Assembly: GCA_023362775.1 (NCBI GenBank)
Contig: JALMGJ010000012.1
Coordinates: forward strand, 25,327,001-25,391,000
Origin: Charina bottae
Lineage: Eukaryota; Chordata; Lepidosauria; Squamata; Charinaidae
Direction: 5' to 3'
Length of the DNA stretch: 64,000 nt
Positions 1 through 64,000 of this stretch are shown piece after piece; positions within the stretch are counted from its first letter, which is position 1; each line of letters opens with the position of its first letter. The notes beneath the pieces were generated by a model. The model was given only the letters and a program-made list of their open reading frames with translations, had not been told where the DNA came from and searched no databases. A program made the position numbers and the translations under genes.

Positions 1-232
1 CTATTGTGTTGTTTGATTGCTCCTCTGGTGCTAATCTTGCTGTTAATCTTTGCCTATCTGGTTGTTGATTGCTGGCAAGGAGGTGTTCTGGTCTTCTGTC
101 TTTTCTATTGTCTCTTATGAATGGTATGTAAATGTTGTTTACCTCTATGTGTCTGTTGATGGCTGCTTTGTCTGAGTGCCAAGCTTCCAGGAATTCTCTA
201 GCATTTTTGGATTTGGCTTGGTTTAAGATAAC
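1..232 (-). mobile_element. Penelope-like element (family B), fragment encoding the protein C-terminus
   Basis: The minus strand reads a frame containing FLEAWHS followed by INRHIEV, the kind of ending seen after the GIY-YIG endonuclease domain of Penelope-like (PLE) proteins. The part at 1-157 is nearly identical to 9690-9860, where the same sequence leads on to a hammerhead-like motif. The copy runs off the window at position 1, so its 3' terminal repeat is not visible. The right-hand limit, near 232, is where the PLE-like frame fades. No catalytic endonuclease or RT residues are included, so this is a dead fragment. Family assignment rests on motif recognition and on the internal paralog at 9.7 kb. 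Confidence 0.75.
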
Positions 233-1013
233 AGGAAAGGTTGTCCTTATATCCATGCAGAGCACCTCAGCTGAAACATCAAAATAAGCAAGTGGAGTGA
301 TCAAATTACTGATGATTCAATTTCGTTTCTAAGAGTGCCTAATACAAGGAGGCATGCAGATAAGGTTAAACACATATGCAAAAATAATAGACAGTTGCCT
401 AGGGCCCTTAGCATACCAGTGAGTTCACAAATCACCCCAGCTCAGCGCTTGCTGGGAGAACCAGATCTTTAAGTCCTTCTGAAGGACAGAAGAGTCAGGA
501 CCATGTGGACTTTAGGAGGCATCCTGCTGCAGAGGGCAGAAGCAGCAACAGAAGTCACATTTCTGGAGTCTCATAAGGTGACATTTCTTTGCTAAGGGGA
601 CCTGGAGTGTAGCAGAGAATGCCAGAGAATGAGACTTAAAAAGCCATCCATGTGCCTGTACAAGAGAAGACGATGAGATATCATTCCCCATTTTCTGGAG
701 CACAAAGGAAAGCATTTTGGTTCAGTTGGATGAAACTGATAGCTAAACACCCTTGCCTCCATCATTCTGCACAAAGGTATTCTTTATTAAATATACTGTA
801 GTTTGGTTTGACTCAAGAGGAACAACAGTGGAGGTTAGTGAAGGCATCTTTGCTGATCTCAAAAAGCTAAACAGACAGTTCTGGTTAACCATCAAGGAAT
901 CCCAGAAATTTAAACTAGTTTGGCAAATAAAATTTTAAAAATCCCAGAAAAAGGCACTAACAATTTCCATATTGTTGTGGTCAAGAAAAAATAAATAGCC
1001 ATACCCTTGAAGT
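233..1013. other. no recognisable feature
   Basis: Single-copy-looking sequence. The open frames are short, in all frames, and match nothing I know. Confidence 0.5.
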
Positions 1014-1021
1014 TTGTTTGT

Positions 1022-1060
<39 letters not shown>

Positions 1061-1110
1061 TTATATGGATTTATCCACGCCCATCTCTACCGTGGTAGAC
1101 TCTGGGCGGT
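1014..1110 (-). repeat. LINE/SINE tail with (TTTA)n microsatellite
   Basis: An about 41-bp (TTTA)n run at 1021-1061 is followed by a GCCCATCTCTACC..CTCTGGGCGG segment. The same arrangement occurs at 27975-28060 and, in the other orientation, at the 3' ends of L2-type copies (6040-6110, 17075-17146). The microsatellite is best read as the expanded A/T-rich tail of a retroposon lying on the minus strand. Confidence 0.65.
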
Positions 1111-1500
1111 TATCAGGAACTAAGCTTGAATTGGAATAGATTTTATTTTACAGGGCTGTGATCTAGCCAACATGTCATTTGAAATTGGGTCAATTGAGTT
1201 CTTTCCTTGGCCATAAAAATATGGGTGTCCCAGTCCCCACACTCCTACCCTTTCAACACATGGAAGTAGGAATCATGGGAACCTACCTTACAAAGAGGTT
1301 GGTAGAGAGGATATTTGTTATTTTTTCATGCATAGTGCAATAGTTAAGGTATTAGATTTGGTCCAGGAAGATCTACATTCAGGTCCCTATTCAACCAGGA
1401 AGGTGGTGTACCCTCCACCCTGCAGGCCTTCAGAGAAAAAGTAGAATATAAACATAGTAATAAATATTAATATAAATATTAATTATTATATAAATATAAT

Positions 1501-1838
1501 AGGGGCGTGGTGGCTCAGTGGATAAGACGCCAGGCTTGTCGATCGGAAGATTGCAAGTTCGGAGGTTCGAATCCCTAGCCCCGCGTGACGGAGTGAGCTC
1601 CCGCACTCGCCCCAGCTCTTGCCAACCTAGCAATTTGAAAGCATGCAAATGCAAGTAGATGAACAGGTACCACTTCGGTGGGTAGGTAACAGCGTTCCGC
1701 GCGCGTCATGCGGCCACATGACCATGGAAGCGTCTTCGGACAACGCTGGCTCTTCGGCTAACAAACGGAGATGAGCACCGGCCCCTAGAGTCGGACACGA
1801 CTGCACAAATGTGCGGGGGGTACCTTTACCTTTACCTT
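1501..1838 (+). mobile_element. Sauria-type SINE (tRNA head, BovB-like tail)
   Basis: The tRNA-derived head has an A box (TGGCTCAGTGG, 1511-1521) and a B box (GGTTCGAATCC, 1564-1574), the internal RNA polymerase III promoter. The 3' part carries GTCGGACACGACTG, the motif shared with BovB LINE 3' ends, and finishes in tandem ACCTTT units. This is the structure described for squamate Sauria SINEs, which are thought to be mobilised by BovB. The copy is complete. Imperfect 10-nt AT-rich duplications flank it (TAAATATAAT before, TAAATATTAT after). Other copies lie at 13681, 49535 and 54207. Confidence 0.9.
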
Positions 1839-2835
1839 TTTAATAAATATTATTTTCTCTTTTCCATGAAATCTGCCAAGAGATTTCTTGTAACGTCTCA
1901 CATCAAGACACAGAAATGGGCCTAAATCTATGTGACAAGAGAAAAATGTGCAATCTTTATCTGCTAAATTCCAAATCTTTCTCATTCTTGACTACGGGGT
2001 ATTCTTAGGAATAGGCAGAAGCACAGCTTTTCTATGTCTGGCAGAGCGGCAGTTTTTAATTTGCTGGTTTTATCCATGATAAATAAAACATATCCGAGAT
2101 CTGTCAGGAAGACTTAAGCTCCAGGCTGCTGCTGTCAGAAATTATTCCATTAGGCACAGGACAAAATGCCATAGGAGGTCACGATGTCAAAGACTTTGCT
2201 GGGCTGTTCAAACCAGCCTGAATAATTTCAGGTCTGCTAACAAGGTTCTAGCGACACAAAAATCAGGTAATTAAAGTGCATAAAGGGGTCACGGACTATG
2301 TTAACTGATCTTCCAAAAGGAAGAAACTAATCAGTTCTTGTAGGACTTGATTTAGATGATTAGGAAACCAAAGGTCTTCTTTGGATGGTGAAAGAGAAAG
2401 TGGGCATCTTCCTTCCTAAAGTTGCTTATAATTTACAGCACAGGCACAGCCCAGCTTCCCCTGACCCATTACCGTTGAAATGCAATGTACTTGGGTTCCA
2501 TAATTCCCAGCAGCTTAGCCAACTCATCCCAGCAGCACTAGGGTGATGAACACTGGCCTAGTCAATGTCAAATCCCTCTCTAGAAACTCAACTGGAGCTC
2601 AGGAGCTAAGAGTCAAGGGTAAGACTCAGGTAGGTAAACTGCTACAAGGAAAGATACAACAAATCCTAATAACCCAAAAGATCAGCTAGTGCAGAATCTA
2701 GCCTGTTAAATATAAGAGCCCCAAGATGTAAATGCTGTGTCTTTTTTCCCCACCCTTACAAAATATTGGACTTTTTGCTGTTCACTTCTCAGCCATGGAT
2801 ACGGAAGGCAACTGCCCCATATTTTGATAACAGTC
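1839..2835. other. no recognisable feature
   Basis: Single-copy-looking sequence without long open frames. A short stretch at 2478-2530 resembles the ACTCCCAGAATTCCC-type interior of the foldback hAT family but is too diverged to call. Confidence 0.5.
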
Positions 2836-2933
2836 CTTTCTGGCCTCAATATGTCTATGAAGGTTCTCAGTCATCCAGGTGGAACAGTCTGTGGCTTGAA
2901 TCATGTCAACTGGATTTCTATTTTCTTAGTGGA

Positions 2934-2967
2934 AACGTTTCACTCCTTATCCAAGGAGCTTCTTCAG
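2934..2967 (-). ncRNA. hammerhead-ribozyme-like core, PLE family A (left arm of A1)
   Basis: Minus strand: CTGAAGA, a stem II of GCTCCTT/AAGGAGT around loop GGAT, then GAAACGTT. The last stem II pair next to GAAA is a G-U wobble. The ACGT after GAA is self-complementary, fitting the minimal, dimer-type PLE hammerheads. Activity is unknown. Confidence 0.65.
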
Positions 2968-3706
2968 TCTGAGTAAAGTTAGTAAGGGAATCCTTAAATA
3001 TGTTTCTAGGCTGGCTGTGTGACCTTGCACCTGGTGCTAGGTCATGGTTATTTTTGAGATGTTTGTTTCTAAGTCCCTTTATCATCTAAAGGAGGATCGT
3101 TAAGATTACCCTGCTGCTGTTGAGCTTGTGAAATGGTCTTAATCTTCCTAGGCACAGAAGACAAAGCAGGAAGGAAGATAGGGGAAAGGTTATGCCTGAG
3201 GCCCCCACCTCTATTCAAGGAAGGATTTTCCAAGTTGGCATGAATGGATTCCTTGACCCCTCTCTCAAACCACCTATCTTCTCTGTCTAAAATGTGAACA
3301 TTAATGTCCTCAAATGAGTGTCCTTTTTCCTTTAGATGAAGATAATTAATTAATTATTAATTATTATAATTAATGTTCACATTTTAGACAGAGAAGATAG
3401 GTGGTTTGAGAGAGGGGTCAAGGAATCCATTCATGCCAACTTGGAAAATCCTTCCTTGAATAGAGGTGGGGGCCTCAGGCATAACCTTTCCCCTATCTTC
3501 CTTCCTGCTTTGTCTTCTGTGCCTAGGAAGATTAAGACCATTTCACAAGCTCAACAGCAGCAGGGTAATCTTAACGATCCTCCTTTAGATGATAAAGGGA
3601 CTTAGAAACAAACATCTCAAAAATAACCATGACCTAGCACCAGGTGCAAGGTCACACAGCCAGCCTAGAAACATATTTAAGGATTCCCTTACTAACTTTA
3701 CTCAGA

Positions 3707-3740
3707 CTGAAGAAGCTCCTTGGATAAGGAGTGAAACGTT
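3707..3740 (+). ncRNA. hammerhead-ribozyme-like core, PLE family A (right arm of A1)
   Basis: Mirror copy of the core at 2934-2967, with CTGAAGA at 3707-3713, stem II strands 3715-3721 and 3726-3732, and GAAACGTT at 3733-3740. It lies about 100 nt after the stop codon of the PLE frame on the same strand, the expected place for a terminal-repeat ribozyme. Confidence 0.7.
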
Positions 3741-3878
3741 TCCACTAAGAAAATAGAAATCCAGTTGACATGATTCAAGCCACAGACTTTCTGGCCTCAA
3801 GTTCTTTGCTTCCTGCCTTGGTAGCTTCAAACCTCACTTTTGAAGTCCTCATGTATTCCCTTAAGTGGTTCCCTATTG

Positions 3879-4145
3879 CAAGGGTACCCAACCTTTTTGG
3901 CACCAGGGACTGGTCGTGGAAGACAATTTTTCCACGGACCGAGGGGGCAGGGTTTGCAGACAGGAGCCAATCACGCAGACCAGGGGGTGGAGTTTGCAGG
4001 TGGGAGCCAATCGCGTGGACCGGGAGGTGGGGTTTGCAGGCGGGAGCCAATCGCATGGACCACCACCACTCACCTGCTGTGCAGCCCACTTCCTAACAGG
4101 CTGCGGCCCACTAGTGGGCCGTGGCCCACAGGTTGGGGACCCCTG
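3879..4145. mobile_element. hAT-type MITE, family 2 (CAGGGGTCCCCAACC termini)
   Basis: The termini CAAGGGTACCCAACC and GGTTGGGGACCCCTG are inverted repeats, flanked by a perfect 8-bp duplication CCCTATTG (3871-3878 and 4146-4153), the hAT signature. The interior holds three tandem units of about 40 bp containing GGAGCCAATC. The termini resemble MER1/Charlie-type hAT elements. No transposase is present. Other copies: 6660, 29516, 31411 and 52760. Confidence 0.88.
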
Positions 4146-4324
4146 CCCTATTGAATCAGTCTTCCCTAACAAGAATGTGTGGGTTCCATCAGGAGATTAT
4201 AAAGAAGTGCCACTTTATTTTGAGTGAATTTAAATCTTCAAAGCCAGATTAATTACATCCTAGGTTCCTGAAGGAGCTTACTGATGGACTGAATGAACCT
4301 TCATATAGGTTCATTTGAGAAATC

Positions 4325-4563
4325 CTGGAGAACTGGTGAAGTCCAGATGACTGAATAATGTTCTTCTCTTCAAAAAGGGAGAAAAGGAGGAACAAGGAAC
4401 TACAGACCAATCAGTCTGACATCAATTCCTGGGAAGATTCTAGAGCAAACCATGAAGAGGCTGATTTGTAAGTACCTTGAAAACAGTGTGGTAATTATTT
4501 TCTATAGTTACCAAATCAACATGGATTTGTTAAGAATAAGTCCTGCCAAATTAACCTGAACTC

Positions 4564-4625
<62 letters not shown>

Positions 4626-4720
4626 TGAATAGACTATTGGAATACAGTAGACATAATATATCTTTGATTTCAGGAAAGACTTATGATAGTGAACAATCTT
4701 ACAGTGTGCCTTCTGTACAT
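4325..4720 (+). mobile_element. CR1 LINE, degenerate reverse transcriptase fragment
   Basis: Across broken frames the plus strand reads NYRPISLTSIPGKILEQ, then NQHGFVKN and VDIIYL, matching successive conserved blocks of the CR1 reverse transcriptase (NYRPVSLTS, QHGF, DVIYLDFSKAFD). Stops and frame changes make it non-functional. A (TA)27 microsatellite splits it at 4569-4622. Neither LINE end is present. Confidence 0.78.
4569..4622. repeat. (TA)27 microsatellite
   Basis: Uninterrupted TA dinucleotides over 54 bp, inside the CR1 fragment. Confidence 0.95.
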
Positions 4721-4722
4721 AA

Positions 4723-5567
4723 TCTTGGAGCCAAATGAGACTATGGCCAAGTCAAGCCCATTTACAATAAAGTCCTAAATAAGGCAGTAGCCTTAGTTGC
4801 AAGGAATCAAGTAATAGTAAAATCCGAGGGCTCTTCCACACTACAGCCTTCAGCTGTCTATCTCCTGTTCATAAACCAGCTAGAAATGAAGGCTTACAAG
4901 ACCATTTTTCAGATTTCAATCCCTTCCTCTACTTGGCCACAGTGATGGCCAGGTGTTTGTACAAATCATGGTTTAACCCACTCCCTGATTGTTGAATTCC
5001 CTTGCTTCTTTCCTCCCAGAGACAGGAAATGAAGCCACCAACTGCTATCTCTTCTGTAGGCTTGCCTTGTTAATTGAAACTAGTTAGAAGAGGGGGGGGG
5101 AAAGAGCCAGCATTTCACTGCTCTGATCTGTTTTTTTAACTGAACAAATAAAAAAGTGCCCCCTTTCACGCAGATCTGAGTCCCAGTACAAAATGACCAT
5201 TGGAGGCAGAGAGCAGGGACAGAGGGTGTGTCCAACAGAGCACACACCACCCAACTGAAAGAGAAGCATTTGTGCAGGATACAATGAAGCACAGTGGGTG
5301 GACCAAATCTCCCTGCAAACACCAGCAGAGAGGGAAAACCACTACTTTCTAGGCAGAGCCAAACAACTCAGATGGAGGTCACCTTCCCAGCAAGCATGAT
5401 GCAGACTGAGGATGACATCATCCATTCCTGCCTTTCAATAACAACAGGTGGCCCATCTTCATGCTGGGAGAAGTACAAAGCTCAGATCTGCTTTAAGACA
5501 GTCCAAGAGTCAATTCCAAGAGGCAGTCCATAAACAATAGTCAGATTTCAAGGGTGAAACAGTTGCA
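4723..5567. other. no recognisable feature
   Basis: Single-copy-looking sequence leading up to the L2-type LINE end. A G8 run occurs at about 5093-5100. The short open frames here are not supported by any motif. Confidence 0.45.
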
Positions 5568-6116
5568 GTGATCAGATATAGTTGGGTGCCAGTTTGCTTC
5601 CGGGTCCAATTCAAGGTGTTGGTGATCACCTTTAAAGCCCTATATGGCATAGGGCCAGGGTACCTGAGGGACCGTCTCGTCCCGATAACGTCAGCCCGCC
5701 CCACCCGTGCATGCAGAGAGGGCATGCTTCGGACCCCCTCAACAAGAGAATTCCATCTAGCGGGGTCCAGGAGGCGTGCCTTCTCTGCGATAGCGCCCGC
5801 CCTATGGAATATCTTGCCCCCGGAGGTGAGACTGGCCCCCTCCCTCCTGACCTTTCGGAAGGCCCTTAAGACCTGGCTCTGCCACCTGGCCTGGGACAAC
5901 AGAGGCGGGAGTGCCTCTTGGGGTTGGCTAGCCCCGTAGCAACACTATGCTACCTTCCCTACGTCCCCCATCTTGTATTTTATTTATTTATATTGTATTT
6001 TTTAAAATTATTGTATTGTTTTTAACTTTGATTGTTGTAACCCGCCCAGAGTCCCTTGTATGGGAGATGGGCGGGGAATAAATTGAATAAATAAATAAAT
6101 AAATAAATAAAATAGT
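5568..6116 (+). mobile_element. L2/CR1-superfamily LINE, 3' end (C-terminus of ORF2 plus tail)
   Basis: The open frame at 5568-5939 (about 123 codons) reads FRVQFKVLVITFKALYGIGP, then FSAIAPALWNILP and a WGWLAP ending before the stop. This is the C-terminal extension after the reverse transcriptase in L2-like LINEs. The 3' UTR has the AACCCGCCCAGAGTCCC..GAGATGGGCGGGGAATAAA block and a short (TAAA)n tail (about 6082-6110). The copy is 5'-truncated. Clade assignment (L2 rather than another CR1-group lineage) is from memory of typical ends. Two related copies in the window (7217-7655, 16310-17146) end in the same W-x-W-L-V-P motif. Confidence 0.8.
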
Positions 6117-6651
6117 GCAGGGTTCAAGGAATCTACACAGTTGAACATGAAGCACTCAGTTTCAAGATATGACTGTCACAAAAGTTGTTTTCACAACAAA
6201 CCTTTCTCTGAGGGACCTTAAATACCAAAGGTTTACTAACTCTCCCTTCCTAAGTGAAGCAGTCTTGATTTATTAGGCCAGACTCTGCAGAGCTTCAACT
6301 TCTGTCAGGAGTCTTCCCTTACAAGCAGCTATCTTCACCTGGCTACATTCTGGTTCTCCAAACATGGTTGTCATTGTCCCAGCGGGCTGGTAGAACATTA
6401 TCTGCAGTTCCAAGTCCTCTTATCACAGTTGGGTAGGATAGTCCTGCATCTGGTCTTTCTGTGTTGGTACTGAGACTTGGTATGAATTGCCAGGTTCATC
6501 ACTTTGGTGCTTTTCTGAGAAAGATGGTTTGTCCAGATGGGCCATGGCCTGTACGTGGAACCCTTCCCCAATAGGAAGTTGCACCATTAGACAATCTACT
6601 TTGAATGGCAGCATCATTTGGAGGTCTCTTTCAGAAGTCCTCCCAATCACC
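6117..6651. other. no recognisable feature
   Basis: Single-copy-looking sequence between the L2 tail and the next MITE. Confidence 0.45.
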
Positions 6652-6659
6652 CATTATCT

Positions 6660-6968
6660 CAGGGATCCCCAACCATTTTGGCACCAGGGACCGGTTTCAA
6701 AAGACTATTTTTCCACAGACTGGGGGGGGGGGGTTCCGGGATTTCCGCGGACTGGGGGGTGGGGTTTCCAGGATTTCTGCGGACCGGGGGGCGAGGTTTG
6801 CGGGAAGGAGCCAATCGCACGGACCAGGGGCGGGGTTTGCGGGCGGGAGCCAATCACAAGCATCGAGGGTGGGGTTTGCAGGCAGGAGCCAGTCACGCGG
6901 AAGGGGGCAGGGTTTGCAGGTGGAAGCCCCGCGGCCCAGTTACTAACGCCACAGGTTGGGGACCCCTG
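6660..6968. mobile_element. hAT-type MITE, family 2
   Basis: Inverted termini CAGGGATCCCCAACC and GGTTGGGGACCCCTG, flanked by a perfect 8-bp duplication CATTATCT (6652-6659 and 6969-6976). The interior has about five of the roughly 40-bp GGAGCCAATC-type units, more than the 3879 copy, so unit number varies between copies. A G10 run lies at about 6723-6732. Confidence 0.88.
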
Positions 6969-7216
6969 CATTATCTGATTCTTCTAACCAGAAAGGGTTA
7001 AAGGATCACACCTGAGACTTACTGCACATATCTCAAACACTCCTAGGGACAGAAAGGGACAGGTTGTTGAATCAGTCCTTGACATTAAGATTGTTCAATG
7101 GTTGTCAGACACCTTTAAGATCAAAATAGCTCAGACTATATAACTAATCTTCCAATTCAGGAAAGTCTTGCTGGGCATTTGAAGTTCTCAGAGAGCAGTT
7201 GCTTCAGCAGTTCTTT

Positions 7217-7655
7217 ATTATTATTATTATTATTTAAATTTGTAGCACCGCCCATCTCCTCTACACCAGGGAACTCTGGGCGGTTTACAACAGCAAGTTA
7301 AAAATATAAAAATTAGAACAACAATAACTACATATAAAATCCAAATTAAAAGATGTTAATAATAAGGCGGGTTTCATGGCACCAGCCACTCCCAAGAGGA
7401 ACTATTGGCATTCCCGTCCCAAGCAAGGCGGCAGAACCAGCTCTTCAGATCTTTCCGGAAGGCCGAGAGCGAGGAAACCCGCCTCAGCTCCAGGGGCAAG
7501 ATAGTCCAAAGGGGGTTGCACTTTAGATTGGCAGTATCTATAGAAGCTGTGAGTTTTGCCTTTTCCTGATTCTCAGCTAGATCTTGATCTAGGCAAGGGC
7601 TTGCATGAGCTTTCCTCTCCTCTAAGGTAGACTGAGGCAGGTAACCAAGCATCTT
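7217..7655 (-). mobile_element. L2/CR1-superfamily LINE, 3' end
   Basis: The minus strand reads LWTILPLELRRVSSLSAF, then KSWFCRLAWDG and SSWEWLVP with a stop at 7374, the same C-terminal pattern as the 5568 copy. The 3' UTR (7240-7370) includes the CCGCCCAGAG-type block and ends in an (AAT)n run (plus strand TTATTATTATTA, about 7217-7235). The 5' truncation lies near 7530-7655. The upstream part of that open frame does not match L2 and is probably flank. Confidence 0.75.
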
Positions 7656-7881
7656 TCCAGCAAGTTACAAAGCTCTTCCCAGCTTGCTATCTCCAGTGTT
7701 CCTGTGGCCTGGTGTAATGCAAGGATCCAAGAGTTAGCCAAGAATTCTAGTAATCAGCCTGCCCACCTCCAGTGGCTCTTGAGGTTCATTGGGGGTTCCT
7801 ACTCATCTTTGGACAAGACTCCTTATTCTGACACAAAAATAGTTCCCAGTCTGTTCATGATGCTTTTGGATTACTCTACCT

Positions 7882-8232
7882 CAGAGCTTTCCAAACTGTG
7901 TGTCGGGACACGTTAGTGTGTCGGCTGCAGTGTCTGGGTGTGTCGCGGCTGCTGCTGCCTCCGAGCCCTGCCAGGATTCCGCGCAGGTCCTAGTGCCTGC
8001 CTTGTGCCTGGCTGCCTCCAAACCTGCTGTGATTCCACGCAGGTCCTAGTGCCTGCCTTGTGCCTTCCTGCCTCCAAACCTGCCCTGCCAGGATTCCACA
8101 CAGGTCCTAGTGCCTGCCTTGTGCCTTGCTGTAAGAGTGTGTCGCAAAATGATGCCCTGCTGTAAGAGTGTGTCGCAAAATGATGCATGTCTAAAAAGTG
8201 TGTCACCAACATGAAAAGTTTGGAAAGCTCTG
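7882..8232. mobile_element. hAT-type MITE, family 1 (CAGAGCTTTCCAAACT termini)
   Basis: 351 bp with perfect 16-bp terminal inverted repeats CAGAGCTTTCCAAACT and a perfect 8-bp duplication CTCTACCT (7874-7881 and 8233-8240). The interior contains about three tandem units of roughly 60 bp with the motif GGTCCTAGTGCCTGCC, and a duplicated GTGTGTCGCAAAATGATG segment near the right end. The length equals that of the copy at 36768. No transposase is present. Confidence 0.92.
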
Positions 8233-8240
8233 CTCTACCT

Positions 8241-8740
8241 GCTTTGTAACAGCCAGGCAAACCAACCATAGGCTTCAATTTCAGCACCTCCCAAAATATA
8301 AGGAATATATATATTCCAATATATATATAGCTCCTCATTAGAATTAAGGACACACTGACTACCCTTAACAGGATTCTTAATGTGGAGAATCCTAAAAATT
8401 ACTGAACATTAAGCATAGGTCAGACCTTTTAGAAATTGGTCTTATCATCCATCCCTTCCCATTTCTTCTGTCAGATTGAGTCTAATGTGACAAAGTGTGT
8501 GAAAGCTTCATTCATCTGGTATCTCTTCTTCAGGCAATGCATTTATGCTCCTGCAGATCAGGCTGCAGAATTGCTTCCATTAGTGGTCCTCACTACTTCC
8601 TCTCCTTTTACTGCATTGCTGGCTTGTAACTTGGTGGCAAAATGTAGCACTGTCAAAGAGTAGTGGGTCACAGGTTGGCTTGTCAATCAGGGTGATGAGA
8701 GAGAGGGAGATTGTGGAAGAAGGCTTGAAACATTCAGTCT
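8241..8740. other. no recognisable feature
   Basis: Single-copy-looking sequence with a short AT-rich TATATA patch near 8305-8330. Confidence 0.45.
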
Positions 8741-9009
8741 TGTAATGGTATGTGGGGAAGACCTTGGGAGACGGGGTGAAGAAATGCTGCCTAGGGAACG
8801 GTCAGATAAGAGGCAGCATAGCCCACAGCTGGATAGTGGGTGGAGCAAGAAGCCCAGGGGGGACCTTCCCTAAGTTATCGGGCTGTAAAGGAGAGAGCGG
8901 GAGAATTGTACTTTCAGACTTGCAAGATTCTGTTAACGTAGCTTTACAATAAAGTAGAATTCGCTTATCAGGTTGTGTTTCCTGACGGGTCTAGTTGGTA
9001 AGGCTGACA
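8741..9009 (+). mobile_element. solo LTR of a Ty1/copia-type element
   Basis: A 269-bp segment starting TGTAATGG and ending GGCTGACA, the TG..CA ends of an LTR. It carries an AATAAAG polyadenylation-like signal (about 8949). The same sequence occurs next to a copia integrase remnant at 36142-36397, which supplies the family. GTCT flanks both sides (8737-8740, 9010-9013). A 5-bp AGTCT duplication is obtained if the terminal A is shared. There is no internal coding, so this is a recombination-derived solo LTR. Confidence 0.75.
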
Positions 9010-9013
9010 GTCT

Positions 9014-9462
9014 TCATGAAATGGGAATTTTAAAAAAAAGGTTGATTGCATAGCAAAAAAAATGATGGTTTGTTTGTTCTTCTTGCTCCTATTCCCAGCC
9101 GGTTGAACTACAAAAATAGAGGATTGTTCATTGGTATATAATGTTAAAGTGTCTATACAGTGTTCCTTACTGACAACAGCATAGCTGTGAGAAGTTCACA
9201 ACCAGAGGTGGGTGGAATGCTTTTTCTTACTAGATGCTCCAGGTAGGAGGGAAATGCCCCTCGATCCCCTTTCTGCTAGAACGCTTAGCAGCAAGCTTAA
9301 GGAGAGTAAGTTCTGTGAGAGCCAAAAAGGCTCTCTTTGGGGGAATTAGCTCTCAAACTCAGAACCAGCTTCTGTGTTACAACAGAGGCTACACAATCCA
9401 TAAGGTTGGGCTCTTATAGAAATTGTTCCAGTGTCAATCTGCATTCAGGTAGAACCTTAAAT
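9014..9462. other. no recognisable feature
   Basis: Single-copy-looking sequence. The 61-codon frame at 9234-9419 has no recognisable motif. Confidence 0.45.
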
Positions 9463-9472
9463 ATTATACATT

Positions 9473-9860
9473 GTGGAGTCCTTGGTGCTCTCTGAGCCTT
9501 GTTGTTTTCTTGCAGACGTTTCATTGCCAGGCTAGGCAACATCTTCAGTGTGAAAAGGGAGTGGGACTTGCTCTCTGTTTATATACCCTGGCTTGTCCTG
9601 CCTGTGTTGGTGAGGATGTTGTTCTCTCCTTGGTAGTACCTTGATTGGGTTGTTGTTTACTGCTTGGTTGATTGACTGAGTTAAAAGTTCTTTGATTAGG
9701 GTCTATTGTGTTGTTTGATTGCTCCTCTGGTGCTAATCCTCCTGTTAATATTTGCCTATCTGGTTGTTGATTGCTGGCAAGGAGGTGTTCTGGTCTTCTG
9801 GCTTTTCTATTGTCTCTTATGAATGGTATGTAAATGTTGTTTACCTCTATGTGTCTGTTG
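9473..9860 (-). mobile_element. Penelope-like element (family B), 5'-truncated copy
   Basis: The insertion is flanked by a 10-bp duplication ATTATACATT (9463-9472 and 9861-9870). The minus strand starts inside the C-terminal coding at INRHIEV and stays open to a TGA at 9545-9547 that lies inside the hammerhead-like CTGAAGA. The remaining 70 nt give the terminal repeat ending GTGGAGTCC...CACAA. It is a classic 5'-truncated retroposed copy and links family B coding to its ribozyme-bearing 3' end. Sister pieces: 1-232, 18798-18918, 33810-34175 and 45042-45112. Confidence 0.85.
9511..9548 (-). ncRNA. hammerhead-ribozyme-like core, PLE family B
   Basis: Minus strand: CTGAAGA, a stem II of GTTGCC/GGCAAT with an intervening TAGCCT loop, then GAAACGTC followed by TGCAAG. 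All invariant core bases are present. Stem I is very short. The UGA within the core is also the stop codon of the upstream frame. Confidence 0.65.
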
Positions 9861-9870
9861 ATTATACATT

Positions 9871-11895
9871 CCACGCATTTAGTCAAACATAGTCAGTGCT
9901 CTGTTCTGATTGTAGGAGCTGAGCTACTTGGACAGAATAGCCCAACCCTGAATACATTAACCTGCCCAAGGTCTCACCATGTGTTATGGGCCTCTCTGAT
10001 GAGTCAGCTGTGAACTGGAGGCGCAGGGCTTGACGGGTTCTGATCTTACAACTCAGGAGCCAGTGAGGTCTCAAATATCTGCAGATGTGACTTAAAAGGA
10101 GCAGGATCTGTTGGAAGATGGGCCTACAGTTCTGGAGCAGTTGGGTAGGCATCCACCTGTTGCTGAAGCACAACAGTAGGCTGAGTCAGCTGACCCAGAG
10201 CCTGAGTAGGAGACGATTCTCAGTCCATGCACATGCGGAAAGATCAAGCAAGTAGGACAGAGATTTTCAGTGGGGCTCCTCAAAAAAAAAGAGGCATGAC
10301 TCAGAAAAAGAGGCATGCTTGAGTCAGCACTGTAGAAGAAGGACTTGAGAGTCTGACTTCTACTGGCAAATAAGTTTCCAAACTCAGAACTGACTTCCTG
10401 AATGTGTCCTGCTTCTGATTCCCTGACCGACCTTTGGATTGGTGCAAGACTACACTCCACTGTGAATCCTCAGTCTTGGGTTTGTCTGCATGGAACCTCA
10501 GCTTCTGAAAGAAGCTTCTTTGTTTTTCCTGAACCCCCACCTTCCTGCATTGTGGTGAGATGTTTAGCTGCCATAAATAACTCTAATGTAAGTCTGACTT
10601 CATGCATTTGCAATTGGGAGTACAGACACCATGCAATGTAGACCTTTTCCGCTTTTCCACTCCCTGGTTTTCCATAAAAGAGTGTTGTTCATGCATATTG
10701 GATGGTTGAGTTTCTGGGTAAGAATCAGAGTCTCCAGGGTCAGAGTCAAAAGCAATGGGGCCTGTTTTTGCCTCACCATTGGTACTCGGGCCTCAGTGTC
10801 AGGTCTGTCATCATCCAACTATTTCTCATCTGATGAGAATTCATATGCCAAGAAATGATCTTCCTGTTTCTGGTCAGATACTTCCCCACCCAAGGATCTT
10901 TCTACTATATAGATGGAGATCCACAAGATCCTTAGCCTCCAGGACCTTCCTCAAGGTCATAGGACTCCATCTTAAACTTCTCAGTAACAATACAAAACTT
11001 CTATCCTTATCAAATCTGTTTCTTAAGCTACTCTAACTGCATCTCCCTATCCTTGATTTTTGACAAATCTCCAGGGTACCATTTGCCAGTTGGTTGACAT
11101 TTGCTTTTTTTCCTTCAATGTGTTCTATATAAAAATGACCCTTCTTCCCTTCTGCTAATTTATCATTTTCAGGCAGGAGCGTTCCTGCATTTCCATTGTC
11201 TAACTTTGATAGCAAGAATAAACCTTGCGCTATAAGCAGCTAGAGAAATCACAATAAATAAGATGGCACTATTTCAATTGAGGTCATAAATAATCTCTCA
11301 CTAGACAATGTCTTAACAGTACCATTTCCAATAGGTGCTTATTTTGAACAATAGGGATATGAGAATAAAGCTGGTTGTGTATGTAGGCCCAACTAAAGCC
11401 AGTTATCTAGGACATTATTCTCCAACATTGGATGTCACAGTGTGTTGGATTATTACACCCATGTTCCCCAAATTGTAATATTTAACATGACCCAAGGGGA
11501 GAGGGGGAATAATGGCACACATATGGCCAAAGAGTAATCATGAATTTTATTGACATGAAATCAAATTTAGTCTTTGTCCTGATCCTACCCACTACTTTTT
11601 GGAGCATCACCCTTGACTCAAAAATAGGTGTTTAGCCTTGTGTTGGTGAAGGCTATTCTAGCAGAAGATTGATGAGAAAGGAAAATTAATAGAGACCTGG
11701 AAAATAAGAAAATAATAATAAAAAAAAACAATTGAGGATTTGGAGAAAGTTCACCATAATGGTCAATTCCCTGTCTGTGTCAGTTTCAAGTATGTTCATT
11801 TACAGTCACAAATGAAACATTATATTTACCATAAATGAAACATCATATTCAAAAATGCATTTACAGTAGGTGTGCATTTCTATTTTCTAACTGTA
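9871..11895. other. about 2 kb with no recognisable repeat or gene
   Basis: Frames of up to 122 codons occur on both strands (for example 10092-10460) but overlap one another and show no motif, splice-flanked pattern or start context. I treat them as chance. There is no close match to the other repeats in the window. Confidence 0.45.
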
Positions 11896-11896
11896 T

Positions 11897-12945
11897 TTTT
11901 GTTGTTTATTCGTTCAGTCGCTTCCGACTCTTCGTGACTTCATGGACCAGCCCACGCCAGAGCTTCCTGTTGGCCGTCACCATCCCCAGCTCCCCCATAG
12001 TTGAGTCCGTTACCTCCAGAATATCATCCATCCATCTTGCCCTTGGTCGGCCCCTCTTCCTTTTGCCTTCCACTTTCCCTAGCATCAGCTTCTTCTCCAG
12101 GGTATCCTGTCTTCTCATTATGTGGCCAAAGTACTTCAGTTTTGCCTTTAATATCATTCCCTCAAGTGAGCAGTCTGGCTTTATTTCCTGGAGTATGGAC
12201 TGGTTTGATCTTCTTGCAGTCCAAGGCACTCTCAGAATTTTCCTCCAACACCACAGTTCAAAAGCATCTATCTTCCTTCCCTCAGCCTTCCTTATGGTCC
12301 AGCTCTCACAGCCATAGGTTACTACAGGGAATACCATTGTTTTAACTATGCAGACCTTTGTTGTCAGTGTGATGTCTCTGCTCTTAACTATTTTATCAAG
12401 ATTTGCCATTGCTCTCCTCCCAAGAAGTAGACGTCTTCTGATTTCCTGGCTGCAGTCAGCATCTGCAGTAATCTTTGCGCCTAGAAATACAAAGTCTGTC
12501 ACTGCCTCCACTTTTTCTCCCTCTATTTGCCAGTTATCAATCAAGCTGGTTGCCATAATCTTGGTTTTTTTGAGGTTTAACTGCAACCCAGCTTTTGCAC
12601 TTTCTTCTTTCACCTTCGTCATAAGGCTCCTCAACTCCTCCTCGCTTTCAGCCATCAAAGTGGTATCATCTGCATATCTAAGATTGTTAATGTTTCTTCC
12701 AGCAATTTTAACTCCAGCCTTGGATTCCTCAAGCCCAGCACATCGCATGATGTGTTCTGCGTACAGGTTGAATAGGTAGGGTGAGAGTATACAGCCCTGC
12801 CGTACTCCTTTCCCAATCTTAAACCAGTCCGTTGTTCCATGCTCTGTTCTTACCATTGCTATTTGGTCGCTATACAGATTCCTCAGGAGGCAGACAAGAT
12901 GACTTGGTATCCCCATACCACCAAGAACTTGCCACAATTTGTTGT
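11897..12945 (-). mobile_element. RTE/BovB-clade LINE, 5'-truncated copy with open C-terminal 343 codons
   Basis: The minus strand is open from 12937 to 11906. It contains the late reverse transcriptase blocks KGVRQGCILSPYLFNLYAE, the catalytic-site motif YADD in NNLRYADDTTLMAES, and LGKVEGKRKRGRPRARWMDD, ending RKRLNE just before a TAA. The 3' end reads GACTGAACGAATAAAC, similar to but distinct from the BovB end at 53.8 kb. The endonuclease and early RT are missing. No internal stop in over 1 kb suggests a fairly recent insertion. A clear target duplication is not visible. The paralog at 48528-49505 is about as long but frameshifted. Confidence 0.9.
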
Positions 12946-13680
12946 ATATGTTCCTGCAATATGCATTTTATAAATTGGTATGTGTTTTGTCTGGTTGTTG
13001 ATGTTTTAGTCTGGGATTGCACAGCAAAATTTGGACAAATACAAAATTCAAGAAATAACTGCATCCAATCTTAGCCAGATTGGAAGAGTTTGGAGATACC
13101 TGATTAGATGAAGACATGCCCATCATATTGCTCTCAATCCCAATCTACTCCCTTCATGATCCTCTTCTTCCCTATTCAATCTTACTTACATTTAAATGAT
13201 TATCTGATGTGTTATACATATGAGAAATTATATTACCTTGTAGTATTGATGGTGCTTTTGTATATTTTTACTCCAAGAAAATGACTGAATTATCATCAAT
13301 ACTTTAATGCTGAGCTGGAGTCAAAACATAACCCCTAAGAAATAAGAAGATATCAGCAAGCTGGAGGGAAACAAAAAAAATTAGAGAAATGCATGGTCCA
13401 GTGAGAACGGAACATATACAATAGCCCCAGAATGGTTATGAAAAATGTGAAAATAATGAAATATGCAGGAATAAGGGAATACAGTTGGCTGGATGGCTGA
13501 CTAGAATTCTGATTAATAGGGGTCATGAACTCATGTCAGTTTTGTGGTGTAGGTCCAAAATAAAAACAATTGGGTTTGTGCTTCTAAAAGCAACTTACCC
13601 AATAAAACAGCTGAGTGATTTAGGCATTGTCTAATTGACTCTCCTGAGGAATTAATGTTTGTCTGGGTGTTTATGGCTAA
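12946..13680. other. no recognisable feature
   Basis: AT-rich single-copy-looking sequence without coding signal. Confidence 0.45.
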
Positions 13681-13981
13681 AAGGGGCGTGATCGGAAGAT
13701 CGCAAGTTCGGAGGTTCGAATCCCTAGCCCCGCGTGATGGAGTGAGCTCCCGCACTCGCCCCAGCTCTTGCCAACCTAGAAATTCAAAAGCATGAAAATG
13801 CAAGTAGATGAATAGGTACCACTTCGGTGGGTAGGTAACAGCGTTCCGCGTGCGTTGTGCCGGCCACATGACCGCGGAAGCGTCTTCGGACAACGCTGGC
13901 TCTTCGGCTAACAAACGGAGATGAGCACCGGCCCCTAGAGTCGGACATGACTGCACAAATGTGCGGGGGGAACCTTTACCT
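13681..13981 (+). mobile_element. Sauria-type SINE with a deleted A-box region
   Basis: Begins AGGGGCGTG and passes directly to ATCGGAAGATCGCAAG, so about 30 nt of the head including the A box are missing compared with the 1501 copy. The B box GGTTCGAATCC, the BovB-like GTCGGACATGACTG and a short ACCTTTACC end are present. A GTGTTTAT match occurs on both flanks. The deletion should prevent RNA polymerase III transcription. Confidence 0.85.
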
Positions 13982-14242
13982 GTGTGTTTATATATAAACA
14001 TTCTTTGCCCCTGTTCAACCTGTGAAAGTGCAACGTTTGTAGGGTAGCAAATTATTTGTTGTAAAATAACAAGATGACATCTACCACACCTGAATGAATT
14101 TAATAAGGACAGGATCCTGAGAAGCCACATAGGGTTCACGAGACCCGCCAAAGTTTGATCTGAAATGCAACAATCCAACACATGAATTAAACCTGGGATT
14201 TCAACTTTGGTCTGCTTATATTCATATTAAACATGCATTTTT

Positions 14243-14318
14243 ATCGTACGCCGCCCAGAGTCACTTTTTCATGAGATGGGTGGCCATATAAATTGAATTT
14301 ATTAATTAATTAATTAAA
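14243..14318 (+). repeat. L2/CR1-type LINE tail
   Basis: CGCCGCCCAGAGTCACT..GAGATGGGTGGCCATATAAATTGAATTTATTAATTAA matches the 3' block of the LINE ends at 6040 and 17075. Only the tail is recognisable. Confidence 0.6.
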
Positions 14319-14319
14319 G

Positions 14320-16308
14320 GCTGGCTTTTTGCATAAATGAATTTCAGAGTTCTGTTTAAAACTGATTATTTCATTCATTTCCATCTGATTTTTCCCAAAA
14401 TGATGATTTTATGAACAGAAAGCAACAATAAAGCATTTATTTAATTAACTTGGAATGAGCAAAACAGGGAGAAATCCAAATAATTGTATCAGACCAAATA
14501 AATGTCTGGGTCTACTGTGCAATTCAGTTAGTCATTTTTACAGAACGTAAACATTTTTTAAATATAAAACAGTAAATAATTTGGTGAGCAATGTATATCA
14601 CCATTAAAGATTTCTGCATTGCAGTCACAGTTTTCATATGTCAAATAATAAATGGACCTATGCTTCAGGATTTCTGTGTGGCACAGCATTTTAAAGGCTA
14701 TAGGAAACTTTTGTTTGGAAAATCAGCATGAGTTTATAATTTATCATTTTTTAGTGCTCCGGGCTTTATTTACAGTGCCGCATATTAACTTGGGATTGCT
14801 GAAATCTGCAATGTGTAAATTGTTGGTTTCTAGTAATGGGTGGAAAACTTCAGTGGTGCAACCTAAGCATATTTGGTCACTTGTGCACTTCTATTATACT
14901 GTTAGGGGACTACGCTTGTTCAGAGATGCTTGTAAATCCAAAGTGCCACCGTGTTGACAGTGCAGGAGGAGGAAAGGGGTTGAGAATGACGTCGGAGAGA
15001 GCGGCATGCATACACAGGATCGAGCCAGCTGACATCAGTTGAAACCAAAGACCAAGAAATGGAGGAGCCCACCAAGCAGCGAGCCTTGTTTAATCGAGCC
15101 ACAGCAGCAGCCAATGAGCATGAAGGAAATGACAGCTAGGTGACGTATGATGGAGGACACTATCATGGGATAAAATGAAGGGCTGTACAAAAGACTTGTT
15201 GGAAGTCTCCGGCTGTGCACGCAACCATCTATTGAGCATCTGTCTTCTCCAACGCCCTTGCATTACCCAGCCCGTATTGTAGTGGAGCGTGGTGAGTACG
15301 AATGCGTGAGCGTGTGCAACTTAAACCATTGTAATCAATAAAGCAAAGAGGTTAACAGAGACTCTCTGTGCGCTGTGTTTTCTTGAGTTCTCCATTATTG
15401 CATAAGATCCCAAAGTTCAAATCTGTAACGAGATCTGTAGAAAGGATAGATTTTTGTTGCAGTTTAATTTTCCTCCCAACAAAAGAAAATAACTTTTGGC
15501 ATCCAGAAGCCAAATGCTGCAGGAAAAAGGCTAGGCTGGAGATGGTCTTTCTTTGTGAAATATTTATTTTTTGGAGTCAAGAAGCACAGTTCTTTTGTCA
15601 TAAGAAACTAAACGCTCTGCCTCTTCTCTGAAATGGCACTCTCAAAAAGTCAATGTTCTGCCAACTTCTAGAAGAAATGCCAGGCTTCCTTTCTTTTACT
15701 GGTGTTTAGTGGTCAGGAATAAGGTGATAGAGTCACTCTCTTGGGGTGCTAAAATGTCAGTCCTGCTTTGAATAGTTTGTTCACAAAGGTGTCAGAGTGA
15801 ATGACAGAGCCAGACAAAATGATTGCTGCCACCAAGAACTTACAATCCAAATTATAGAACAGTCAAAGGAAAGAAGGGAAAAGAGGGATGGGTAAGGAAA
15901 GTCTATCTGAAAGTGTAACTTTCTTTCAAACAGGGACAATTACTAAGGCATCCTAAACTGGTGTCCTGCAAATAGTTTGGACTTCAGTTCCCGTAGTCTC
16001 TGCTCAGCACAAGCATATATTCTGACATCCAACCCACCTGGAGGTGCTCGGCTGAAGCAAGGTGGATTAAGATCTGAAGCCAAAATCTTCACAGGAAAGA
16101 GGGATGGAGGAGATGGTTTTGAAGGACAAGTAAGACGTTCAGCTTCTCCACTGCTGGGGAAGAAGTTCCAAGTGTGAGGGACAGGTACAGAAAATAGGAA
16201 AACCAATGTTGTTGGGACCATCCAAGGCTAGGACTGGAGAGACCCAGGTTCAGAACCCCATACATCCATGAAACAAGCATGCTGGGTGAGTCTAAAGTCC
16301 TCGTCATT
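14320..16308. other. about 2 kb with no recognisable repeat or gene
   Basis: The frames at 14652-14957 (101 codons) and 15943-16221 (minus, 92 codons) have no motif and lie in AT-rich or antisense context. An AATAAAGC run near 15338 resembles a polyadenylation signal, but nothing upstream supports a transcript. Confidence 0.4.
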
Positions 16309-16548
16309 TCGTCACCATTCGTCAGGAGCGTTGTTGAAATCGGAAGCCTTCTCCGATCCGTGTCCTGCCTTGCCGAGTTGACCTCTAAAGTCCTGTCCGG
16401 AAGAACCTGAAGACTTGGCTCTGCCGTCTCGCTTGGGGTGGGAAGGGGAGTAGCTATTCATGGGGATGTCGATGAAGGTTCTCAGTCATCCAGGTGGAAT
16501 TGTCTGTAGCTTGAATCATGTCAACTGGATTTCTATTTTCTCAGTGGA

Positions 16549-16582
16549 AACGTTTCGCTCCTTATCCAAGAAGCTTCTTCAG
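16549..16582 (-). ncRNA. hammerhead-ribozyme-like core, PLE family A (left arm of A2)
   Basis: Minus strand: CTGAAGA, stem II GCTTCTT/AAGGAGC with one U-G wobble, then GAAACGTT. All invariant bases are retained. Confidence 0.65.
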
Positions 16583-16832
16583 TCTGAGCAAAGTTAGTAA
16601 GGGAATCCTTAAATATGTTTCTAGGGTGGCTGTGTGACCTTGCACCTAGGGCTAGGTCATGGTTATTTGAGATGTTTATTTCTAAGTCCCTTTGGATCTT
16701 TGGAAAATATCCTTTGGATGATAAAGGGACTTAGAAATAACATCTCAAAATAACCATGACCTAGCCCCAGGTGCAAGGTCACACAGCCACCTAGAAACAT
16801 ATTTAAGGATTCCCTTACTAACTTTGCTCAGA

Positions 16833-16866
16833 CTGAAGAAGCTCCTTGGATAAGGAGCGAAACGTT
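16833..16866 (+). ncRNA. hammerhead-ribozyme-like core, PLE family A (right arm of A2)
   Basis: CTGAAGA, perfect 7-bp stem II GCTCCTT/AAGGAGC with loop GGAT, then GAAACGTT. With 44677-44710 it is the best-preserved family A core. CTCAG upstream can pair with CTGAG downstream (16871) as the outer part of stem I. Confidence 0.72.
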
Positions 16867-17327
16867 TCCACTGAGAAAATAGAAATCCAGTTGACATGAT
16901 TCAAGCTACAGACTATTCTTGGGGATGGCTGGTGCCTTAGAGCTCTCCTCACGGAATTAGATCTTTACAGCCACTTGGTTTCTACACTTATTTTATATTT
17001 ATATTTGGTAAATTATGTATGTATATTTTAGATGTTTTTATATTTATCCTTTTAATGTGGTTCTTATTGTAAACCGCCCAGAGTCCCCCTTTCTGGGGGA
17101 GATGGGCAGTGGCAAAATTTGAATTATAAATAAATAAATAAATAAATTTCTCAGTAGTGCCTACCTCACAGGATGGCTGGGAAGATAAGATGCAGGAGGA
17201 CAGTCGTGTGTATGGCCTTGAAAGAAAGGCAAATGTGATAAATAAATCTTAATCTCATTGGCACTACCAGATGCAGTATGAAGAGCTACGTTTACTCCAT
17301 CTTGTAGATTCACATGTCATGTTAAGC

Positions 17328-17760
17328 CATCGAATCATAGAATTGGAAGGTCCTATGGAGGTCATCTAGTCCAACCCCTCTGCTCTGTGCAGGATTCTCT
17401 AGAGCAGGGTTCCTCAACCTCAGCCATTTTAAGATGCGTGGACTTCAACTCCCAGAATACTCCAGCCTTGGAGTATTCTGGGAGTTGAAGTCCACACATC
17501 TTAAAATGGCTGAGGTTGAGGAACCCTGCTCTAGAGCATCTCTGACGGATGACTATCCAGCCTCTCTTTGACGGCCTCCAGCAAAGGAGGCTTCGCTTTT
17601 TCATGTGGCAGCCTGTTCCACTGGCTGACATCTTGTGCAATCAGGAAGTTCCTTCTAATGTCTAGCCTGTACCTCCTTCCTTGTAGTTTTAACCCATTAG
17701 TTCTGATCTTGTCTTCTGGGGGCACAGAGAATGTTCTTTTAACTGTGGTTTGCTGTACAA
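17328..17760 (-). mobile_element. CR1 LINE 3' UTR, split by a foldback MITE
   Basis: The plus strand starts TCGAATCATAGAATTGGAAGG, the reverse complement of the CR1 3' end with its ATTCTATG-type terminus, and continues through GTCATCTAGTCCAACCCC and TCAGGAAGTTCCTTCTAATG blocks typical of CR1 3' regions. A 124-bp foldback element interrupts it at 17405-17528. No reverse transcriptase coding is included. Confidence 0.8.
17405..17528. mobile_element. hAT-type foldback MITE, family 3 (CAGGGTTCCTCAACC)
   Basis: A nearly perfect palindrome with arms of about 58 bp reading from CAGGGTTCCTCAACCTCAGC inwards, flanked by a perfect 8-bp duplication CTCTAGAG (17397-17404 and 17529-17536). It lies inside CR1. 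Relatives: 21409, 47477 and 58718 (complete), and 38186, 45155 and 60718 (half elements). Confidence 0.9.
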
Positions 17761-18797
17761 GCCACAATGGTTGGGTTGGCACATGATGCTTAACCGTAAG
17801 TCATTATTTACAGGCCACAATGGTTAAGTTCACAACCATCTCCCCCACTCCCACTCCCCCAAATAGTCCAGTCTGCAAGACCAGAGATTGTACTGTAAGA
17901 AGCAAAGGAAAAAAAGGGGAGAAGACTCCCCCATAGATACTGTACATGGGGAAGGGTGGACATTACCACTTGAAAGCTGAAAGTATAACATTCCTTGGAC
18001 TATTCAACATTTAATGTTCAGAATAGGAACGTAAAAAATATTAAGCAGAGACAGAATTGGGTTGTTTGCTCCCATCAGATCCATTATGAGATGAACGCAA
18101 GCATTAATGAAGTCTGGCTAGGTCTCATCCTTCTCTAGCAAAGACATGGTTTGTTATCCAAAACGCATGGAGTGCCTAGCATTCTCCGCTCTTCTTTCTT
18201 TGCTCAGAAAAAAAAAACGTCCTGCCTTGAAACTTTCTAGCACTGCTCGGCTCTCCACAAAGCCTGCTTCTCCATTGCAGCGTTTCCTGGGCTGAGCAGG
18301 TGACCCTGCAACATCACCTCCTTGTTCATACCCGAAAATAAATGCAAGCACCCTCCCCACCCCAAATTCTAAATAGACCAGCAAATTTATGTCTGTAGAT
18401 TTTATTAAAAATCCAGACATAAATCTGCTAGAATATAAATCTGTCCTGGAAAGAAAGCAGTAAAAGGGATTTGATTTACTTCAATCTGCATATGCTTCAT
18501 TGGAGGAAAGTTTGTCCTCCTGCATTTAATCCTCCCTAAAGGATAAAGGTCCAAGGCCACACTTTGGAGTCTCGGTTCCGGTTCTTTGTGCCTTCAGATA
18601 AAGTAGCGGGGGAAGTCTTATGCCAAGTCCGCAAAGAACCATTATGAGTCAGTTCCGACAGTTCTGCATTAGATGAACCCACTGTCTGTTGTGGGATAAG
18701 GCAGCTTCCTTGGTTCCTATTTAAATTTGCCCTATGTTTGGAATCATGAGGACTGGAACCTTTCAATAGAAGAGAATATCTGTACCTCAGGGTTGAA
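17761..18797. other. no recognisable feature
   Basis: Single-copy-looking sequence. Short open frames on the minus strand (18154-18420, 18536-18766) lack motifs. Confidence 0.45.
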
Positions 18798-18918
18798 TTG
18801 TGGAGTCCCTGGTTCTCTCTGAGCTTGGTTGTTTGCTTGCAGACATTTCATTACCCAACTAGGTAACATCATCAGTGCAAATAAGTGTGAGGTTTGCTCC
18901 CTGTTTATATATGTAGCT
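18798..18918 (-). mobile_element. Penelope-like element (family B) terminal fragment
   Basis: TTGTGGAGTCCCTGGTTCTC at the left end and the hammerhead-like core at 18841-18875 match the terminal repeat at 9473-9560. The similarity stops near a C11 run at about 18921. No coding is retained. Confidence 0.75.
18841..18875 (-). ncRNA. hammerhead-ribozyme-like core, PLE family B (variant)
   Basis: Minus strand: CTGATGA, stem II GTTACC/GGTAAT, then GAAATGTC. The C to U change after GAAA turns a C-G pair of the minimal stem III into U-G, so it is possibly weakened. Confidence 0.6.
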
Positions 18919-18960
18919 TGCCCCCCCCCCCGGAAGCTTTGCTTGGAAGGAAGGGACAAT

Positions 18961-19257
18961 ATGGATAGACTATGTTCAAAAGATTTTAATGAAGGAATGA
19001 CAAATGTGGAACAAATTTTATTTGACAAAACAGAGAAAATTTCAAAAGTAGAACTACAAATGGCAGACCAAGAGAATGGTTTGGAAAAGGATGCTTTACT
19101 GGATATACAAAAGAAACTGGCTGAAGTCTTAAAAATTAAAAGGAAAATACAAATGATAAACCAAGAGAATGACCTGGAAAATGTTTTCTTATTAGATGTA
19201 CAAAAGAGGCTTGTTAAAGCCTTGAAGAAATCTGTGCGATGGATAAAGAAGAATTGA
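18961..19257 (+). CDS. small coiled-coil ORF of unknown origin, retroelement-like
   Basis: 98 codons from ATG to TGA. The protein is lysine- and glutamate-rich and contains an internal duplication of about 33 residues: QENGLEKDALLDIQKKLAEV is followed by QENDLENVFLLDVQKRLVKA. Spacing of leucines suggests a coiled coil. Downstream lies a C/T-rich tract (19555-19680), an AT-rich end and a (GGAA)n microsatellite, an arrangement that resembles the 3' part of a retroposon. I do not recognise the family. An ORF1-type RNA-binding protein of an L1-like element is possible but not shown. No ribosome-binding or splice evidence supports a host gene. Confidence 0.35.
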   Translation: MDRLCSKDFNEGMTNVEQILFDKTEKISKVELQMADQENGLEKDALLDIQKKLAEVLKIKRKIQMINQENDLENVFLLDVQKRLVKALKKSVRWIKKN

Positions 19258-19745
19258 AGAGAAATCAAATCCTACGATAATATTTGATTGGATTAAAGAT
19301 TAAGACTGTTAGAAATAAAAGGAAGGAATATAAAGTTGGTTTATTTGATCAAGGTTAAAATAAGATATTTTTTTCAAAGTTTATGGATTTTTTGCAGACA
19401 CCAGAATTGAAAAGTTGATGTTTTATGGATTTGGTTATAGATAAGGGATGGGATGTGGGATGAAGAGATATCTGTTTGTAACCTTATAGGGGGTAAAGAG
19501 TTACCAAATTTGTTTATACTTGTGGTGATGAAGGTTGGAAGACATTTCTTTATATATTTCTTTTCTTTTTCTTCATTATATTCTTTCTTTTCTTTTCTTT
19601 TCTTTTTTTCTTTCTTCTTTCTTTTTCTTTTTTCCTGCACTTTTTATTCTTTTTTTCTGTTCTCTTCTCTTTCTCTAAGTTTAGTTTGTATTAGTTTTAC
19701 TAATCAAAATTTACTAGCTTGAATTGAAATTATATTTTTAAAAAA

Positions 19746-19822
19746 GGAAGGAAGGAAGGAAGGAAGGAAGGAAGGAAGGAAGGAAGGAAGGAAGGAAGGA
19801 AGGAAGGAAGGAAGGAAGGAAA
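19746..19822. repeat. (GGAA)19 microsatellite
   Basis: About 77 bp of near-perfect GGAA units directly after the A-rich end of the retroposon-like stretch. Confidence 0.95.
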
Positions 19823-20144
19823 AACAGCTCAGTACTGGTTCATACATTTCATGCAAAAAGTTATCAGTTCATTCTCTAGTATTTAGAGGTAGGGTTAGAA
19901 AATGCCTTTCTGAATCCTCAGTGCCAAATAGTGTAAACAACTCCGAACTTGTGTTTCATAACCTGGGCAACTTCTAGATGTGTGGGTTTCAGCTTCCAGA
20001 ATTCTCATATGTAGTCACTCTGGCTGGGGAATTCTGGGAGTTGCCCAAGTTGGAAAACACTGAGTTGGACCAATCAACAGATCCGATCTATCCCACCTTT
20101 CAAGCAGTGGAGCGCAGCGCTTAGGTCCTAATGCTGCCGTGTTT
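19823..20144. other. degraded foldback hAT-like stretch within single-copy sequence
   Basis: 19958-20072 has AACTTCTAGATGTGTGG and CTGGGGAATTCTGGGAGTTG, echoing the interior of hAT family 3, but termini and duplication are not recognisable. Confidence 0.4.
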
Positions 20145-20783
20145 TTTTTTTAAACCATTCAATCACGTCCTATTCTTGGAGACTGCCTGGACAAGTCCCT
20201 GCAGTTTTCTTGGCGAGGTTTTTCAGAAGTGGTTTGCCATTGCCTTCTTCCTGGGCCTGAGAGAGAGGGACTGGCCCAAGGTCACCCAGCTGGCTTCGTG
20301 CCTAAGGCGGGACTAGAACTCACAGTCTCCTGGTTTGCCATTGGCTCCTTCCTAGGGCTGAGAGACAGGGACTGGCCCAAGGTCACCCAGCTGGCTTTCA
20401 GGCCTAAGGCGGGACTAGAACTCTCAGTCTCCTGGTTTGCCATTGGCTCCTTCCTAGGGCTGAGAGAGAGGGACTGGCCCAAGGTCACCCAGCCGGCTTT
20501 CAGGCCTAAGGCGGGACTAGAACTCTCAGTCTCCTGGTTTGCCATTGGCTCCTTCCTAGGGCTGAGAGACAGGGACTGGCCCAAGGTCACCCAGCTGGCT
20601 TTGTGCCTAAGGCGGGACTAGAACTCTCAGTCTCCTGGTTTGCCATTGGCTCCTTCCTAGGGCTGAGAGAGAGGGACTGGCCCAAGGTCACCCAGCTGGC
20701 TTTGTGCCTAAGACCGGAGTAGAACTCCCAGTGTCCCGGTTTCTAGCCTGATACCTTAACCACTACACCAAACTGGCTCTCAA
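20145..20783 (-). mobile_element. tRNA-derived SINE (second family) with a 5-unit internal tandem array
   Basis: On the minus strand the SINE begins AGCCAGTTTGGTGTAGTGG (A-box-like TGGTGTAGTGG) with a B-box-like GTTCTACTCC. It ends in a BovB-like segment (plus strand ATTCAATCACGTCCTATTC). Between head and tail an about 102-bp segment (GGACTGGCCCAAGGTCACCC) is repeated five times, with the shared base at 20270, 20371, 20473, 20575 and 20676. The unit is close to a multiple of three, so it produces long open frames on both strands that are not genes. Confidence 0.85.
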
Positions 20784-21408
20784 TGGTGCCATAGCACATG
20801 CCATAACAAAGCACTGAGAGAACACTTTGCCCACCAATGCCCTCATTGTTCCACAGATGTGACTCACTCAAACTTCCCGAACATCTTTTATAGGGGAGCA
20901 GCTTCCCTGAAAAAGAATCGTCTCCACTATGAAACGATCCACTCAGTCAATAGTTTCAGAAAATAAAGACATTGTTCTCTGCTCTGTCATCCTAAATGAA
21001 AGAGTGATAAGCTTAGTGGAGTGTGACAGCCACTCAAGCCTGTTCCCTTATCCAATATATAGAATTATGCAGAGCATGAAAGGGGTGGTGGGAGGTGGGG
21101 AAACCTTCTTCTAATATTAGAATCAGGAACTGTCCATCAAAGCTAAATTTGGAAAGGTTTTGCTAAAGGAAAGTCCCCAAGGCAGAGTTAAATTACCCCT
21201 AATTAATTTAGGTGGTGTTAGTTAATTAGGTGCCATGACTGTGTGGACAAATGACCACCATCTGGACCTCAGCGATAATCCCCAGCTCATCCAAGGACAT
21301 TTCAGTGATGCCCCTGATCATTCTGCTCTTTCATTTTAAAAAAGGAAGAAGAGAAGAGGAATCAGATGAACATTCAGCTCCCAGGTCATGCCTGCAGCTT
21401 CCAGACTG
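20784..21408. other. no recognisable feature
   Basis: Single-copy-looking sequence. Confidence 0.45.
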
Positions 21409-21529
21409 CAGTGTTTCTCAACCTTGACAGCTTGAAGATGTGTGGACTTCAACTCCCAGAATTCCCCAGCCAGCCATACTGGGAGTTGAAGTCCACACAT
21501 CTTCAAGCTGTCAAGGTTGTGAAACACTG
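21409..21529. mobile_element. hAT-type foldback MITE, family 3
   Basis: A palindrome of about 121 bp: CAGTGTTTCTCAACCTTGAC at the left end and GTCAAGGTTGTGAAACACTG at the right, with AAGATGTGTGGACTTCAACT arms. The flanking 8-mers do not match (CCAGACTG, TAAGAGGA), so the duplication has decayed or the element is rearranged. Confidence 0.8.
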
Positions 21530-21693
21530 TAAGAGGATCCATTCCCTAAATGAGGTGTTTGGAGGGAAGTTCAACTAACAGTACTGGTCAGTTTGGACAC
21601 ATTTTGGCCAAGATGCAACCAAAGCCTATTTTTACCCCAACATGTTCACATTATTCTAAGCAAGCTAGGATCTCTAAACTAGGGCCTACTTCA
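21530..21693. other. no recognisable feature
   Basis: Short single-copy-looking sequence. Confidence 0.4.
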
Positions 21694-21865
21694 CAGGGGT
21701 GTCCACAGAGGAGTTGCAAAAGTCAAGATGGCAGCCACCGCCATGCAATCCAAGACCTGGCCCTTTTTTACGAGTGTCGCAACCCGTATAGAAAAGAATG
21801 GAGCTTTGATTGCATGGTTGTGCTGCCATCTTGACTTTCTTGACTCCACTCCTGCAGACACCCCT
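21694..21865. mobile_element. inverted-repeat element (GGGGTGTC termini), family uncertain
   Basis: CAGGGGTGTCCACAGAGGAG at the left and GACTCC..GCAGACACCCCT at the right, with AAGTCAAGATGGCAG against CTGCCATCTTGACTTT inside, form inverted arms. Related elements lie at 23720-23843 and 60014-60207, sharing the AAAAAGT.AAGAT.G inner block. A target duplication is not clear, so the superfamily is unassigned. Confidence 0.6.
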
Positions 21866-22074
21866 ACCACCTCGCAAGCCAACAGTGGTCTCACCCCACC
21901 AGCTAGGAGGTTCATACAAGGGTACTGGCATACACCATTGTTGCCTTTGAATGGATCACAAGCAGTATGGGTGAAAGGGGGGGAAACTGCAGCTCAGATA
22001 GATACTCAGCACATGCCCTTGGGGGGGGGAATGAATTTTGGATGGGCTACTTTGGGTTTTGTTTTTTGTTTTTA

Positions 22075-22225
22075 ATCCGTTCAACCATGTCCGATTCTCA
22101 GAGACTGCCTGGACAAGTCCCTGCAGTTTTCTGGGAAAGATTTTCGGAAGTGGTTTGCCATTGCCTGCTTCCTAGGGCTGAGAGAGAGTGAGTGGCCCAA
22201 AGTCCCCCAGCTGGCTGGATCTGAG
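22075..22225 (-). mobile_element. tRNA-derived SINE (second family), truncated
   Basis: Plus strand: BovB-like tail CAACCATGTCCGATTCTC, then GCCTGGACAAGTCCCTGCAG and GTGGTTTGCCATTGCC, breaking off before the tRNA head. Confidence 0.75.
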
Positions 22226-22382
22226 GACAATTTATTAATTAATTGATTTATGCTGGTTCATAGATCATAGACACATGGGCTATTTTTCCCCTACTTCTTT
22301 TAAAAAGTCGTCAAGCCTAATACCTCTCACCGCATCTTGTAGTAGCAAAGATCCTATCTTTGTTTTTTGATTGATTTTGTTG

Positions 22383-22798
22383 TTGTTCCTTCAAGTCAGT
22401 CTTGACTCCTGCAAGTCCCTGCAGTTTTCTTGGCAAGGTTTTTCAGAAGTGGTTTGCCATTGCCTCCTTCCTAGGGCTGAGAGAGAGGGACTGGCCCAAG
22501 GTCGCCCAGCTGGCTTTCAGGCCTAAGGCGGGACTAGAACTCTCAGTCTCCTGGTTTCCTATTGGCTCCTTCCTAGGGCTGAGAGAGAGTGACTGGCCCA
22601 AGGTCACCCAGCCAGCTTTCATGCCTAAGGCGGGACTAGAACTCTCAGTCTCCTGGTTTCCTATTGGCTCCTTCCTAGGGCTGAGAGAGAGTGACTGGCC
22701 CAAGGTCACCCAGCCAGCTTTCATGCCTAAGGCGGGACTAGAACTCTCAGTCTCCTGGTTTCTAGCCCATTGCCTTAACCACTAGACCAAACTGGCTA
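22383..22798 (-). mobile_element. tRNA-derived SINE (second family) with a 3-unit array
   Basis: Same order as the 20145 copy, with the CTGGCCCAAG motif at 22491, 22593 and 22695, exactly 102 bp apart. The head (plus strand ACCACTAGACCAAACTGGCT) is intact at the right end. Confidence 0.85.
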
Positions 22799-22828
22799 TT
22801 TCTATTTCCTTAAGAATAAATCAATTGT

Positions 22829-23037
22829 TGTTCCTTCAAGTCGGTCTTGACTCCTGCAAGTCCCTGCAGTTTTCTTGGCAAGGTTTTTCAGAAGTGGTTT
22901 GCCATTGCCTCCTTCCTAGGGCTGAGAGAGAGGGACTGGCCCAAGGTCACCCAGCCAGCTTTCAGGCCTAAGGCGGGACTAGAACTCTCAGTCTCCTGGT
23001 TTCTAGCCCATTGCCTTAACCACACACCAAACTGGCT
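22829..23037 (-). mobile_element. tRNA-derived SINE (second family), single unit
   Basis: A compact copy containing only one internal unit. It shows the unamplified SINE structure and defines the ancestral length of about 210 bp. Confidence 0.85.
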
Positions 23038-23187
23038 CTCCTCTTTGGGAGTATACAAGCTCCTCTTTGGGGATATACAAGCACCCATTTCAGACATCTC
23101 CCTGAGCAGTGTGCCCTGGCTTGCTGTCATCATTCTAACGCTTCTTTTCTGTTTCTCTTTTCTTTGTGGCTCTTTGTAACAAGGGAG

Positions 23188-23640
23188 CCAGTTTGCCATA
23201 GTGGTCAAAGGCAGGGCTTTTCAAGCAACACTTCAAACTTTTTCAGACTGCAGAAGCTGTTTTTAAAAAGTTCCTAGAACCCCTTATCAAAGAGGCAAAG
23301 CTCTAGCAATAGAAAATAGGCAATAAAACAAAACTTGGGCCTGCTGTAATTTATTTATGTCCACTTTTATATTAAACTGTCTTTATTTATTGCCCTTCAT
23401 CTCTCACGGAATCCCGATCAAGAAGCCAGTTTGAACAACTTTGGTTAAAGGCACCAGGCTAGAAACCGGGAGACCTTGAGTTCTAGTCCCACCTTGGGCA
23501 CAAAGCCAGCTGGGTGACCTTGGGCCAGTCACTTTTTCTCAGCCCTAGGAAGGAGGCAATGGCAAACCAATTCTGAAATCTTGCCAATAAACTGCAGGGA
23601 CTAGTCCAGGAAATTGCCAGAAGTCCAGACTGATGCAAAG
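23188..23640 (+). mobile_element. tRNA-derived SINE (second family) with an internal insertion of about 230 bp
   Basis: The head GCCAGTTTGCCATAGTGGTC is separated from the rest of the SINE (GGTTAAAGGCACCAGGCTAG onwards) by about 23211-23443. CAAAGGCA before and TAAAGGCA after suggest a 7-of-8-bp target duplication. The insert carries no recognisable termini. Confidence 0.65.
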
Positions 23641-23719
23641 GCACCCCAAAAATATTTGCAACAGAGGACTGTAAATATCACCCAGTGTCAATTATTAAAC
23701 CTTAACATAGGTTTTGCTA

Positions 23720-23843
23720 CAGGGCACCAATGGAGGGGTCAAAAAAGTTAAGATAGGAGCTACAAGTATGTAGAAAAGAAGCATGGCTTTGATTGTACTG
23801 TTGTGGCCCCTATCTTGACTTTTTTGACCCTTCTGCAGGGCCC
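23720..23843. repeat. short inverted-repeat element related to 21694-21865
   Basis: CAGGGCACC..GGTCAAAAAAGTTAAGATAGG against CCTATCTTGACTTTTTTGACC..GCAGGGCCCT. It has the same inner block as the 21.7-kb element but different tips. Confidence 0.5.
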
Positions 23844-26030
23844 TCTTATTTGCTACCTTACTCATCAGTACAATTTTAATAAGAGTGATCTGTACTGTTC
23901 ACCTGCGTCTGTGTTCATTTGTGTTCGTCTGCGTCTCCTTTACTACATCAACATTCAACAAACTGAACCATTCATCCCTAATTTGTAACTTGGGGTTTCA
24001 AGCCCAAACTACAGCTAATGCACTACTAATAGTGGGGAGGGGGAGGCTTAAATTAATTCCACACTGGGATTCATGCAGATAGTACACAGCAAAAACCCAC
24101 TACATTAAAACATCTTCAAGAGGGTTATCAGTTTTGTCATGGAAAACGCCTTTTATCCCGGCAACAAGAGGCTTGTAATTAAATGAAAATGAGACTATTA
24201 ACGCCAAATGCATTGAAATGTAATTTAGGTGCTTTCAGATGGAAGCGCAAAGACACAGTGAGTCAGTCATTATGAAATATACATGAAGGGCCCGATAGCT
24301 TTCAAAAATAGTTGGATATTTATCATCACACGCTGGATTTTCGGTGGCTTTTTGCCCTCTCTTTTGGGAACACACTGCTTTTGATTGCTCAAAGCTCAGG
24401 AAGAAATATATGAAAAATCCAGCAGATGGAATAGATGGGAAGATTGTGGCAAGCGCTCCCTTGATTTGTCCAGGAAGGAAAAATACTTGTTATCATTATT
24501 CATAAACCCCAAAGGGCAACATCTTTCGAACCGCCCTTTTTAATTCTCACCCTTTTGGACATATAGATTAAAGGTATGTGGAATCAATTTATCTGCCTCT
24601 CCTTATATAGAAAAAGTCAGAGCAGATTGGACAGTATTTATCATTATAGGCATCACTGGTTTTTCCAGGCAAATTTGCCTCCAGTCCATTTAAGGAAGAG
24701 AGTTGGTTAACATATTCTTGCTGCCCCCTAGTGGACACAATGCCTACTTTCAAAACATTGAGTTGGAAAATTCAGAGAGACTGAATCAAGGGGGGAAAAA
24801 TATAAACAGAAAGGCTGGAATGGAGGAAAGTTCTATCAATAGGCTGAGTTCAGTCAACCTTCAGAACCCATCAGAACCTTCAGGAGAATTATCTAAATTA
24901 GGCAACCGCCAGTTTTGACAATAGTTCACCATGTTAGCCCTTTAAAGTAGATCATCATCAGGATATACCACCTTTTCATTTTTAAACGCTGTATTATTTC
25001 AACAAGGATAAGTAACTCAAAGAATCCCCACCACCCCAATAAAGACCGGTTTTCCAAGGTTGAATTGCCACAAACGTCTCACATTTCAAATGGGATTGCC
25101 TTTTTTCGTCACTTTGCATCACAAATGCAGCATCCTACTCCAAATAATACAATTTAAATTTGATCCTTTGAGAAATGCAGTGATTTTGGAATATAAGACT
25201 GACAGAAAAAGTCTTCCATATAGAAAATTTCTTTGAGCTGGATGACATTTCTTGTTAATAAGAGGTTAGAAAATTCCGTCCTGGTTCTTTTACTCAGAGA
25301 ACTGAAGGCATAAGGCAAAATAGATTGATATCCCTCCTGAGTATGAATGGTGAGAGCTTATAATTTCTTTTTCTTTATTTAACTCCCCCCCCCTTATTTT
25401 TTTTAATATATTGCTGTTTTGGTACAGAGTTGGGTAATTAAAACCATTTTAAAATGTTTGCTAGGCATCAGCAGTCCTAAACTTACTGGCCACATGTGGG
25501 TCATGATGTCGTCCTGCAAACCTGAGCACATGTGAGCAATTTTATCGGCAAAATATTTTATCAACACATTATAGTGGCCTGCCAGCAGATCATCCCACCA
25601 CAAGGAGCAGGCTATTGAAAACAATGCAGCTGGATGATATTCTGCTGATGCGGTAAGAGACAGGTGCTTCTCCGCTGCTATTGCCATGCTGTAGGCCCAA
25701 GCATAGGCTCTTACCTACGATGGGTCATCATCTTCCTCCACCAATGCTCTCGGCATCACTTCTGCAGCTTCATCTCCGAGAACTCCTCAGTCAATCAAGC
25801 AACCCCCTAGGATTGGTGACAGAAAGAGGCCATTTGGGAACAATCACATCCAACGTGAATTCCCGCCACTTCCAATCCACCCCTGTCACTCCATGGCCTG
25901 GTATCCCACTGGTAGTATCGTCTGCGCTTCCCCCTACGGATGATCACATGGCCTTCTCTTCTCTGGGATAGAATGTTTACAAATGCCGGGGAAATGGAGG
26001 ACAGAGGAAGGCCAAACAGAAAAGATCCCT
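23844..26030. other. about 2.2 kb without repeats, including a candidate conserved non-coding stretch at 24120-24420
   Basis: None of the repeat families in the window occurs here. 24120-24420 is evenly mixed in base composition, has no long open frame and reads like conserved enhancer sequence (contains GTGAGTCAGTCATTATG and CATGAAGGGCCCGATAGC). Conservation is an impression, not a measurement. Short frames at 25403-25971 are unsupported. Confidence 0.4.
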
Positions 26031-26031
26031 T

Positions 26032-26273
26032 CGTCCAGACAAGGAGGAAAACACGAGAAAGATGCAGAGTAAATTTGCTATTCCATCACACTGTCCTAGG
26101 GAAGCCCATCCTGTCAGGGAAGGGCAAAGGAAAATGGGGCCAGTGGGAAATTTCCACCCTCGTCCAGACAAGGAGGAAAACACGAGAAAGATGCAGAGTA
26201 AATTTGCTATTCCATCACACTGTCCTAGGGAAGCCCATCCTGTCAGGGAAGGGCAAAGGAAAATGGGGCCAGT
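26032..26273. repeat. tandem duplication, 129-bp period
   Basis: The 113 bp from CGTCCAGACAAGG at 26032 recur without a visible difference at 26161. The first unit is 129 bp and the second breaks off after GGGGCCAGT. The open frames of 128-155 codons across it are products of the duplication. Confidence 0.9.
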
Positions 26274-26604
26274 TCTCCCAGGCCTCTGCCGAGACTTCCT
26301 CATGCAAAATGTCCCAAGCGTCTTAAAAGCAGCAGAACCAGGGATCCCAGGGGTCATGCCGTTGACAAGGCTTCCCACTAACCTTGCTTGCTTTCCACTT
26401 GGATATACTGTACCAGCCCAGCACTCCAGCCTCCATCCCCACATATCCAGTCGGTCTCCCCATACATACTCCCCACACTGATTCAGTACCTGACTACAAT
26501 GGCGGAAAAGAAAGCTGCAGCAATTTCCACCCTTTTCCCTCTCCCCACCTGCCTCACCGGTGATCAGCCCTACCCCTTGCCCATCTGCATGTTAAGGAAT
26601 TAAA
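26274..26604. other. no recognisable feature
   Basis: Single-copy-looking sequence. Confidence 0.4.
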
Positions 26605-27520
26605 GTCACAGAATCAAAGAATCATAGGATTGGAAGAGACCTTGGAGATCATGGAGCCCCCATGACTCCTGGGGACAGGCTGTTCCACTGCTCAATGGCC
26701 CTCACAGTCAGGAAATTCCTCCTAATTTTGAATGTGGACCTGTCCGTGCAAACCTTCCATTCATGGGTTCTTGTCCTACCCTTGGACACTACAGGTAGTC
26801 CTCGTTTAGCAACCACAATTGGGACCGGCAACTCCATTGCTAAGCGAAGCGGTTGCTAAATGGGAAATCACATGACTGCGACTGTGCTTTCCGGCTCGAA
26901 ACTGCCAAGACTAATCAGTTTCGCACCTTCAGCTTTTGTTTGCCTCCTAACCACTCTCCCGCCCTGTGGAATGCTCACCCCGGCAGCACTGGGATAATTA
27001 GCAAGAAGGGAATAATGTTTGTATTTACATTCATTGGAGAGGAAGGGATTATAAAAGAGTAAGCAAGCACACAATGGGGAATACACATTAAAAGCAATGC
27101 ATTGGCAGCCATGAGCATGCTATGCAAACAGCACAGTGTACTTCCCATTATGTGCCTGTGTACTCTCTTGTAATCCCTTCCTCTCCAATCTCTCCACTCT
27201 ACAAGGGGGGGGGGGGCAACAACAGGTCAGGCACAGGATAACACATACTGACTGTAATGGTGGTCACGTGCCTGAGGGATGCTGCAAAGGTCATAAATGC
27301 GGGCATTGGTCGTAATATTATATTTTCAGCACTGTTGTAACTGAACGGTCACTAAATGAGACAGTCGGTAAGCAAGGACTGCCTGTACACAGAACAAATC
27401 CATACCGTCTTCTCCATGACAGCCCTTCAAGTATTAGAAGACTGCTGTCAGGTCTCCCCGAGCCTTCTCTTCCTTAGGCGAATCAAATCCAGTTCCTTTA
27501 ACAGTTCTTTGTAGAATTCC
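26605..27520 (-). mobile_element. CR1 LINE 3' region, split by a TA-flanked MITE
   Basis: The plus strand begins TCACAGAATCAAAGAATCAT (reverse of the CR1 3' terminus) and continues through TCAGGAAATTCCTCCTAATT. It resumes after the MITE with ACAGAACAAATCCATACC and TGCTGTCAGGTCTCCCCGAG, both typical of the CR1 3' UTR. Removing 26792-27385 plus one TA rejoins it. Confidence 0.78.
26792..27385. mobile_element. TA-flanked MITE (CAGGTAGTCCTC termini), long variant
   Basis: Starts CAGGTAGTCCTCG and ends AGGACTGCCTG, with TA on both sides (26790-26791, 27386-27387), as in Tc1/mariner/pogo-type elements. At 594 bp it is longer than the other seven copies. The extra middle part includes an imperfect inverted pair, GGAGAGGAAGGGATTA (27038) against TAATCCCTTCCTCTCC (27172), which may be a second nested element. 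Confidence 0.8.
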
Positions 27521-27904
27521 AATTGCACACTTTTTATTCCCCTACAAAGCAGAAAGAAATCAGCACAGAATGTCTTGCCCCTTCCCAAAATATGCCATTT
27601 CTACCTGTTTTTTAAGAAAGGGTGGTGTTTACAGGATGCAACCCCATGTAACCCTTATCTCAGAAATGGGGAATATCTCTCACACACATCAGTGATACCT
27701 TCAAGAGAAGAGAGTAAACGGGACATTGAAGCTAATGCTGCTGACTGAGCAAGGAGGCAGGGCTGAAACGCATAATTACATCCCTCCTTGCTGTAATAAG
27801 TGGGCTTTGCAATTTGGTGGTTAAGGGCAATCAACAATCTTTTTGTTCTCTCTCCTGGATCATTTGTAGCATCTGGCAATGAGAAAAACACCTTACCCCA
27901 GGAA
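27521..27904. other. no recognisable feature
   Basis: Single-copy-looking sequence. Confidence 0.4.
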
Positions 27905-27965
27905 CGAACTAACTAACTAACTAACTAACTTACTTACTTACTTACTTAATTACTTACTTACTTTC
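27905..27965. repeat. compound (AACT)n/(TTAC)n microsatellite
   Basis: About 24 bp of AACT units change to TTAC units at about 27930, adjoining the SINE tail that follows. Confidence 0.9.
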
Positions 27966-27974
27966 TAACCCACC

Positions 27975-28612
27975 TCTATTATTTTTATTTATTTATTTAT
28001 TATTTGAATTTATCCCCGCCCATCTCTACCATGGTAGACTCTATAAATAACTCAAGGCGGTGAACATACCTAATACTCCTTCCTCCTCCTATTTTCCCCA
28101 CAACAACCCTGTGAGGTGAGTTGGGCTGAGAGACAGGGTCACCTAGCCGGCTTTCGTGCCTAAGGCGGGACTAGAACTCCTGGTTTGCTATTGGCTCCTT
28201 CCTAGGGATGAGAGACAGGGACTGGCCCAAGGTCACCCAGCTGGCTTTCGTGCCTAAGGCGGGACTAGAACTCTCAGTCTCCTGGTTTGCTATTGGCTCC
28301 TTCCTAGGGCTGAGAGACAGGGTCACCTAGCCGGCTTTCGTGCCTAAGGCGAGACTAGAACTCCTGGTTTGCTATTGGCTCCTTCCTAGGGCTGAGAGAC
28401 AGGGACTGGCCCAAGGTCACCCAGCCGGCTTTCGTGCCTAAGGCGGGACTAGAACTCTCAGTCTCCTGGTTTGCTATTGGCTCCTTCCTAGGGCTGAGAG
28501 ACAGGGACTGGCCCAAGGTCACCCAGCCAGCTTTCAGGCCTAAGGCGGGACTAGAACTCTCAGTCTCCTGGTTTCTAGCCCAGCACCTTAACCACTAGAC
28601 CAAACTAACCAA
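27975..28612 (-). mobile_element. tRNA-derived SINE with L2-like tail and a 5-unit array of alternating lengths
   Basis: The tail (27975-28125) is the reverse complement of CTCACAGGGTTGTTG..GGAAAATAGGAGG..GGCGGG. It is followed by five GAGAGACAGG-type units at about 28131, 28211, 28312, 28395 and 28497. Units 1 and 3 share the same two deletions (no CTGGCCCAAG, no CTCAGTCT), so the array looks like a duplicated short-plus-long pair. The tRNA-like head ends it at ACCACTAGACCAAACTAACC. Confidence 0.82.
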
Positions 28613-29515
28613 ACTGTAATTACTGCAGACTTTTGTCAGCTACAAAAAACAGGCCCAAATGTGCTTTTTTCATAAAAAAAAAAAAAAAAGGAAGGTGCAG
28701 GTTCCCTGGTAAAATTGGAATTAGACTGAAAGAGAGAGACATTTTATCAACATCTTGTTTGACCTCCACCGCACCCCACCCTGGGGCCTAGTAGGAAACA
28801 CAGTCATTTCTTTGCATTTTTAATATCTTCTCGGTGAATTCCTACTTCCTGCTGCCTGAACTGGGAGTTTCTGGAATTTTGGAGGCAACGTCCTCAAGCA
28901 AATCTTTTCTTAATCCAGTGAACTTCTGTCTGGCTATTTAACTTCAAGGAGAAAACTGGTGGTTGCTTAGGAATTTAGCCAAATGTCCCTCCCAAATTTC
29001 TTACTGCAGGGCCACGGGCGGGGGGGGGGGGACTTCAATGAATTGTGTTGCATTCTGCTTTAATAGGGTCCTCTGGAGCTCTCCTTGACCTTGACTAAAT
29101 GAAACCCCCACAGTGAAAGATTTGGGTTGAGTCAGGGCCTTATGTGTGTCACTTCACAAATCTACAGAAGTAAATTAACTTTAGGAAAATGTGTAGCAAC
29201 AGGCTGAATATAGAAACTGGCTTCAACTTTTTCCAGTGTAACCCCCTCTGAAGGATAGTTCTTAAATGTTGTCTTGGAAAGAGCCTAGGACATTCACTTT
29301 ATCTTGGGTTGTCACTCGACAGAAACACAAGATTTGTTTCCTGCCTCCTCCTATGCTACCCCCAGAAGATATAATCTCTTGGACCTCCACTCCCTCTACT
29401 GGCTCAGAGACATGGAATAACAGCAAGGTATCTTAGGAATGATCCAACCTAAGCATGTCCACATGATAAACCCTTGGCATAAGTCTTGTTCTCAGGAACC
29501 CCTACTCCCCAAATA
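28613..29515. other. no recognisable feature
   Basis: Single-copy-looking sequence with an A12-13 run near 28676 and a G10 run near 29022. Confidence 0.45.
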
Positions 29516-29688
29516 GTTTTCCACGGACCGGGGTGGGGGGTGGGGTTTGCAGGCGGGAGCCAACCTCACGCACCAGGGGTGGGGTAATCACGTGCACCCT
29601 GGGGGGTGGGGTTTGCAGGAGGGAGCCCCGCGGCCCACTTCCTAACAGGCCCACTAGTGGGCCACGGCCCACAGGTTGGGGACCCCTG
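29516..29688. mobile_element. hAT-type MITE, family 2, left end missing
   Basis: Begins inside at GTTTTCCACGGACCGGGG and keeps the right terminus GGTTGGGGACCCCTG. Two of the GGTTTGCAGG..GGAGCC units remain. Confidence 0.8.
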
Positions 29689-29707
29689 ATCTAGAGTCTT
29701 TGCACTA

Positions 29708-29990
29708 TAGGTAGTCCTCACTTAATAACCACAATCGGGACTGGAATTTTGGTCACTAAGTGATGTGGTTGTTAAGCAAACCTGACCCAATTTTATGACC
29801 TTTTTGGCAGCAGTCGTTAAGCGAATCACGTGGTCCCACATTGATTTTGCTTGCCAGAAGCCAGCTGGGAAGGTCGAAAATGGCGATCACGTGACCACAG
29901 GACGCTGCAACAGTCATAAGTTGTTTTTTTCAGTGCTGTCGTAAGTCCAAACCATCGCTAAACAAATGGTCATTAAGCAAGGACTACCTG
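29708..29990. mobile_element. TA-flanked MITE (CAGGTAGTCCTC family)
   Basis: TAGGTAGTCCTCACTTAATA at the left, GCAAGGACTACCTG at the right, TA at 29706-29707 and 29991-29992. 283 bp, non-coding. Confidence 0.88.
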
Positions 29991-29992
29991 TA

Positions 29993-31402
29993 CTTGAGAA
30001 CTGGCCCTACACCTAGATGATTGCACCATATTAACTTGGTTCAGCAAACAAGCTCCTTCATTTCTGGTTCGGGTGCAGTTCAATAAGAAATGTACTGGAT
30101 CTGGTTTTCTGATAGGCTTCTCAAGGTTTCACTTAAGTCCCAAGGAAAGAAATCAGGAGATATCTGCTCCATTGGAGTATTTTCAAAAGCTGGGCAAGTG
30201 TTACTACTAAGGAGAAATCATGCCCTTGAGAGAAAGTGTTAGAGGGGACTTCTCCTCCCCTTGAGAAATTCAGAGAAATTGCCCACCCAGTTTTTGTACC
30301 CATTCATTTGGTGCACAATTTTGAAAGCCCACTTCTGCAGCTCTCCTGTTGTGGTACCAGCTGATTTCCTGAAATGCAGGCCAGCCTCATTGGGCACTGC
30401 TCCTTAACTAATGGGGAAATAAGAAGGTCACCTTCAGTCATCACCTAGGGCTTCTGGGGCTCTCCCTGACACCCCCATAACTTTACTATCGACTGTCTTT
30501 TGTCAGATCCTAGGAGGCACCATTGCACTGACAGCTCCATTAGCAGCAAACCTATAGTCAAAAGTAACAAAATTTGAAAGTTTTTCTATTATTAATAGAG
30601 AATGAAGCATACCTCTAATATTAATCCAGCAAAGGTTTGGGGAAAACTATAATTCCAACCCTCAAAAGTTTAAGAGCAAAACTGAAAGACAAAGCAGTGG
30701 TTGAGTGCAATGTGATTGTTTAATTCCTGTGTCTTTTCCCCCCCATTGCCTTCATAAAACTAGTTATTTCTGCTTTCCGTTAATTCCAGCCAATTTCTCT
30801 TTGCCTGCAACTACAAAATTAATATCTTCTTCACCACCTGCAAGGCATAATGTTCACTGCTCACAGCAAACACTGTGTGAATTATTTTCACACGCTGCTA
30901 ACGCAAAAGAGATTTAGTGGGATTAATATGAAAATAAATGAAATTTCGTTAAAATGGGGCAGGCAAAACAACCTGTGAATGAATTTCTCTCCTTCGCAAT
31001 GGCGACCGATTTCCCTCAGTTTTGCTGTGAAAGGGACTATGTTTTTCCAGTTTACTTTGGAAAATAACATTTAGAATCTTTTTAAAAATCACCACCACTG
31101 CCTGGATATTTTCTCATTGTCATCTTCTGTGCTGAATTACACCAAAAGTAAGAAAGATAATATATAGGTTACAATTATTCCGTATATCACCTTTCCTTAA
31201 CCTGAAGTCTTCCAGATGGAGTAGACTGCAACTCCCATAACTACAGTACTATGTGGGGGTTATGGAAATGAAATCCACCACATTGAGAGCATCAGTGAGG
31301 AAACTCACCTTGATACTACAAATTAGAGCACTTTGTTTGGTTTGCTCCTACTACAAAAGTTATTGCATTGGATCAAAACTAAGTTTGAGATGTTTAGGAG
31401 TC
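29993..31402. other. single-copy-looking DNA, with a candidate conserved non-coding stretch at 30830-31080
   Basis: No repeat families are recognised. 30830-31080 lacks stops-free frames and contains AT-rich, motif-dense sequence (GGATTAATATGAAAATAAAT, GCAATGGCGACCGATTTCCC) of the kind often conserved among vertebrates. No alignment was possible. Confidence 0.4.
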
Positions 31403-31410
31403 ATTTATTG

Positions 31411-31648
31411 CAGGGGTCCCCAACCCCCGGGCCACGGACTGGTACCGGTTCGTGGCCTGTTAGAAACTGGGCCGCCATGACGGTCTCCAAACCCCGCCCC
31501 CCGGTCCGTGCGATTGGCTCCCACCTGCAAACCCCGCCCCCCGGTCCGCGCAATTGGCTCCCACCTGCAAACCTACACACCCCCGGTCTGTGGAAAAATT
31601 GTCTTCCATGAAACTGGTTCCTCGTGCCAAAAAGGTTGGGTACCCTTG
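31411..31648. mobile_element. hAT-type MITE, family 2
   Basis: CAGGGGTCCCCAACC at the left and GGTTGGGTACCCTTG at the right. ATTTATTG and GTTTATTG flank it (7 of 8 bases). The orientation of the inner units is opposite to the 3879 copy. Confidence 0.85.
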
Positions 31649-31794
31649 GTTTATTGTATCTTTTGAACCTTACAAACTAAGGTACATGCAAAGAAACAAA
31701 TAAAAATAAAAGTTAAACTATACAAGAGTTATAGAACTACCTTAAGAGGTTTTGACCATATATACTAGGAAAAGGTAAATACTGTATACTATAT

Positions 31795-32490
31795 TGTGTA
31801 AGAATCGTGCAAGCCATGGTATTCCCTGTGACACTCTATGGAAGCAAAAGTTGGACTTTGAAGAAACAGGATAGGAAGAGTATTGATCGCTTTTGAACTT
31901 TGGTGTTGGAGAAGACTCCTGAGAATACCGTGGACAGCCAAGAAAAAAAAAATGGACCATCAAACATATCAACCCACAATTCTCACTTGAGGCATAAATG
32001 ACCAGGCTCAGATTGTCCTATTTCAGAAACATTATCTGAAGATCTAGCTCTCTGGAGGAGGCTCTAATGCAGTGCTTTCCAAACTGCTGCCTTTGGTGAC
32101 ACACCAACGGCGGCAGCGGCGGCAGTGCACACGGCGGTGGGGGCGTGCACGGCAGCGGCAGCGGCGGTGGCCTCGTGTTTTCCGCTAAAACCCAGAAGCC
32201 GCCATGCACGCCGCCGCCGCGCCCCCCACCCACCCACCCGCAACGCCGCCGTGCACATCCACTTCTGGGTTGTGTTGCGACACACTAAAGTGTCGCGACA
32301 CACAGTTTGGAAAGCTATGCTCTAATGCTAGGAAAGGTGGAAGGAAAGAGAAGAAGAGGATGACCAGCAGCAAAGTGGATGGACTCAGTTACAGCATCGG
32401 AAGACCTGAAAGACCAGGTTGGGGACAGCTCCTCATGGAGAATATCTATCTATGTGGTTGCTAAGAGTCAACACTGACTTAATGGCACAT
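31795..32490 (+). mobile_element. diverged RTE-clade LINE 3' end, split by a hAT MITE
   Basis: Across broken frames the plus strand reads VFPVTLYGSKSWTLKK and FELWCWRRLLRIPWTAK, matching the region after the reverse transcriptase in RTE/BovB proteins. The 3' part GAAAGAGAAGAAGAGGATGA..GATGGACTCAGTTAC recurs at 46440-46655 without the MITE. Many stops show it is old. Confidence 0.8.
32070..32319. mobile_element. hAT-type MITE, family 1, with a very GC-rich interior
   Basis: CAGTGCTTTCCAAACT at the left, AGTTTGGAAAGCTATG at the right, and a perfect 8-bp duplication CTCTAATG (32062-32069 and 32320-32327). 250 bp. The interior at 32107-32250 is a run of GGC/GCG/CCG-type triplets with partial internal symmetry, unlike the other family 1 copies. 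It sits in the RTE fragment, whose paralog at 46452-46460 shows the unoccupied site. Confidence 0.92.
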
Positions 32491-33809
32491 GATCAATCAA
32501 TCAATACTAGCATATGCAAATCTCATAAAAAGCCAACCAACAGCTCTTATATTTATCTCTAACCCATTAACAATTCAGATCCAGATGTTAGTCACAGGGA
32601 AGGATTCTCAACCAGTTCAAAACCAACTCTAGATATTCACAACCCCAAAACTATCATTTTTCAAAAACAGAGACAATATGTTTCCAGCTCTTAGGTCTTC
32701 CCCACAACCTAGTGCTATCTTTCAATCCCTGAACTGCACAAAAGCATGCTGGCATAAATTGTGTTGCCCTTACAAATGTTTGATTTATCCAGCTTTTATG
32801 ACAGATTGTCAGAGCTCAATTGTCTGTTCCAGCTCCCCAGTTCTGAGGAATGGAGCCGACATACCATATTGCCCAGGAATGGAGAAAATGCATAATCCTT
32901 TTCTTGCAAAAAAAGAGAGGGAGGTAAAGTGATTTGTTTCACCTGGAACTTTAGAAGTCAACACACTTATGCTTATTGCATGAAGTGGTAAAAGAAGTAA
33001 TGGCAATATATGTTAGTGCAATTTGTTAAGCATCATTAGGTCCAAAACCTGAATTCAGTCCTGAGCCTTAATTTTTGGTGATCAAGCCAAATCACTCCAG
33101 TTAGAATTTGGATTGGGAGGCAATGGGGAGTTCATCTAAAACCTTGAAGAATCTCCCTTTTATTTTCTTGGAAACAATACTAGAAATTCTAAATGAAATT
33201 CCCATAGCACAAACGGAGGAAATGTATGAAATTGTCATCCAAAGCAATTCTATCAATCCGTTAAGCAAGTTTTCTTCCCATTTCCTGATTCTCCTCCCCA
33301 AGTCTGGACTTTTCTCCATACATCTGAAAAGCTTCCATGGATTCCAATTCATTTTAGGCATGACTAAATCTGCTAGTCTCCAAGGGGCTATAAAATTCTC
33401 AGTTGTTCAAGGACTGGATTTTGTTTTAGTAGATTCTTGAAGGCACTGTCAATAGCAGCAGGACAACCCAAATGCACCATGAATAAGGGATTGGGATAAA
33501 GGGACTCTGAAATAAATCTGCTAGGACTGAGCCGTAGGCAATTGCCAGGCAGAACCAGGAAACAAGAGTTTCCTAGAAAACAGATCAAATGTCAGAGTCA
33601 AACAAACAATTCCACACCCTACTTATCTCCCATGTTGTGCTTTCTGTTCCTCCAGAAATGCCAGTCTGGGTTACAGTGGGTTGGCATCAAGGCTGGGCTG
33701 GACCCCATTCTAGACTTCCTGATGGGTTGTTCCCCTGCTTCTTGCCCTTCCCAACATGCAGGGAAGGGAAGCACTGCTGCCTGGCTCCTGTGTGGACTTG
33801 GTTTCCCAG
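32491..33809. other. no recognisable feature
   Basis: Single-copy-looking sequence. A 110-codon frame (33108-33440) and a 109-codon frame (33542-33871) carry no motif, and the latter overlaps the PLE fragment. Confidence 0.45.
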
Positions 33810-34175
33810 TGGAGTCCTTGGTGCTCTCTGAGCTTGATTGTTTGCTTGCAGGCGTTTCATTACCCAACTAGGTAACATCATCAGTGCTAGTGAGTGTGGG
33901 GTTTGCTTCCTGTTTATATACAGTAACTTGCCCTGCCAATGTTGGTGGAGGTGTGGTTTTCTCCTTGGTAGCTCCTTGATTGGGGTATTGTTTTCTGTCT
34001 GATCGTTTGTCTGCTTGATTGTTTGCCTGATCGTTTGTCATCTTGGTAGTTCCTTGATTAGGGTATTGTTTTCTGCTTGATTGTGTGTCTGGTGTTAATC
34101 CCTGCTTATCTGGGTGTTCTTTGCTGGAGAGGATGTGTTCTGGTTTCCCAGTACCTGCTTTTTCCTTTTAGAGAT
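33810..34175 (-). mobile_element. Penelope-like element (family B) terminal region
   Basis: TGGAGTCCTTGGTGCTCTCT at the left, then the hammerhead-like core and the GTTTATATACAG..CTTGCCCTGCC..CTCCTTGGTAG stretch match 9475-9660. 33950-34080 contains a local duplication of the CCTTGATTGGGGTATTGTTTT segment not seen at 9.6 kb. Confidence 0.78.
33851..33884 (-). ncRNA. hammerhead-ribozyme-like core, PLE family B (damaged)
   Basis: Minus strand: CTGATGA, stem II GTTACC/GGTAAT, then GAAACGCC. The T to C change just before the cleavage position breaks the consensus GTC, so it is probably inactive. Confidence 0.6.
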
Positions 34176-34444
34176 TGTTCCTTCCTTATTAATCCCTGTA
34201 CTTTCCCTTTGCTTTCCCAGATGTTTACACACGTGGGTGCCTTCACACACACATACCTTCCCACATTTGATACTAACACAGACACCTTCTTCTTGTTTTC
34301 CTTTATGGTACCATCATAGCTCCAATGCTACAATAATCAAAGCTACAAGAACAGGTTGTTCTTTTGCTCTTACATTTCCCTTTAGGTCCACAGAAACTTC
34401 ATAGCAAGGAAGAACTGACATTACAGGTGTAAAATAAATACAAG

Positions 34445-34522
34445 AAGGGAAGGGAAGGGAAGGGAAGGGAAGGGAAGGGAAGGGAAGGGAAGGGAAGGGA
34501 AGGGAAGGGAAGGGAAGGGAAG
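34445..34522. repeat. (AAGGG)n microsatellite
   Basis: About 15 uninterrupted AAGGG units over 78 bp. The frames across it are artefacts. Confidence 0.95.
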
Positions 34523-36141
34523 CTTTGCAGTACTGTGAGCAGGGTGTGAGAAAGCAAGGGGAGCATGCTTCACCTAGCCAAGGTGCAAACACAGGTGCCC
34601 ACTGGGAGATGTAAGGGCTGAATGGAGAATGAGCTTCTAAGGTTGATGATAGTACATTGACTTAACAGACCATCAACTGCAGGACTATTTTTTTAAGAAG
34701 GCAATTGCCAATCATCTGAGAATATAGAAGCCCGACAGCCCAGGGTGAAATTATTGCCTTGGGCAATAACCAGCTGCTGGAGGAGAGAGGGGATGCCAAG
34801 TACTGCAGCCGATTGGACTACCCTTTCTGAAGGGCTTAAGATAGCTCAGATCAGAAAACAGCAGTTGTGAATCAGAACTGAAAAACGCAGGCGCCAAAGG
34901 GCAATGGGCTGAGAGTGGGCAGAGGCCTATGCATCCATTTCTGCACTCAAGAATCACTGAGTGGCCCGTTCTGACAGTGGGCAAACAGAAAGTTGTGAAC
35001 TGTCCAAAGTATCAGAATCTGGAACGTTAAAAATCAGTCTGTTGGGAGATGACAAGGGTCTATTGGAGAAGAAGACTATATACTACATGGCCCACCTTGA
35101 TCCTCTGAAGCTAGGTTACTGGCTTCTGGCAGGATGGAAGATGCTGTCCCATCCCCATTATTGAAGAACAATTCGACCATCAGCCCAGTCAAGTTCTGGA
35201 TATGGAACAGGAGTGCTACCATCTTGTTCTTGGCTTCATGCCACAACATGTGTTTAGCTTGTACTGCGGCACACATGGCCAGACAACTAGATCTGGGAAG
35301 ACATTACTGAAATCTCCCCAAATAACTAGAGTGACACAAAATCCAGCACGGCAGGGAACTAGGAGGAGTTTATCACAACAGCAGCCTGTGCCTGATATTA
35401 AGGCACTGGCACATGTTATATTCCAGCAGTTGGCATAGTGCCAAACCTCCTTCCCCCTTGAATTTAATATTGACCATAAATAAAGATCCAAAGAGCCATT
35501 AAAACCAAGAAACACACCAAAAAACCTCTTCAGAGCCAAGAACACTTAAGCAACGTGACAACCAATCAGAACACTTTTCTGATTAAGACTTTTCTGAGTA
35601 ATAGCTATCCTCTCCCTTAGAATAACTCAATGCCAACTCACTGTATACAGCAACTGCATGAGAATTCAACATTCCCACTTCTACCCATCTCTCTCAACCC
35701 AGGAGGACGGTAGCTAGCAGCAGTCAACATTTTGGAGACCTTTACAGTTGGCTTGCCCACGGTTCTCCTTTGCTTCACCCTTCCCCTCCTGTTGCATTAT
35801 TTATAAACATTGCGGGAGCAAATATTACACTTACCTCAAAGTGGCAGAGATGTTCTCTTCTCCAAACAGTCCTTGACTTTCTTCCAAAAAAGCCCCATCC
35901 ATATTCTTTAATGACAGCCTATTTCTAGAGCTGGAAGCTTTATTGTCTCTGGGAACCATTATCTGACTTGCTTATTCCTGAAAGTCTTGCTCATTTGCTG
36001 TAAGCATTGATGAATACATTGGACTCCACACCGCTTTTCCCAAGACTGACACCACCTGCCCTGAACTCGTATTACATCATCCTGAGATTCCTGCAATTGA
36101 TCTGTGGCTATCCAACCAGATCTGCCCAATGTGGAACCTGA
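34523..36141. other. about 1.6 kb with no recognisable feature
   Basis: Single-copy-looking sequence up to the copia LTR. Short frames lack motifs. Confidence 0.45.
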
Positions 36142-36397
36142 TGTAATGGTATGTGGGAAAGACCTTGGGAGACAGGGCTGCCTAGGGAACAGTTAGATAA
36201 GAGAAGGCATAGCCCACAGCTGGATAGTGGGTGGAGCAAGAGGCTCAGAAGGGACCCTCCCTAGTTTCATGGGCTGTAAAGGAGACGGGAGTTTTGTACT
36301 TTCAGACTTGCAAGATTCTGTTAATGTAGCATTACAATAAGGTAGAATTAGCTCATCTGGTTGTGTTTCCTGTCTGGTCTACCTGGGAAGGCTGGCA
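36142..36397 (+). mobile_element. Ty1/copia-type LTR, plus orientation
   Basis: TGTAATGGTATGTGGGAAAG at the left and GGAAGGCTGGCA at the right match the solo LTR at 8741-9009 along their length, with small indels. It faces opposite to the copia coding remnant that follows, so the two were joined by rearrangement or are separate insertions. No flanking duplication is visible. Confidence 0.72.
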
Positions 36398-36479
36398 TCA
36401 ATCTTGCAAGTCTGAAAGTACAAATCTCCCACCGTCTCCTTCACCCCATCTCCCTGAAGATCATTCAGTGGCCTGTTAG

Positions 36480-37540
36480 AACCAGTGAATGGAGCAGAGC
36501 TTAACGTAGTATAAGCTTGTGCTTTTGTTGGTAGTCTTTTTTGTAGGTGGGTAGCTGTCATTACTGCTTCCCCCCAATACTTTCTGGGTAAGTGAGCCTC
36601 CATGAGCATGTACCTGACCATGTCCATGATAGATCTGTTCTTTCTCTCTGCCACACCATTCTGTTTAGGCGTGTAAACTACGGTTTTCTCGTGTCTTATG
36701 CCCTGCTCTTTGAGATATGTCTGCATTTTATTGCTTGTGAATTCGCCCCCATTATCTGACCTTAGAGCAGAGCTTTCCAAACTTTGTGTTGGGACACGTT
36801 AGTGTGTCGGCTGCAGTGTCTAGGTGTGTCGCAGCTGCTGCTGCCTCCAAGCCCTGCCAGGATTCCACGCAGGTCCTAGTGCCTGCCTTGTGCCTTGCTG
36901 CCTCCAAACCTGCCCTGCCAGGATTCCGCGCAGGTCCTAGTGCCTGCCTTGTGCCTTGCTGCCTCCAAACCTGCTGTGATTCCACACAGGTCCTAGTGGC
37001 TGCCTTGTGCCCTGCTGTAAGAGTGTGTCGCGAAATGATGTCCTGCTGTAAGAGTGTGTCGCAAAATGATGCATGTCTAAAAAGTGTGTCACCAACATGA
37101 AAAGTTTGGAAAGCTCTGCCTTAGAGTTTGGGGTTTCCTTCCAAATTTGTTCTCCATTCTTGCCACATACTGCTGTAGCTTGTCCATGGTCTCCGACTTC
37201 TCCTTTAGCAGATAAGACACGCAGTACCTAGAGAAATCATCTATCATAGTTAATAAATATCTGTTACTCCCAACAGATTCTTGAATTGGCCCACACAGGT
37301 CGGTGTGAATTAGCTCCAGGGGCTGTCTGGAGCGCCTGGTGCTTTGTTTTGGAATTGCAGGCCTTCTGGCTTTTCCCTGAATGCAGGTTTTTCACTTTGC
37401 ATCAGTCTTACCACAGTCTTTGATTTCCAAATTGCTTGCCAATCCATCTTTCTTCATTTCAAGAATTGCATTTAAATCTCTATGTCCAAATAGTCTGTGC
37501 CAGAGGGTGGCGCTGTCGTCCCCTTTTTCTCAGTGACACA
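36480..37540 (-). pseudogene. copia pol remnant (GAG-pre-integrase and integrase core)
   Basis: The retained catalytic-core landmarks are the D of HTDLCGP, the D of RSDNGG and the E of VAERKNR, i.e. the D-D-E pattern of the integrase. A stop follows the GAG-pre-integrase part (about 37390), the MITE interrupts between the first and second aspartates, and the frame ends in unrelated sequence after about 36480. The protein cannot be made as it stands. Confidence 0.82.
36768..37118. mobile_element. hAT-type MITE, family 1, inserted in copia integrase
   Basis: 351 bp, termini CAGAGCTTTCCAAACT and AGTTTGGAAAGCTCTG, with a perfect 8-bp duplication CCTTAGAG (36760-36767 and 37119-37126). It is the same length as the 7882 copy, but its three internal units occur in a different order (long, long, short instead of long, short, long). 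Confidence 0.93.
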
Positions 37541-37972
37541 CGCTTAGACATAGTAGGTTCAAAAAGTAAGTACAAAAGAGTTCTTACATTTATTGGTCCA
37601 GTTACATCCATTTTGTTGAGAAATGATTCTTCTTTGGTTCCCTAGACCCCCGGCCCTATGTTGCTGCCAGGGCTGTGTGCAGAAAAGGGGGTAAAATCTC
37701 CTAGGCCCATCCATGGCCTAAGATGTAGAGTTGAGGCCTAGCATATGGCCTCTCCATGGAAGGACCAGCAGCTGCATGGTCTTTCTTCTCCAGTGGAAGC
37801 AGCAGAGAGAGCTGACTACGAAGGGAGAAGGAGGAAGTGGGTGTGGCAACAAAACAACTTCCTCAAAGACATGGAGAATTGCATCCTGAGATGAACTTAT
37901 CTACATGCAAATGAGGCATGTTGATTTGCTGAATTTCCAACACTCCCAAGGTCTTTCCCACATACCATTACA

Positions 37973-38185
37973 TCTACTGAGTCAAATGCAAAATGTTAGT
38001 CTTATATGTCATTGCTACCATGTGTCTCAAGAAATCGACCTTGAACAATAAACACCCACTCCCAACCTCCTGTATTTCCTGCAAAAAAGAAGATTGTCAG
38101 GCAACCACAAAATAATCTTGGACCATCCAATAATCCATGAAATGAATGCAGGGAAGAAAAGTCAAATCATTTTCACAGCTTAAAG
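37973..38185. other. no recognisable feature
   Basis: Short single-copy-looking sequence. Confidence 0.4.
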
Positions 38186-38262
38186 CAGTGTTTCTCAAAC
38201 TTGGCAACTTTATGATGTGTAGACTTCAACTTCCAAAATTCCCCAGCCAGCATAGGTTGGCT
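38186..38262. repeat. hAT family 3, half element
   Basis: CAGTGTTTCTCAAACTTGGC at the left, then the GTGTAGACTTCAACTTCC and CCCCAGCCAGC interior. The second arm is missing. Confidence 0.7.
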
Positions 38263-38469
38263 TAATGCTACAAGATTTGGGCTGCAAAACTCTGGATGAC
38301 CACTAGATGGCAGCACAAATGTATTCTGCATCACTTTGCTACCAATCTGGAGGTCATCTAGATTTTTGCAATCTAGATCTGGTAGCCCTACGACCACCAT
38401 CTTCAATGGAACTCTTTTTTGCTTACCTCCTGGCAGATCTAGATGGCATCTTTAGGGGAAAAGCTAAGG

Positions 38470-38728
38470 CAGAGCTTTCCAAACTTTTCATGTTGGTGAC
38501 ACACTTTTTAGGCATGCATCATTTCACGACACACTCTTACAGCAGGGCACAAGGCAGGCACTAGGGCCTGCACGGAATCACAGCAGGTTTGGAGGCAGCA
38601 AGGCACAAGGCAGGCACTAGGACCTGCGTGGAATCCTGGTAGGGCTCGGAGGCAGCAGCAGCCGCGACACACCCAGACACTGCAGCCGACACACTAACGT
38701 GTCCCGACACACAGTTTGGAAAGCTCTG
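38470..38728. mobile_element. hAT-type MITE, family 1, reverse orientation
   Basis: 259 bp with CAGAGCTTTCCAAACT and AGTTTGGAAAGCTCTG ends and a perfect 8-bp duplication AGCTAAGG (38462-38469 and 38729-38736). Only two internal units, read on the opposite strand from the 7882 and 36768 copies. Confidence 0.92.
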
Positions 38729-38736
38729 AGCTAAGG

Positions 38737-39402
38737 AGACAGGGAACCAAGACAATTTCTTAGGAGCTAATTAGCAGTTAGAGTACATTTAGCTGCTTTA
38801 TAAAACCACTGAAACCTACAATGGCTTAATGAAAATGTATGGAAAAAAGATTCTCAACCAAGTGAATCTGCAATAACCAAACAAGCATAGGATAAATCTG
38901 GACCTTGCCCTCTCAACAATTCCCAAATAACTTGTGTGCACTCAACATTTGATACTTATTACCCTATGGATGTAAGAATAGTTCTCATTTCTTCCCCCGT
39001 TCCTTGACTTTTTTTCCCCCTGCCTGTCAGCAGTATCTCATTCCAGGATGGAGAAATAGAGATGGCATTGCCCCCTTGCTTATTATAAGGCAGAGGTCAG
39101 ATAATCTGGTCCTTCAGGTGTCATTCTAATACAGCTTCCAGCTGCCCACCCCAATACAGACCATGTTGAGAGCTGCTTTGCTTCCAAAAAACCACAGGTT
39201 ACACATTCCCGTGTCCAGAGGGGTTATTTTTCTATAGTGTAAGAGAAAAAGGAAGAAATCTTCAACCCTGGAAAACAATGCAGCCGTTACCAGGGAGCAG
39301 AACGTTTTTCTCAAGAAAAAGTCTTACCAATCTACTTCTGTTTCTTTTTTCTTTTTTTGATTCAGTAACTACCTTAGTTGATTGTGGACATGCTGCAGGC
39401 AT
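38737..39402. other. no recognisable feature
   Basis: Single-copy-looking sequence. Confidence 0.45.

Positions 39403-39478
<76 letters not shown>
39403..39478. repeat. (GATA)19 microsatellite
   Basis: 76 bp of perfect GATA units, immediately before CR1 coding. GATA repeats are the core of the banded-krait minor (Bkm) satellite, enriched on the W chromosome of many snakes. A single tract of this size is not enough to infer sex linkage. Confidence 0.96.
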
Positions 39479-39479
39479 T

Positions 39480-40815
39480 TTATTTCAGCACATTATTTGA
39501 CAAAGAGCCTCATGAGATTCTAATTAGCAAACTAGTTGTGACAATTAAGTGGATGCATAGCTGGCTTAAAAGTCATATTCAACAAGTGTTCATCAAAGGT
39601 TCCACATCATATGTGAGTGAAGTGTGATGCTGTAAGGTTCGGTCCTAGGACCTGTATTCTGTACAGTATTCTGTATTTCCATGTTCAACCCCCTATATTT
39701 TTATTACAGATAGTCCTTGCTTAGCAACCACAATTGGGACCAGCAACTCAGTCGTTAAGTGAAGCAGTTGCTAAGTGAAACCACGACTATGCTTATGATC
39801 TTACTTCAGCTTTCCTTTGCTTTTTACAGACCTATGAAGTTCGTAAATGCAAGGACTGGTCGCAAACTTACTTTTTCATCACTGTCATAAATGTGAACAG
39901 TTGCTAAATGAGGACTACCTGTAATGTCTTTGGGAAAGAGCTTGTTAAATCTCTTTGAGTGGGATAGTTAATGCCCTAAATGACAAGAATAAAGTTCATA
40001 GTGATCTGGATAGGTTAGAGAAAGGGGTTAAAAATAAAGAATGAAACTTCTCAGACAAATGCCAGGTTCTACATTTAGGAAAGAGAAATCAAAAGCATCA
40101 GAATAGAATGGGGAAGATCTGAGTTGGCAACAGTACTTCTGAACATGAACTTTCAGTAGGAGATGATTCAAAATTGAATATGAGTCAGCAGGGTGAGGTG
40201 GCTGCCAAAAATGCAAAAATACAGTTTTAGGCTGCCTCATCAGAAATATAATTTCCAAATCACTGGAAGTAATACAGTAGATCTACTTTAAACAGCATTG
40301 GTCATCCAGGTTGAGTTTGTATTCTCTTCTGAACATCACCCTTTAAAAAGGATTCAGAGAAACTGGAACAAGTTTAAGGAGATGCAACAAGGAAGATCAA
40401 GGGAGTAAAAATTAAGTCCTCTGAAAAGAGATTGAAAGAGTTGGAAATGTTTAGCCTCGAGAATAGAAGACTGGGAGCAGCAGGGAGGGGATATGAACAT
40501 TTTCTTCAAATATCTAAAAGGGTGACGGACAAAAGGAGGTCTGGACCTGATCGCTATCATTCCAGAGAGCGGGACACAAATAATGAATTTAAGTTTTGTG
40601 AAGACAATGTAACGTTAGGGAAAAAAAACCTTCTTAGCCGTAAGAACGGTTCAACAACTGCCCAGGTAGGAAGTGGGCTTCTCTTCACCGGGTGGGTCAA
40701 AGCAGAAGCCAGACGGCCATTTCCCAAGGATGCTTTAATTCTGATTCCTGCACTGAGGAGAGGGTTGGGCTTAGTGGCCAAAGTAGCTCCTTCCCACTCT
40801 ATGATTCTATGATCT
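39480..40815 (+). mobile_element. CR1 LINE 3' half, split by a TA-flanked MITE
   Basis: FDKEPHEILISKL and GSTSYVSEV (39490-39630) are late reverse transcriptase blocks of CR1. The part after the MITE includes the tail of ORF2 and a 3' UTR that reads GGATATGAACATTTTCTTCA and TTCCCACTCTATGATTCTATGA, with the (ATTCTATG)-type CR1 terminus at about 40796-40812. Frames are broken throughout. Confidence 0.85.
39707..39921. mobile_element. TA-flanked MITE (CAGGTAGTCCTC family), inside CR1
   Basis: CAGATAGTCCTTGCTTAGC at the left and AATGAGGACTACCTG at the right, with TA at 39705-39706 and 39922-39923. 215 bp, the shortest copy. Confidence 0.88.
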
Positions 40816-41646
40816 CTTGTCCGCTTACTTAGCAGGCCAGAAAAGAACCTTACTATATTGTGTTTCCACCTGAGACAAGGTGTCTTCTACTTCAGCGAGG
40901 ATCACTGGCTTCCAGGCTCTAGGGGTAAGCACACCATATCGAGACAGCGAGGAGGACATCTCTTATCCTCTCCTGGGAATTAAAGGCTAGTTCTAAACTG
41001 AATCTCTTCTCCCCCAGACAGACTGCAGGGACTGCTAGGCTTAAACTTCAAACGCAACAACTTCAGTCAGTTTCATTGTAGAAAAGGAAAGTTGTTTAAT
41101 TGAAGAAAGCTACAAGAATCCAGAGAAAGCTGGAACTGATAAAAATGGTGCGAAGCCTCTAATTAAAACAGTCTCTTGGTGAGCTGACATCCCCCCTCCC
41201 CACACCTGGCTGAGGCAGTTGCAATTGACCTTGGTTCCCAGAGTCTGCTGCTCGCTGTCTGGCTCCCATCCCCCCTCCCATCCCGTAAACAAGCTTGACA
41301 TACGTCGCCTTTCTTTCCTCGAGCTGGCTCTGCTGGCGGGAAGCGGCAAGTGAATGCACTACGTTCATTTGGTTGCACGATCCTGACAATCAAACCAGTC
41401 TGCTTTTGGCCATCCTCATTCTCTTTTCTCCTCAGATAGTAGCCAGAATCATGTAAATATAAGCCAGGTGTTTGAGGGGGCTGTCCACAAGCACTTCTAG
41501 GTATTTGCTAAAGATCACAGCTTCATTTGCCCTCCTTGAATTGTGTAACCTTTGTCTCTCTGTTAAGGAAAAGGCATGTTGAGTTCAGGGCACAATTTCA
41601 CATCCTGATAGGCTAGATAGGAGACCTATCAAGATTTACTCTTCTA
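40816..41646. other. no recognisable feature
   Basis: Single-copy-looking sequence. The minus-strand frames at 41110-41393 overlap each other in three registers and look like chance. Confidence 0.45.
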
Positions 41647-41648
41647 TA

Positions 41649-42067
41649 CAGGTAGTCCTCACTTAACAACCACAGTTGGGACTGGAATTTCAGTTGCTAA
41701 GCAATGCGGTCATTAAGCAAATCCGACCCAATTTTATTACCTTTTTTGTGGTGGTCATTAAGCGAATCACTGTGGTCATTAAGGAAATCACATGGCTGTT
41801 AAGCGAACCATGTGGTCGTTAAGCGAATCACGCAGCTCCCCATTGCTGGAAGCCGGTTGGAAGGTAAAAACTGGTGATCGCATGACCATGGGACACTGCG
41901 ACAGTCGTAAATGTGAACCGGTTGCCAAGAGCCCAAATTGCAATTGCGTGACCATGGGGATGCTGCAACGATCGTAAGTGCAAGGACCGGTCATAAGTCA
42001 TTTTTTTCAGTGCCGTCATAAGTTTGAACCATCACTAAATGAATGGTCGTTAAGTGAGGACTACCTG
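41649..42067. mobile_element. TA-flanked MITE (CAGGTAGTCCTC family)
   Basis: CAGGTAGTCCTCACTTAAC at the left and GTGAGGACTACCTG at the right, TA at 41647-41648 and 42068-42069. Several GTTAAGCGAATCAC-like repeats sit in the interior. Confidence 0.9.
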
Positions 42068-42414
42068 TAGTTTCTTCCACATGTTGTACTGAACCAAATA
42101 AGATGGGTTAAAGTGTGGCCAAATAACATTGCTAGTTCAGCAATGGCAATTGTAGAGAAGCAGAACTCAACCATACGTTCAGAACACTGTCTTGGCCAAT
42201 ATAGCTACATTAAAAAGTTAACTCATATAAGTTAAATAAATAAATAAAATAAATAAATAAACTCAGGAGTTCTCAGAAAGTGGGTTGAAACCACCAGGAG
42301 GGTCATGAGCAACTTCAAGGGAGAGTCACAACTTTTTTAAAAACCTGCTCAGCTTTCCACAAGAGGAGCTAGAAGGCTGTCAAAATTTGCTCCAGGCTGG
42401 GCTACTCACTTGCC
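42068..42414. other. no recognisable feature
   Basis: Single-copy-looking sequence with a short AAATAAATAA run near 42235. Confidence 0.4.
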
Positions 42415-42560
42415 GCCTTAAGTTATTTATAAAAATAATAAAGGCGGGATATAAATAATAATAAAATAAAATAAAATAAAATAAAATAAAATAAAATAAA
42501 ATAAAATAAAATAAAATAAAATAAAATAAAATAAAATAAAATAAAATAAAATAAAATAAA
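42415..42560 (+). repeat. SINE/LINE tail expanded into (ATAAA)20
   Basis: CGCCTTAAGTTATTTATAAA..GGCGGGATATAAAT (42417-42455) is the L2-like SINE tail seen at 51340 and 61540. It passes into 100 bp of ATAAA units (42461-42560). Confidence 0.85.
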
Positions 42561-43204
42561 AGCCTCAACCATACATAAACCAGGAGGGCCCACATTCTCC
42601 CAAGGGCAAGGCTGAAACAAGTGGCAGGTGGGGCCACAGCCAGAAGTAGGCAGGGCTACCAGTTCTGTTTTTCTGACATTTCCCTTTTCTCAATCTTTCT
42701 GATGCCCTCTTCTCTCTATCCTGCTACAGAAAAGACAGATGACTCCCACCAGAGGTTTGAAATGATCACTTGCAGAGGCTTTTGAAATTAACCCAAAGGT
42801 CTAATTAGACTGGTGGACCGGCATGACCCTGAGGTTGCAAGCTGCCTATCTCTGAATTAGGTAGAGTTAGAACTCATTGACAAGGAAGGGAATTTTCCAG
42901 AGGCCACAGCAGGGGTACAATCCCAAGAAAAGACAAGGCTGCTTTGAGAAATTGCAGAGGGTTGTTAAGCTTGTGCCTCCTCCGAACATCTTCCATGGAA
43001 TCAGATCTGAAGCACTGCACAGCCCTACTGGAAAGAGTCAGGAATCCACGGGATTCCCCAAGCTGGTGTCATCCGAATGTCTTGGAATGAAACACCCCAA
43101 GTTGCAGGCCAAGGAATTCTAGGAAAAGTACTCCCAACTATTACTGGAGGGCACCAGATTGTGGGAGTATGTTAGTCTGTTCTAATTCCTTCTGTAATCT
43201 TTGC
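42561..43204. other. no recognisable feature
   Basis: Single-copy-looking sequence. Confidence 0.4.
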
Positions 43205-43300
43205 TGAATATCTGCAAAAACCACCCAGAGTTGCTCTTTGAGAGAGATGAGTGGTGATTAAATTTGAAATATAAAATTAAATAAATAAAAATAAATGCAG
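43205..43300 (+). repeat. L2/CR1-type LINE tail
   Basis: ACCACCCAGAGTTGCTC..GAGATGAGTGG..AAATAAATAAAAATAAA matches the LINE 3' block elsewhere in the window. Confidence 0.65.
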
Positions 43301-43734
43301 GTGAATGAGTTCTAGTGGTACCTGGACTATTAGTACTATTGTCACATAAGTTATAACTTCAGAAAATTTCAGGTATTATGGTTGTACAGTGGAATGAACT
43401 GTGTTTTTAGCATGAGAGGAAATGGGAATAGAAAATTTAGAGAGAGAGAGAGAGGGGGGGGGAATCAATCATTTATATTCTCCGAGTTCGGTTTATTAGT
43501 GATGCTTAAAAGACATTATTAAAGGAAGGAGGCTGAGAATATAAAACCAAACATACTTATAAGATTTCTTTTTTTTCCCCTTTCCAATTGATAAAGAGAA
43601 AAGACAAAGAACATAGAGGAATATGTACATATTGTAGTAGTTATGGCATTCTCACATCCCAAGTAATGCCCTGGTGAATATGCAGCCCACTGTATTTCAT
43701 ATAAATTATGTTTATAATCATAATTATAAATAAA
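43301..43734. other. no recognisable feature
   Basis: AT-rich sequence with a (GA)n stretch followed by a G9 run (43440-43464). Confidence 0.4.
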
Positions 43735-44100
43735 ATGGATCAGAAACCAAGACCAAATGATATTCCTCCATGCAGCTCCTTAACACAGTTTATGTACAGC
43801 GAGTCACCATCATCATTGGCAATCACTCGTAGCCGAGTAAGATTGTCTTCCAAAGGTAAAATTTTAACAGTGGATCCGTAAGTGGCTGTAAAGGCCAATT
43901 CTGGATCCACACAACCTCCCACAATGAGGGCATAGGTTTCCGGGTGAGAGACGGTCATGATGAGGGTTTGCTTGACGTGCCTTCCTCTTAGCTCGTTTCT
44001 CCCTTTCGCCCTGTACACGTGCTTCTTCAAAGTCCATAGCATCATTAATAAAGGCTGACCTCCAGTTGAAACATTTCATTTTATAACCAGCCACTTCCCA
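43735..44100 (-). mobile_element. non-LTR retrotransposon C-terminus with a CPHC..H..H motif
   Basis: The minus strand reads NLCPHCGRLCGSRIGLYSHL followed by HC near a stop at 43864, a C-terminal zinc-knuckle of the kind that ends several LINE proteins. It is followed by a 3' region (43740-43860) with no other coding match and an AATAAAATGG end. The clade is not certain. The overlapping second frame is a shadow. Confidence 0.6.
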
Positions 44101-44594
44101 CTATGGCTTGTCTATTAACTTTTGATACCCAGGGAATATAGTGGAGTTGTTGGTGCTTAATTAAATCCATGGACAGCTATTTCTTTATATGAAACAGCCA
44201 CTAGAGGGAAGAAAGAGCTCGGTTTTTTTTCTATTCTTTTTCACCATGTCAGTAAAATCCAGCCATAGGTATTCCCACACCACATTAACTTCCCATCTTT
44301 GGTTGAATCTCAGAATAAAAACTCAGCAGGGATCAAAATGGATCCATAATAAGAAGCTGTTTAATCATGTTATGGTTTTTCTTAATGTGGTACAGAACAC
44401 AGAAACAAATACTGTATTTGTTTTTCCCACACAAAATTGTTTTATTGTACAAAATTAAACTCCTATCTTATTCTACTATCTTCCTAATACTATGAGTTTA
44501 CAACTATTTCTGTTCTTATTTAATCTATAAATTTCTATCTCTATGTTCTATTTCTATGTTCCTATCCCTATTTTTGTAGCACTACGTTTTCTTA
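44101..44594. other. no recognisable feature
   Basis: AT-rich single-copy-looking sequence. Confidence 0.4.
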
Positions 44595-44935
44595 TGTCTA
44601 TGAAGGTTCTCAGTCATCCAGGTGGAATTGTCTGTAGCTTGAATCATGTCAACTGGATTTCTATTTTCTCAGTGGAAACGTTTCGCTCCTTATCCAAGGA
44701 GCTTCTTCAGTCTGAGCAAAGTTGGTAACGGAATCCTAAATATGTTTCTAGGTAGCTGTGTGACCTTACACCTGGGGTCATGGTTATATTGAGATGTTAT
44801 TTTAAGTCCTTTTATCATCTAAAGGAGGATCGTTAAGATCACCATGCTGCTGTTGAGCTTGTGAAATGGTCTTAATCTTCCTAGGCACAGAAGACAATGC
44901 AGGGAGGAAGATGGGAGAAAGATTGTGCAGTTTTC
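44595..44935 (-). mobile_element. Penelope-like family A, single arm
   Basis: Begins with the same tip as A1 and A2 (TGTCTATGAAGGTTCTCAG) and follows the A1 left arm through TAAAGGAGGATCGTTAAG to CACAGAAGACAATGCAGG, where similarity fades. The mirror arm is absent. On the minus strand a frame reads LSSVPRKIKTISQAQQQ, the C-terminal part also coded in A1. Confidence 0.8.
44677..44710 (-). ncRNA. hammerhead-ribozyme-like core, PLE family A (single arm)
   Basis: Minus strand: CTGAAGA, perfect stem II GCTCCTT/AAGGAGC around GGAT, GAAACGTT. All invariant bases present. Confidence 0.7.
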
Positions 44936-45041
44936 TTATCTTAACTATTTTTAGCTCTTTCAATCTTTCCTTTTCCCCCAGGTCTTCAGCTCTTGTAGCC
45001 AATTTCATTCCCAATCAAAGTGAATGTCTGTAGCTAGGGTC

Positions 45042-45112
45042 GAACTGTGGAGTCCTTGATGCTCCCTGGGCTTGGTTAACCAAGCTCAGAGAGCACTAAG
45101 GACTCCACAATC
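45042..45112. repeat. palindrome of PLE family B tips
   Basis: GTGGAGTCCTTGATGCTCCC..GCTTGGTT meets AACCAAGCTCAGAGAGCACT..GGACTCCACA head to head at GGTTAACC. Each half is the terminal 35 nt of family B. The ribozyme core is absent. Confidence 0.7.
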
Positions 45113-45154
45113 TCAGTCCATCTGCATGTGAAAACTCTTTTCACTCCTCTATAG

Positions 45155-45226
45155 CAGTGTTTCTCAACCTTGGCAGCTTGAAGATGTGTGGACTTCAACT
45201 CCCAGAATTCCCTAGCCAGCATGGGA
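45155..45226. repeat. hAT family 3, half element
   Basis: CAGTGTTTCTCAACCTTGGC, GATGTGTGGACTTCAACTCC and CCCTAGCCAGCATGGG. One arm only. Confidence 0.75.
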
Positions 45227-45470
45227 AATGTTCTCTTGCTGTGTGAAAACTACTGCTAAGGTGCTTGCCTTTGGGTTGGTGTTTCTTTTTTCCACGGTCT
45301 CTGCTGACTTCTGGGCTTGACTCTTTTTCTCAACACACCCACACACATGCCCGTTTTCAGTACCCTTTTTATAAAACAAACTCTTCCGAGATACCAAAAC
45401 GAAGTATTTTAGAAATGGCTGTTGTGGGTCTTCCGGGCTGTGTGGCCGTGTTCTGGAAGTTGTGGTTCCT

Positions 45471-45506
45471 AACGTTTCGCCAGCATCTGTGGCCAGCATG
45501 TTCAGA
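45471..45506 (-). ncRNA. hammerhead-like core, PLE family C (left arm, broken)
   Basis: The minus strand has CTGAACA in place of CTGAAGA, changing an invariant G, while stem II and GAAACGTT remain. Predicted inactive. Confidence 0.55.
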
Positions 45507-45625
45507 GGGCAGGAGCACAGATAGAAGCGCTCTTTCTGTGCTCAGGTGTGCTCTTCCTGTGCTCTTCCTTTGCTCTGTGCTCTTCCTGAGCACAGGAAGA
45601 GCGCTTCTGTCTGTGCTCCTGCCCT

Positions 45626-45660
45626 CTGAAGATGCCGGCCACAGATGCTGGTGAAACGTT
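45626..45660 (+). ncRNA. hammerhead-ribozyme-like core, PLE family C (right arm)
   Basis: CTGAAGA (45626-45632), stem II GCCGGC/GCTGGT with two G-U pairs, GAAACGTT. CCT before the core pairs with AGG after the cleavage position as a 3-bp stem I. Confidence 0.68.
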
Positions 45661-45761
45661 AGGAACCACAACTTCCAGAACACGGCCACACAGCCCGGAA
45701 GACCCACAACAGCCATCGAACTCCGGCCATGAAAGCCTTCGACAATACATATTTTAGAAAT

Positions 45762-46369
45762 CTCTAATATATTTCCTACATTAACAAAAACCGATCAAGA
45801 ATTATATGATTTGGAATATCTAGTTGTAATCATAAAATTAATATCAGTTTGGGACTGAGTTATGCAATTGCCTCATACCACTGAGCTCAAAACGTTCCCC
45901 TGCATTGAATTAGTCCAAAGTGTGTTAAAAGTGGGGCGGCCTTTGAAAATCTTCCAGAAACCAATTGGTCCAAAACAGAGCAGCAAGATAATTAGCCATG
46001 GTTTTCTGTTATGATTTTGTTCTACTAGCACTTTGTGATCCAAACCGGTTTCCAATCCAATTCTGAATCCTTTCAAAGTGCTTATACAAAGGCAGCTGAA
46101 AGAAAGACAGTGGGTAGTATATGGTCTGTTGCAAGGCATGAATGTCTGACAAAAGAAGCTGAAATGACTATGTAAAAGGGCATGTTCCTGCCTATTTTGT
46201 TGTGTGGAAGTGAGAGTTGGGTATATCATGAGTTGTATGCTGTGGGAATAGGGTACTTAAATGGTATAGTAACACAAGAAGTGATAGGGTCAGGAATGAA
46301 TGAATGAATGAATGAGGATTGAAAACAAAAGTGAGTGATCAGTATGAAATGCTACTTTGAAGGAGTTGG
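45762..46369. other. no recognisable feature
   Basis: Single-copy-looking sequence, with a short (GAAT)n run near 46294. Confidence 0.45.
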
Positions 46370-46655
46370 GTCCTGTAAAGGGAATGAATAAGATTCAAAT
46401 CGACCAGGTTCAAATTATCCTACTTCAGACACATTATGCGAAGACCCAGCCCTCTGTAGAAGGCTCTGATGCTGGGAAAGGCGGAAGGAAAGAGAAGAAG
46501 AGGGTGACCAGCAGCAAAGGGGATGGACTCAGTTACGGTGGTGATGGGGGCACCGTTGGAAGACTTGAAGGACCAGGTTGGGGACAGGTCCTCCTGGAGA
46601 AAGTCTATCTATGTGGTCACTAAGAGTTGACAACAACTTGATGGCATGTAATCAA
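46370..46655 (+). mobile_element. diverged RTE-clade LINE 3' end (uninterrupted paralog of 31795-32490)
   Basis: TCAAATTATCCTACTTCAGA..GGCTCTGATGCTGGGAAAGG..GATGGACTCAGTTACGG parallels the 32-kb copy but has no MITE. It is the natural empty-site reference for the insertion there. A frame of 88 codons over it is not intact RTE coding. Confidence 0.78.
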
Positions 46656-46884
46656 TTTTTAAAAAAGATTCAAATTGCAAAACTAATATATAAAGGAAGG
46701 CTGAATTTGCTGAGAGGAAAGGAAAAGCCAAGAAAATTGTGGTGCATGAAGTTAATGAGAGAAGAGAGCATTTTAAAGATCAAAGGGGTCTGAAGCAGTC
46801 TATGGATGTAGTAGAAACAAAGATGGTTAGAAAGGTATAGAGAAGCCTAGTGAATGGCATTGTTGAAAATTAGATTTAGCTATA

Positions 46885-47281
46885 CAGGTAGTCCTCACTT
46901 AACAACCATTTGTTTAGTGACAGTTTGGACTTACAACAGTGTTGGGAAAAACGACTTATGACCGGTTCTCACGCTTATGACCATCACAGCGTCCCCGCAG
47001 TCATGTGATCACAGTTTGGGCACTTGACAACTGGTTCGCATTTATGACTGTTGCAGCATCCCATGGTCATGTGATTGCCGTATTCGACCTTCCCAGCCGG
47101 CTTCTGGCAAGCAAAATCAATGGGGAACCATGTGATTCGCTTAAAGACCACATGGTTAGCTTAACACCCACAGTGATTTGCTTAATGACCACCGCAAAAA
47201 AGGTCGTAAAATCTGGTCAGATTCACTTAATGACTGCTTTGCTTAGCTACCAAAATTGTGGTCGTTAAGCGAGGACTACCT
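46885..47281. mobile_element. TA-flanked MITE (CAGGTAGTCCTC family)
   Basis: CAGGTAGTCCTCACTTAAC at the left and GCGAGGACTACCT at the right (final G lost), TA at 46883-46884 and 47282-47283. Confidence 0.87.
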
Positions 47282-47476
47282 TATTTACTTTTCTTTCTTC
47301 ATGTCTTTAATTTCTTTGGTTTGTTATGTAAAGATTGAGTGACATCCATGAAGGTCCTCACAGATCCCCCCTCCCATATGTTACATACAGTCCTGGCCAC
47401 GGGGAGGGTGCAACTTCTGCCTTAGTTATAACTGACTGATTGGCTCTTCCTAGAACTAGCACTTCAAGGTCTAGAC

Positions 47477-47575
47477 CAGCGTTTCTCAACCTTAGCAACT
47501 TTAACCCATGCTGGCTGGGGAATTCTGGGAGTTGAAGACCACACATCTTAAAGCTGCTAAGGTTGAGAAACGCTG
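47477..47575. mobile_element. hAT-type foldback MITE, family 3
   Basis: CAGCGTTTCTCAACCTTAGC and its mirror, with a perfect 8-bp duplication GTCTAGAC (47469-47476 and 47576-47583). 99 bp. Confidence 0.9.
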
Positions 47576-47583
47576 GTCTAGAC

Positions 47584-48514
47584 GTTCTAGCACTTATGAC
47601 CATAAATCATTCCTTCAACATCTACTGCTGGGCAGGAGTATCTGTTGTATCTGGGCAGGAAGTATTCTATGAAGGACTCTTCATCCTGTTGTACTTTGCC
47701 CTCCTAAATACACCTCGCAAACAGAGAAGGAGCTTGTCTGTAGTGGTGTTCCAGCCACTTTGGGGCTGGAACATAACCAACCAAGGGGACAAAAGTCTGG
47801 ATGCTTTCCTGTTTCCCTGTGCTCAACTCTGAAGTTTCTCCGTTAAAAACTACAAAAATCCTACAAGTGTCCCAAACTCTTATCTTCACAAAGAAACTGA
47901 TTCTTAAGCTGACTTCACCCAAGGTGGTTATTGACTCACCCCAGGCTATCATATTGGAGCTGTAGAAATCCAGACAACCACTAGAGGGAAGCAAAGAGAC
48001 ACAGAAAACACTAACTCCTGTGATCAGCTAGTAGTTGTGCAGATTTTTGCTGCCCAGGTAGGAAGCCATAATTTTAGGAAAGCATTGCAGACATTTTAAG
48101 GGGTGAAATGGGTATTTTACACATCTGCAATTTTATACAATTTGCTTCTTAAAACCCCTGAACTCCAAAAATAATTAAAAAGCCCAAAAGTATAGTTCCA
48201 CCCAACCTGGGTTTTCTCTTCTTTCATCATAGGGCAGTGGTGTTCCAATGGTGACCTTCAGAAGTGTTGGACATCAGCTCCCATAATTCCCAGCTCGCAC
48301 ATGGTGGTTAGATTGGCCCTGATGTGGATAACAAACATTTGCTTCCTCCAGACACCATAGCAAGGTATTATCGGCTCTCTGATATATGTTCTTCGTGGCA
48401 GTGGTTGTTTTCACTGCTTCCGTGCACAGAATTAAGTTTCTTCATATAAAACAACAGTTAAAGATCAATGTTGGGTAACTGTTCCTTGTTTTTTATTATT
48501 ATTATTAGCAAGTT
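47584..48514. other. no recognisable feature
   Basis: Single-copy-looking sequence. 48243-48310 faintly resembles the hAT family 3 interior. Confidence 0.4.
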
Positions 48515-48527
48515 ATAGATGAGCTGT

Positions 48528-49505
48528 ATAACAACCAAGTATCAACAGTAAGAACAGACCATGGAACAACGAACTGGTTTAAGATTGGGAAAGGAGTACG
48601 GCAGGGTTGTATACTCTCACCCTACCTATTCAACCTGTACGCAGAACACATGCGATGTGCTGGGCTTGATGAATCCAAGACTGGAGTTAAAATTGCTGGA
48701 AGAAACATTAACAATCTCAGATATGCAGATGATACCACTTTTATGACTGAAAGCGAGGAGGAGCTGAGGAGCCTTATGACGAAGGTGAAAGAAGTAAGTG
48801 CAAAAGCCGGGTTGCAGTTAAACCTCAAAAAAACCAAATTATGGCAACCAGCTTGATTGATAACTGGCAAATAGAAGGAGAAAAAGTGGAGGCAGTGACA
48901 GACTTTGTATTTCTAGGCGCAAAGATTACTGCAGACACTGACTGCAGCCAGGAGTCAGCCAGGAAATCAGAAAACATCTACTTCTTGGGTGGGGAGCAAT
49001 GACAAATCTTGATAAAATAGTTAAGAGCAGAAACATCACACTGACAACAAAGGTCCGCATAGTTAAAGCAATGGTATTCCCCGTAGTAACCTATGGCTGC
49101 GAGAGCTGGACCATAAGGAAGGCTGAACAAAGGAAGATCGATGCTTTTGAACTGTGGTGTTGGAGGAAAATTCTGAGAGTGCCTTGGACTGCAAGAAGAT
49201 CAAACCAGTACATACTCCAGGAAATAAAGCCAGACTGCTCACTTGAGGGAATGATATTAAAGGCAAAACTGAAGTACTTTGGCCACATAATGAGAAGACA
49301 GGATACCCTGGAGAAGATGCTGATGCTAGGGAAGTGGAAGGCCAAAGGAAGAGGGGCCGACCAAGGGCAAGATGGATGGATGATAATCTGGAGGTGACGG
49401 ACTCGACCTTGAGGGAGCTGGGGATGGCGACAGCCGACAGGAAGCTCTGGCGTGGGCTGGTCCATGAAGTCACAAAGAGTCAGAAGCAACTGAACGAATA
49501 AACAA
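48528..49505 (+). mobile_element. RTE/BovB-clade LINE, 5'-truncated copy with target duplication
   Basis: Flanked by a perfect 13-bp duplication ATAGATGAGCTGT (48515-48527 and 49506-49518). The protein is the same subfamily as 11897-12945: RYADDTTFMTESEEELRSL and FELWCWRKILRVPWTARRSN. Frame changes near 48655, 48840, 48955 and 49338 break the protein into at least four pieces. It ends CTGAACGAATAAACAA, as does the 11.9-kb copy. Confidence 0.92.
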
Positions 49506-49534
49506 ATAGATGAGCTGTTTACCAATTAACCTTA

Positions 49535-49871
49535 AGGTAAAGTAAAGGTTCCCCCCACACATTTGTGCAGTCGTGTCCGACTCTAGGGCCTGGTGCTCAT
49601 CTCCGTTTGTTAGCCGAAGAGCCAGCGTTGTCCGAAGACGCTTCCACGGTCATGTGGCCCCATGACGCGCGCAGAACGCTGTTACCTACCCACCGAAGTG
49701 GTACCTATTAACCTACTTCCATTTGCATGCTTTTGAATTGCTAGGTTGGCAAGAGCTGGGGCTAGTGCGGGAGCTCACTCCGTCACGCGGGGCTAGGGAT
49801 TCGAACCTCCGAACTTGCGATATTCCGATCGACAAGCCTGGCGTCCTACCTGCTGAGCCACCACGCCCCTT
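49535..49871 (-). mobile_element. Sauria-type SINE, complete
   Basis: Reverse copy with a perfect 12-bp duplication CAATTAACCTTA (49523-49534 and 49872-49883). Its A/B boxes read on the minus strand (GGATTCGAACC at 49797-49807). Adjacent to, but independent of, the RTE copy ending at 49505. Confidence 0.92.
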
Positions 49872-49883
49872 CAATTAACCTTA

Positions 49884-51274
49884 CCTTAACACAAAAGCAA
49901 ATTTATTCACAGGAAAACATGTGTTCAATTTAATGTTAATTAACAATGCTGATTGCCAAGTCTATACTTTTTTTCTGGCTTGTGGCTTATTCATTATTGC
50001 ACAAATATCTGTGCACAGCCCACGCTATCTCTAGATGCGCCTGTTTGCCCCCGGCTCATGCTTCAATGCTTGGTCTTCTTTTGGATATCCCAAAAGAATA
50101 ACAGGTGAAAAACTTTGCATTCCTCCATAAAACACCAGGCAGCACTGTCAATCACCAGCTAGACGTATGCTAAGCCATAATATTGTTTGTTTGATTTTCG
50201 TTTAGGATGCTGTCTAAATCCAGACATAAACCACAGTTTATATTTCAGTGTATTGTTTGAACCTAGGCAGTTGTGGCTTATTCAACAATCCACAGTTAAA
50301 TTAACAATGGTTTTGCATGTTTTCTGGACCCACGCAGGGTTGACAGTATTGAACAAGGTGGACCAATGGTTCGTCTCAGTAGAAGGCAGATTCCTATATT
50401 TCTATGTTCATGTGGAATAAGAATCTGAGAAGATAAGATTTGTACTGTATCACATGAAAGGACTACATGGTCCATCAAAAGTTCCTAACAGTGGCTAGCC
50501 AAATGTCAGTTGCAGTCCAGCAAGGGTATAGGAACAAGCAGGCTTCTCTTTATATGAAGAAATGTATACCTTAGCCACCAAGACTGGCAACCGTTTGATA
50601 TAGTTATTCTCCATTAATCAGACTTGTCACCTTTTGAAGCCACCCATATTGGCAGCTGCCATCCTACCAATCAGAGGTAAGGTAAAGATATCGACATCCT
50701 TAAGTCAAGTTCAATTCCTAGTGGCTCCAAGAACATGTCCATGTCAGGTAGTTTTCTTTGGCAGGAATGTGGAACTAATTTGCCATTGTCTTACAGTATA
50801 TGCTTCCTGGTTTCCCACTGTAGCCTACAACTTGTGGATCTCCATAGTCTCCCAAGAAGAGCAATCAGTTTGCATTCTCATAAGTCAGGATTCTGCTGCT
50901 AGCCATGGAGTCCCACCAGGCTTCATGTGGCATAATTAAAAGTAGATTAATTTTTTTTAGGCAGCTCAGGAATGGTCATGGGTATTTTAAGCCTCAGAAA
51001 GACTTAAGTGAAGATTTAAGTCCCCTTTCTGCCCCTTAATTCTCTCTACATGCGCCAAAAATGGTCTCCTCCATCTGAGAACTGCAAAAGAGATGCTGAT
51101 GGGCCACATGTCTTGCACCCCTCTGGTAAATGGATATCTTGAGGCTGGCCACACTTACCCCAGCAGCTATTTGGTATTTGGCAAGCCTCTCAATTGCAGC
51201 CATTTTGTGAGAGCACCCACAACACACGGTCAACATTCCCAGCAGGTCCACCAGCCTCCAAATCTTGCTTGCTC
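49884..51274. other. about 1.4 kb with no recognisable feature
   Basis: Single-copy-looking sequence. The 101-codon frame at 50634-50939 has no motif. Confidence 0.45.
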
Positions 51275-51400
51275 CTGCTCTACCTCACAGGGTTGTTGTT
51301 GTGGGGAAAATAGGAGGAGGAAGGATTATTAGGTATGTTCACCGCCTTGAGTTATTTATAAAAATAATAAAGGCGGGATAGAAAATAAATCAATAAATAA
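51275..51400 (+). repeat. tRNA-SINE L2-like tail
   Basis: CCTCACAGGGTTGTTGTTG, GGAAAATAGGAGGAGGAAGG and GGCGGGATAGAAAATAAAT match the tail of the 61131 SINE. No head is present. Confidence 0.75.
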
Positions 51401-51865
51401 CGGCTAGTTCACCTTTCCAAACCCAGTCCATGCTGGCTGAGAATTTGGAGACTTAACAGTTCCAATCACTGCAATGTGGCTGTGCTGAAACTCCAGTATT
51501 TGCTTGGTGATTTGGTTTTGCAGGTGAGCAGGGACTGGAGAAAACTTATCTTACATGCTGCTCAATCCAGCTTCACTGGTGATAGGAGCTAGATGCTTCC
51601 CCAGAGGGCATCAAGATTGGCAACACTGGCATGAAAATGGTGGCTTTAACACTGCAAAAGCAAAGAGTTGTAGCTTACCTGACATAGAATAGTAATAACA
51701 GCCATCCATGTCTGCATGCTGCTACTTACTCACCAATTCTACCACCACCTATCCATGCTCTCCAGAGGAAGCACAACCACTCCACTTTCCCAGGTAAAGG
51801 TCCTTCGTAACACTGTGCAATAGACCAATGGCAGCAAAAGTGAACGACTCATTGATTCCTGGCAG
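51401..51865. other. no recognisable feature
   Basis: Single-copy-looking sequence. Confidence 0.4.
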
Positions 51866-51867
51866 TA

Positions 51868-52277
51868 CAGGTAATCCTCACTTAACGACCACAATTGGGA
51901 CTGGAATTTCAGTTGCTAAGCGAAGTGGTCATTAAGCGAATCCGACCCGATTTTACAAACTTTTTTGCGGCAGTCGTTAAGCGAATCACTGTGGGCGTTA
52001 AGCAAACCACATAGTTGTTAAGTGAATTATGCGGTTCCCCATTGATTTTGCTTGCCAGAAGCCGGCTGGGAAGGTCGAAAATGGCGATCGCGCAACCACA
52101 GGACACTGCGATGGTCATAAATGCAAACTGGTTGCCAAGAGCCCAAATCATGATCACATGACCACGGGGACGCTGCGACAGTCATAAGTGTGACAACCGG
52201 TTGTAAGTTATTTTTTTCAACACCGTTGTAAGCCCGAACCATCAGTAAACGAATGGTTGTTAAGGGAGGACTACCTG
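51868..52277. mobile_element. TA-flanked MITE (CAGGTAGTCCTC family)
   Basis: CAGGTAATCCTCACTTAACG at the left and GGGAGGACTACCTG at the right, TA at 51866-51867 and 52278-52279. 410 bp, close to the 41649 copy in length and interior. Confidence 0.9.
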
Positions 52278-52279
52278 TA

Positions 52280-52751
52280 CTTTATCCTCTGCCAGATGCA
52301 AGGGGGCAGCCAGTATCTCTGGCACTGATGCCGCCCAACGGCAGAAAGGTTATAAGAGCAGGCAATGGGAAGACCTCTCTTCTCCCTGCTCCCATACTAG
52401 AAGCAAGATGTTGGAGGCCCAAGTACCAGCGTTCGGACTTGCTGTCCTCCATACCTGTTGGGCTTTGACTTCAACATTCCCAGCCAACTTGACGTTCAAC
52501 CCATCAAGAAGGAACATGTTGGGAAGGGTTTGCAGCAAAAAGATGAGAATCCTCCACTCGTGCTCTGGCATTATTGCATGAAACAAAGGGCATCTCTGCT
52601 TTCTGAGCAATAAGGAAGCCGCCTGAATTTCAGTCTACTGTAATAGAAAGCTCTGCTATTCCAAGAGCAGGGTGGAGGACTAATGATTCTCCAGATGACG
52701 TTGGACTTGAACATGCTGGCTGGAACTGACAGAAGTTGGGAGCCCGACATC
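52280..52751. other. no recognisable feature
   Basis: Single-copy-looking sequence. Confidence 0.4.
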
Positions 52752-52759
52752 ACCTGGAG

Positions 52760-52987
52760 CAGGGGTCCGCGGCCTGTTAGGAAGTGAGCTGCGGGGCTCC
52801 CTCCTGCAAACCCCGCCCCTGGTGTGCACGATTACCCCACCCCCGGTGCACATGATTGGCTCCTGCCTGCAAACCCCAACCCCCAGTGCGTGCGATTGGC
52901 TCCCGCCTGCAAACCCCGCCCCCCAGGTCTGTGGAAAAAATTTCTTCCATGACCGGTCCCTGGTGCCAGAAAGGTTGGGGACCGCTG
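52760..52987. mobile_element. hAT-type MITE, family 2, reverse orientation
   Basis: CAGGGGTCCGCGGCC at the left and GGTTGGGGACCGCTG at the right. Flanks ACCTGGAG and ATCTGGAG match at 7 of 8 bases. Confidence 0.83.
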
Positions 52988-52995
52988 ATCTGGAG

Positions 52996-53832
52996 GACCT
53001 TGGGTCACCCAGGCTTGCCTTAAGAAAAATGGTCTTGGGTAGATGTCCCACCAGACCCTTTACCACAAAATGATGGACATGCTTGAGGGTTTATGCTAAG
53101 AAACAGGAATAATAAGGAATTAGTGATAGCTATTTTGTGGCCATGTTACGCTTTTCAAGCAAGAGCACTGATTTAAATTGACACAACTCTTTTTCACTTC
53201 TGCTGAAATGAATTCCCCATTTAAAAAAAAAAACTGCTCACAATTTGTCCCAATAATGTATTCCTAGAAACGTTCTGAACTGAATTTGACATCTAACATT
53301 CAGTTCAGTTTGGACTGGGCTATGACTAAGCAGGAAGAAAGTGAGTGAAGCACCAACAGATAATTTGGAAAAGCAGCAAAACAGTCCATCCCTAAAGTTT
53401 CTAGAATTTTATTAGAATTATAATTCCAGAAAAAGATGTACTGAAATCCCTATTCACAATCCCAAATAACCATGTGACGTTCTTTCTTATGCAAATGCCA
53501 AGAAGGATGCTTAGACGGGGCTAATCAAAGACACAGAATTAGTACTAAATTTAGTGATTCCTGGAAAAGATCCGTTGGAATCCGTGGGACTGGAGTTGCT
53601 CATTCCTAGTTAACTATGACAAAATCTGGAATCAACCCAGTGAATGTTGGGCTTGGAGAATTCTGGAATGCTCTGCATTGCTTGAATGTTGGCTAGGGAG
53701 AAGCAGTTGGACACAAGGTTAACACAGAGAAGACAGAATGATGTAGAAAACAATATTGGGAGGTAAGATAGAAAACTTTGTATGTGTATGAGGGAGAGGA
53801 AGAAAGAAAGAGAAAAAAGGAACAAAGTCAGA
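52996..53832. other. no recognisable feature
   Basis: Single-copy-looking sequence up to the BovB insertion. Confidence 0.45.
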
Positions 53833-54206
53833 AAACGTAAATTTTTTTGTTGTTGTTCAGTCGTTTAGTCATTTTCCCAGCATCAGGGTCTTTTCCAGTG
53901 AGTCTTCTCTTCGCATTAGATGGCCAAAGTATTTGAGCTTCAGCTTCAGCATCTGTCCTTCCAATGAGCAGTCAGGGTTGATTTCCTTTAGGATTGACTG
54001 GTTTGACCTCCTTGCAGTCCAAGGGACTCTCAAGAGTCTTCTCCAGCACCACAGTTCAAAAGCATCAATTCTTCGGCGCTCAGCCTTCCTTATGGTCCAA
54101 CTCTCACAGCCATACATTACTACTGGAAAAACCATAGCTTTAACTATACGGACCTTTGTCGGCAAGGTGATGTCTCTGCTTTTTAATATGCTGTCTAGGT
54201 TTGCCA

Positions 54207-54541
54207 AGGGGCGTGGTGGCTCAGCGGGTAAGACGCCAGGCTTGTTGATCGGAAGATTGCAAGTTCGGAGGTTCGAATCCCTAGCCCTGTGTGACGGAGT
54301 GAGCTCCTGCACTTGTCCCAGCTCTTGCCAACCTAGCAATTCGAAAGCATGCAAATGCAAGTAGATGAATAGGTACCACTTCGGTGGGTAGGTAACAGCG
54401 TTCCGTGCGCGTCATGCGGCCACATGACCGTGGAAGCGTCTTCGGACAACGCTGGCTCTTTGGCTAACAAACGGAGATGAGCACTGGCCCCTAGAGTTGG
54501 ACACGACTGCACAAATGTGCGGGGGGTACCTTTACCTTTAC
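54207..54541 (+). mobile_element. Sauria-type SINE inside BovB
   Basis: A complete copy with A box TGGCTCAGCGG and B box GGTTCGAATCC, ending in ACCTTT units, flanked by a perfect 12-bp duplication CTAGGTTTGCCA (54195-54206 and 54542-54553). It lies opposite to the BovB strand. Confidence 0.95.
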
Positions 54542-54780
54542 CTAGGTTTGCCATAGCTTTCCTCCCAAGGAGCAAGCGTCTTTTAATTTCATGGCTGCAG
54601 TCACCGTCTGCGGTGATCTTGGAGCCCAAGAAAATAAAATCTGTCACTGCTTCCATTTCTTCCCCTTCTATTTGCCAGGAAGTGATGGGACCAGATGCCA
54701 TGATCTGGGTTTTTTTAATGTTGAGTTTCAAGCCAGCTTTTGCACTCTCCTCTTTCACCCTCATCAAGAGGCTCTTTAGT

Positions 54781-55715
54781 ATTATGTATTATAAAACAAA
54801 GATTTAAACTTAAGATTGAATTTGATACAAATATATAAATAAATAAATAATATAATGTAAGGAAAGGAAAGGAAAGGAAAGGAAAGGGAGAAAAAGAATG
54901 ATAAATATATATAAAGTAAGAAGAAAAAGAAAGGATTAGGTTAGAAAGAAAAAGAGGATAGAAAGGGTGAAAAGGGAAAGAAAGATAGGAAAAGAAGATA
55001 GAGCAGAAGAGAAGAGAGAGAAGAGGTTAGAGAGAGAAAGAGGGAGTATGAGAGAAGATATTAGAGAGAATGAGAAGGTCAAATAAAAATAAAAAGAAGA
55101 AGAAGAAGAAGAAGAAGAAGAAGAAGAAGAAGAAGAAGAAGAAGAAGAAGAAGAAGAAGAAGAAGAAAGGAATGGATGAAAGGATAAAAGGAAGAATAAA
55201 AATGAAAGATAAAGGAAAGGAAAAAAGAGAGATGGGAGGGTTAGAAAGAGTGAGTAAGGTAAGTGAGAGAAGAGATTAAAGAGAGAGAGAGAGAGAGAGG
55301 GTTAAAAAAGAAGAAGGGAATGGATGAAAGAGAAAAGGAGTTAAAGGAAGAATCAAAAGGAAAGGAAAGGGAAAGGAATAGATAGAGAGAGAATAGGTTA
55401 GAAGAGATTGAAAGATAAAGGAGAGAAAAGATTAGAGACAAAAAAAGAAGGATACATTGTATTAAATATAATAAAAATAATTATATAAAATCAAATGTAA
55501 ATATATATACATAAATGTAACCATTGTTATGTGTTATATATGATAATTGTTATGTGTTATATGTTTTGTTTATGTTTTATGTTGAATGTAATAATAAAAA
55601 ATTATATCTGCAAAAAAAAAAAATTTGTACAGTAGTTAAATTTCACTGTCTAAACACAAATCACATAAAAGAAACTGCAATAAAACATTATTTGCCATTT
55701 AAATGAAAAAAAAAA
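54781..55715 (+). mobile_element. A-tailed retroposed segment inside BovB, origin unknown
   Basis: 935 bp flanked by a perfect 15-bp duplication AAGAGGCTCTTTAGT (54766-54780 and 55716-55730) and ending in a poly(A) of about 12 preceded by AATAAAACATT (55679). A second A12 run at 55613 suggests a transcript with two poly(A)-like stretches. The body is strongly purine-rich (54860-55450), including (GAA)24 at 55094-55168. Long duplication plus poly(A) points to L1-type retroposition rather than RTE. I do not recognise the source. Open frames here are artefacts of purine bias. Confidence 0.85.
55094..55168. repeat. (GAA)24 microsatellite
   Basis: About 75 bp of uninterrupted GAA units within the purine-rich insert. 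Confidence 0.95.
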
Positions 55716-55730
55716 AAGAGGCTCTTTAGT

Positions 55731-58087
55731 TCCTCTTCACTTTCTGCCATTAGGGTGGTATCGTCTGCATATCTGAGGTTGTTGATATTTCTCCCGGCAA
55801 TCTTAACTCCGTCTTGTAATTCATCCAGCCCGGCATTTCTCATGATGTACTCTGCATATAAGTTAAATAAGCAGGGTGATAATATACAGCCTTGTCGTAC
55901 TCCTTTCCCAATTTTGAACCAGTCGGTTGTTCCATGTCCGGTTCTAACTGTTGCTTCTTGACCCACATACAGGTTTCTCAGGAGACAGGTAAGGTGGTCT
56001 GGTACTCCCATCTCTTTAAGAATTTGCCACAGTTTGTTGTGATCCACACAATCAAAGGCTTTAGCGTAGTCAATGAAGCAGAAGTAGATGTTTTTCTGGA
56101 ACTCTCTTGCTTTTTCCATGATCCAGCGAATGTTGGCAATCTGATCTCTAGTTCCTCTGCCTCTTCGAAACCCAGCTTGCACTTCTGGTAGTTCTCGGTT
56201 CACATACTGCTGAAGCCTAGCTTGTAGGATTTTGAGCATAACCTTGCTAGCATGTGAAATGAGCGCAATTGTACGGTAGTTTGAACATTCTTTCGCATTG
56301 CCCTTCTTTGGAATTGGAACGTAAACTGACCTTTTCCAATCCTGTGGCCACTGTTGAATTTTCCAAATTTGTTGGCATATTGAGTGCAGCACTTTAACAG
56401 CATCATCTTTTAGGATTTTAAATAGCTCAGCTGGGATACTGTCTTCTCCGCTAGCTTTGTTGTTAGTAATGCTTCCTAAGGCCCACTTGACTTCACTCTC
56501 TAGGATGTCCGGCTCAAGGTCAGTGACCACACCATCGTATTTATCAGGGATATTAAGATCCTTCTTGTATAGTTCTTCTGTGTATTCTTGCCACCTCTTC
56601 TTAATCTCTTCTGCTTCTGTTAGGTCCCTGCCTTTTTTGTCCTTTATCATGCCCATCTTTGCACAAAACGTTCCCTTGATATCTCCGATTTTCTTGAAGA
56701 GATCTCTAGTCTTCCCCATTCTACTGTTTTCCTCGATTTCTTTGCATTGTTCATTTAAGAAGGCCTTCTTATCTCTCCTTGCTATTCTCTGGAAATCTGC
56801 ATTCAGTTGTTTATATCTTTCCCTTTCTCCCTTGCCTTTTGCTTCCCTTCTTTCCTCAGCTATTTGTAAAGCCTCATCGGTCAGCCACTTTGCTTTCTTG
56901 CATTTCTTTTTCTTTGGGATGGTTTTAGTTGCTGCCTCCTGTACAATGTTACGAACCTCCATCCATAGTTCTTCAGGCACTCTGTCTACCAGATCTAATC
57001 CTTTAAATCTATTCCTCACCTCCACTGTATATTCATAAGGGATATGATTTAGGTCATACCTGAGTGGTCTAGTGATTTTCTCTACGTTGTTCAATTTAAG
57101 CCTAAATTTTGCGATAAGAAGCTCATGATCTGAGCCACAGTCAGCTCCAGGTCTTGTTTTTGCTGATTGTATAGAGCTTCTCCATCTTTGGCTGCAAAGT
57201 ATATAATCAATCTGATTTCGGTATTGACCATCTGGTGATGTCCATGTGTAGAGTCGTCTCTTGTGTTGTTGGAAAAGAGTGTTTGCTATGACCAGCGTGT
57301 TCTCTTGACAAAACTCTATTAGCCTTTGCCCTGCTTCATTTTGTACTCCGAGGCCGAACTTGCCTGTTATTCCGGTTATTTTTTGACTTCCTACTTTAGC
57401 ATTCCAGTCCCCTATGATGAAAAGGACATCTTTTTTTGGTGTTAGTTCTAGAAGGTATTGTAGGTCTTCATAGAACCGGTCAACTTCAGCTTCTTCGGCA
57501 TCAGTGGCTGAGGCATAGACTTGGATCACTGTGATGTTGAATGGTTTGCCTTGGATTCGAACTGAAAGCATTCTGTCGTTTTTGAGGTTGTACCCCAGTA
57601 CTGCCTTTCCCACTCTTTTATTGACTATGAGAGCTACTCCATTTCTTCTAAGGGATTCTTGCCCACAGTAGTATATATAATGGTCTCCTGAATTAAATTC
57701 GCCCATTCCTGTCCATTTTAGTTCGCTGATTCCCAAGATGTCGATGTTTAATCTTGTCATCTCATGTTTGACCACCTCCAGCTTACCTTGATTCATAGAT
57801 CTTACATTCCAGGTTCCTATGCAATATTGTTCTTTACAGCATCGGAGTTTCCTTCCACTTCCAGACACATCCACAACTGAGCGTCCTTTCGGCTTTGGCC
57901 CAGCCGCTTCACTCTTTCTGGAGCTACTTGGAATTGCCCTCCGCTCTTCCCCAGTAGCATTTTGGACACCTTCCGACCTGAGGGGCTCATCTTCCGGCGT
58001 CATATCTTTTAGCCTTTTGATACTGTCCATGGGTTTTCTTGGCAAGGATACTGGAGTGGTTTGCCATTCCCTCCTCCAGTGGACCAC
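55731..58087 (-). pseudogene. BovB ORF, endonuclease and reverse transcriptase part
   Basis: About 786 codons uninterrupted from ATG at 58087. Residues about 85-330 are the APE-type endonuclease (WNVRS near 92; GDWNAKVG near 225; SDHELL near 317) and about 480-786 the reverse transcriptase (RYADD near 773). The frame loses its continuation where the 935-bp insert begins. The C-terminal pieces lie at 54554-54765 and 53869-54194. It could be classed as recently disabled, since no stop is present in this part. Confidence 0.93.
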
Positions 58088-58198
58088 GTTTTGTCAGAAC
58101 TCTCCGTCATGACCTGTTCTTGTTGACCTGACTTCATTGAGTTACGCAAGCCCCTTCACCACGACAAGGCAGTGATCCATGAAGGGGAAACGTAAATT

Positions 58199-58717
58199 AC
58201 AGGAAAGTAAACCAGGGAGGCTTCTTGTTTCATTTTAAAGGCAAGGAAGAAATATCTGCTTACCAAATTTTATAAAACTGCTTTGGTACAGTCCAGCCGC
58301 AACGAAGCAAAGTTAACAGTCAACCACTTTATTTTAGCTGTATCTTGAAACTCCATCTTTGAGAATGTTAATGAAAAGCAAACCGAGGGGGTTATGTGGT
58401 AGATTTGGAATACAGTTTGTGGAGAATTAACTCTTCTCTCCATAATTTTTCTCTGTTGCAAATCTCCACAAGCTCCTATGTATCCTCCCACCTTGTTTCT
58501 TACTATTGTTAACAGCTTTGAAGTGGGAAACTTTAGTGAGGCAAATATAGCAAATAATGCCTTCTGGCTGTATTTTGATCATTCATGTCAGGAGATGGAA
58601 GCCTGTAGCTGCCTTGGCTGACACACAAACATACACACCCCTCAGGCATGGGAAATCATAAGCATGTGAATTGGGCACTGGATTTGCTCATTGCATGAAA
58701 CCATGATTTGTTTAATC
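58199..58717. other. no recognisable feature
   Basis: Single-copy-looking sequence following the BovB insertion. Confidence 0.4.
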
Positions 58718-58811
58718 CAGTGTTTTTTCAAACTTGGCAACTTTAAGGTGTTGGGGAATTCTGGGAGTTGAAGTCCACTCATCTTAAAGTTGCCAAGTTT
58801 GAAAAACACTG
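58718..58811. mobile_element. hAT-type foldback MITE, family 3
   Basis: CAGTGTTTTTTCAAACTTGG and its mirror, ending AAAAACACTG, 94 bp. The flanking 8-mers match poorly (GTTTAATC, GTCTAAGT), so this is an older copy. Confidence 0.8.
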
Positions 58812-58932
58812 GTCTAAGTTATCTAGATAATGAACTGCCTGCATGAGAGGGGTTATACGTCACAAGGACTGGTAAAACTCTGTTTGGTAAAAACATGGTG
58901 AGCCTGAAAGCTTTAAACTGAAGCCTGTAGGG

Positions 58933-59242
58933 CAGCCTTTCTCAACGTTTTGACCCTGGAGGAACCCTTGAAATATTGTTCAGGCCTCGGGGAACCCCTG
59001 CACATTCAGGCTCAAATATAGGCCAGAAGTTACCAAATTCTTATCGTCGTTTCATGTGTAGGCCTGTATAGCTGCGTTAACAGTGTTCTTAAACAAAGAA
59101 TAAAGAATGAAACTTACCTCTTTAATGTGAAGTTGCCCGAATTCGAAATAATTTTTTAAAATAAATTGTGATCTTCCAGGGAACCCCTAGTGACCTCTTG
59201 CGGAACCCTAGGGTGCCACAGAACCCTGGTTGAGAAACCCTG
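58933..59242. mobile_element. hAT-type MITE, CAGCCTTTCTCAACG family
   Basis: 310 bp, left end CAGCCTTTCTCAACG, right end GGTTGAGAAACCCTG, with a perfect 8-bp duplication CTGTAGGG (58925-58932 and 59243-59250). The interior is AT-rich and non-coding. The outermost bases are related to family 3. Confidence 0.88.
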
Positions 59243-59508
59243 CTGTAGGGAATGGAAATGGAAAGCATTGAAATAAGGACCATTGTAGAAAGTGGGAGCA
59301 TTGATGAAATGGGGCTCATGAAAACCACTGAATACAAAATCAGAAAGAACATTGCTTCATACAATTCATGGCTTCCCTTGTGTATATATTAATGTTCTGA
59401 GTGTGGAAATACTGTAAACAAGAGTTTCAATTCTAAGTACAGAAAGAGAAATATGATTCAAAAGGTATGAAAGAGATCAGGTGGGATGACTTCCAGGACA
59501 GAAATATA

Positions 59509-59902
59509 TAGGCTGACCATACGTCCCATTTTGAACAGGACAGTCCCGTTTTTTAAGCATTTTTCAACCATCCCGTCATTTTGATAAAAATCTCAATTTT
59601 GCCCCATTTTTTAAACCAGGCGGGAATGGTGCGGAAGTAGAATCTGAGCCGGAGCTGCTGATTGGAGGCAGCCCAGAAGAGGAAGCCCTCCTGCCTATCA
59701 GTGCGCGGCAAAGGAGGGTGGGGTTTGCAGGCAGGAGCCAATTGCGTGGACCAGGGGCAGGGTTTGCAGGCAGGAGCCAATCGCGTGGACTGGGGGGCGG
59801 GGACCCCCGTCTTTTTAATGAATATGGAATATTACATAAGACCCTGTCCCGTTTTGCCATCCCAATGTCCCGTTTTTGTCTCAAGGAAATATGGTCAGAC
59901 TA
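59509..59902. mobile_element. hAT-type MITE, TAGGCTGACCATA family, carrying family 2 units
   Basis: TAGGCTGACCATA at the left and TATGGTCAGACTA at the right (12 of 13 paired), with a perfect 8-bp duplication GAAATATA (59501-59508 and 59903-59910). Inside, 59713-59805 contains two or three of the GGTTTGCAGG..GGAGCCAAT units characteristic of hAT family 2, without family 2 termini on the left. Confidence 0.83.
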
Positions 59903-59924
59903 GAAATATAGCAATTGAGGAATA

Positions 59925-60000
59925 CAATTTGTTCATAGAGTTGGAAGGGCCATGCAGGCCATGGAGTCCAATCTCCTACTCAGTGCAGGAATCCAAGTTA
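59925..60000 (-). mobile_element. CR1 3' end fragment
   Basis: TTCATAGAGTTGGAAGGGCC, ATGGAGTCCAATCTCCTACT and TCAGTGCAGGAATCC match the reverse of the CR1 3' end at 17340-17395. Confidence 0.7.
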
Positions 60001-60013
60001 AAATATCCCAACT

Positions 60014-60207
60014 AGAAGGGGCATCTGCTTGGGTGGGGATCAAAAAAGTGAAGATGGAGGCTGCAGCTGTGTGATTAAAACCCTGCCCCTTTTTATGGCA
60101 TCATGAAGGGCATGGTTTTGGTCACGTGGTCACATGGTCACATGGTCACAGTCACCTTCTTGACTTTTTAGACACAGGCACTCCCCACGGACACCCCTGC
60201 CAGACTG
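60014..60207. repeat. inverted-repeat element related to 21694-21865
   Basis: GATCAAAAAAGTGAAGATGG against CTTCTTGACTTTTTAGAC, with GGACACCCCTGCC at the right end, and a (TCACATGG)3-like run at about 60122-60150. Confidence 0.5.
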
Positions 60208-60717
60208 ATGCCTGTCTAGTCTCCAAGTGAACACATCCTACAATCCCATATCAAGCTTCCATGAAAGTAAATTTAATTCAGTTCAGTGGGACTTGCTTCT
60301 GAATGATGTATGAGTTGAGATTATTTCTGTGTCTCGGTTCTCTTTTCCTAGTTTGAGCATTTGAACTTGACTTGTGGGGAGGGTCTATTTTAGAGTTTTT
60401 CCAACTTTTGCAGAAAATTTATATTATTCCAAGAGAGCTCATTGAGTTTAATATTGAAGTAAAAAGAGGGGAATCTATTGCAAAACTCTACTTGGCTATG
60501 AACCTCCCAGATGATCTGGGGCAGACAGAATCTCTTCCTCTAACGCTATTTCATAGGATTGTTGTCAGAAAGATGGTAGAATTCTGTTTGGTATTCTGAG
60601 TTCATCTTAGGAGCGGGGGCATGTAAATAAATAAATGTCACAAAGTGTTAACAGTGGGTGACAGATTGTCCTTCTTTTAAGAAACGACTGCCAGTAAGGG
60701 GGCAATACAGTATACAG
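60208..60717. other. no recognisable feature
   Basis: Single-copy-looking sequence. Confidence 0.4.
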
Positions 60718-60788
60718 CAGTGTTTCTCAACCTTGGGAACTTTAAGATGTGTGGACTTCAACTCCCAGAATTCCCCGGCCAGCATGGC
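60718..60788. repeat. hAT family 3, half element
   Basis: CAGTGTTTCTCAACCTTGGG, GATGTGTGGACTTCAACTCC and CCCCGGCCAGCATGG. One arm only. Confidence 0.75.
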
Positions 60789-61130
60789 ACAGAGCAGCAA
60801 AAAGGGTCTGCGCATGTCTGCCTTCTTTCAGTGATCTCGCTTGTTAAAATGGCCATCAAAAGTAGGATTTTTTTATAAAACTTTAAATGCTTAATCTTTG
60901 TTTATTTTTTTCTTTCAGGTCTTTATTTGTAAGAAATATGTATACATTAAATAATAGAAACACACATAAAACACGGTTATGTATTGATCGATGGACAAAA
61001 ATGAAGTGACCAGAGGCTCGTAGGAACCTAACCCCTAGGAGCAACGGTATTAGTATTTTCTAATTCAGTATTCACAGCAATTTTATAGAACCTAACTACA
61101 GCGAATAACAAGAATTTACTGTATCAAATG
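60789..61130. other. no recognisable feature
   Basis: AT-rich single-copy-looking sequence. Confidence 0.4.
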
Positions 61131-61575
61131 TCAGTTTGGTCTAGTGGTTAAGACAACAGGCTAGAAACCAGGAGGCTGACAGTTCTAGTCCTGCCTTAGG
61201 CCTGAAAGCCGGCTGGGTGGCCTTGGGCCAGTCCCTGTCTCTCAGCCCTAGGAAGGAGCCAATGGCAAACCAGGAGACTGAGAGTTCTAGTCCCGCCTTA
61301 GGCATGAAAGCCGGCTGGGTGACCTTGGGCCAGTCCCGGTCTCTCAGCCCTAGGAAGGAGCCAATGGGAAACCAGGAGACTGAGAGTTCTAGTCCCACCT
61401 TAGGTCTGAAAGCCGGCTGAGTGACCTTGGGCCAGTCACTCTCTCTCAGCCCAACTCACCTCACAGGGTTGTTGTTGTGGGGAAAATAGGAGGAAGAAGG
61501 AGTATTAGGTATGTTCACCGTCTTGAGTTATTTATAAAATAATAAAGGCGGGATAAAAATAAATAAGTAATTTTT
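61131..61575 (+). mobile_element. tRNA-derived SINE with L2-like tail and a 3-unit array
   Basis: Head AGTTTGGTCTAGTGGTTAAG with A-box-like TGGTCTAGTGG and B-box-like GTTCTAGTCC. Three units with CTTGGGCCAGTC at 61214, 61317 and 61419. The tail has CTCACAGGGTTGTTG, GTATTAGGTATGTTCACCG and an AAATAAATAA end. This is the complete sense copy of the arrangement seen reversed at 27975-28612. Confidence 0.85.
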
Positions 61576-62723
61576 TAAAACTCCCCGCTCAATGTAGGTT
61601 TATTAGTGTGGCATATGAAACAAATGCACTTATGGAATAGTTCCTAGCTGAACTTTGTTGATACCAAAAAGTTCAACCTACTTATTACTTAGGTAGCAAA
61701 TTCAGTCTTCTTCTAGGCTGCCTCCTTGTGGTCAGTGTTTCCTTTTGAAAACTAAATTGGATAATAATCAGTAGGTCTACCATCCCTTCCTAAGTTATGA
61801 TAGAGCTATTGAAGACTGCATTTTGGGTTGGAGGTACTGGGGGACAGAGGCAAGAGAACTGTTTGGCCTCAGCCCTGAATTCAGATAGGACTCCAAATGT
61901 GGGTAGTTGCTACCTTTTTTTAAATTGTAAAAATGTTTGAATCATGTCTCACTCAGTGTTTTATAGGTTGCCTGTTTTATTTTTATTACACTTAGGGGCT
62001 CAAAAGCTGGAAGTAGCCCAAGCCTTGCTCAAGGGTTGGGAGGACTGGCAACACACAGTTAAACTTTTAACGGAGCAATAATGCAGGCATATTAAAGTCT
62101 AGTACTCCCTCTTGAGTATTATTTTAAAATGTTAGCAACCAGCGAAGATTTATAAATGAAGGCCTTCCGGTCGTCAAAGGCTGATTACAGAGGCAATTCA
62201 CATAATTCTAGGTTTGCAAGGAACTTATGGTCTGGCGAAGATTTTCATGTGATACCATAGGGGGATTTCCAAGTATGGTTCCTTCAATGCTATTTTTAAA
62301 TGGTCTTTTTTGCACTGAGGAAGATATCTGACTCAAGGCCTTAAATGGCCCCTTCTAAGATTCTGTGATTCCTCATTTTAAACAGAAGAACCAGCCATGA
62401 TTGTGTTCGGTGTTAGCTGAAAGGCAATAGTTCCTTTGCCACACAAGGAGCATATAGAACTTAAATCTGCTTAGAAACAGTCCAGGCTAGGTAGGAAACA
62501 TGCCCAATTCAGAAGAAAGAAGAAAACATCCAACCACAATCTGTGAGTCAGAGCACTGTGCGTAATGAACAAACGCAAGTTATAGGTCAGTCGCCTTCTC
62601 TACTAAACAGGCAAGTTCCAAAATATCTCCCTCCTGAGATTCCCTTCAGAGAGTTGGTGCTTTTGAATGAAGATGTGGAATCCATAAGAGCACCGTGCAT
62701 AGAAAATAATTTATCAGAGCAAT
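61576..62723. other. single-copy-looking DNA, candidate conserved non-coding stretch at 62115-62290
   Basis: No clear repeats, apart from a possible CR1 3' tip at about 62330-62376 (CCCCTTCTAAGATTCTGTGA). 62115-62290 lacks open frames and contains motif-dense sequence (AGCGAAGATTTATAAATGAA, GCCTTCCGGTCGTCAAAGGC). The frame at 62543-62803 runs into the next MITE and has no support. Confidence 0.4.
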
Positions 62724-62725
62724 TA

Positions 62726-62954
62726 CAGGTAGTCCTCGCTTGGCAACTACCTCGTACAGTGACAGTTCACACTTACGACAGTGATGAAAAAGTAACTTTG
62801 TGACCGATTCTTGCATTTATGACCTTTGCAGGTCTGTAAAGCAAAGGAAAGCTGAAGGAAGATCATAAGCACAGTCAAGGTTTCACTTAGCAACCGCTTC
62901 ACTTAATGACTGAGTTGCCAGTCCCAATTGTGGTAGTGAAACGAGGACTACCTC
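62726..62954. mobile_element. TA-flanked MITE (CAGGTAGTCCTC family)
   Basis: CAGGTAGTCCTCGCTTGGC at the left and ACGAGGACTACCTC at the right, TA at 62724-62725 and 62955-62956. The interior resembles the 39707 copy. Confidence 0.87.
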
Positions 62955-63278
62955 TACTACGTTAATTTTTTTTCTTTTTGACACTCTGGCTTTCTGCATG
63001 CAGGGGCAGTTGTTTTGGAGAGAACTGCACCCATAACTTTGCAGCCTGACAGGCTAACCCAGGCAATGCATTTCATCTCCTGATTGTATGGCTAACTTCA
63101 CTTGCATTTATTCTCCTCTCCACCCATCTCTAGATGACATTGTGCCACTTAATGCATCATATAAGAGATTAGGATTTCTAACAATTGGAATAAAAAATCT
63201 GTCTGGAAAGGTGTAGAGTGGAGACATCTGTGTAAAGAGGTAGAGTCCAAACTGGAGTCAAGACAAAGCTTAACAGTA

Positions 63279-63627
63279 CAGGTAGTCCTTGCTTAACAGT
63301 GGTAATTAGCACTGGAAATTCCGTCGCTAAGCAATGCGGTTATAAAGCGTGATGTCACATGACCACGCTGCTTAGTGACAGCGGTTCCAGCAGTCCCTGG
63401 TTACTGTCATTAAGCAAGGACGTCATGTGACCATGACTTCCAACTTCCTGCTGGCTTCCCCATTGACTTTGCTTGTGGGAATCCAGCAGGGAAGGTCACG
63501 AATCACAATGACCGCAGGGCGCTGCAATGGCTGGAACTTCGAGGACCAGTCATAAGTACCACTTGTTCAGTGCCATCGCAAGTTCGAACAGCCGTTGAAC
63601 GAGTGGTCATTAAGCAAGGACCACCTG
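63279..63627. mobile_element. TA-flanked MITE (CAGGTAGTCCTC family)
   Basis: CAGGTAGTCCTTGCTTAAC at the left and GCAAGGACCACCTG at the right, TA at 63277-63278 and 63628-63629. The middle is more diverged than in the other copies. Confidence 0.86.
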
Positions 63628-63629
63628 TA

Positions 63630-64000
63630 TCCCAATACAACTACTAACCCAGTTCATACAACAGACTAAAACTAAACGTATTTTCTTTGGATTTGATTTA
63701 GCACATGTAAACCTAGCCTTTGTGATGTGTAAATCATGGTTCTTCTTTAGTGTATATTCTTAGAGCCCAGCTAATTATTTATTTAGGCAAACACTGATTA
63801 AGCAAAATGTTTGAACTTAGGCACTATCCAGCTGGATGAATAAAAAACTGTAGTAACCAGTAGAGAGCAAAGTAAATTGCATTCTGGCCCTTTGTTTGTT
63901 GGCAGGTGAAACACTGAAAACTGGACGAGGCTGATTTTTTATTTGTATGTAAGAGGCTAACATTGCAGAGAGTAGTACCAGCTTCTGAACTATAATCTAA
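63630..64000. other. no recognisable feature
   Basis: Single-copy-looking sequence to the end of the window. Confidence 0.4.

Follow-up and report, generated by a model that had tools for sequence, protein, structure and literature searches.

Minimal dimeric hammerhead ribozymes of Penelope-like elements (PLEs) have reportedly been described by Cervera and de la Pena in 2014 and by Lunse, Weinberg and Breaker in 2017. Like the motifs considered here, they are minimal type I hammerheads with no real stem III, they are carried on the pLTR, and they are said to be active as dimers; as far as these accounts go, cleavage of such motifs as dimers has been published before.

In the available text of PMC11167929, the hammerhead of Poseidon from Anolis carolinensis (PAc) lies at the start of the open reading frame (ORF), there are two start sites, both strands are cut and extended, and reverse transcription starts 111-118 nt into the ORF. 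The Anolis hammerhead cleaves only when the protein of the element is present. The Penelope element of Adineta vaga, as portrayed in the accessible part of PMC3846280, has an inverted pLTR that is 37 bp shorter, a 31-bp tail and a 9-bp duplication. The insertions in our 64-kb window (the whole stretch of Charina bottae DNA analysed) likewise have a shorter head-to-head inverted pLTR, a tail and a target-site duplication; unlike here, the word hammerhead has 0 occurrences in that part of the Adineta paper. The activity and role of hammerheads in PLEs are called still a mystery in the portion of PMC7761336 available.

Core-bearing insertions and their ends

The initial annotation of the window listed ten hammerhead-like cores from three PLE families. 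All ten were found within 4 nt of the coordinates first given, and the sequence supports three families of such cores in PLE remains. The plus-strand starting figures corresponded to C3 and five of the seven minus-strand figures to the predicted cleavage base, H17; the other two were corrected (9511 to 9515 and 18841 to 18842).

2934..2967, minus strand: F1a core (C3 to H17), intact
3707..3740, plus strand: F1b core, intact, in the inverted arm of INS1
16549..16582, minus strand: F1c core, intact
16833..16866, plus strand: F1d core, intact, in the inverted arm of INS2
44677..44710, minus strand: F1e core, intact
9515..9548, minus strand: F2a core, intact, ATG overlapping A9
18842..18875, minus strand: F2b core, ATGT in place of ACGT
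33851..33884, minus strand: F2c core, C at position 16.1, probably dead
45471..45505, minus strand: F3a core, C in place of G8, probably dead
45626..45660, plus strand: F3b core, intact, ATG overlapping A9

All invariant bases (CUGANGA ... GAA, A15.1-U16.1 and H17) were kept in 8 of the 10 cores. The exceptions, 45471 (G8C) and 33851 (U16.1C), are the two that had been called dead, and the sequence agrees; together with 18842, which has ATGT, they leave seven intact cores. The stem III palindrome ACGT was present in 8/10 (ATGT in 18842, ACGC in 33851).

The ten cores cannot be counted as ten independent copies, because three pairs of cores are the arms of one insertion each. Six cores thus lie in three head-to-head insertions, each within a single target-site duplication, and the core-bearing insertions number seven. 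Two further F2 copies have no core. Figures in brackets after a duplication give the random pairs that were as good.

2850..3786, minus strand: INS1 (F1), arms inverted head to head, the minus arm with the long 3' end and the plus arm with the short one; 14-bp duplication, 2836-2849/3787-3800 (0/1500)
16469..16912, minus strand: INS2 (F1), head-to-head inverted arms, 97.4% identical; 15-bp duplication with 1 mismatch (1/1500)
44596..44929, minus strand: INS3 (F1), single 5'-truncated copy, long 3' end; 10-bp duplication (3/1500)
9473..9860, minus strand: F2a insertion, single, short 3' end, supported by nhmmer and a 10-bp duplication (3/1500)
18764..18930, minus strand: F2b insertion, single, long 3' end, its end placed by comparison with the homologous copy at 45012-45108; duplication GGAA(C/G)CTTT, no better than chance (83/400)
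33811..34140, minus strand: F2c insertion, single, short 3' end; 12-bp duplication (1/1500)
45417..45749, plus strand: INS4 (F3), head-to-head inverted arms, 96.2% identical, long end on the plus arm and short on the minus arm; 12-bp duplication, TATTTTAGAAAT (1/1500)
45012..45108, unstranded: F2x, an F2 head-to-head copy with no core, its minus arm long and its plus arm short (66 and 31 nt), symmetric junction at 45077/45078; a target-site duplication was looked for and not found
2..157, minus strand: F2 copy cut off by the edge of the window, coding tail present but no core, 97.5% identical to 9703-9862 over 160 nt, supported by nhmmer and protein homologues

Target-site duplications were therefore supported for six of the seven core-bearing insertions, F2b being the exception. 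The insertions have the pLTR anatomy of PLEs, with a head-to-head inverted copy, a tail of 30-40 nt and a target-site duplication; no complete direct pLTR-ORF-pLTR unit was seen in the window. Identity between arms within an insertion was 96-100%, compared to 90.6-95.2% between F1 insertions.

The element ends fall into two size classes, either 40-54 or 78-89 nt past the predicted cut, and every head-to-head insertion has one long and one short end (4/4; INS1, INS2, INS4 and F2x). The second arm of each pair is 34-38 nt shorter and ends in the shorter class, at 46 nt past the predicted cut in INS1 and INS2 and at 54 nt in INS4. Self-priming, either by snap-back of one cDNA or on an antisense transcript, might generate head-to-head insertions in place of priming on both target strands; the arms of INS1 are identical at 419 of 419 nt with a short spacer between them, the F2x junction is symmetric, and the authors of PMC3846280, in the text available, favour self-priming on an antisense template. 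However, a snap-back copy should reach the end of its template, which the shorter second arm does not do in any of the four pairs, and the two INS1 arms differ in where they begin and are separated by AT-rich filler (read by eye). Self-priming seems rather unlikely, if a possibility to be taken seriously.

Coding links of the three families

The proposed coding links held for F1, and no domain-level link was found for F2 or F3. Two coding stretches are referred to below.

3072..3353, minus strand: C-terminal coding stretch of F1, a GIY-YIG element; its first residues resemble junction filler
45632..45749, plus strand: F3 ORF start, 118 nt from the ATG to the 3' end of the element, open through the ribozyme motif

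The C-terminus of F1 had 108 protein homologues, four of them with a precomputed GIY-YIG domain (PF01541), and F1 is the sole family here with a link to this endonuclease, through those homologues. Homology therefore confirms that F1 encodes a GIY-YIG C-terminus of a PLE. No solved structures matching this tail were found. The peptide MIQATD-STWMTENLHRH is common to three F1 insertions. In F1, two reading frames have stops inside the core and the third is open there and stops soon after; the core contains no start codon, and the first ATG lies 29 nt past the predicted cut.

In F2 a conserved coding tail leads towards the core. No recognised domain was present in the Pfam annotation of its homologues, and a profile comparison of F2 with F1 gave no support for a relationship (hhalign probability, 0.84%). 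The F3 copies have only the ORF start, the coding end being absent, and a search with the N-terminal peptide found no protein homologue. The start codons of F2 and F3 both overlap the core, and the ORF of each runs through it. No PLE reverse transcriptase domain was detected among the 10 ORFs in the window run against Pfam; RVT_1 matches at 11909-12967 and 55691-58093 are outside these elements, whose own copies are 5'-truncated.

These layouts resemble PAc, as far as it is described in the available text of PMC11167929, in that the motif is at the junction of pLTR and ORF. As in F2 and F3, stem II of PAc begins with the start codon, and C3 and G8 precede it. In PAc, reverse transcription starts 111-118 nt into the ORF, and F3 ends at 118. 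The PAc tail is the gap between the two start sites, and the two end classes here are in line with this. PAc is cut 26 nt inside its ORF, and the predicted cuts, compared by description, are at 28 (F2) and 29 (F3). F1 is unlike PAc, since its ribozyme motif precedes the ORF.

Structure of the cores

The cores share with the canonical type I hammerhead of Rfam the stretches C3-A9 and G12-A14, the pair A15.1-U16.1, H17 and stems I and II. They differ in having an extra unpaired base before stem II, a stem III that is only ACGU, and no Rfam match. A single unpaired base is present between A9 and stem II in 10/10 cores. The canonical stem II, with pair 10.1-11.1 directly after A9, fails in all ten. 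The initial annotation had passed over this base after CTGANGA, which must stay unpaired if stem II is to form.

In the pairing analysis, 94.4% of cells in stems I and II were paired, and covariation scored 0.881 compared to 0.349 for shuffled sequences (0/500 shuffles as high; slid versions, 0.06-0.26), in a test that favours itself because the structure was drawn from those very sequences. The third pair of stem I was broken in 4 of the 8 rows of the pairing analysis. The covariation between families that had been claimed is borne out for stem II and extends to 2-3 bp of stem I.

It had also been proposed that two molecules are required for stem III to form. This fits the sequence and, as far as it is described, the published class, but the Anolis hammerhead, in the text of PMC11167929 available, requires protein, and the F1 palindrome is longer than ACGT (GAAACGTTTC), so that a dimer could also trap GAA in duplex. 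The ATGT of 18842 is self-complementary solely via G-U pairs. In predicted monomer folds stem II formed in three of the four cores folded, and F3b was the only one of these with stems I and II and an open core. The minimum-energy dimers of the four did not settle on the active fold, although dimer folding energies of such short palindromes say little about activity. In the accessible part of PMC3088659, candidates mispaired next to the core were rejected, which counts against the present cores with their extra base between A9 and stem II.

The core might be kept mainly as coding or protein-binding sequence, at the start of both the ORF and reverse transcription, with its likeness to a ribozyme a relic and little cleavage. 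The ORFs of F2 and F3 that run through the core agree with this, catalysis may be expected to suffer from the extra base and from so short a stem III, and in the available text of PMC11167929 ribozyme mutants left insertion in vitro unaffected and no RNA-seq ends at the cut. However, F1 keeps the core with its first ATG well downstream, stem II covaries with a different sequence in each family, and the Anolis ribozyme does cut with its protein, a cleavage abolished by G8C or C3G in the same portion of that paper. We consider a relic unlikely.

The strict motif occurred 7 times in the window and 0 times in 100 dinucleotide shuffles, and a relaxed motif (GAAANNTH) with a stem II of at least 5 bp occurred 8 times (shuffle mean, 0.01; maximum, 1). 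A covariance model built from F1 and F2, one of three possible leave-out models, is a weak test for F3, because the score of F3b (E = 0.068; F3a, E = 8.1) sits beside a presumed chance match (E = 0.12). Cross-family profile matches at the cores (E, 0.28-6.1) were no better than other weak ones (E, 0.035 and 0.38). Rfam hammerhead families were absent from the 32 whole-window matches at E ≤ 5, and 101-nt stretches around F1d, F2a and F3b had no match to them at E ≤ 10. Relatives searched for by pattern in viral contigs gave 0 matches, and relatives by protein gave three stretches in viral contigs, none confirmed; 47 stretches in prokaryote genomes were likewise not confirmed. Degenerate hammerhead searches yield false positives and Rfam has no match, but the shuffle counts, the covarying stems and the fixed place of the motif relative to the element ends disfavour chance or composition artefacts, which are extremely improbable.

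A proposed copying route

The cores are very probably minimal type-I-like PLE hammerhead motifs retained at the 3' ends of seven old 5'-truncated insertions from three families, produced by the copying route proposed here. Their sequence and pairing, the anatomy and duplications of the insertions and the F1 coding link were observed directly. Judged by sequence, the motifs are further members of a documented kind of hammerhead, real but of known type. Cleavage, help from a dimer or a protein, and priming on both strands are inferred.

In a live element the motif would lie at the pLTR-ORF junction; in F1 it would come just before the ORF, and in F2 and F3 it would span the start codon. Reverse transcription would begin at an internal position of the RNA, some 40-54 or 78-89 nt past the predicted ribozyme cut, leaving at the end of each insertion a copy of the ribozyme with the stretch that directly follows it. 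The enzyme would cut and prime on both target strands; two cDNAs of one element could then become linked head to head within a single target-site duplication, and the insertion would contain one core in each orientation. Tandem transcripts would be cut by the ribozyme, acting as an ACGU dimer or together with the element protein. The copies in the window are themselves remains, and the inverted insertions let each core pair with its own antisense arm.

A more tentative and rather doubtful extension is that one dimeric enzyme primes both strands, its subunits at the long and the short site, and that the extra base silences the hammerhead until protein binds the start region. The hammerhead would then lie upstream of both start sites with nearly constant spacing, one end with a tail and one without would be the rule (as in 4/4 here), and cleavage would be tied to insertion.

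The description of the locus as unusually informative is fair for insertion anatomy and holds less well for ribozyme function. Hints on how PLEs copy themselves come from the way the insertions are built, the main points of interest being the long and short ends of all four head-to-head insertions and the shared extra base. One window holds two layouts (the ribozyme motif precedes the ORF in F1 and spans the start codon in F2 and F3), a non-canonical core common to the families and two end classes. Any complete reptile genome would allow layouts, extra base and end classes to be counted, and thus the ideas of dual priming and protein gating are directly testable.

Core motifs, pairing, and the extra base

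All ten hammerhead-like cores proposed in the initial annotation (order CTGANGA, stem II, GAAACGTH) were present in the sequence, and their kind had been rightly identified.

Hammerhead-like cores (C3 to H17, the predicted cleavage base) of three Penelope-like element (PLE) families, F1 to F3
2934-2967, minus, F1 core in insertion INS1
3707-3740, plus, F1 core in INS1
16549-16582, minus, F1 core in INS2
16833-16866, plus, F1 core (F1d) in INS2
44677-44710, minus, F1 core in INS3
9515-9548, minus, F2 core in insertion F2a
18842-18875, minus, F2 core in F2b
33851-33884, minus, F2 core in F2c
45471-45505, minus, F3 core (F3a) in INS4
45626-45660, plus, F3 core (F3b) in INS4

The strict motif matched seven times in the window, compared to zero matches across 100 dinucleotide shuffles, and a form with GAAANNTH and a stem II of at least 5 bp matched eight times, compared to a shuffle mean of 0.01. 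Most cores (7/10) are intact, as had been claimed for the invariant bases; the core at 45471 has C in place of G8, and the core at 33851 has C at position 16.1. The G8-to-C change abolished activity in an Anolis element (PMC11167929). The core at 18842 reads ATGT, for which self-complementarity needs two G-U pairs. The ACGT of F1 is the center of a 10-nt palindrome, GAAACGTTTC (3707-3750 and the other F1 cores), and two RNAs could also pair across the conserved GAA, rivaling the active fold.

The claimed covariation of stem II was borne out in an alignment of all ten cores (8 distinct rows; six stem II and three stem I pairs). Across both stems, standard pairs filled 94.4% of the cells and two-sided changes were found at 8/9 pairs; the third stem I pair failed in 4/8 rows. 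The covariation score was 0.881, compared to 0.349 when shuffled (0/500 shuffles reached the real value), in a control biased towards the proposed structure, which was drawn from those same sequences. The score fell to 0.06 to 0.26 once the columns were slid by 1 to 3.

No Rfam hammerhead model matched the window at gathering scores, none was among 32 matches at E ≤ 5, and none matched at E ≤ 10 in 101-nt stretches with one core per family (3/10 cores). A covariance model trained on 7 of the 8 F1 and F2 cores gave F3b a score of 16.9 bits (E, 0.068) and F3a an E of 8.1; the same model scored 23238-23279 (plus), missed by the motif scan and probably a chance match, at E 0.12. The F1 profile matched F2a (E, 0.28) and the F2 profile three F1 cores (E, 0.39, 0.39, and 6.1), and other weak profile matches equaled or beat these (E 0.035 at 33448 and 0.38 at 13695). 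Stem II was predicted in three of four cores folded as monomers, and one core, F3b, had both stems I and II around an open core. We read the Rfam, covariance, profile, and fold results as those of a motif shorter than such tools can handle and count no support from them.

In all ten cores, one base past CTGANGA must be left unpaired for stem II to pair. This base is A in F1 and T in F2 and F3, where it is the middle of an ATG starting at A9. Hammerhead candidates with mispairing beside the core were excluded in PMC3088659, in which core insertions after A6 and near C3 reduced activity and one in GAAA was tolerated. No mention of the extra base was found in the available text of the PLE-hammerhead literature searched, a set that lies outside the two main PLE-hammerhead papers; the feature cannot be called new.

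Insertions and the origin of head-to-head pairs

Counting ten independent cores was an overcount: they represent seven insertions, three of which hold two cores each.

Insertions, with target-site duplications
2850-3786, INS1, cores at 2934(-) and 3707(+); arms 419/419 identical; 14-bp duplication
16469-16912, INS2, cores at 16549(-) and 16833(+); arms 97.4% identical; 15-bp duplication, one mismatch
44596-44929, INS3, single copy; 10-bp duplication
45417-45749, INS4, both F3 cores; arms 96.2% identical; 12-bp duplication
9473-9860, F2a, single copy; 10-bp duplication
33811-34140, F2c, single copy; 12-bp duplication
18764-18930, F2b, single copy; end set by homology only
45012-45108, F2x, head-to-head F2 copy without a core; long arm 66 nt, short arm 31 nt

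The duplications of INS1 to INS4, F2a, and F2c were equaled by only 0 to 3 of 1,500 random site pairs. For F2b, a first search found no duplication, and a wider search gave a 9-bp repeat with a mismatch, at chance level (83/400). Because arm identity exceeds that between F1 insertions (90.6 to 95.2%), the arms were made together or converted.

Distances from the predicted cut to the element 3' end are long (84, 80, and 81 in F1; 89 in F3) or short (46 and 46 in F1; 54 in F3); those of F2 are 78 (F2b, long, by homology only), 42 (F2a), and 40 (F2c). Each of the four head-to-head insertions (INS1, INS2, INS4, and F2x) has one long and one short end; single copies have a long end (INS3 and F2b) or a short end (F2a and F2c). 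Four mixed pairs out of four are expected in 1/16 trials at even odds, and the pattern is therefore a hint.

According to PMC11167929, the PLE tail of 30 to 40 bp, found in some copies only, is the distance between two reverse-transcription start sites, and the PLE enzyme cuts and extends on both strands. The F3 element ends 118 nt into its own ORF, compared to a most frequent start 111 to 118 into the ORF in Anolis Poseidon (PMC11167929). Dual priming, on both target strands and each with its own start site, is probably the source of the head-to-head pairs, as it would directly give the pattern of long and short ends. Snap-back copying is less favored, since a tail would be expected on the second arm but is absent from 4/4 second arms. 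Two observations speak against dual priming: the INS1 arms are identical over their full length, and the symmetric junction of F2x, ~10 nt past the equivalent of the predicted cut site, is in keeping with the self-priming for which PMC3846280 argues. In Adineta, an inverted pLTR is 37 bp shorter, with the tail on only one of two pLTRs (PMC3846280). Among the matches listed, no PLE paper was found whose available text ties inverted copies to the both-strand priming that we prefer.

Coding links and other elements

3072-3353, minus, F1 coding stretch, 108 protein homologues among 109 candidates

The coding links initially claimed held for F1, with its GIY-YIG homologues; for F2, a coding tail with homologues but no domain was found, and for F3 no homologue. 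Precomputed PF01541 is present in 4/108 F1 homologues, 2 of the 4 submitted passed the Pfam GIY-YIG cut-off, and 3/108 are named (from Xenopus and Takifugu). The first ATG of F1 lies 29 nt past the cut, and MIQATD-STWMTENLHRH is common to three insertions. Homologues of the F2 coding tail (6/9 candidates) are all without names; the C-terminus of one, P0109, is SPTPPFCTEDVA, which would fit F2 translation continuing into CTGAAGATGTTGCC. Two F2 homologues submitted to Pfam had no domains over the cut-off, and comparison of F2 with F1 recovered no relationship. A homologue search with the F3 ORF start (MPATDAGETLG...) gave none. Judged from the ribozyme motif, ends, and ORF start, F2 is placed as a putative PLE family, as is F3, for which the head-to-head form was also considered.

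Other elements in the window
55691-58093, minus, long open frame (801 aa) with endonuclease and reverse transcriptase domains
11909-12967, minus, second frame with a reverse transcriptase domain
36382-36798, minus, integrase-like fragment (Pfam rve weak, under cut-off)
17400-17556 and 21408-21537, short inverted-repeat elements with matches to several microRNA models, in most cases on both strands
6789-6907, 29538-29617, 31485-31648, 52834-52983, and 59716-59802, GC-rich minisatellite with a ~39-bp unit

The two frames presumably resemble BovB/RTE LINE copies, and the integrase-like fragment presumably a copia-type element. Together with the general repeats, the LINE-like frame with both domains points to a squamate reptile as host. 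The inverted-repeat elements are probably a small palindromic transposon rather than microRNA genes.

Proposed working of the ribozyme

A minimal hammerhead would fold at every pLTR-ORF junction of tandem PLE transcripts. In F1, the predicted cut would spare the whole ORF, with a 29-nt leader ahead of it; in F2 and F3, it would part the start codon from the remaining ORF, and because of this detachment the cut RNA is unlikely to serve as a message. A dimer cleavage route is in print for this hammerhead class. The Anolis ribozyme cleaved only with its protein present, and its mutants inserted normally in vitro (PMC11167929). A dimer within one transcript of the window copies would require a tandem pair of sense cores; no same-family, same-orientation cores among the ten are closer than ~9 kb. 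Transcripts of inverted insertions, with a core and an antisense core, are predicted to form a long hairpin with 85 to 95% of bases paired. The cores belong to a documented class, and their interest lies in the anatomy of the insertions and the shared extra base.
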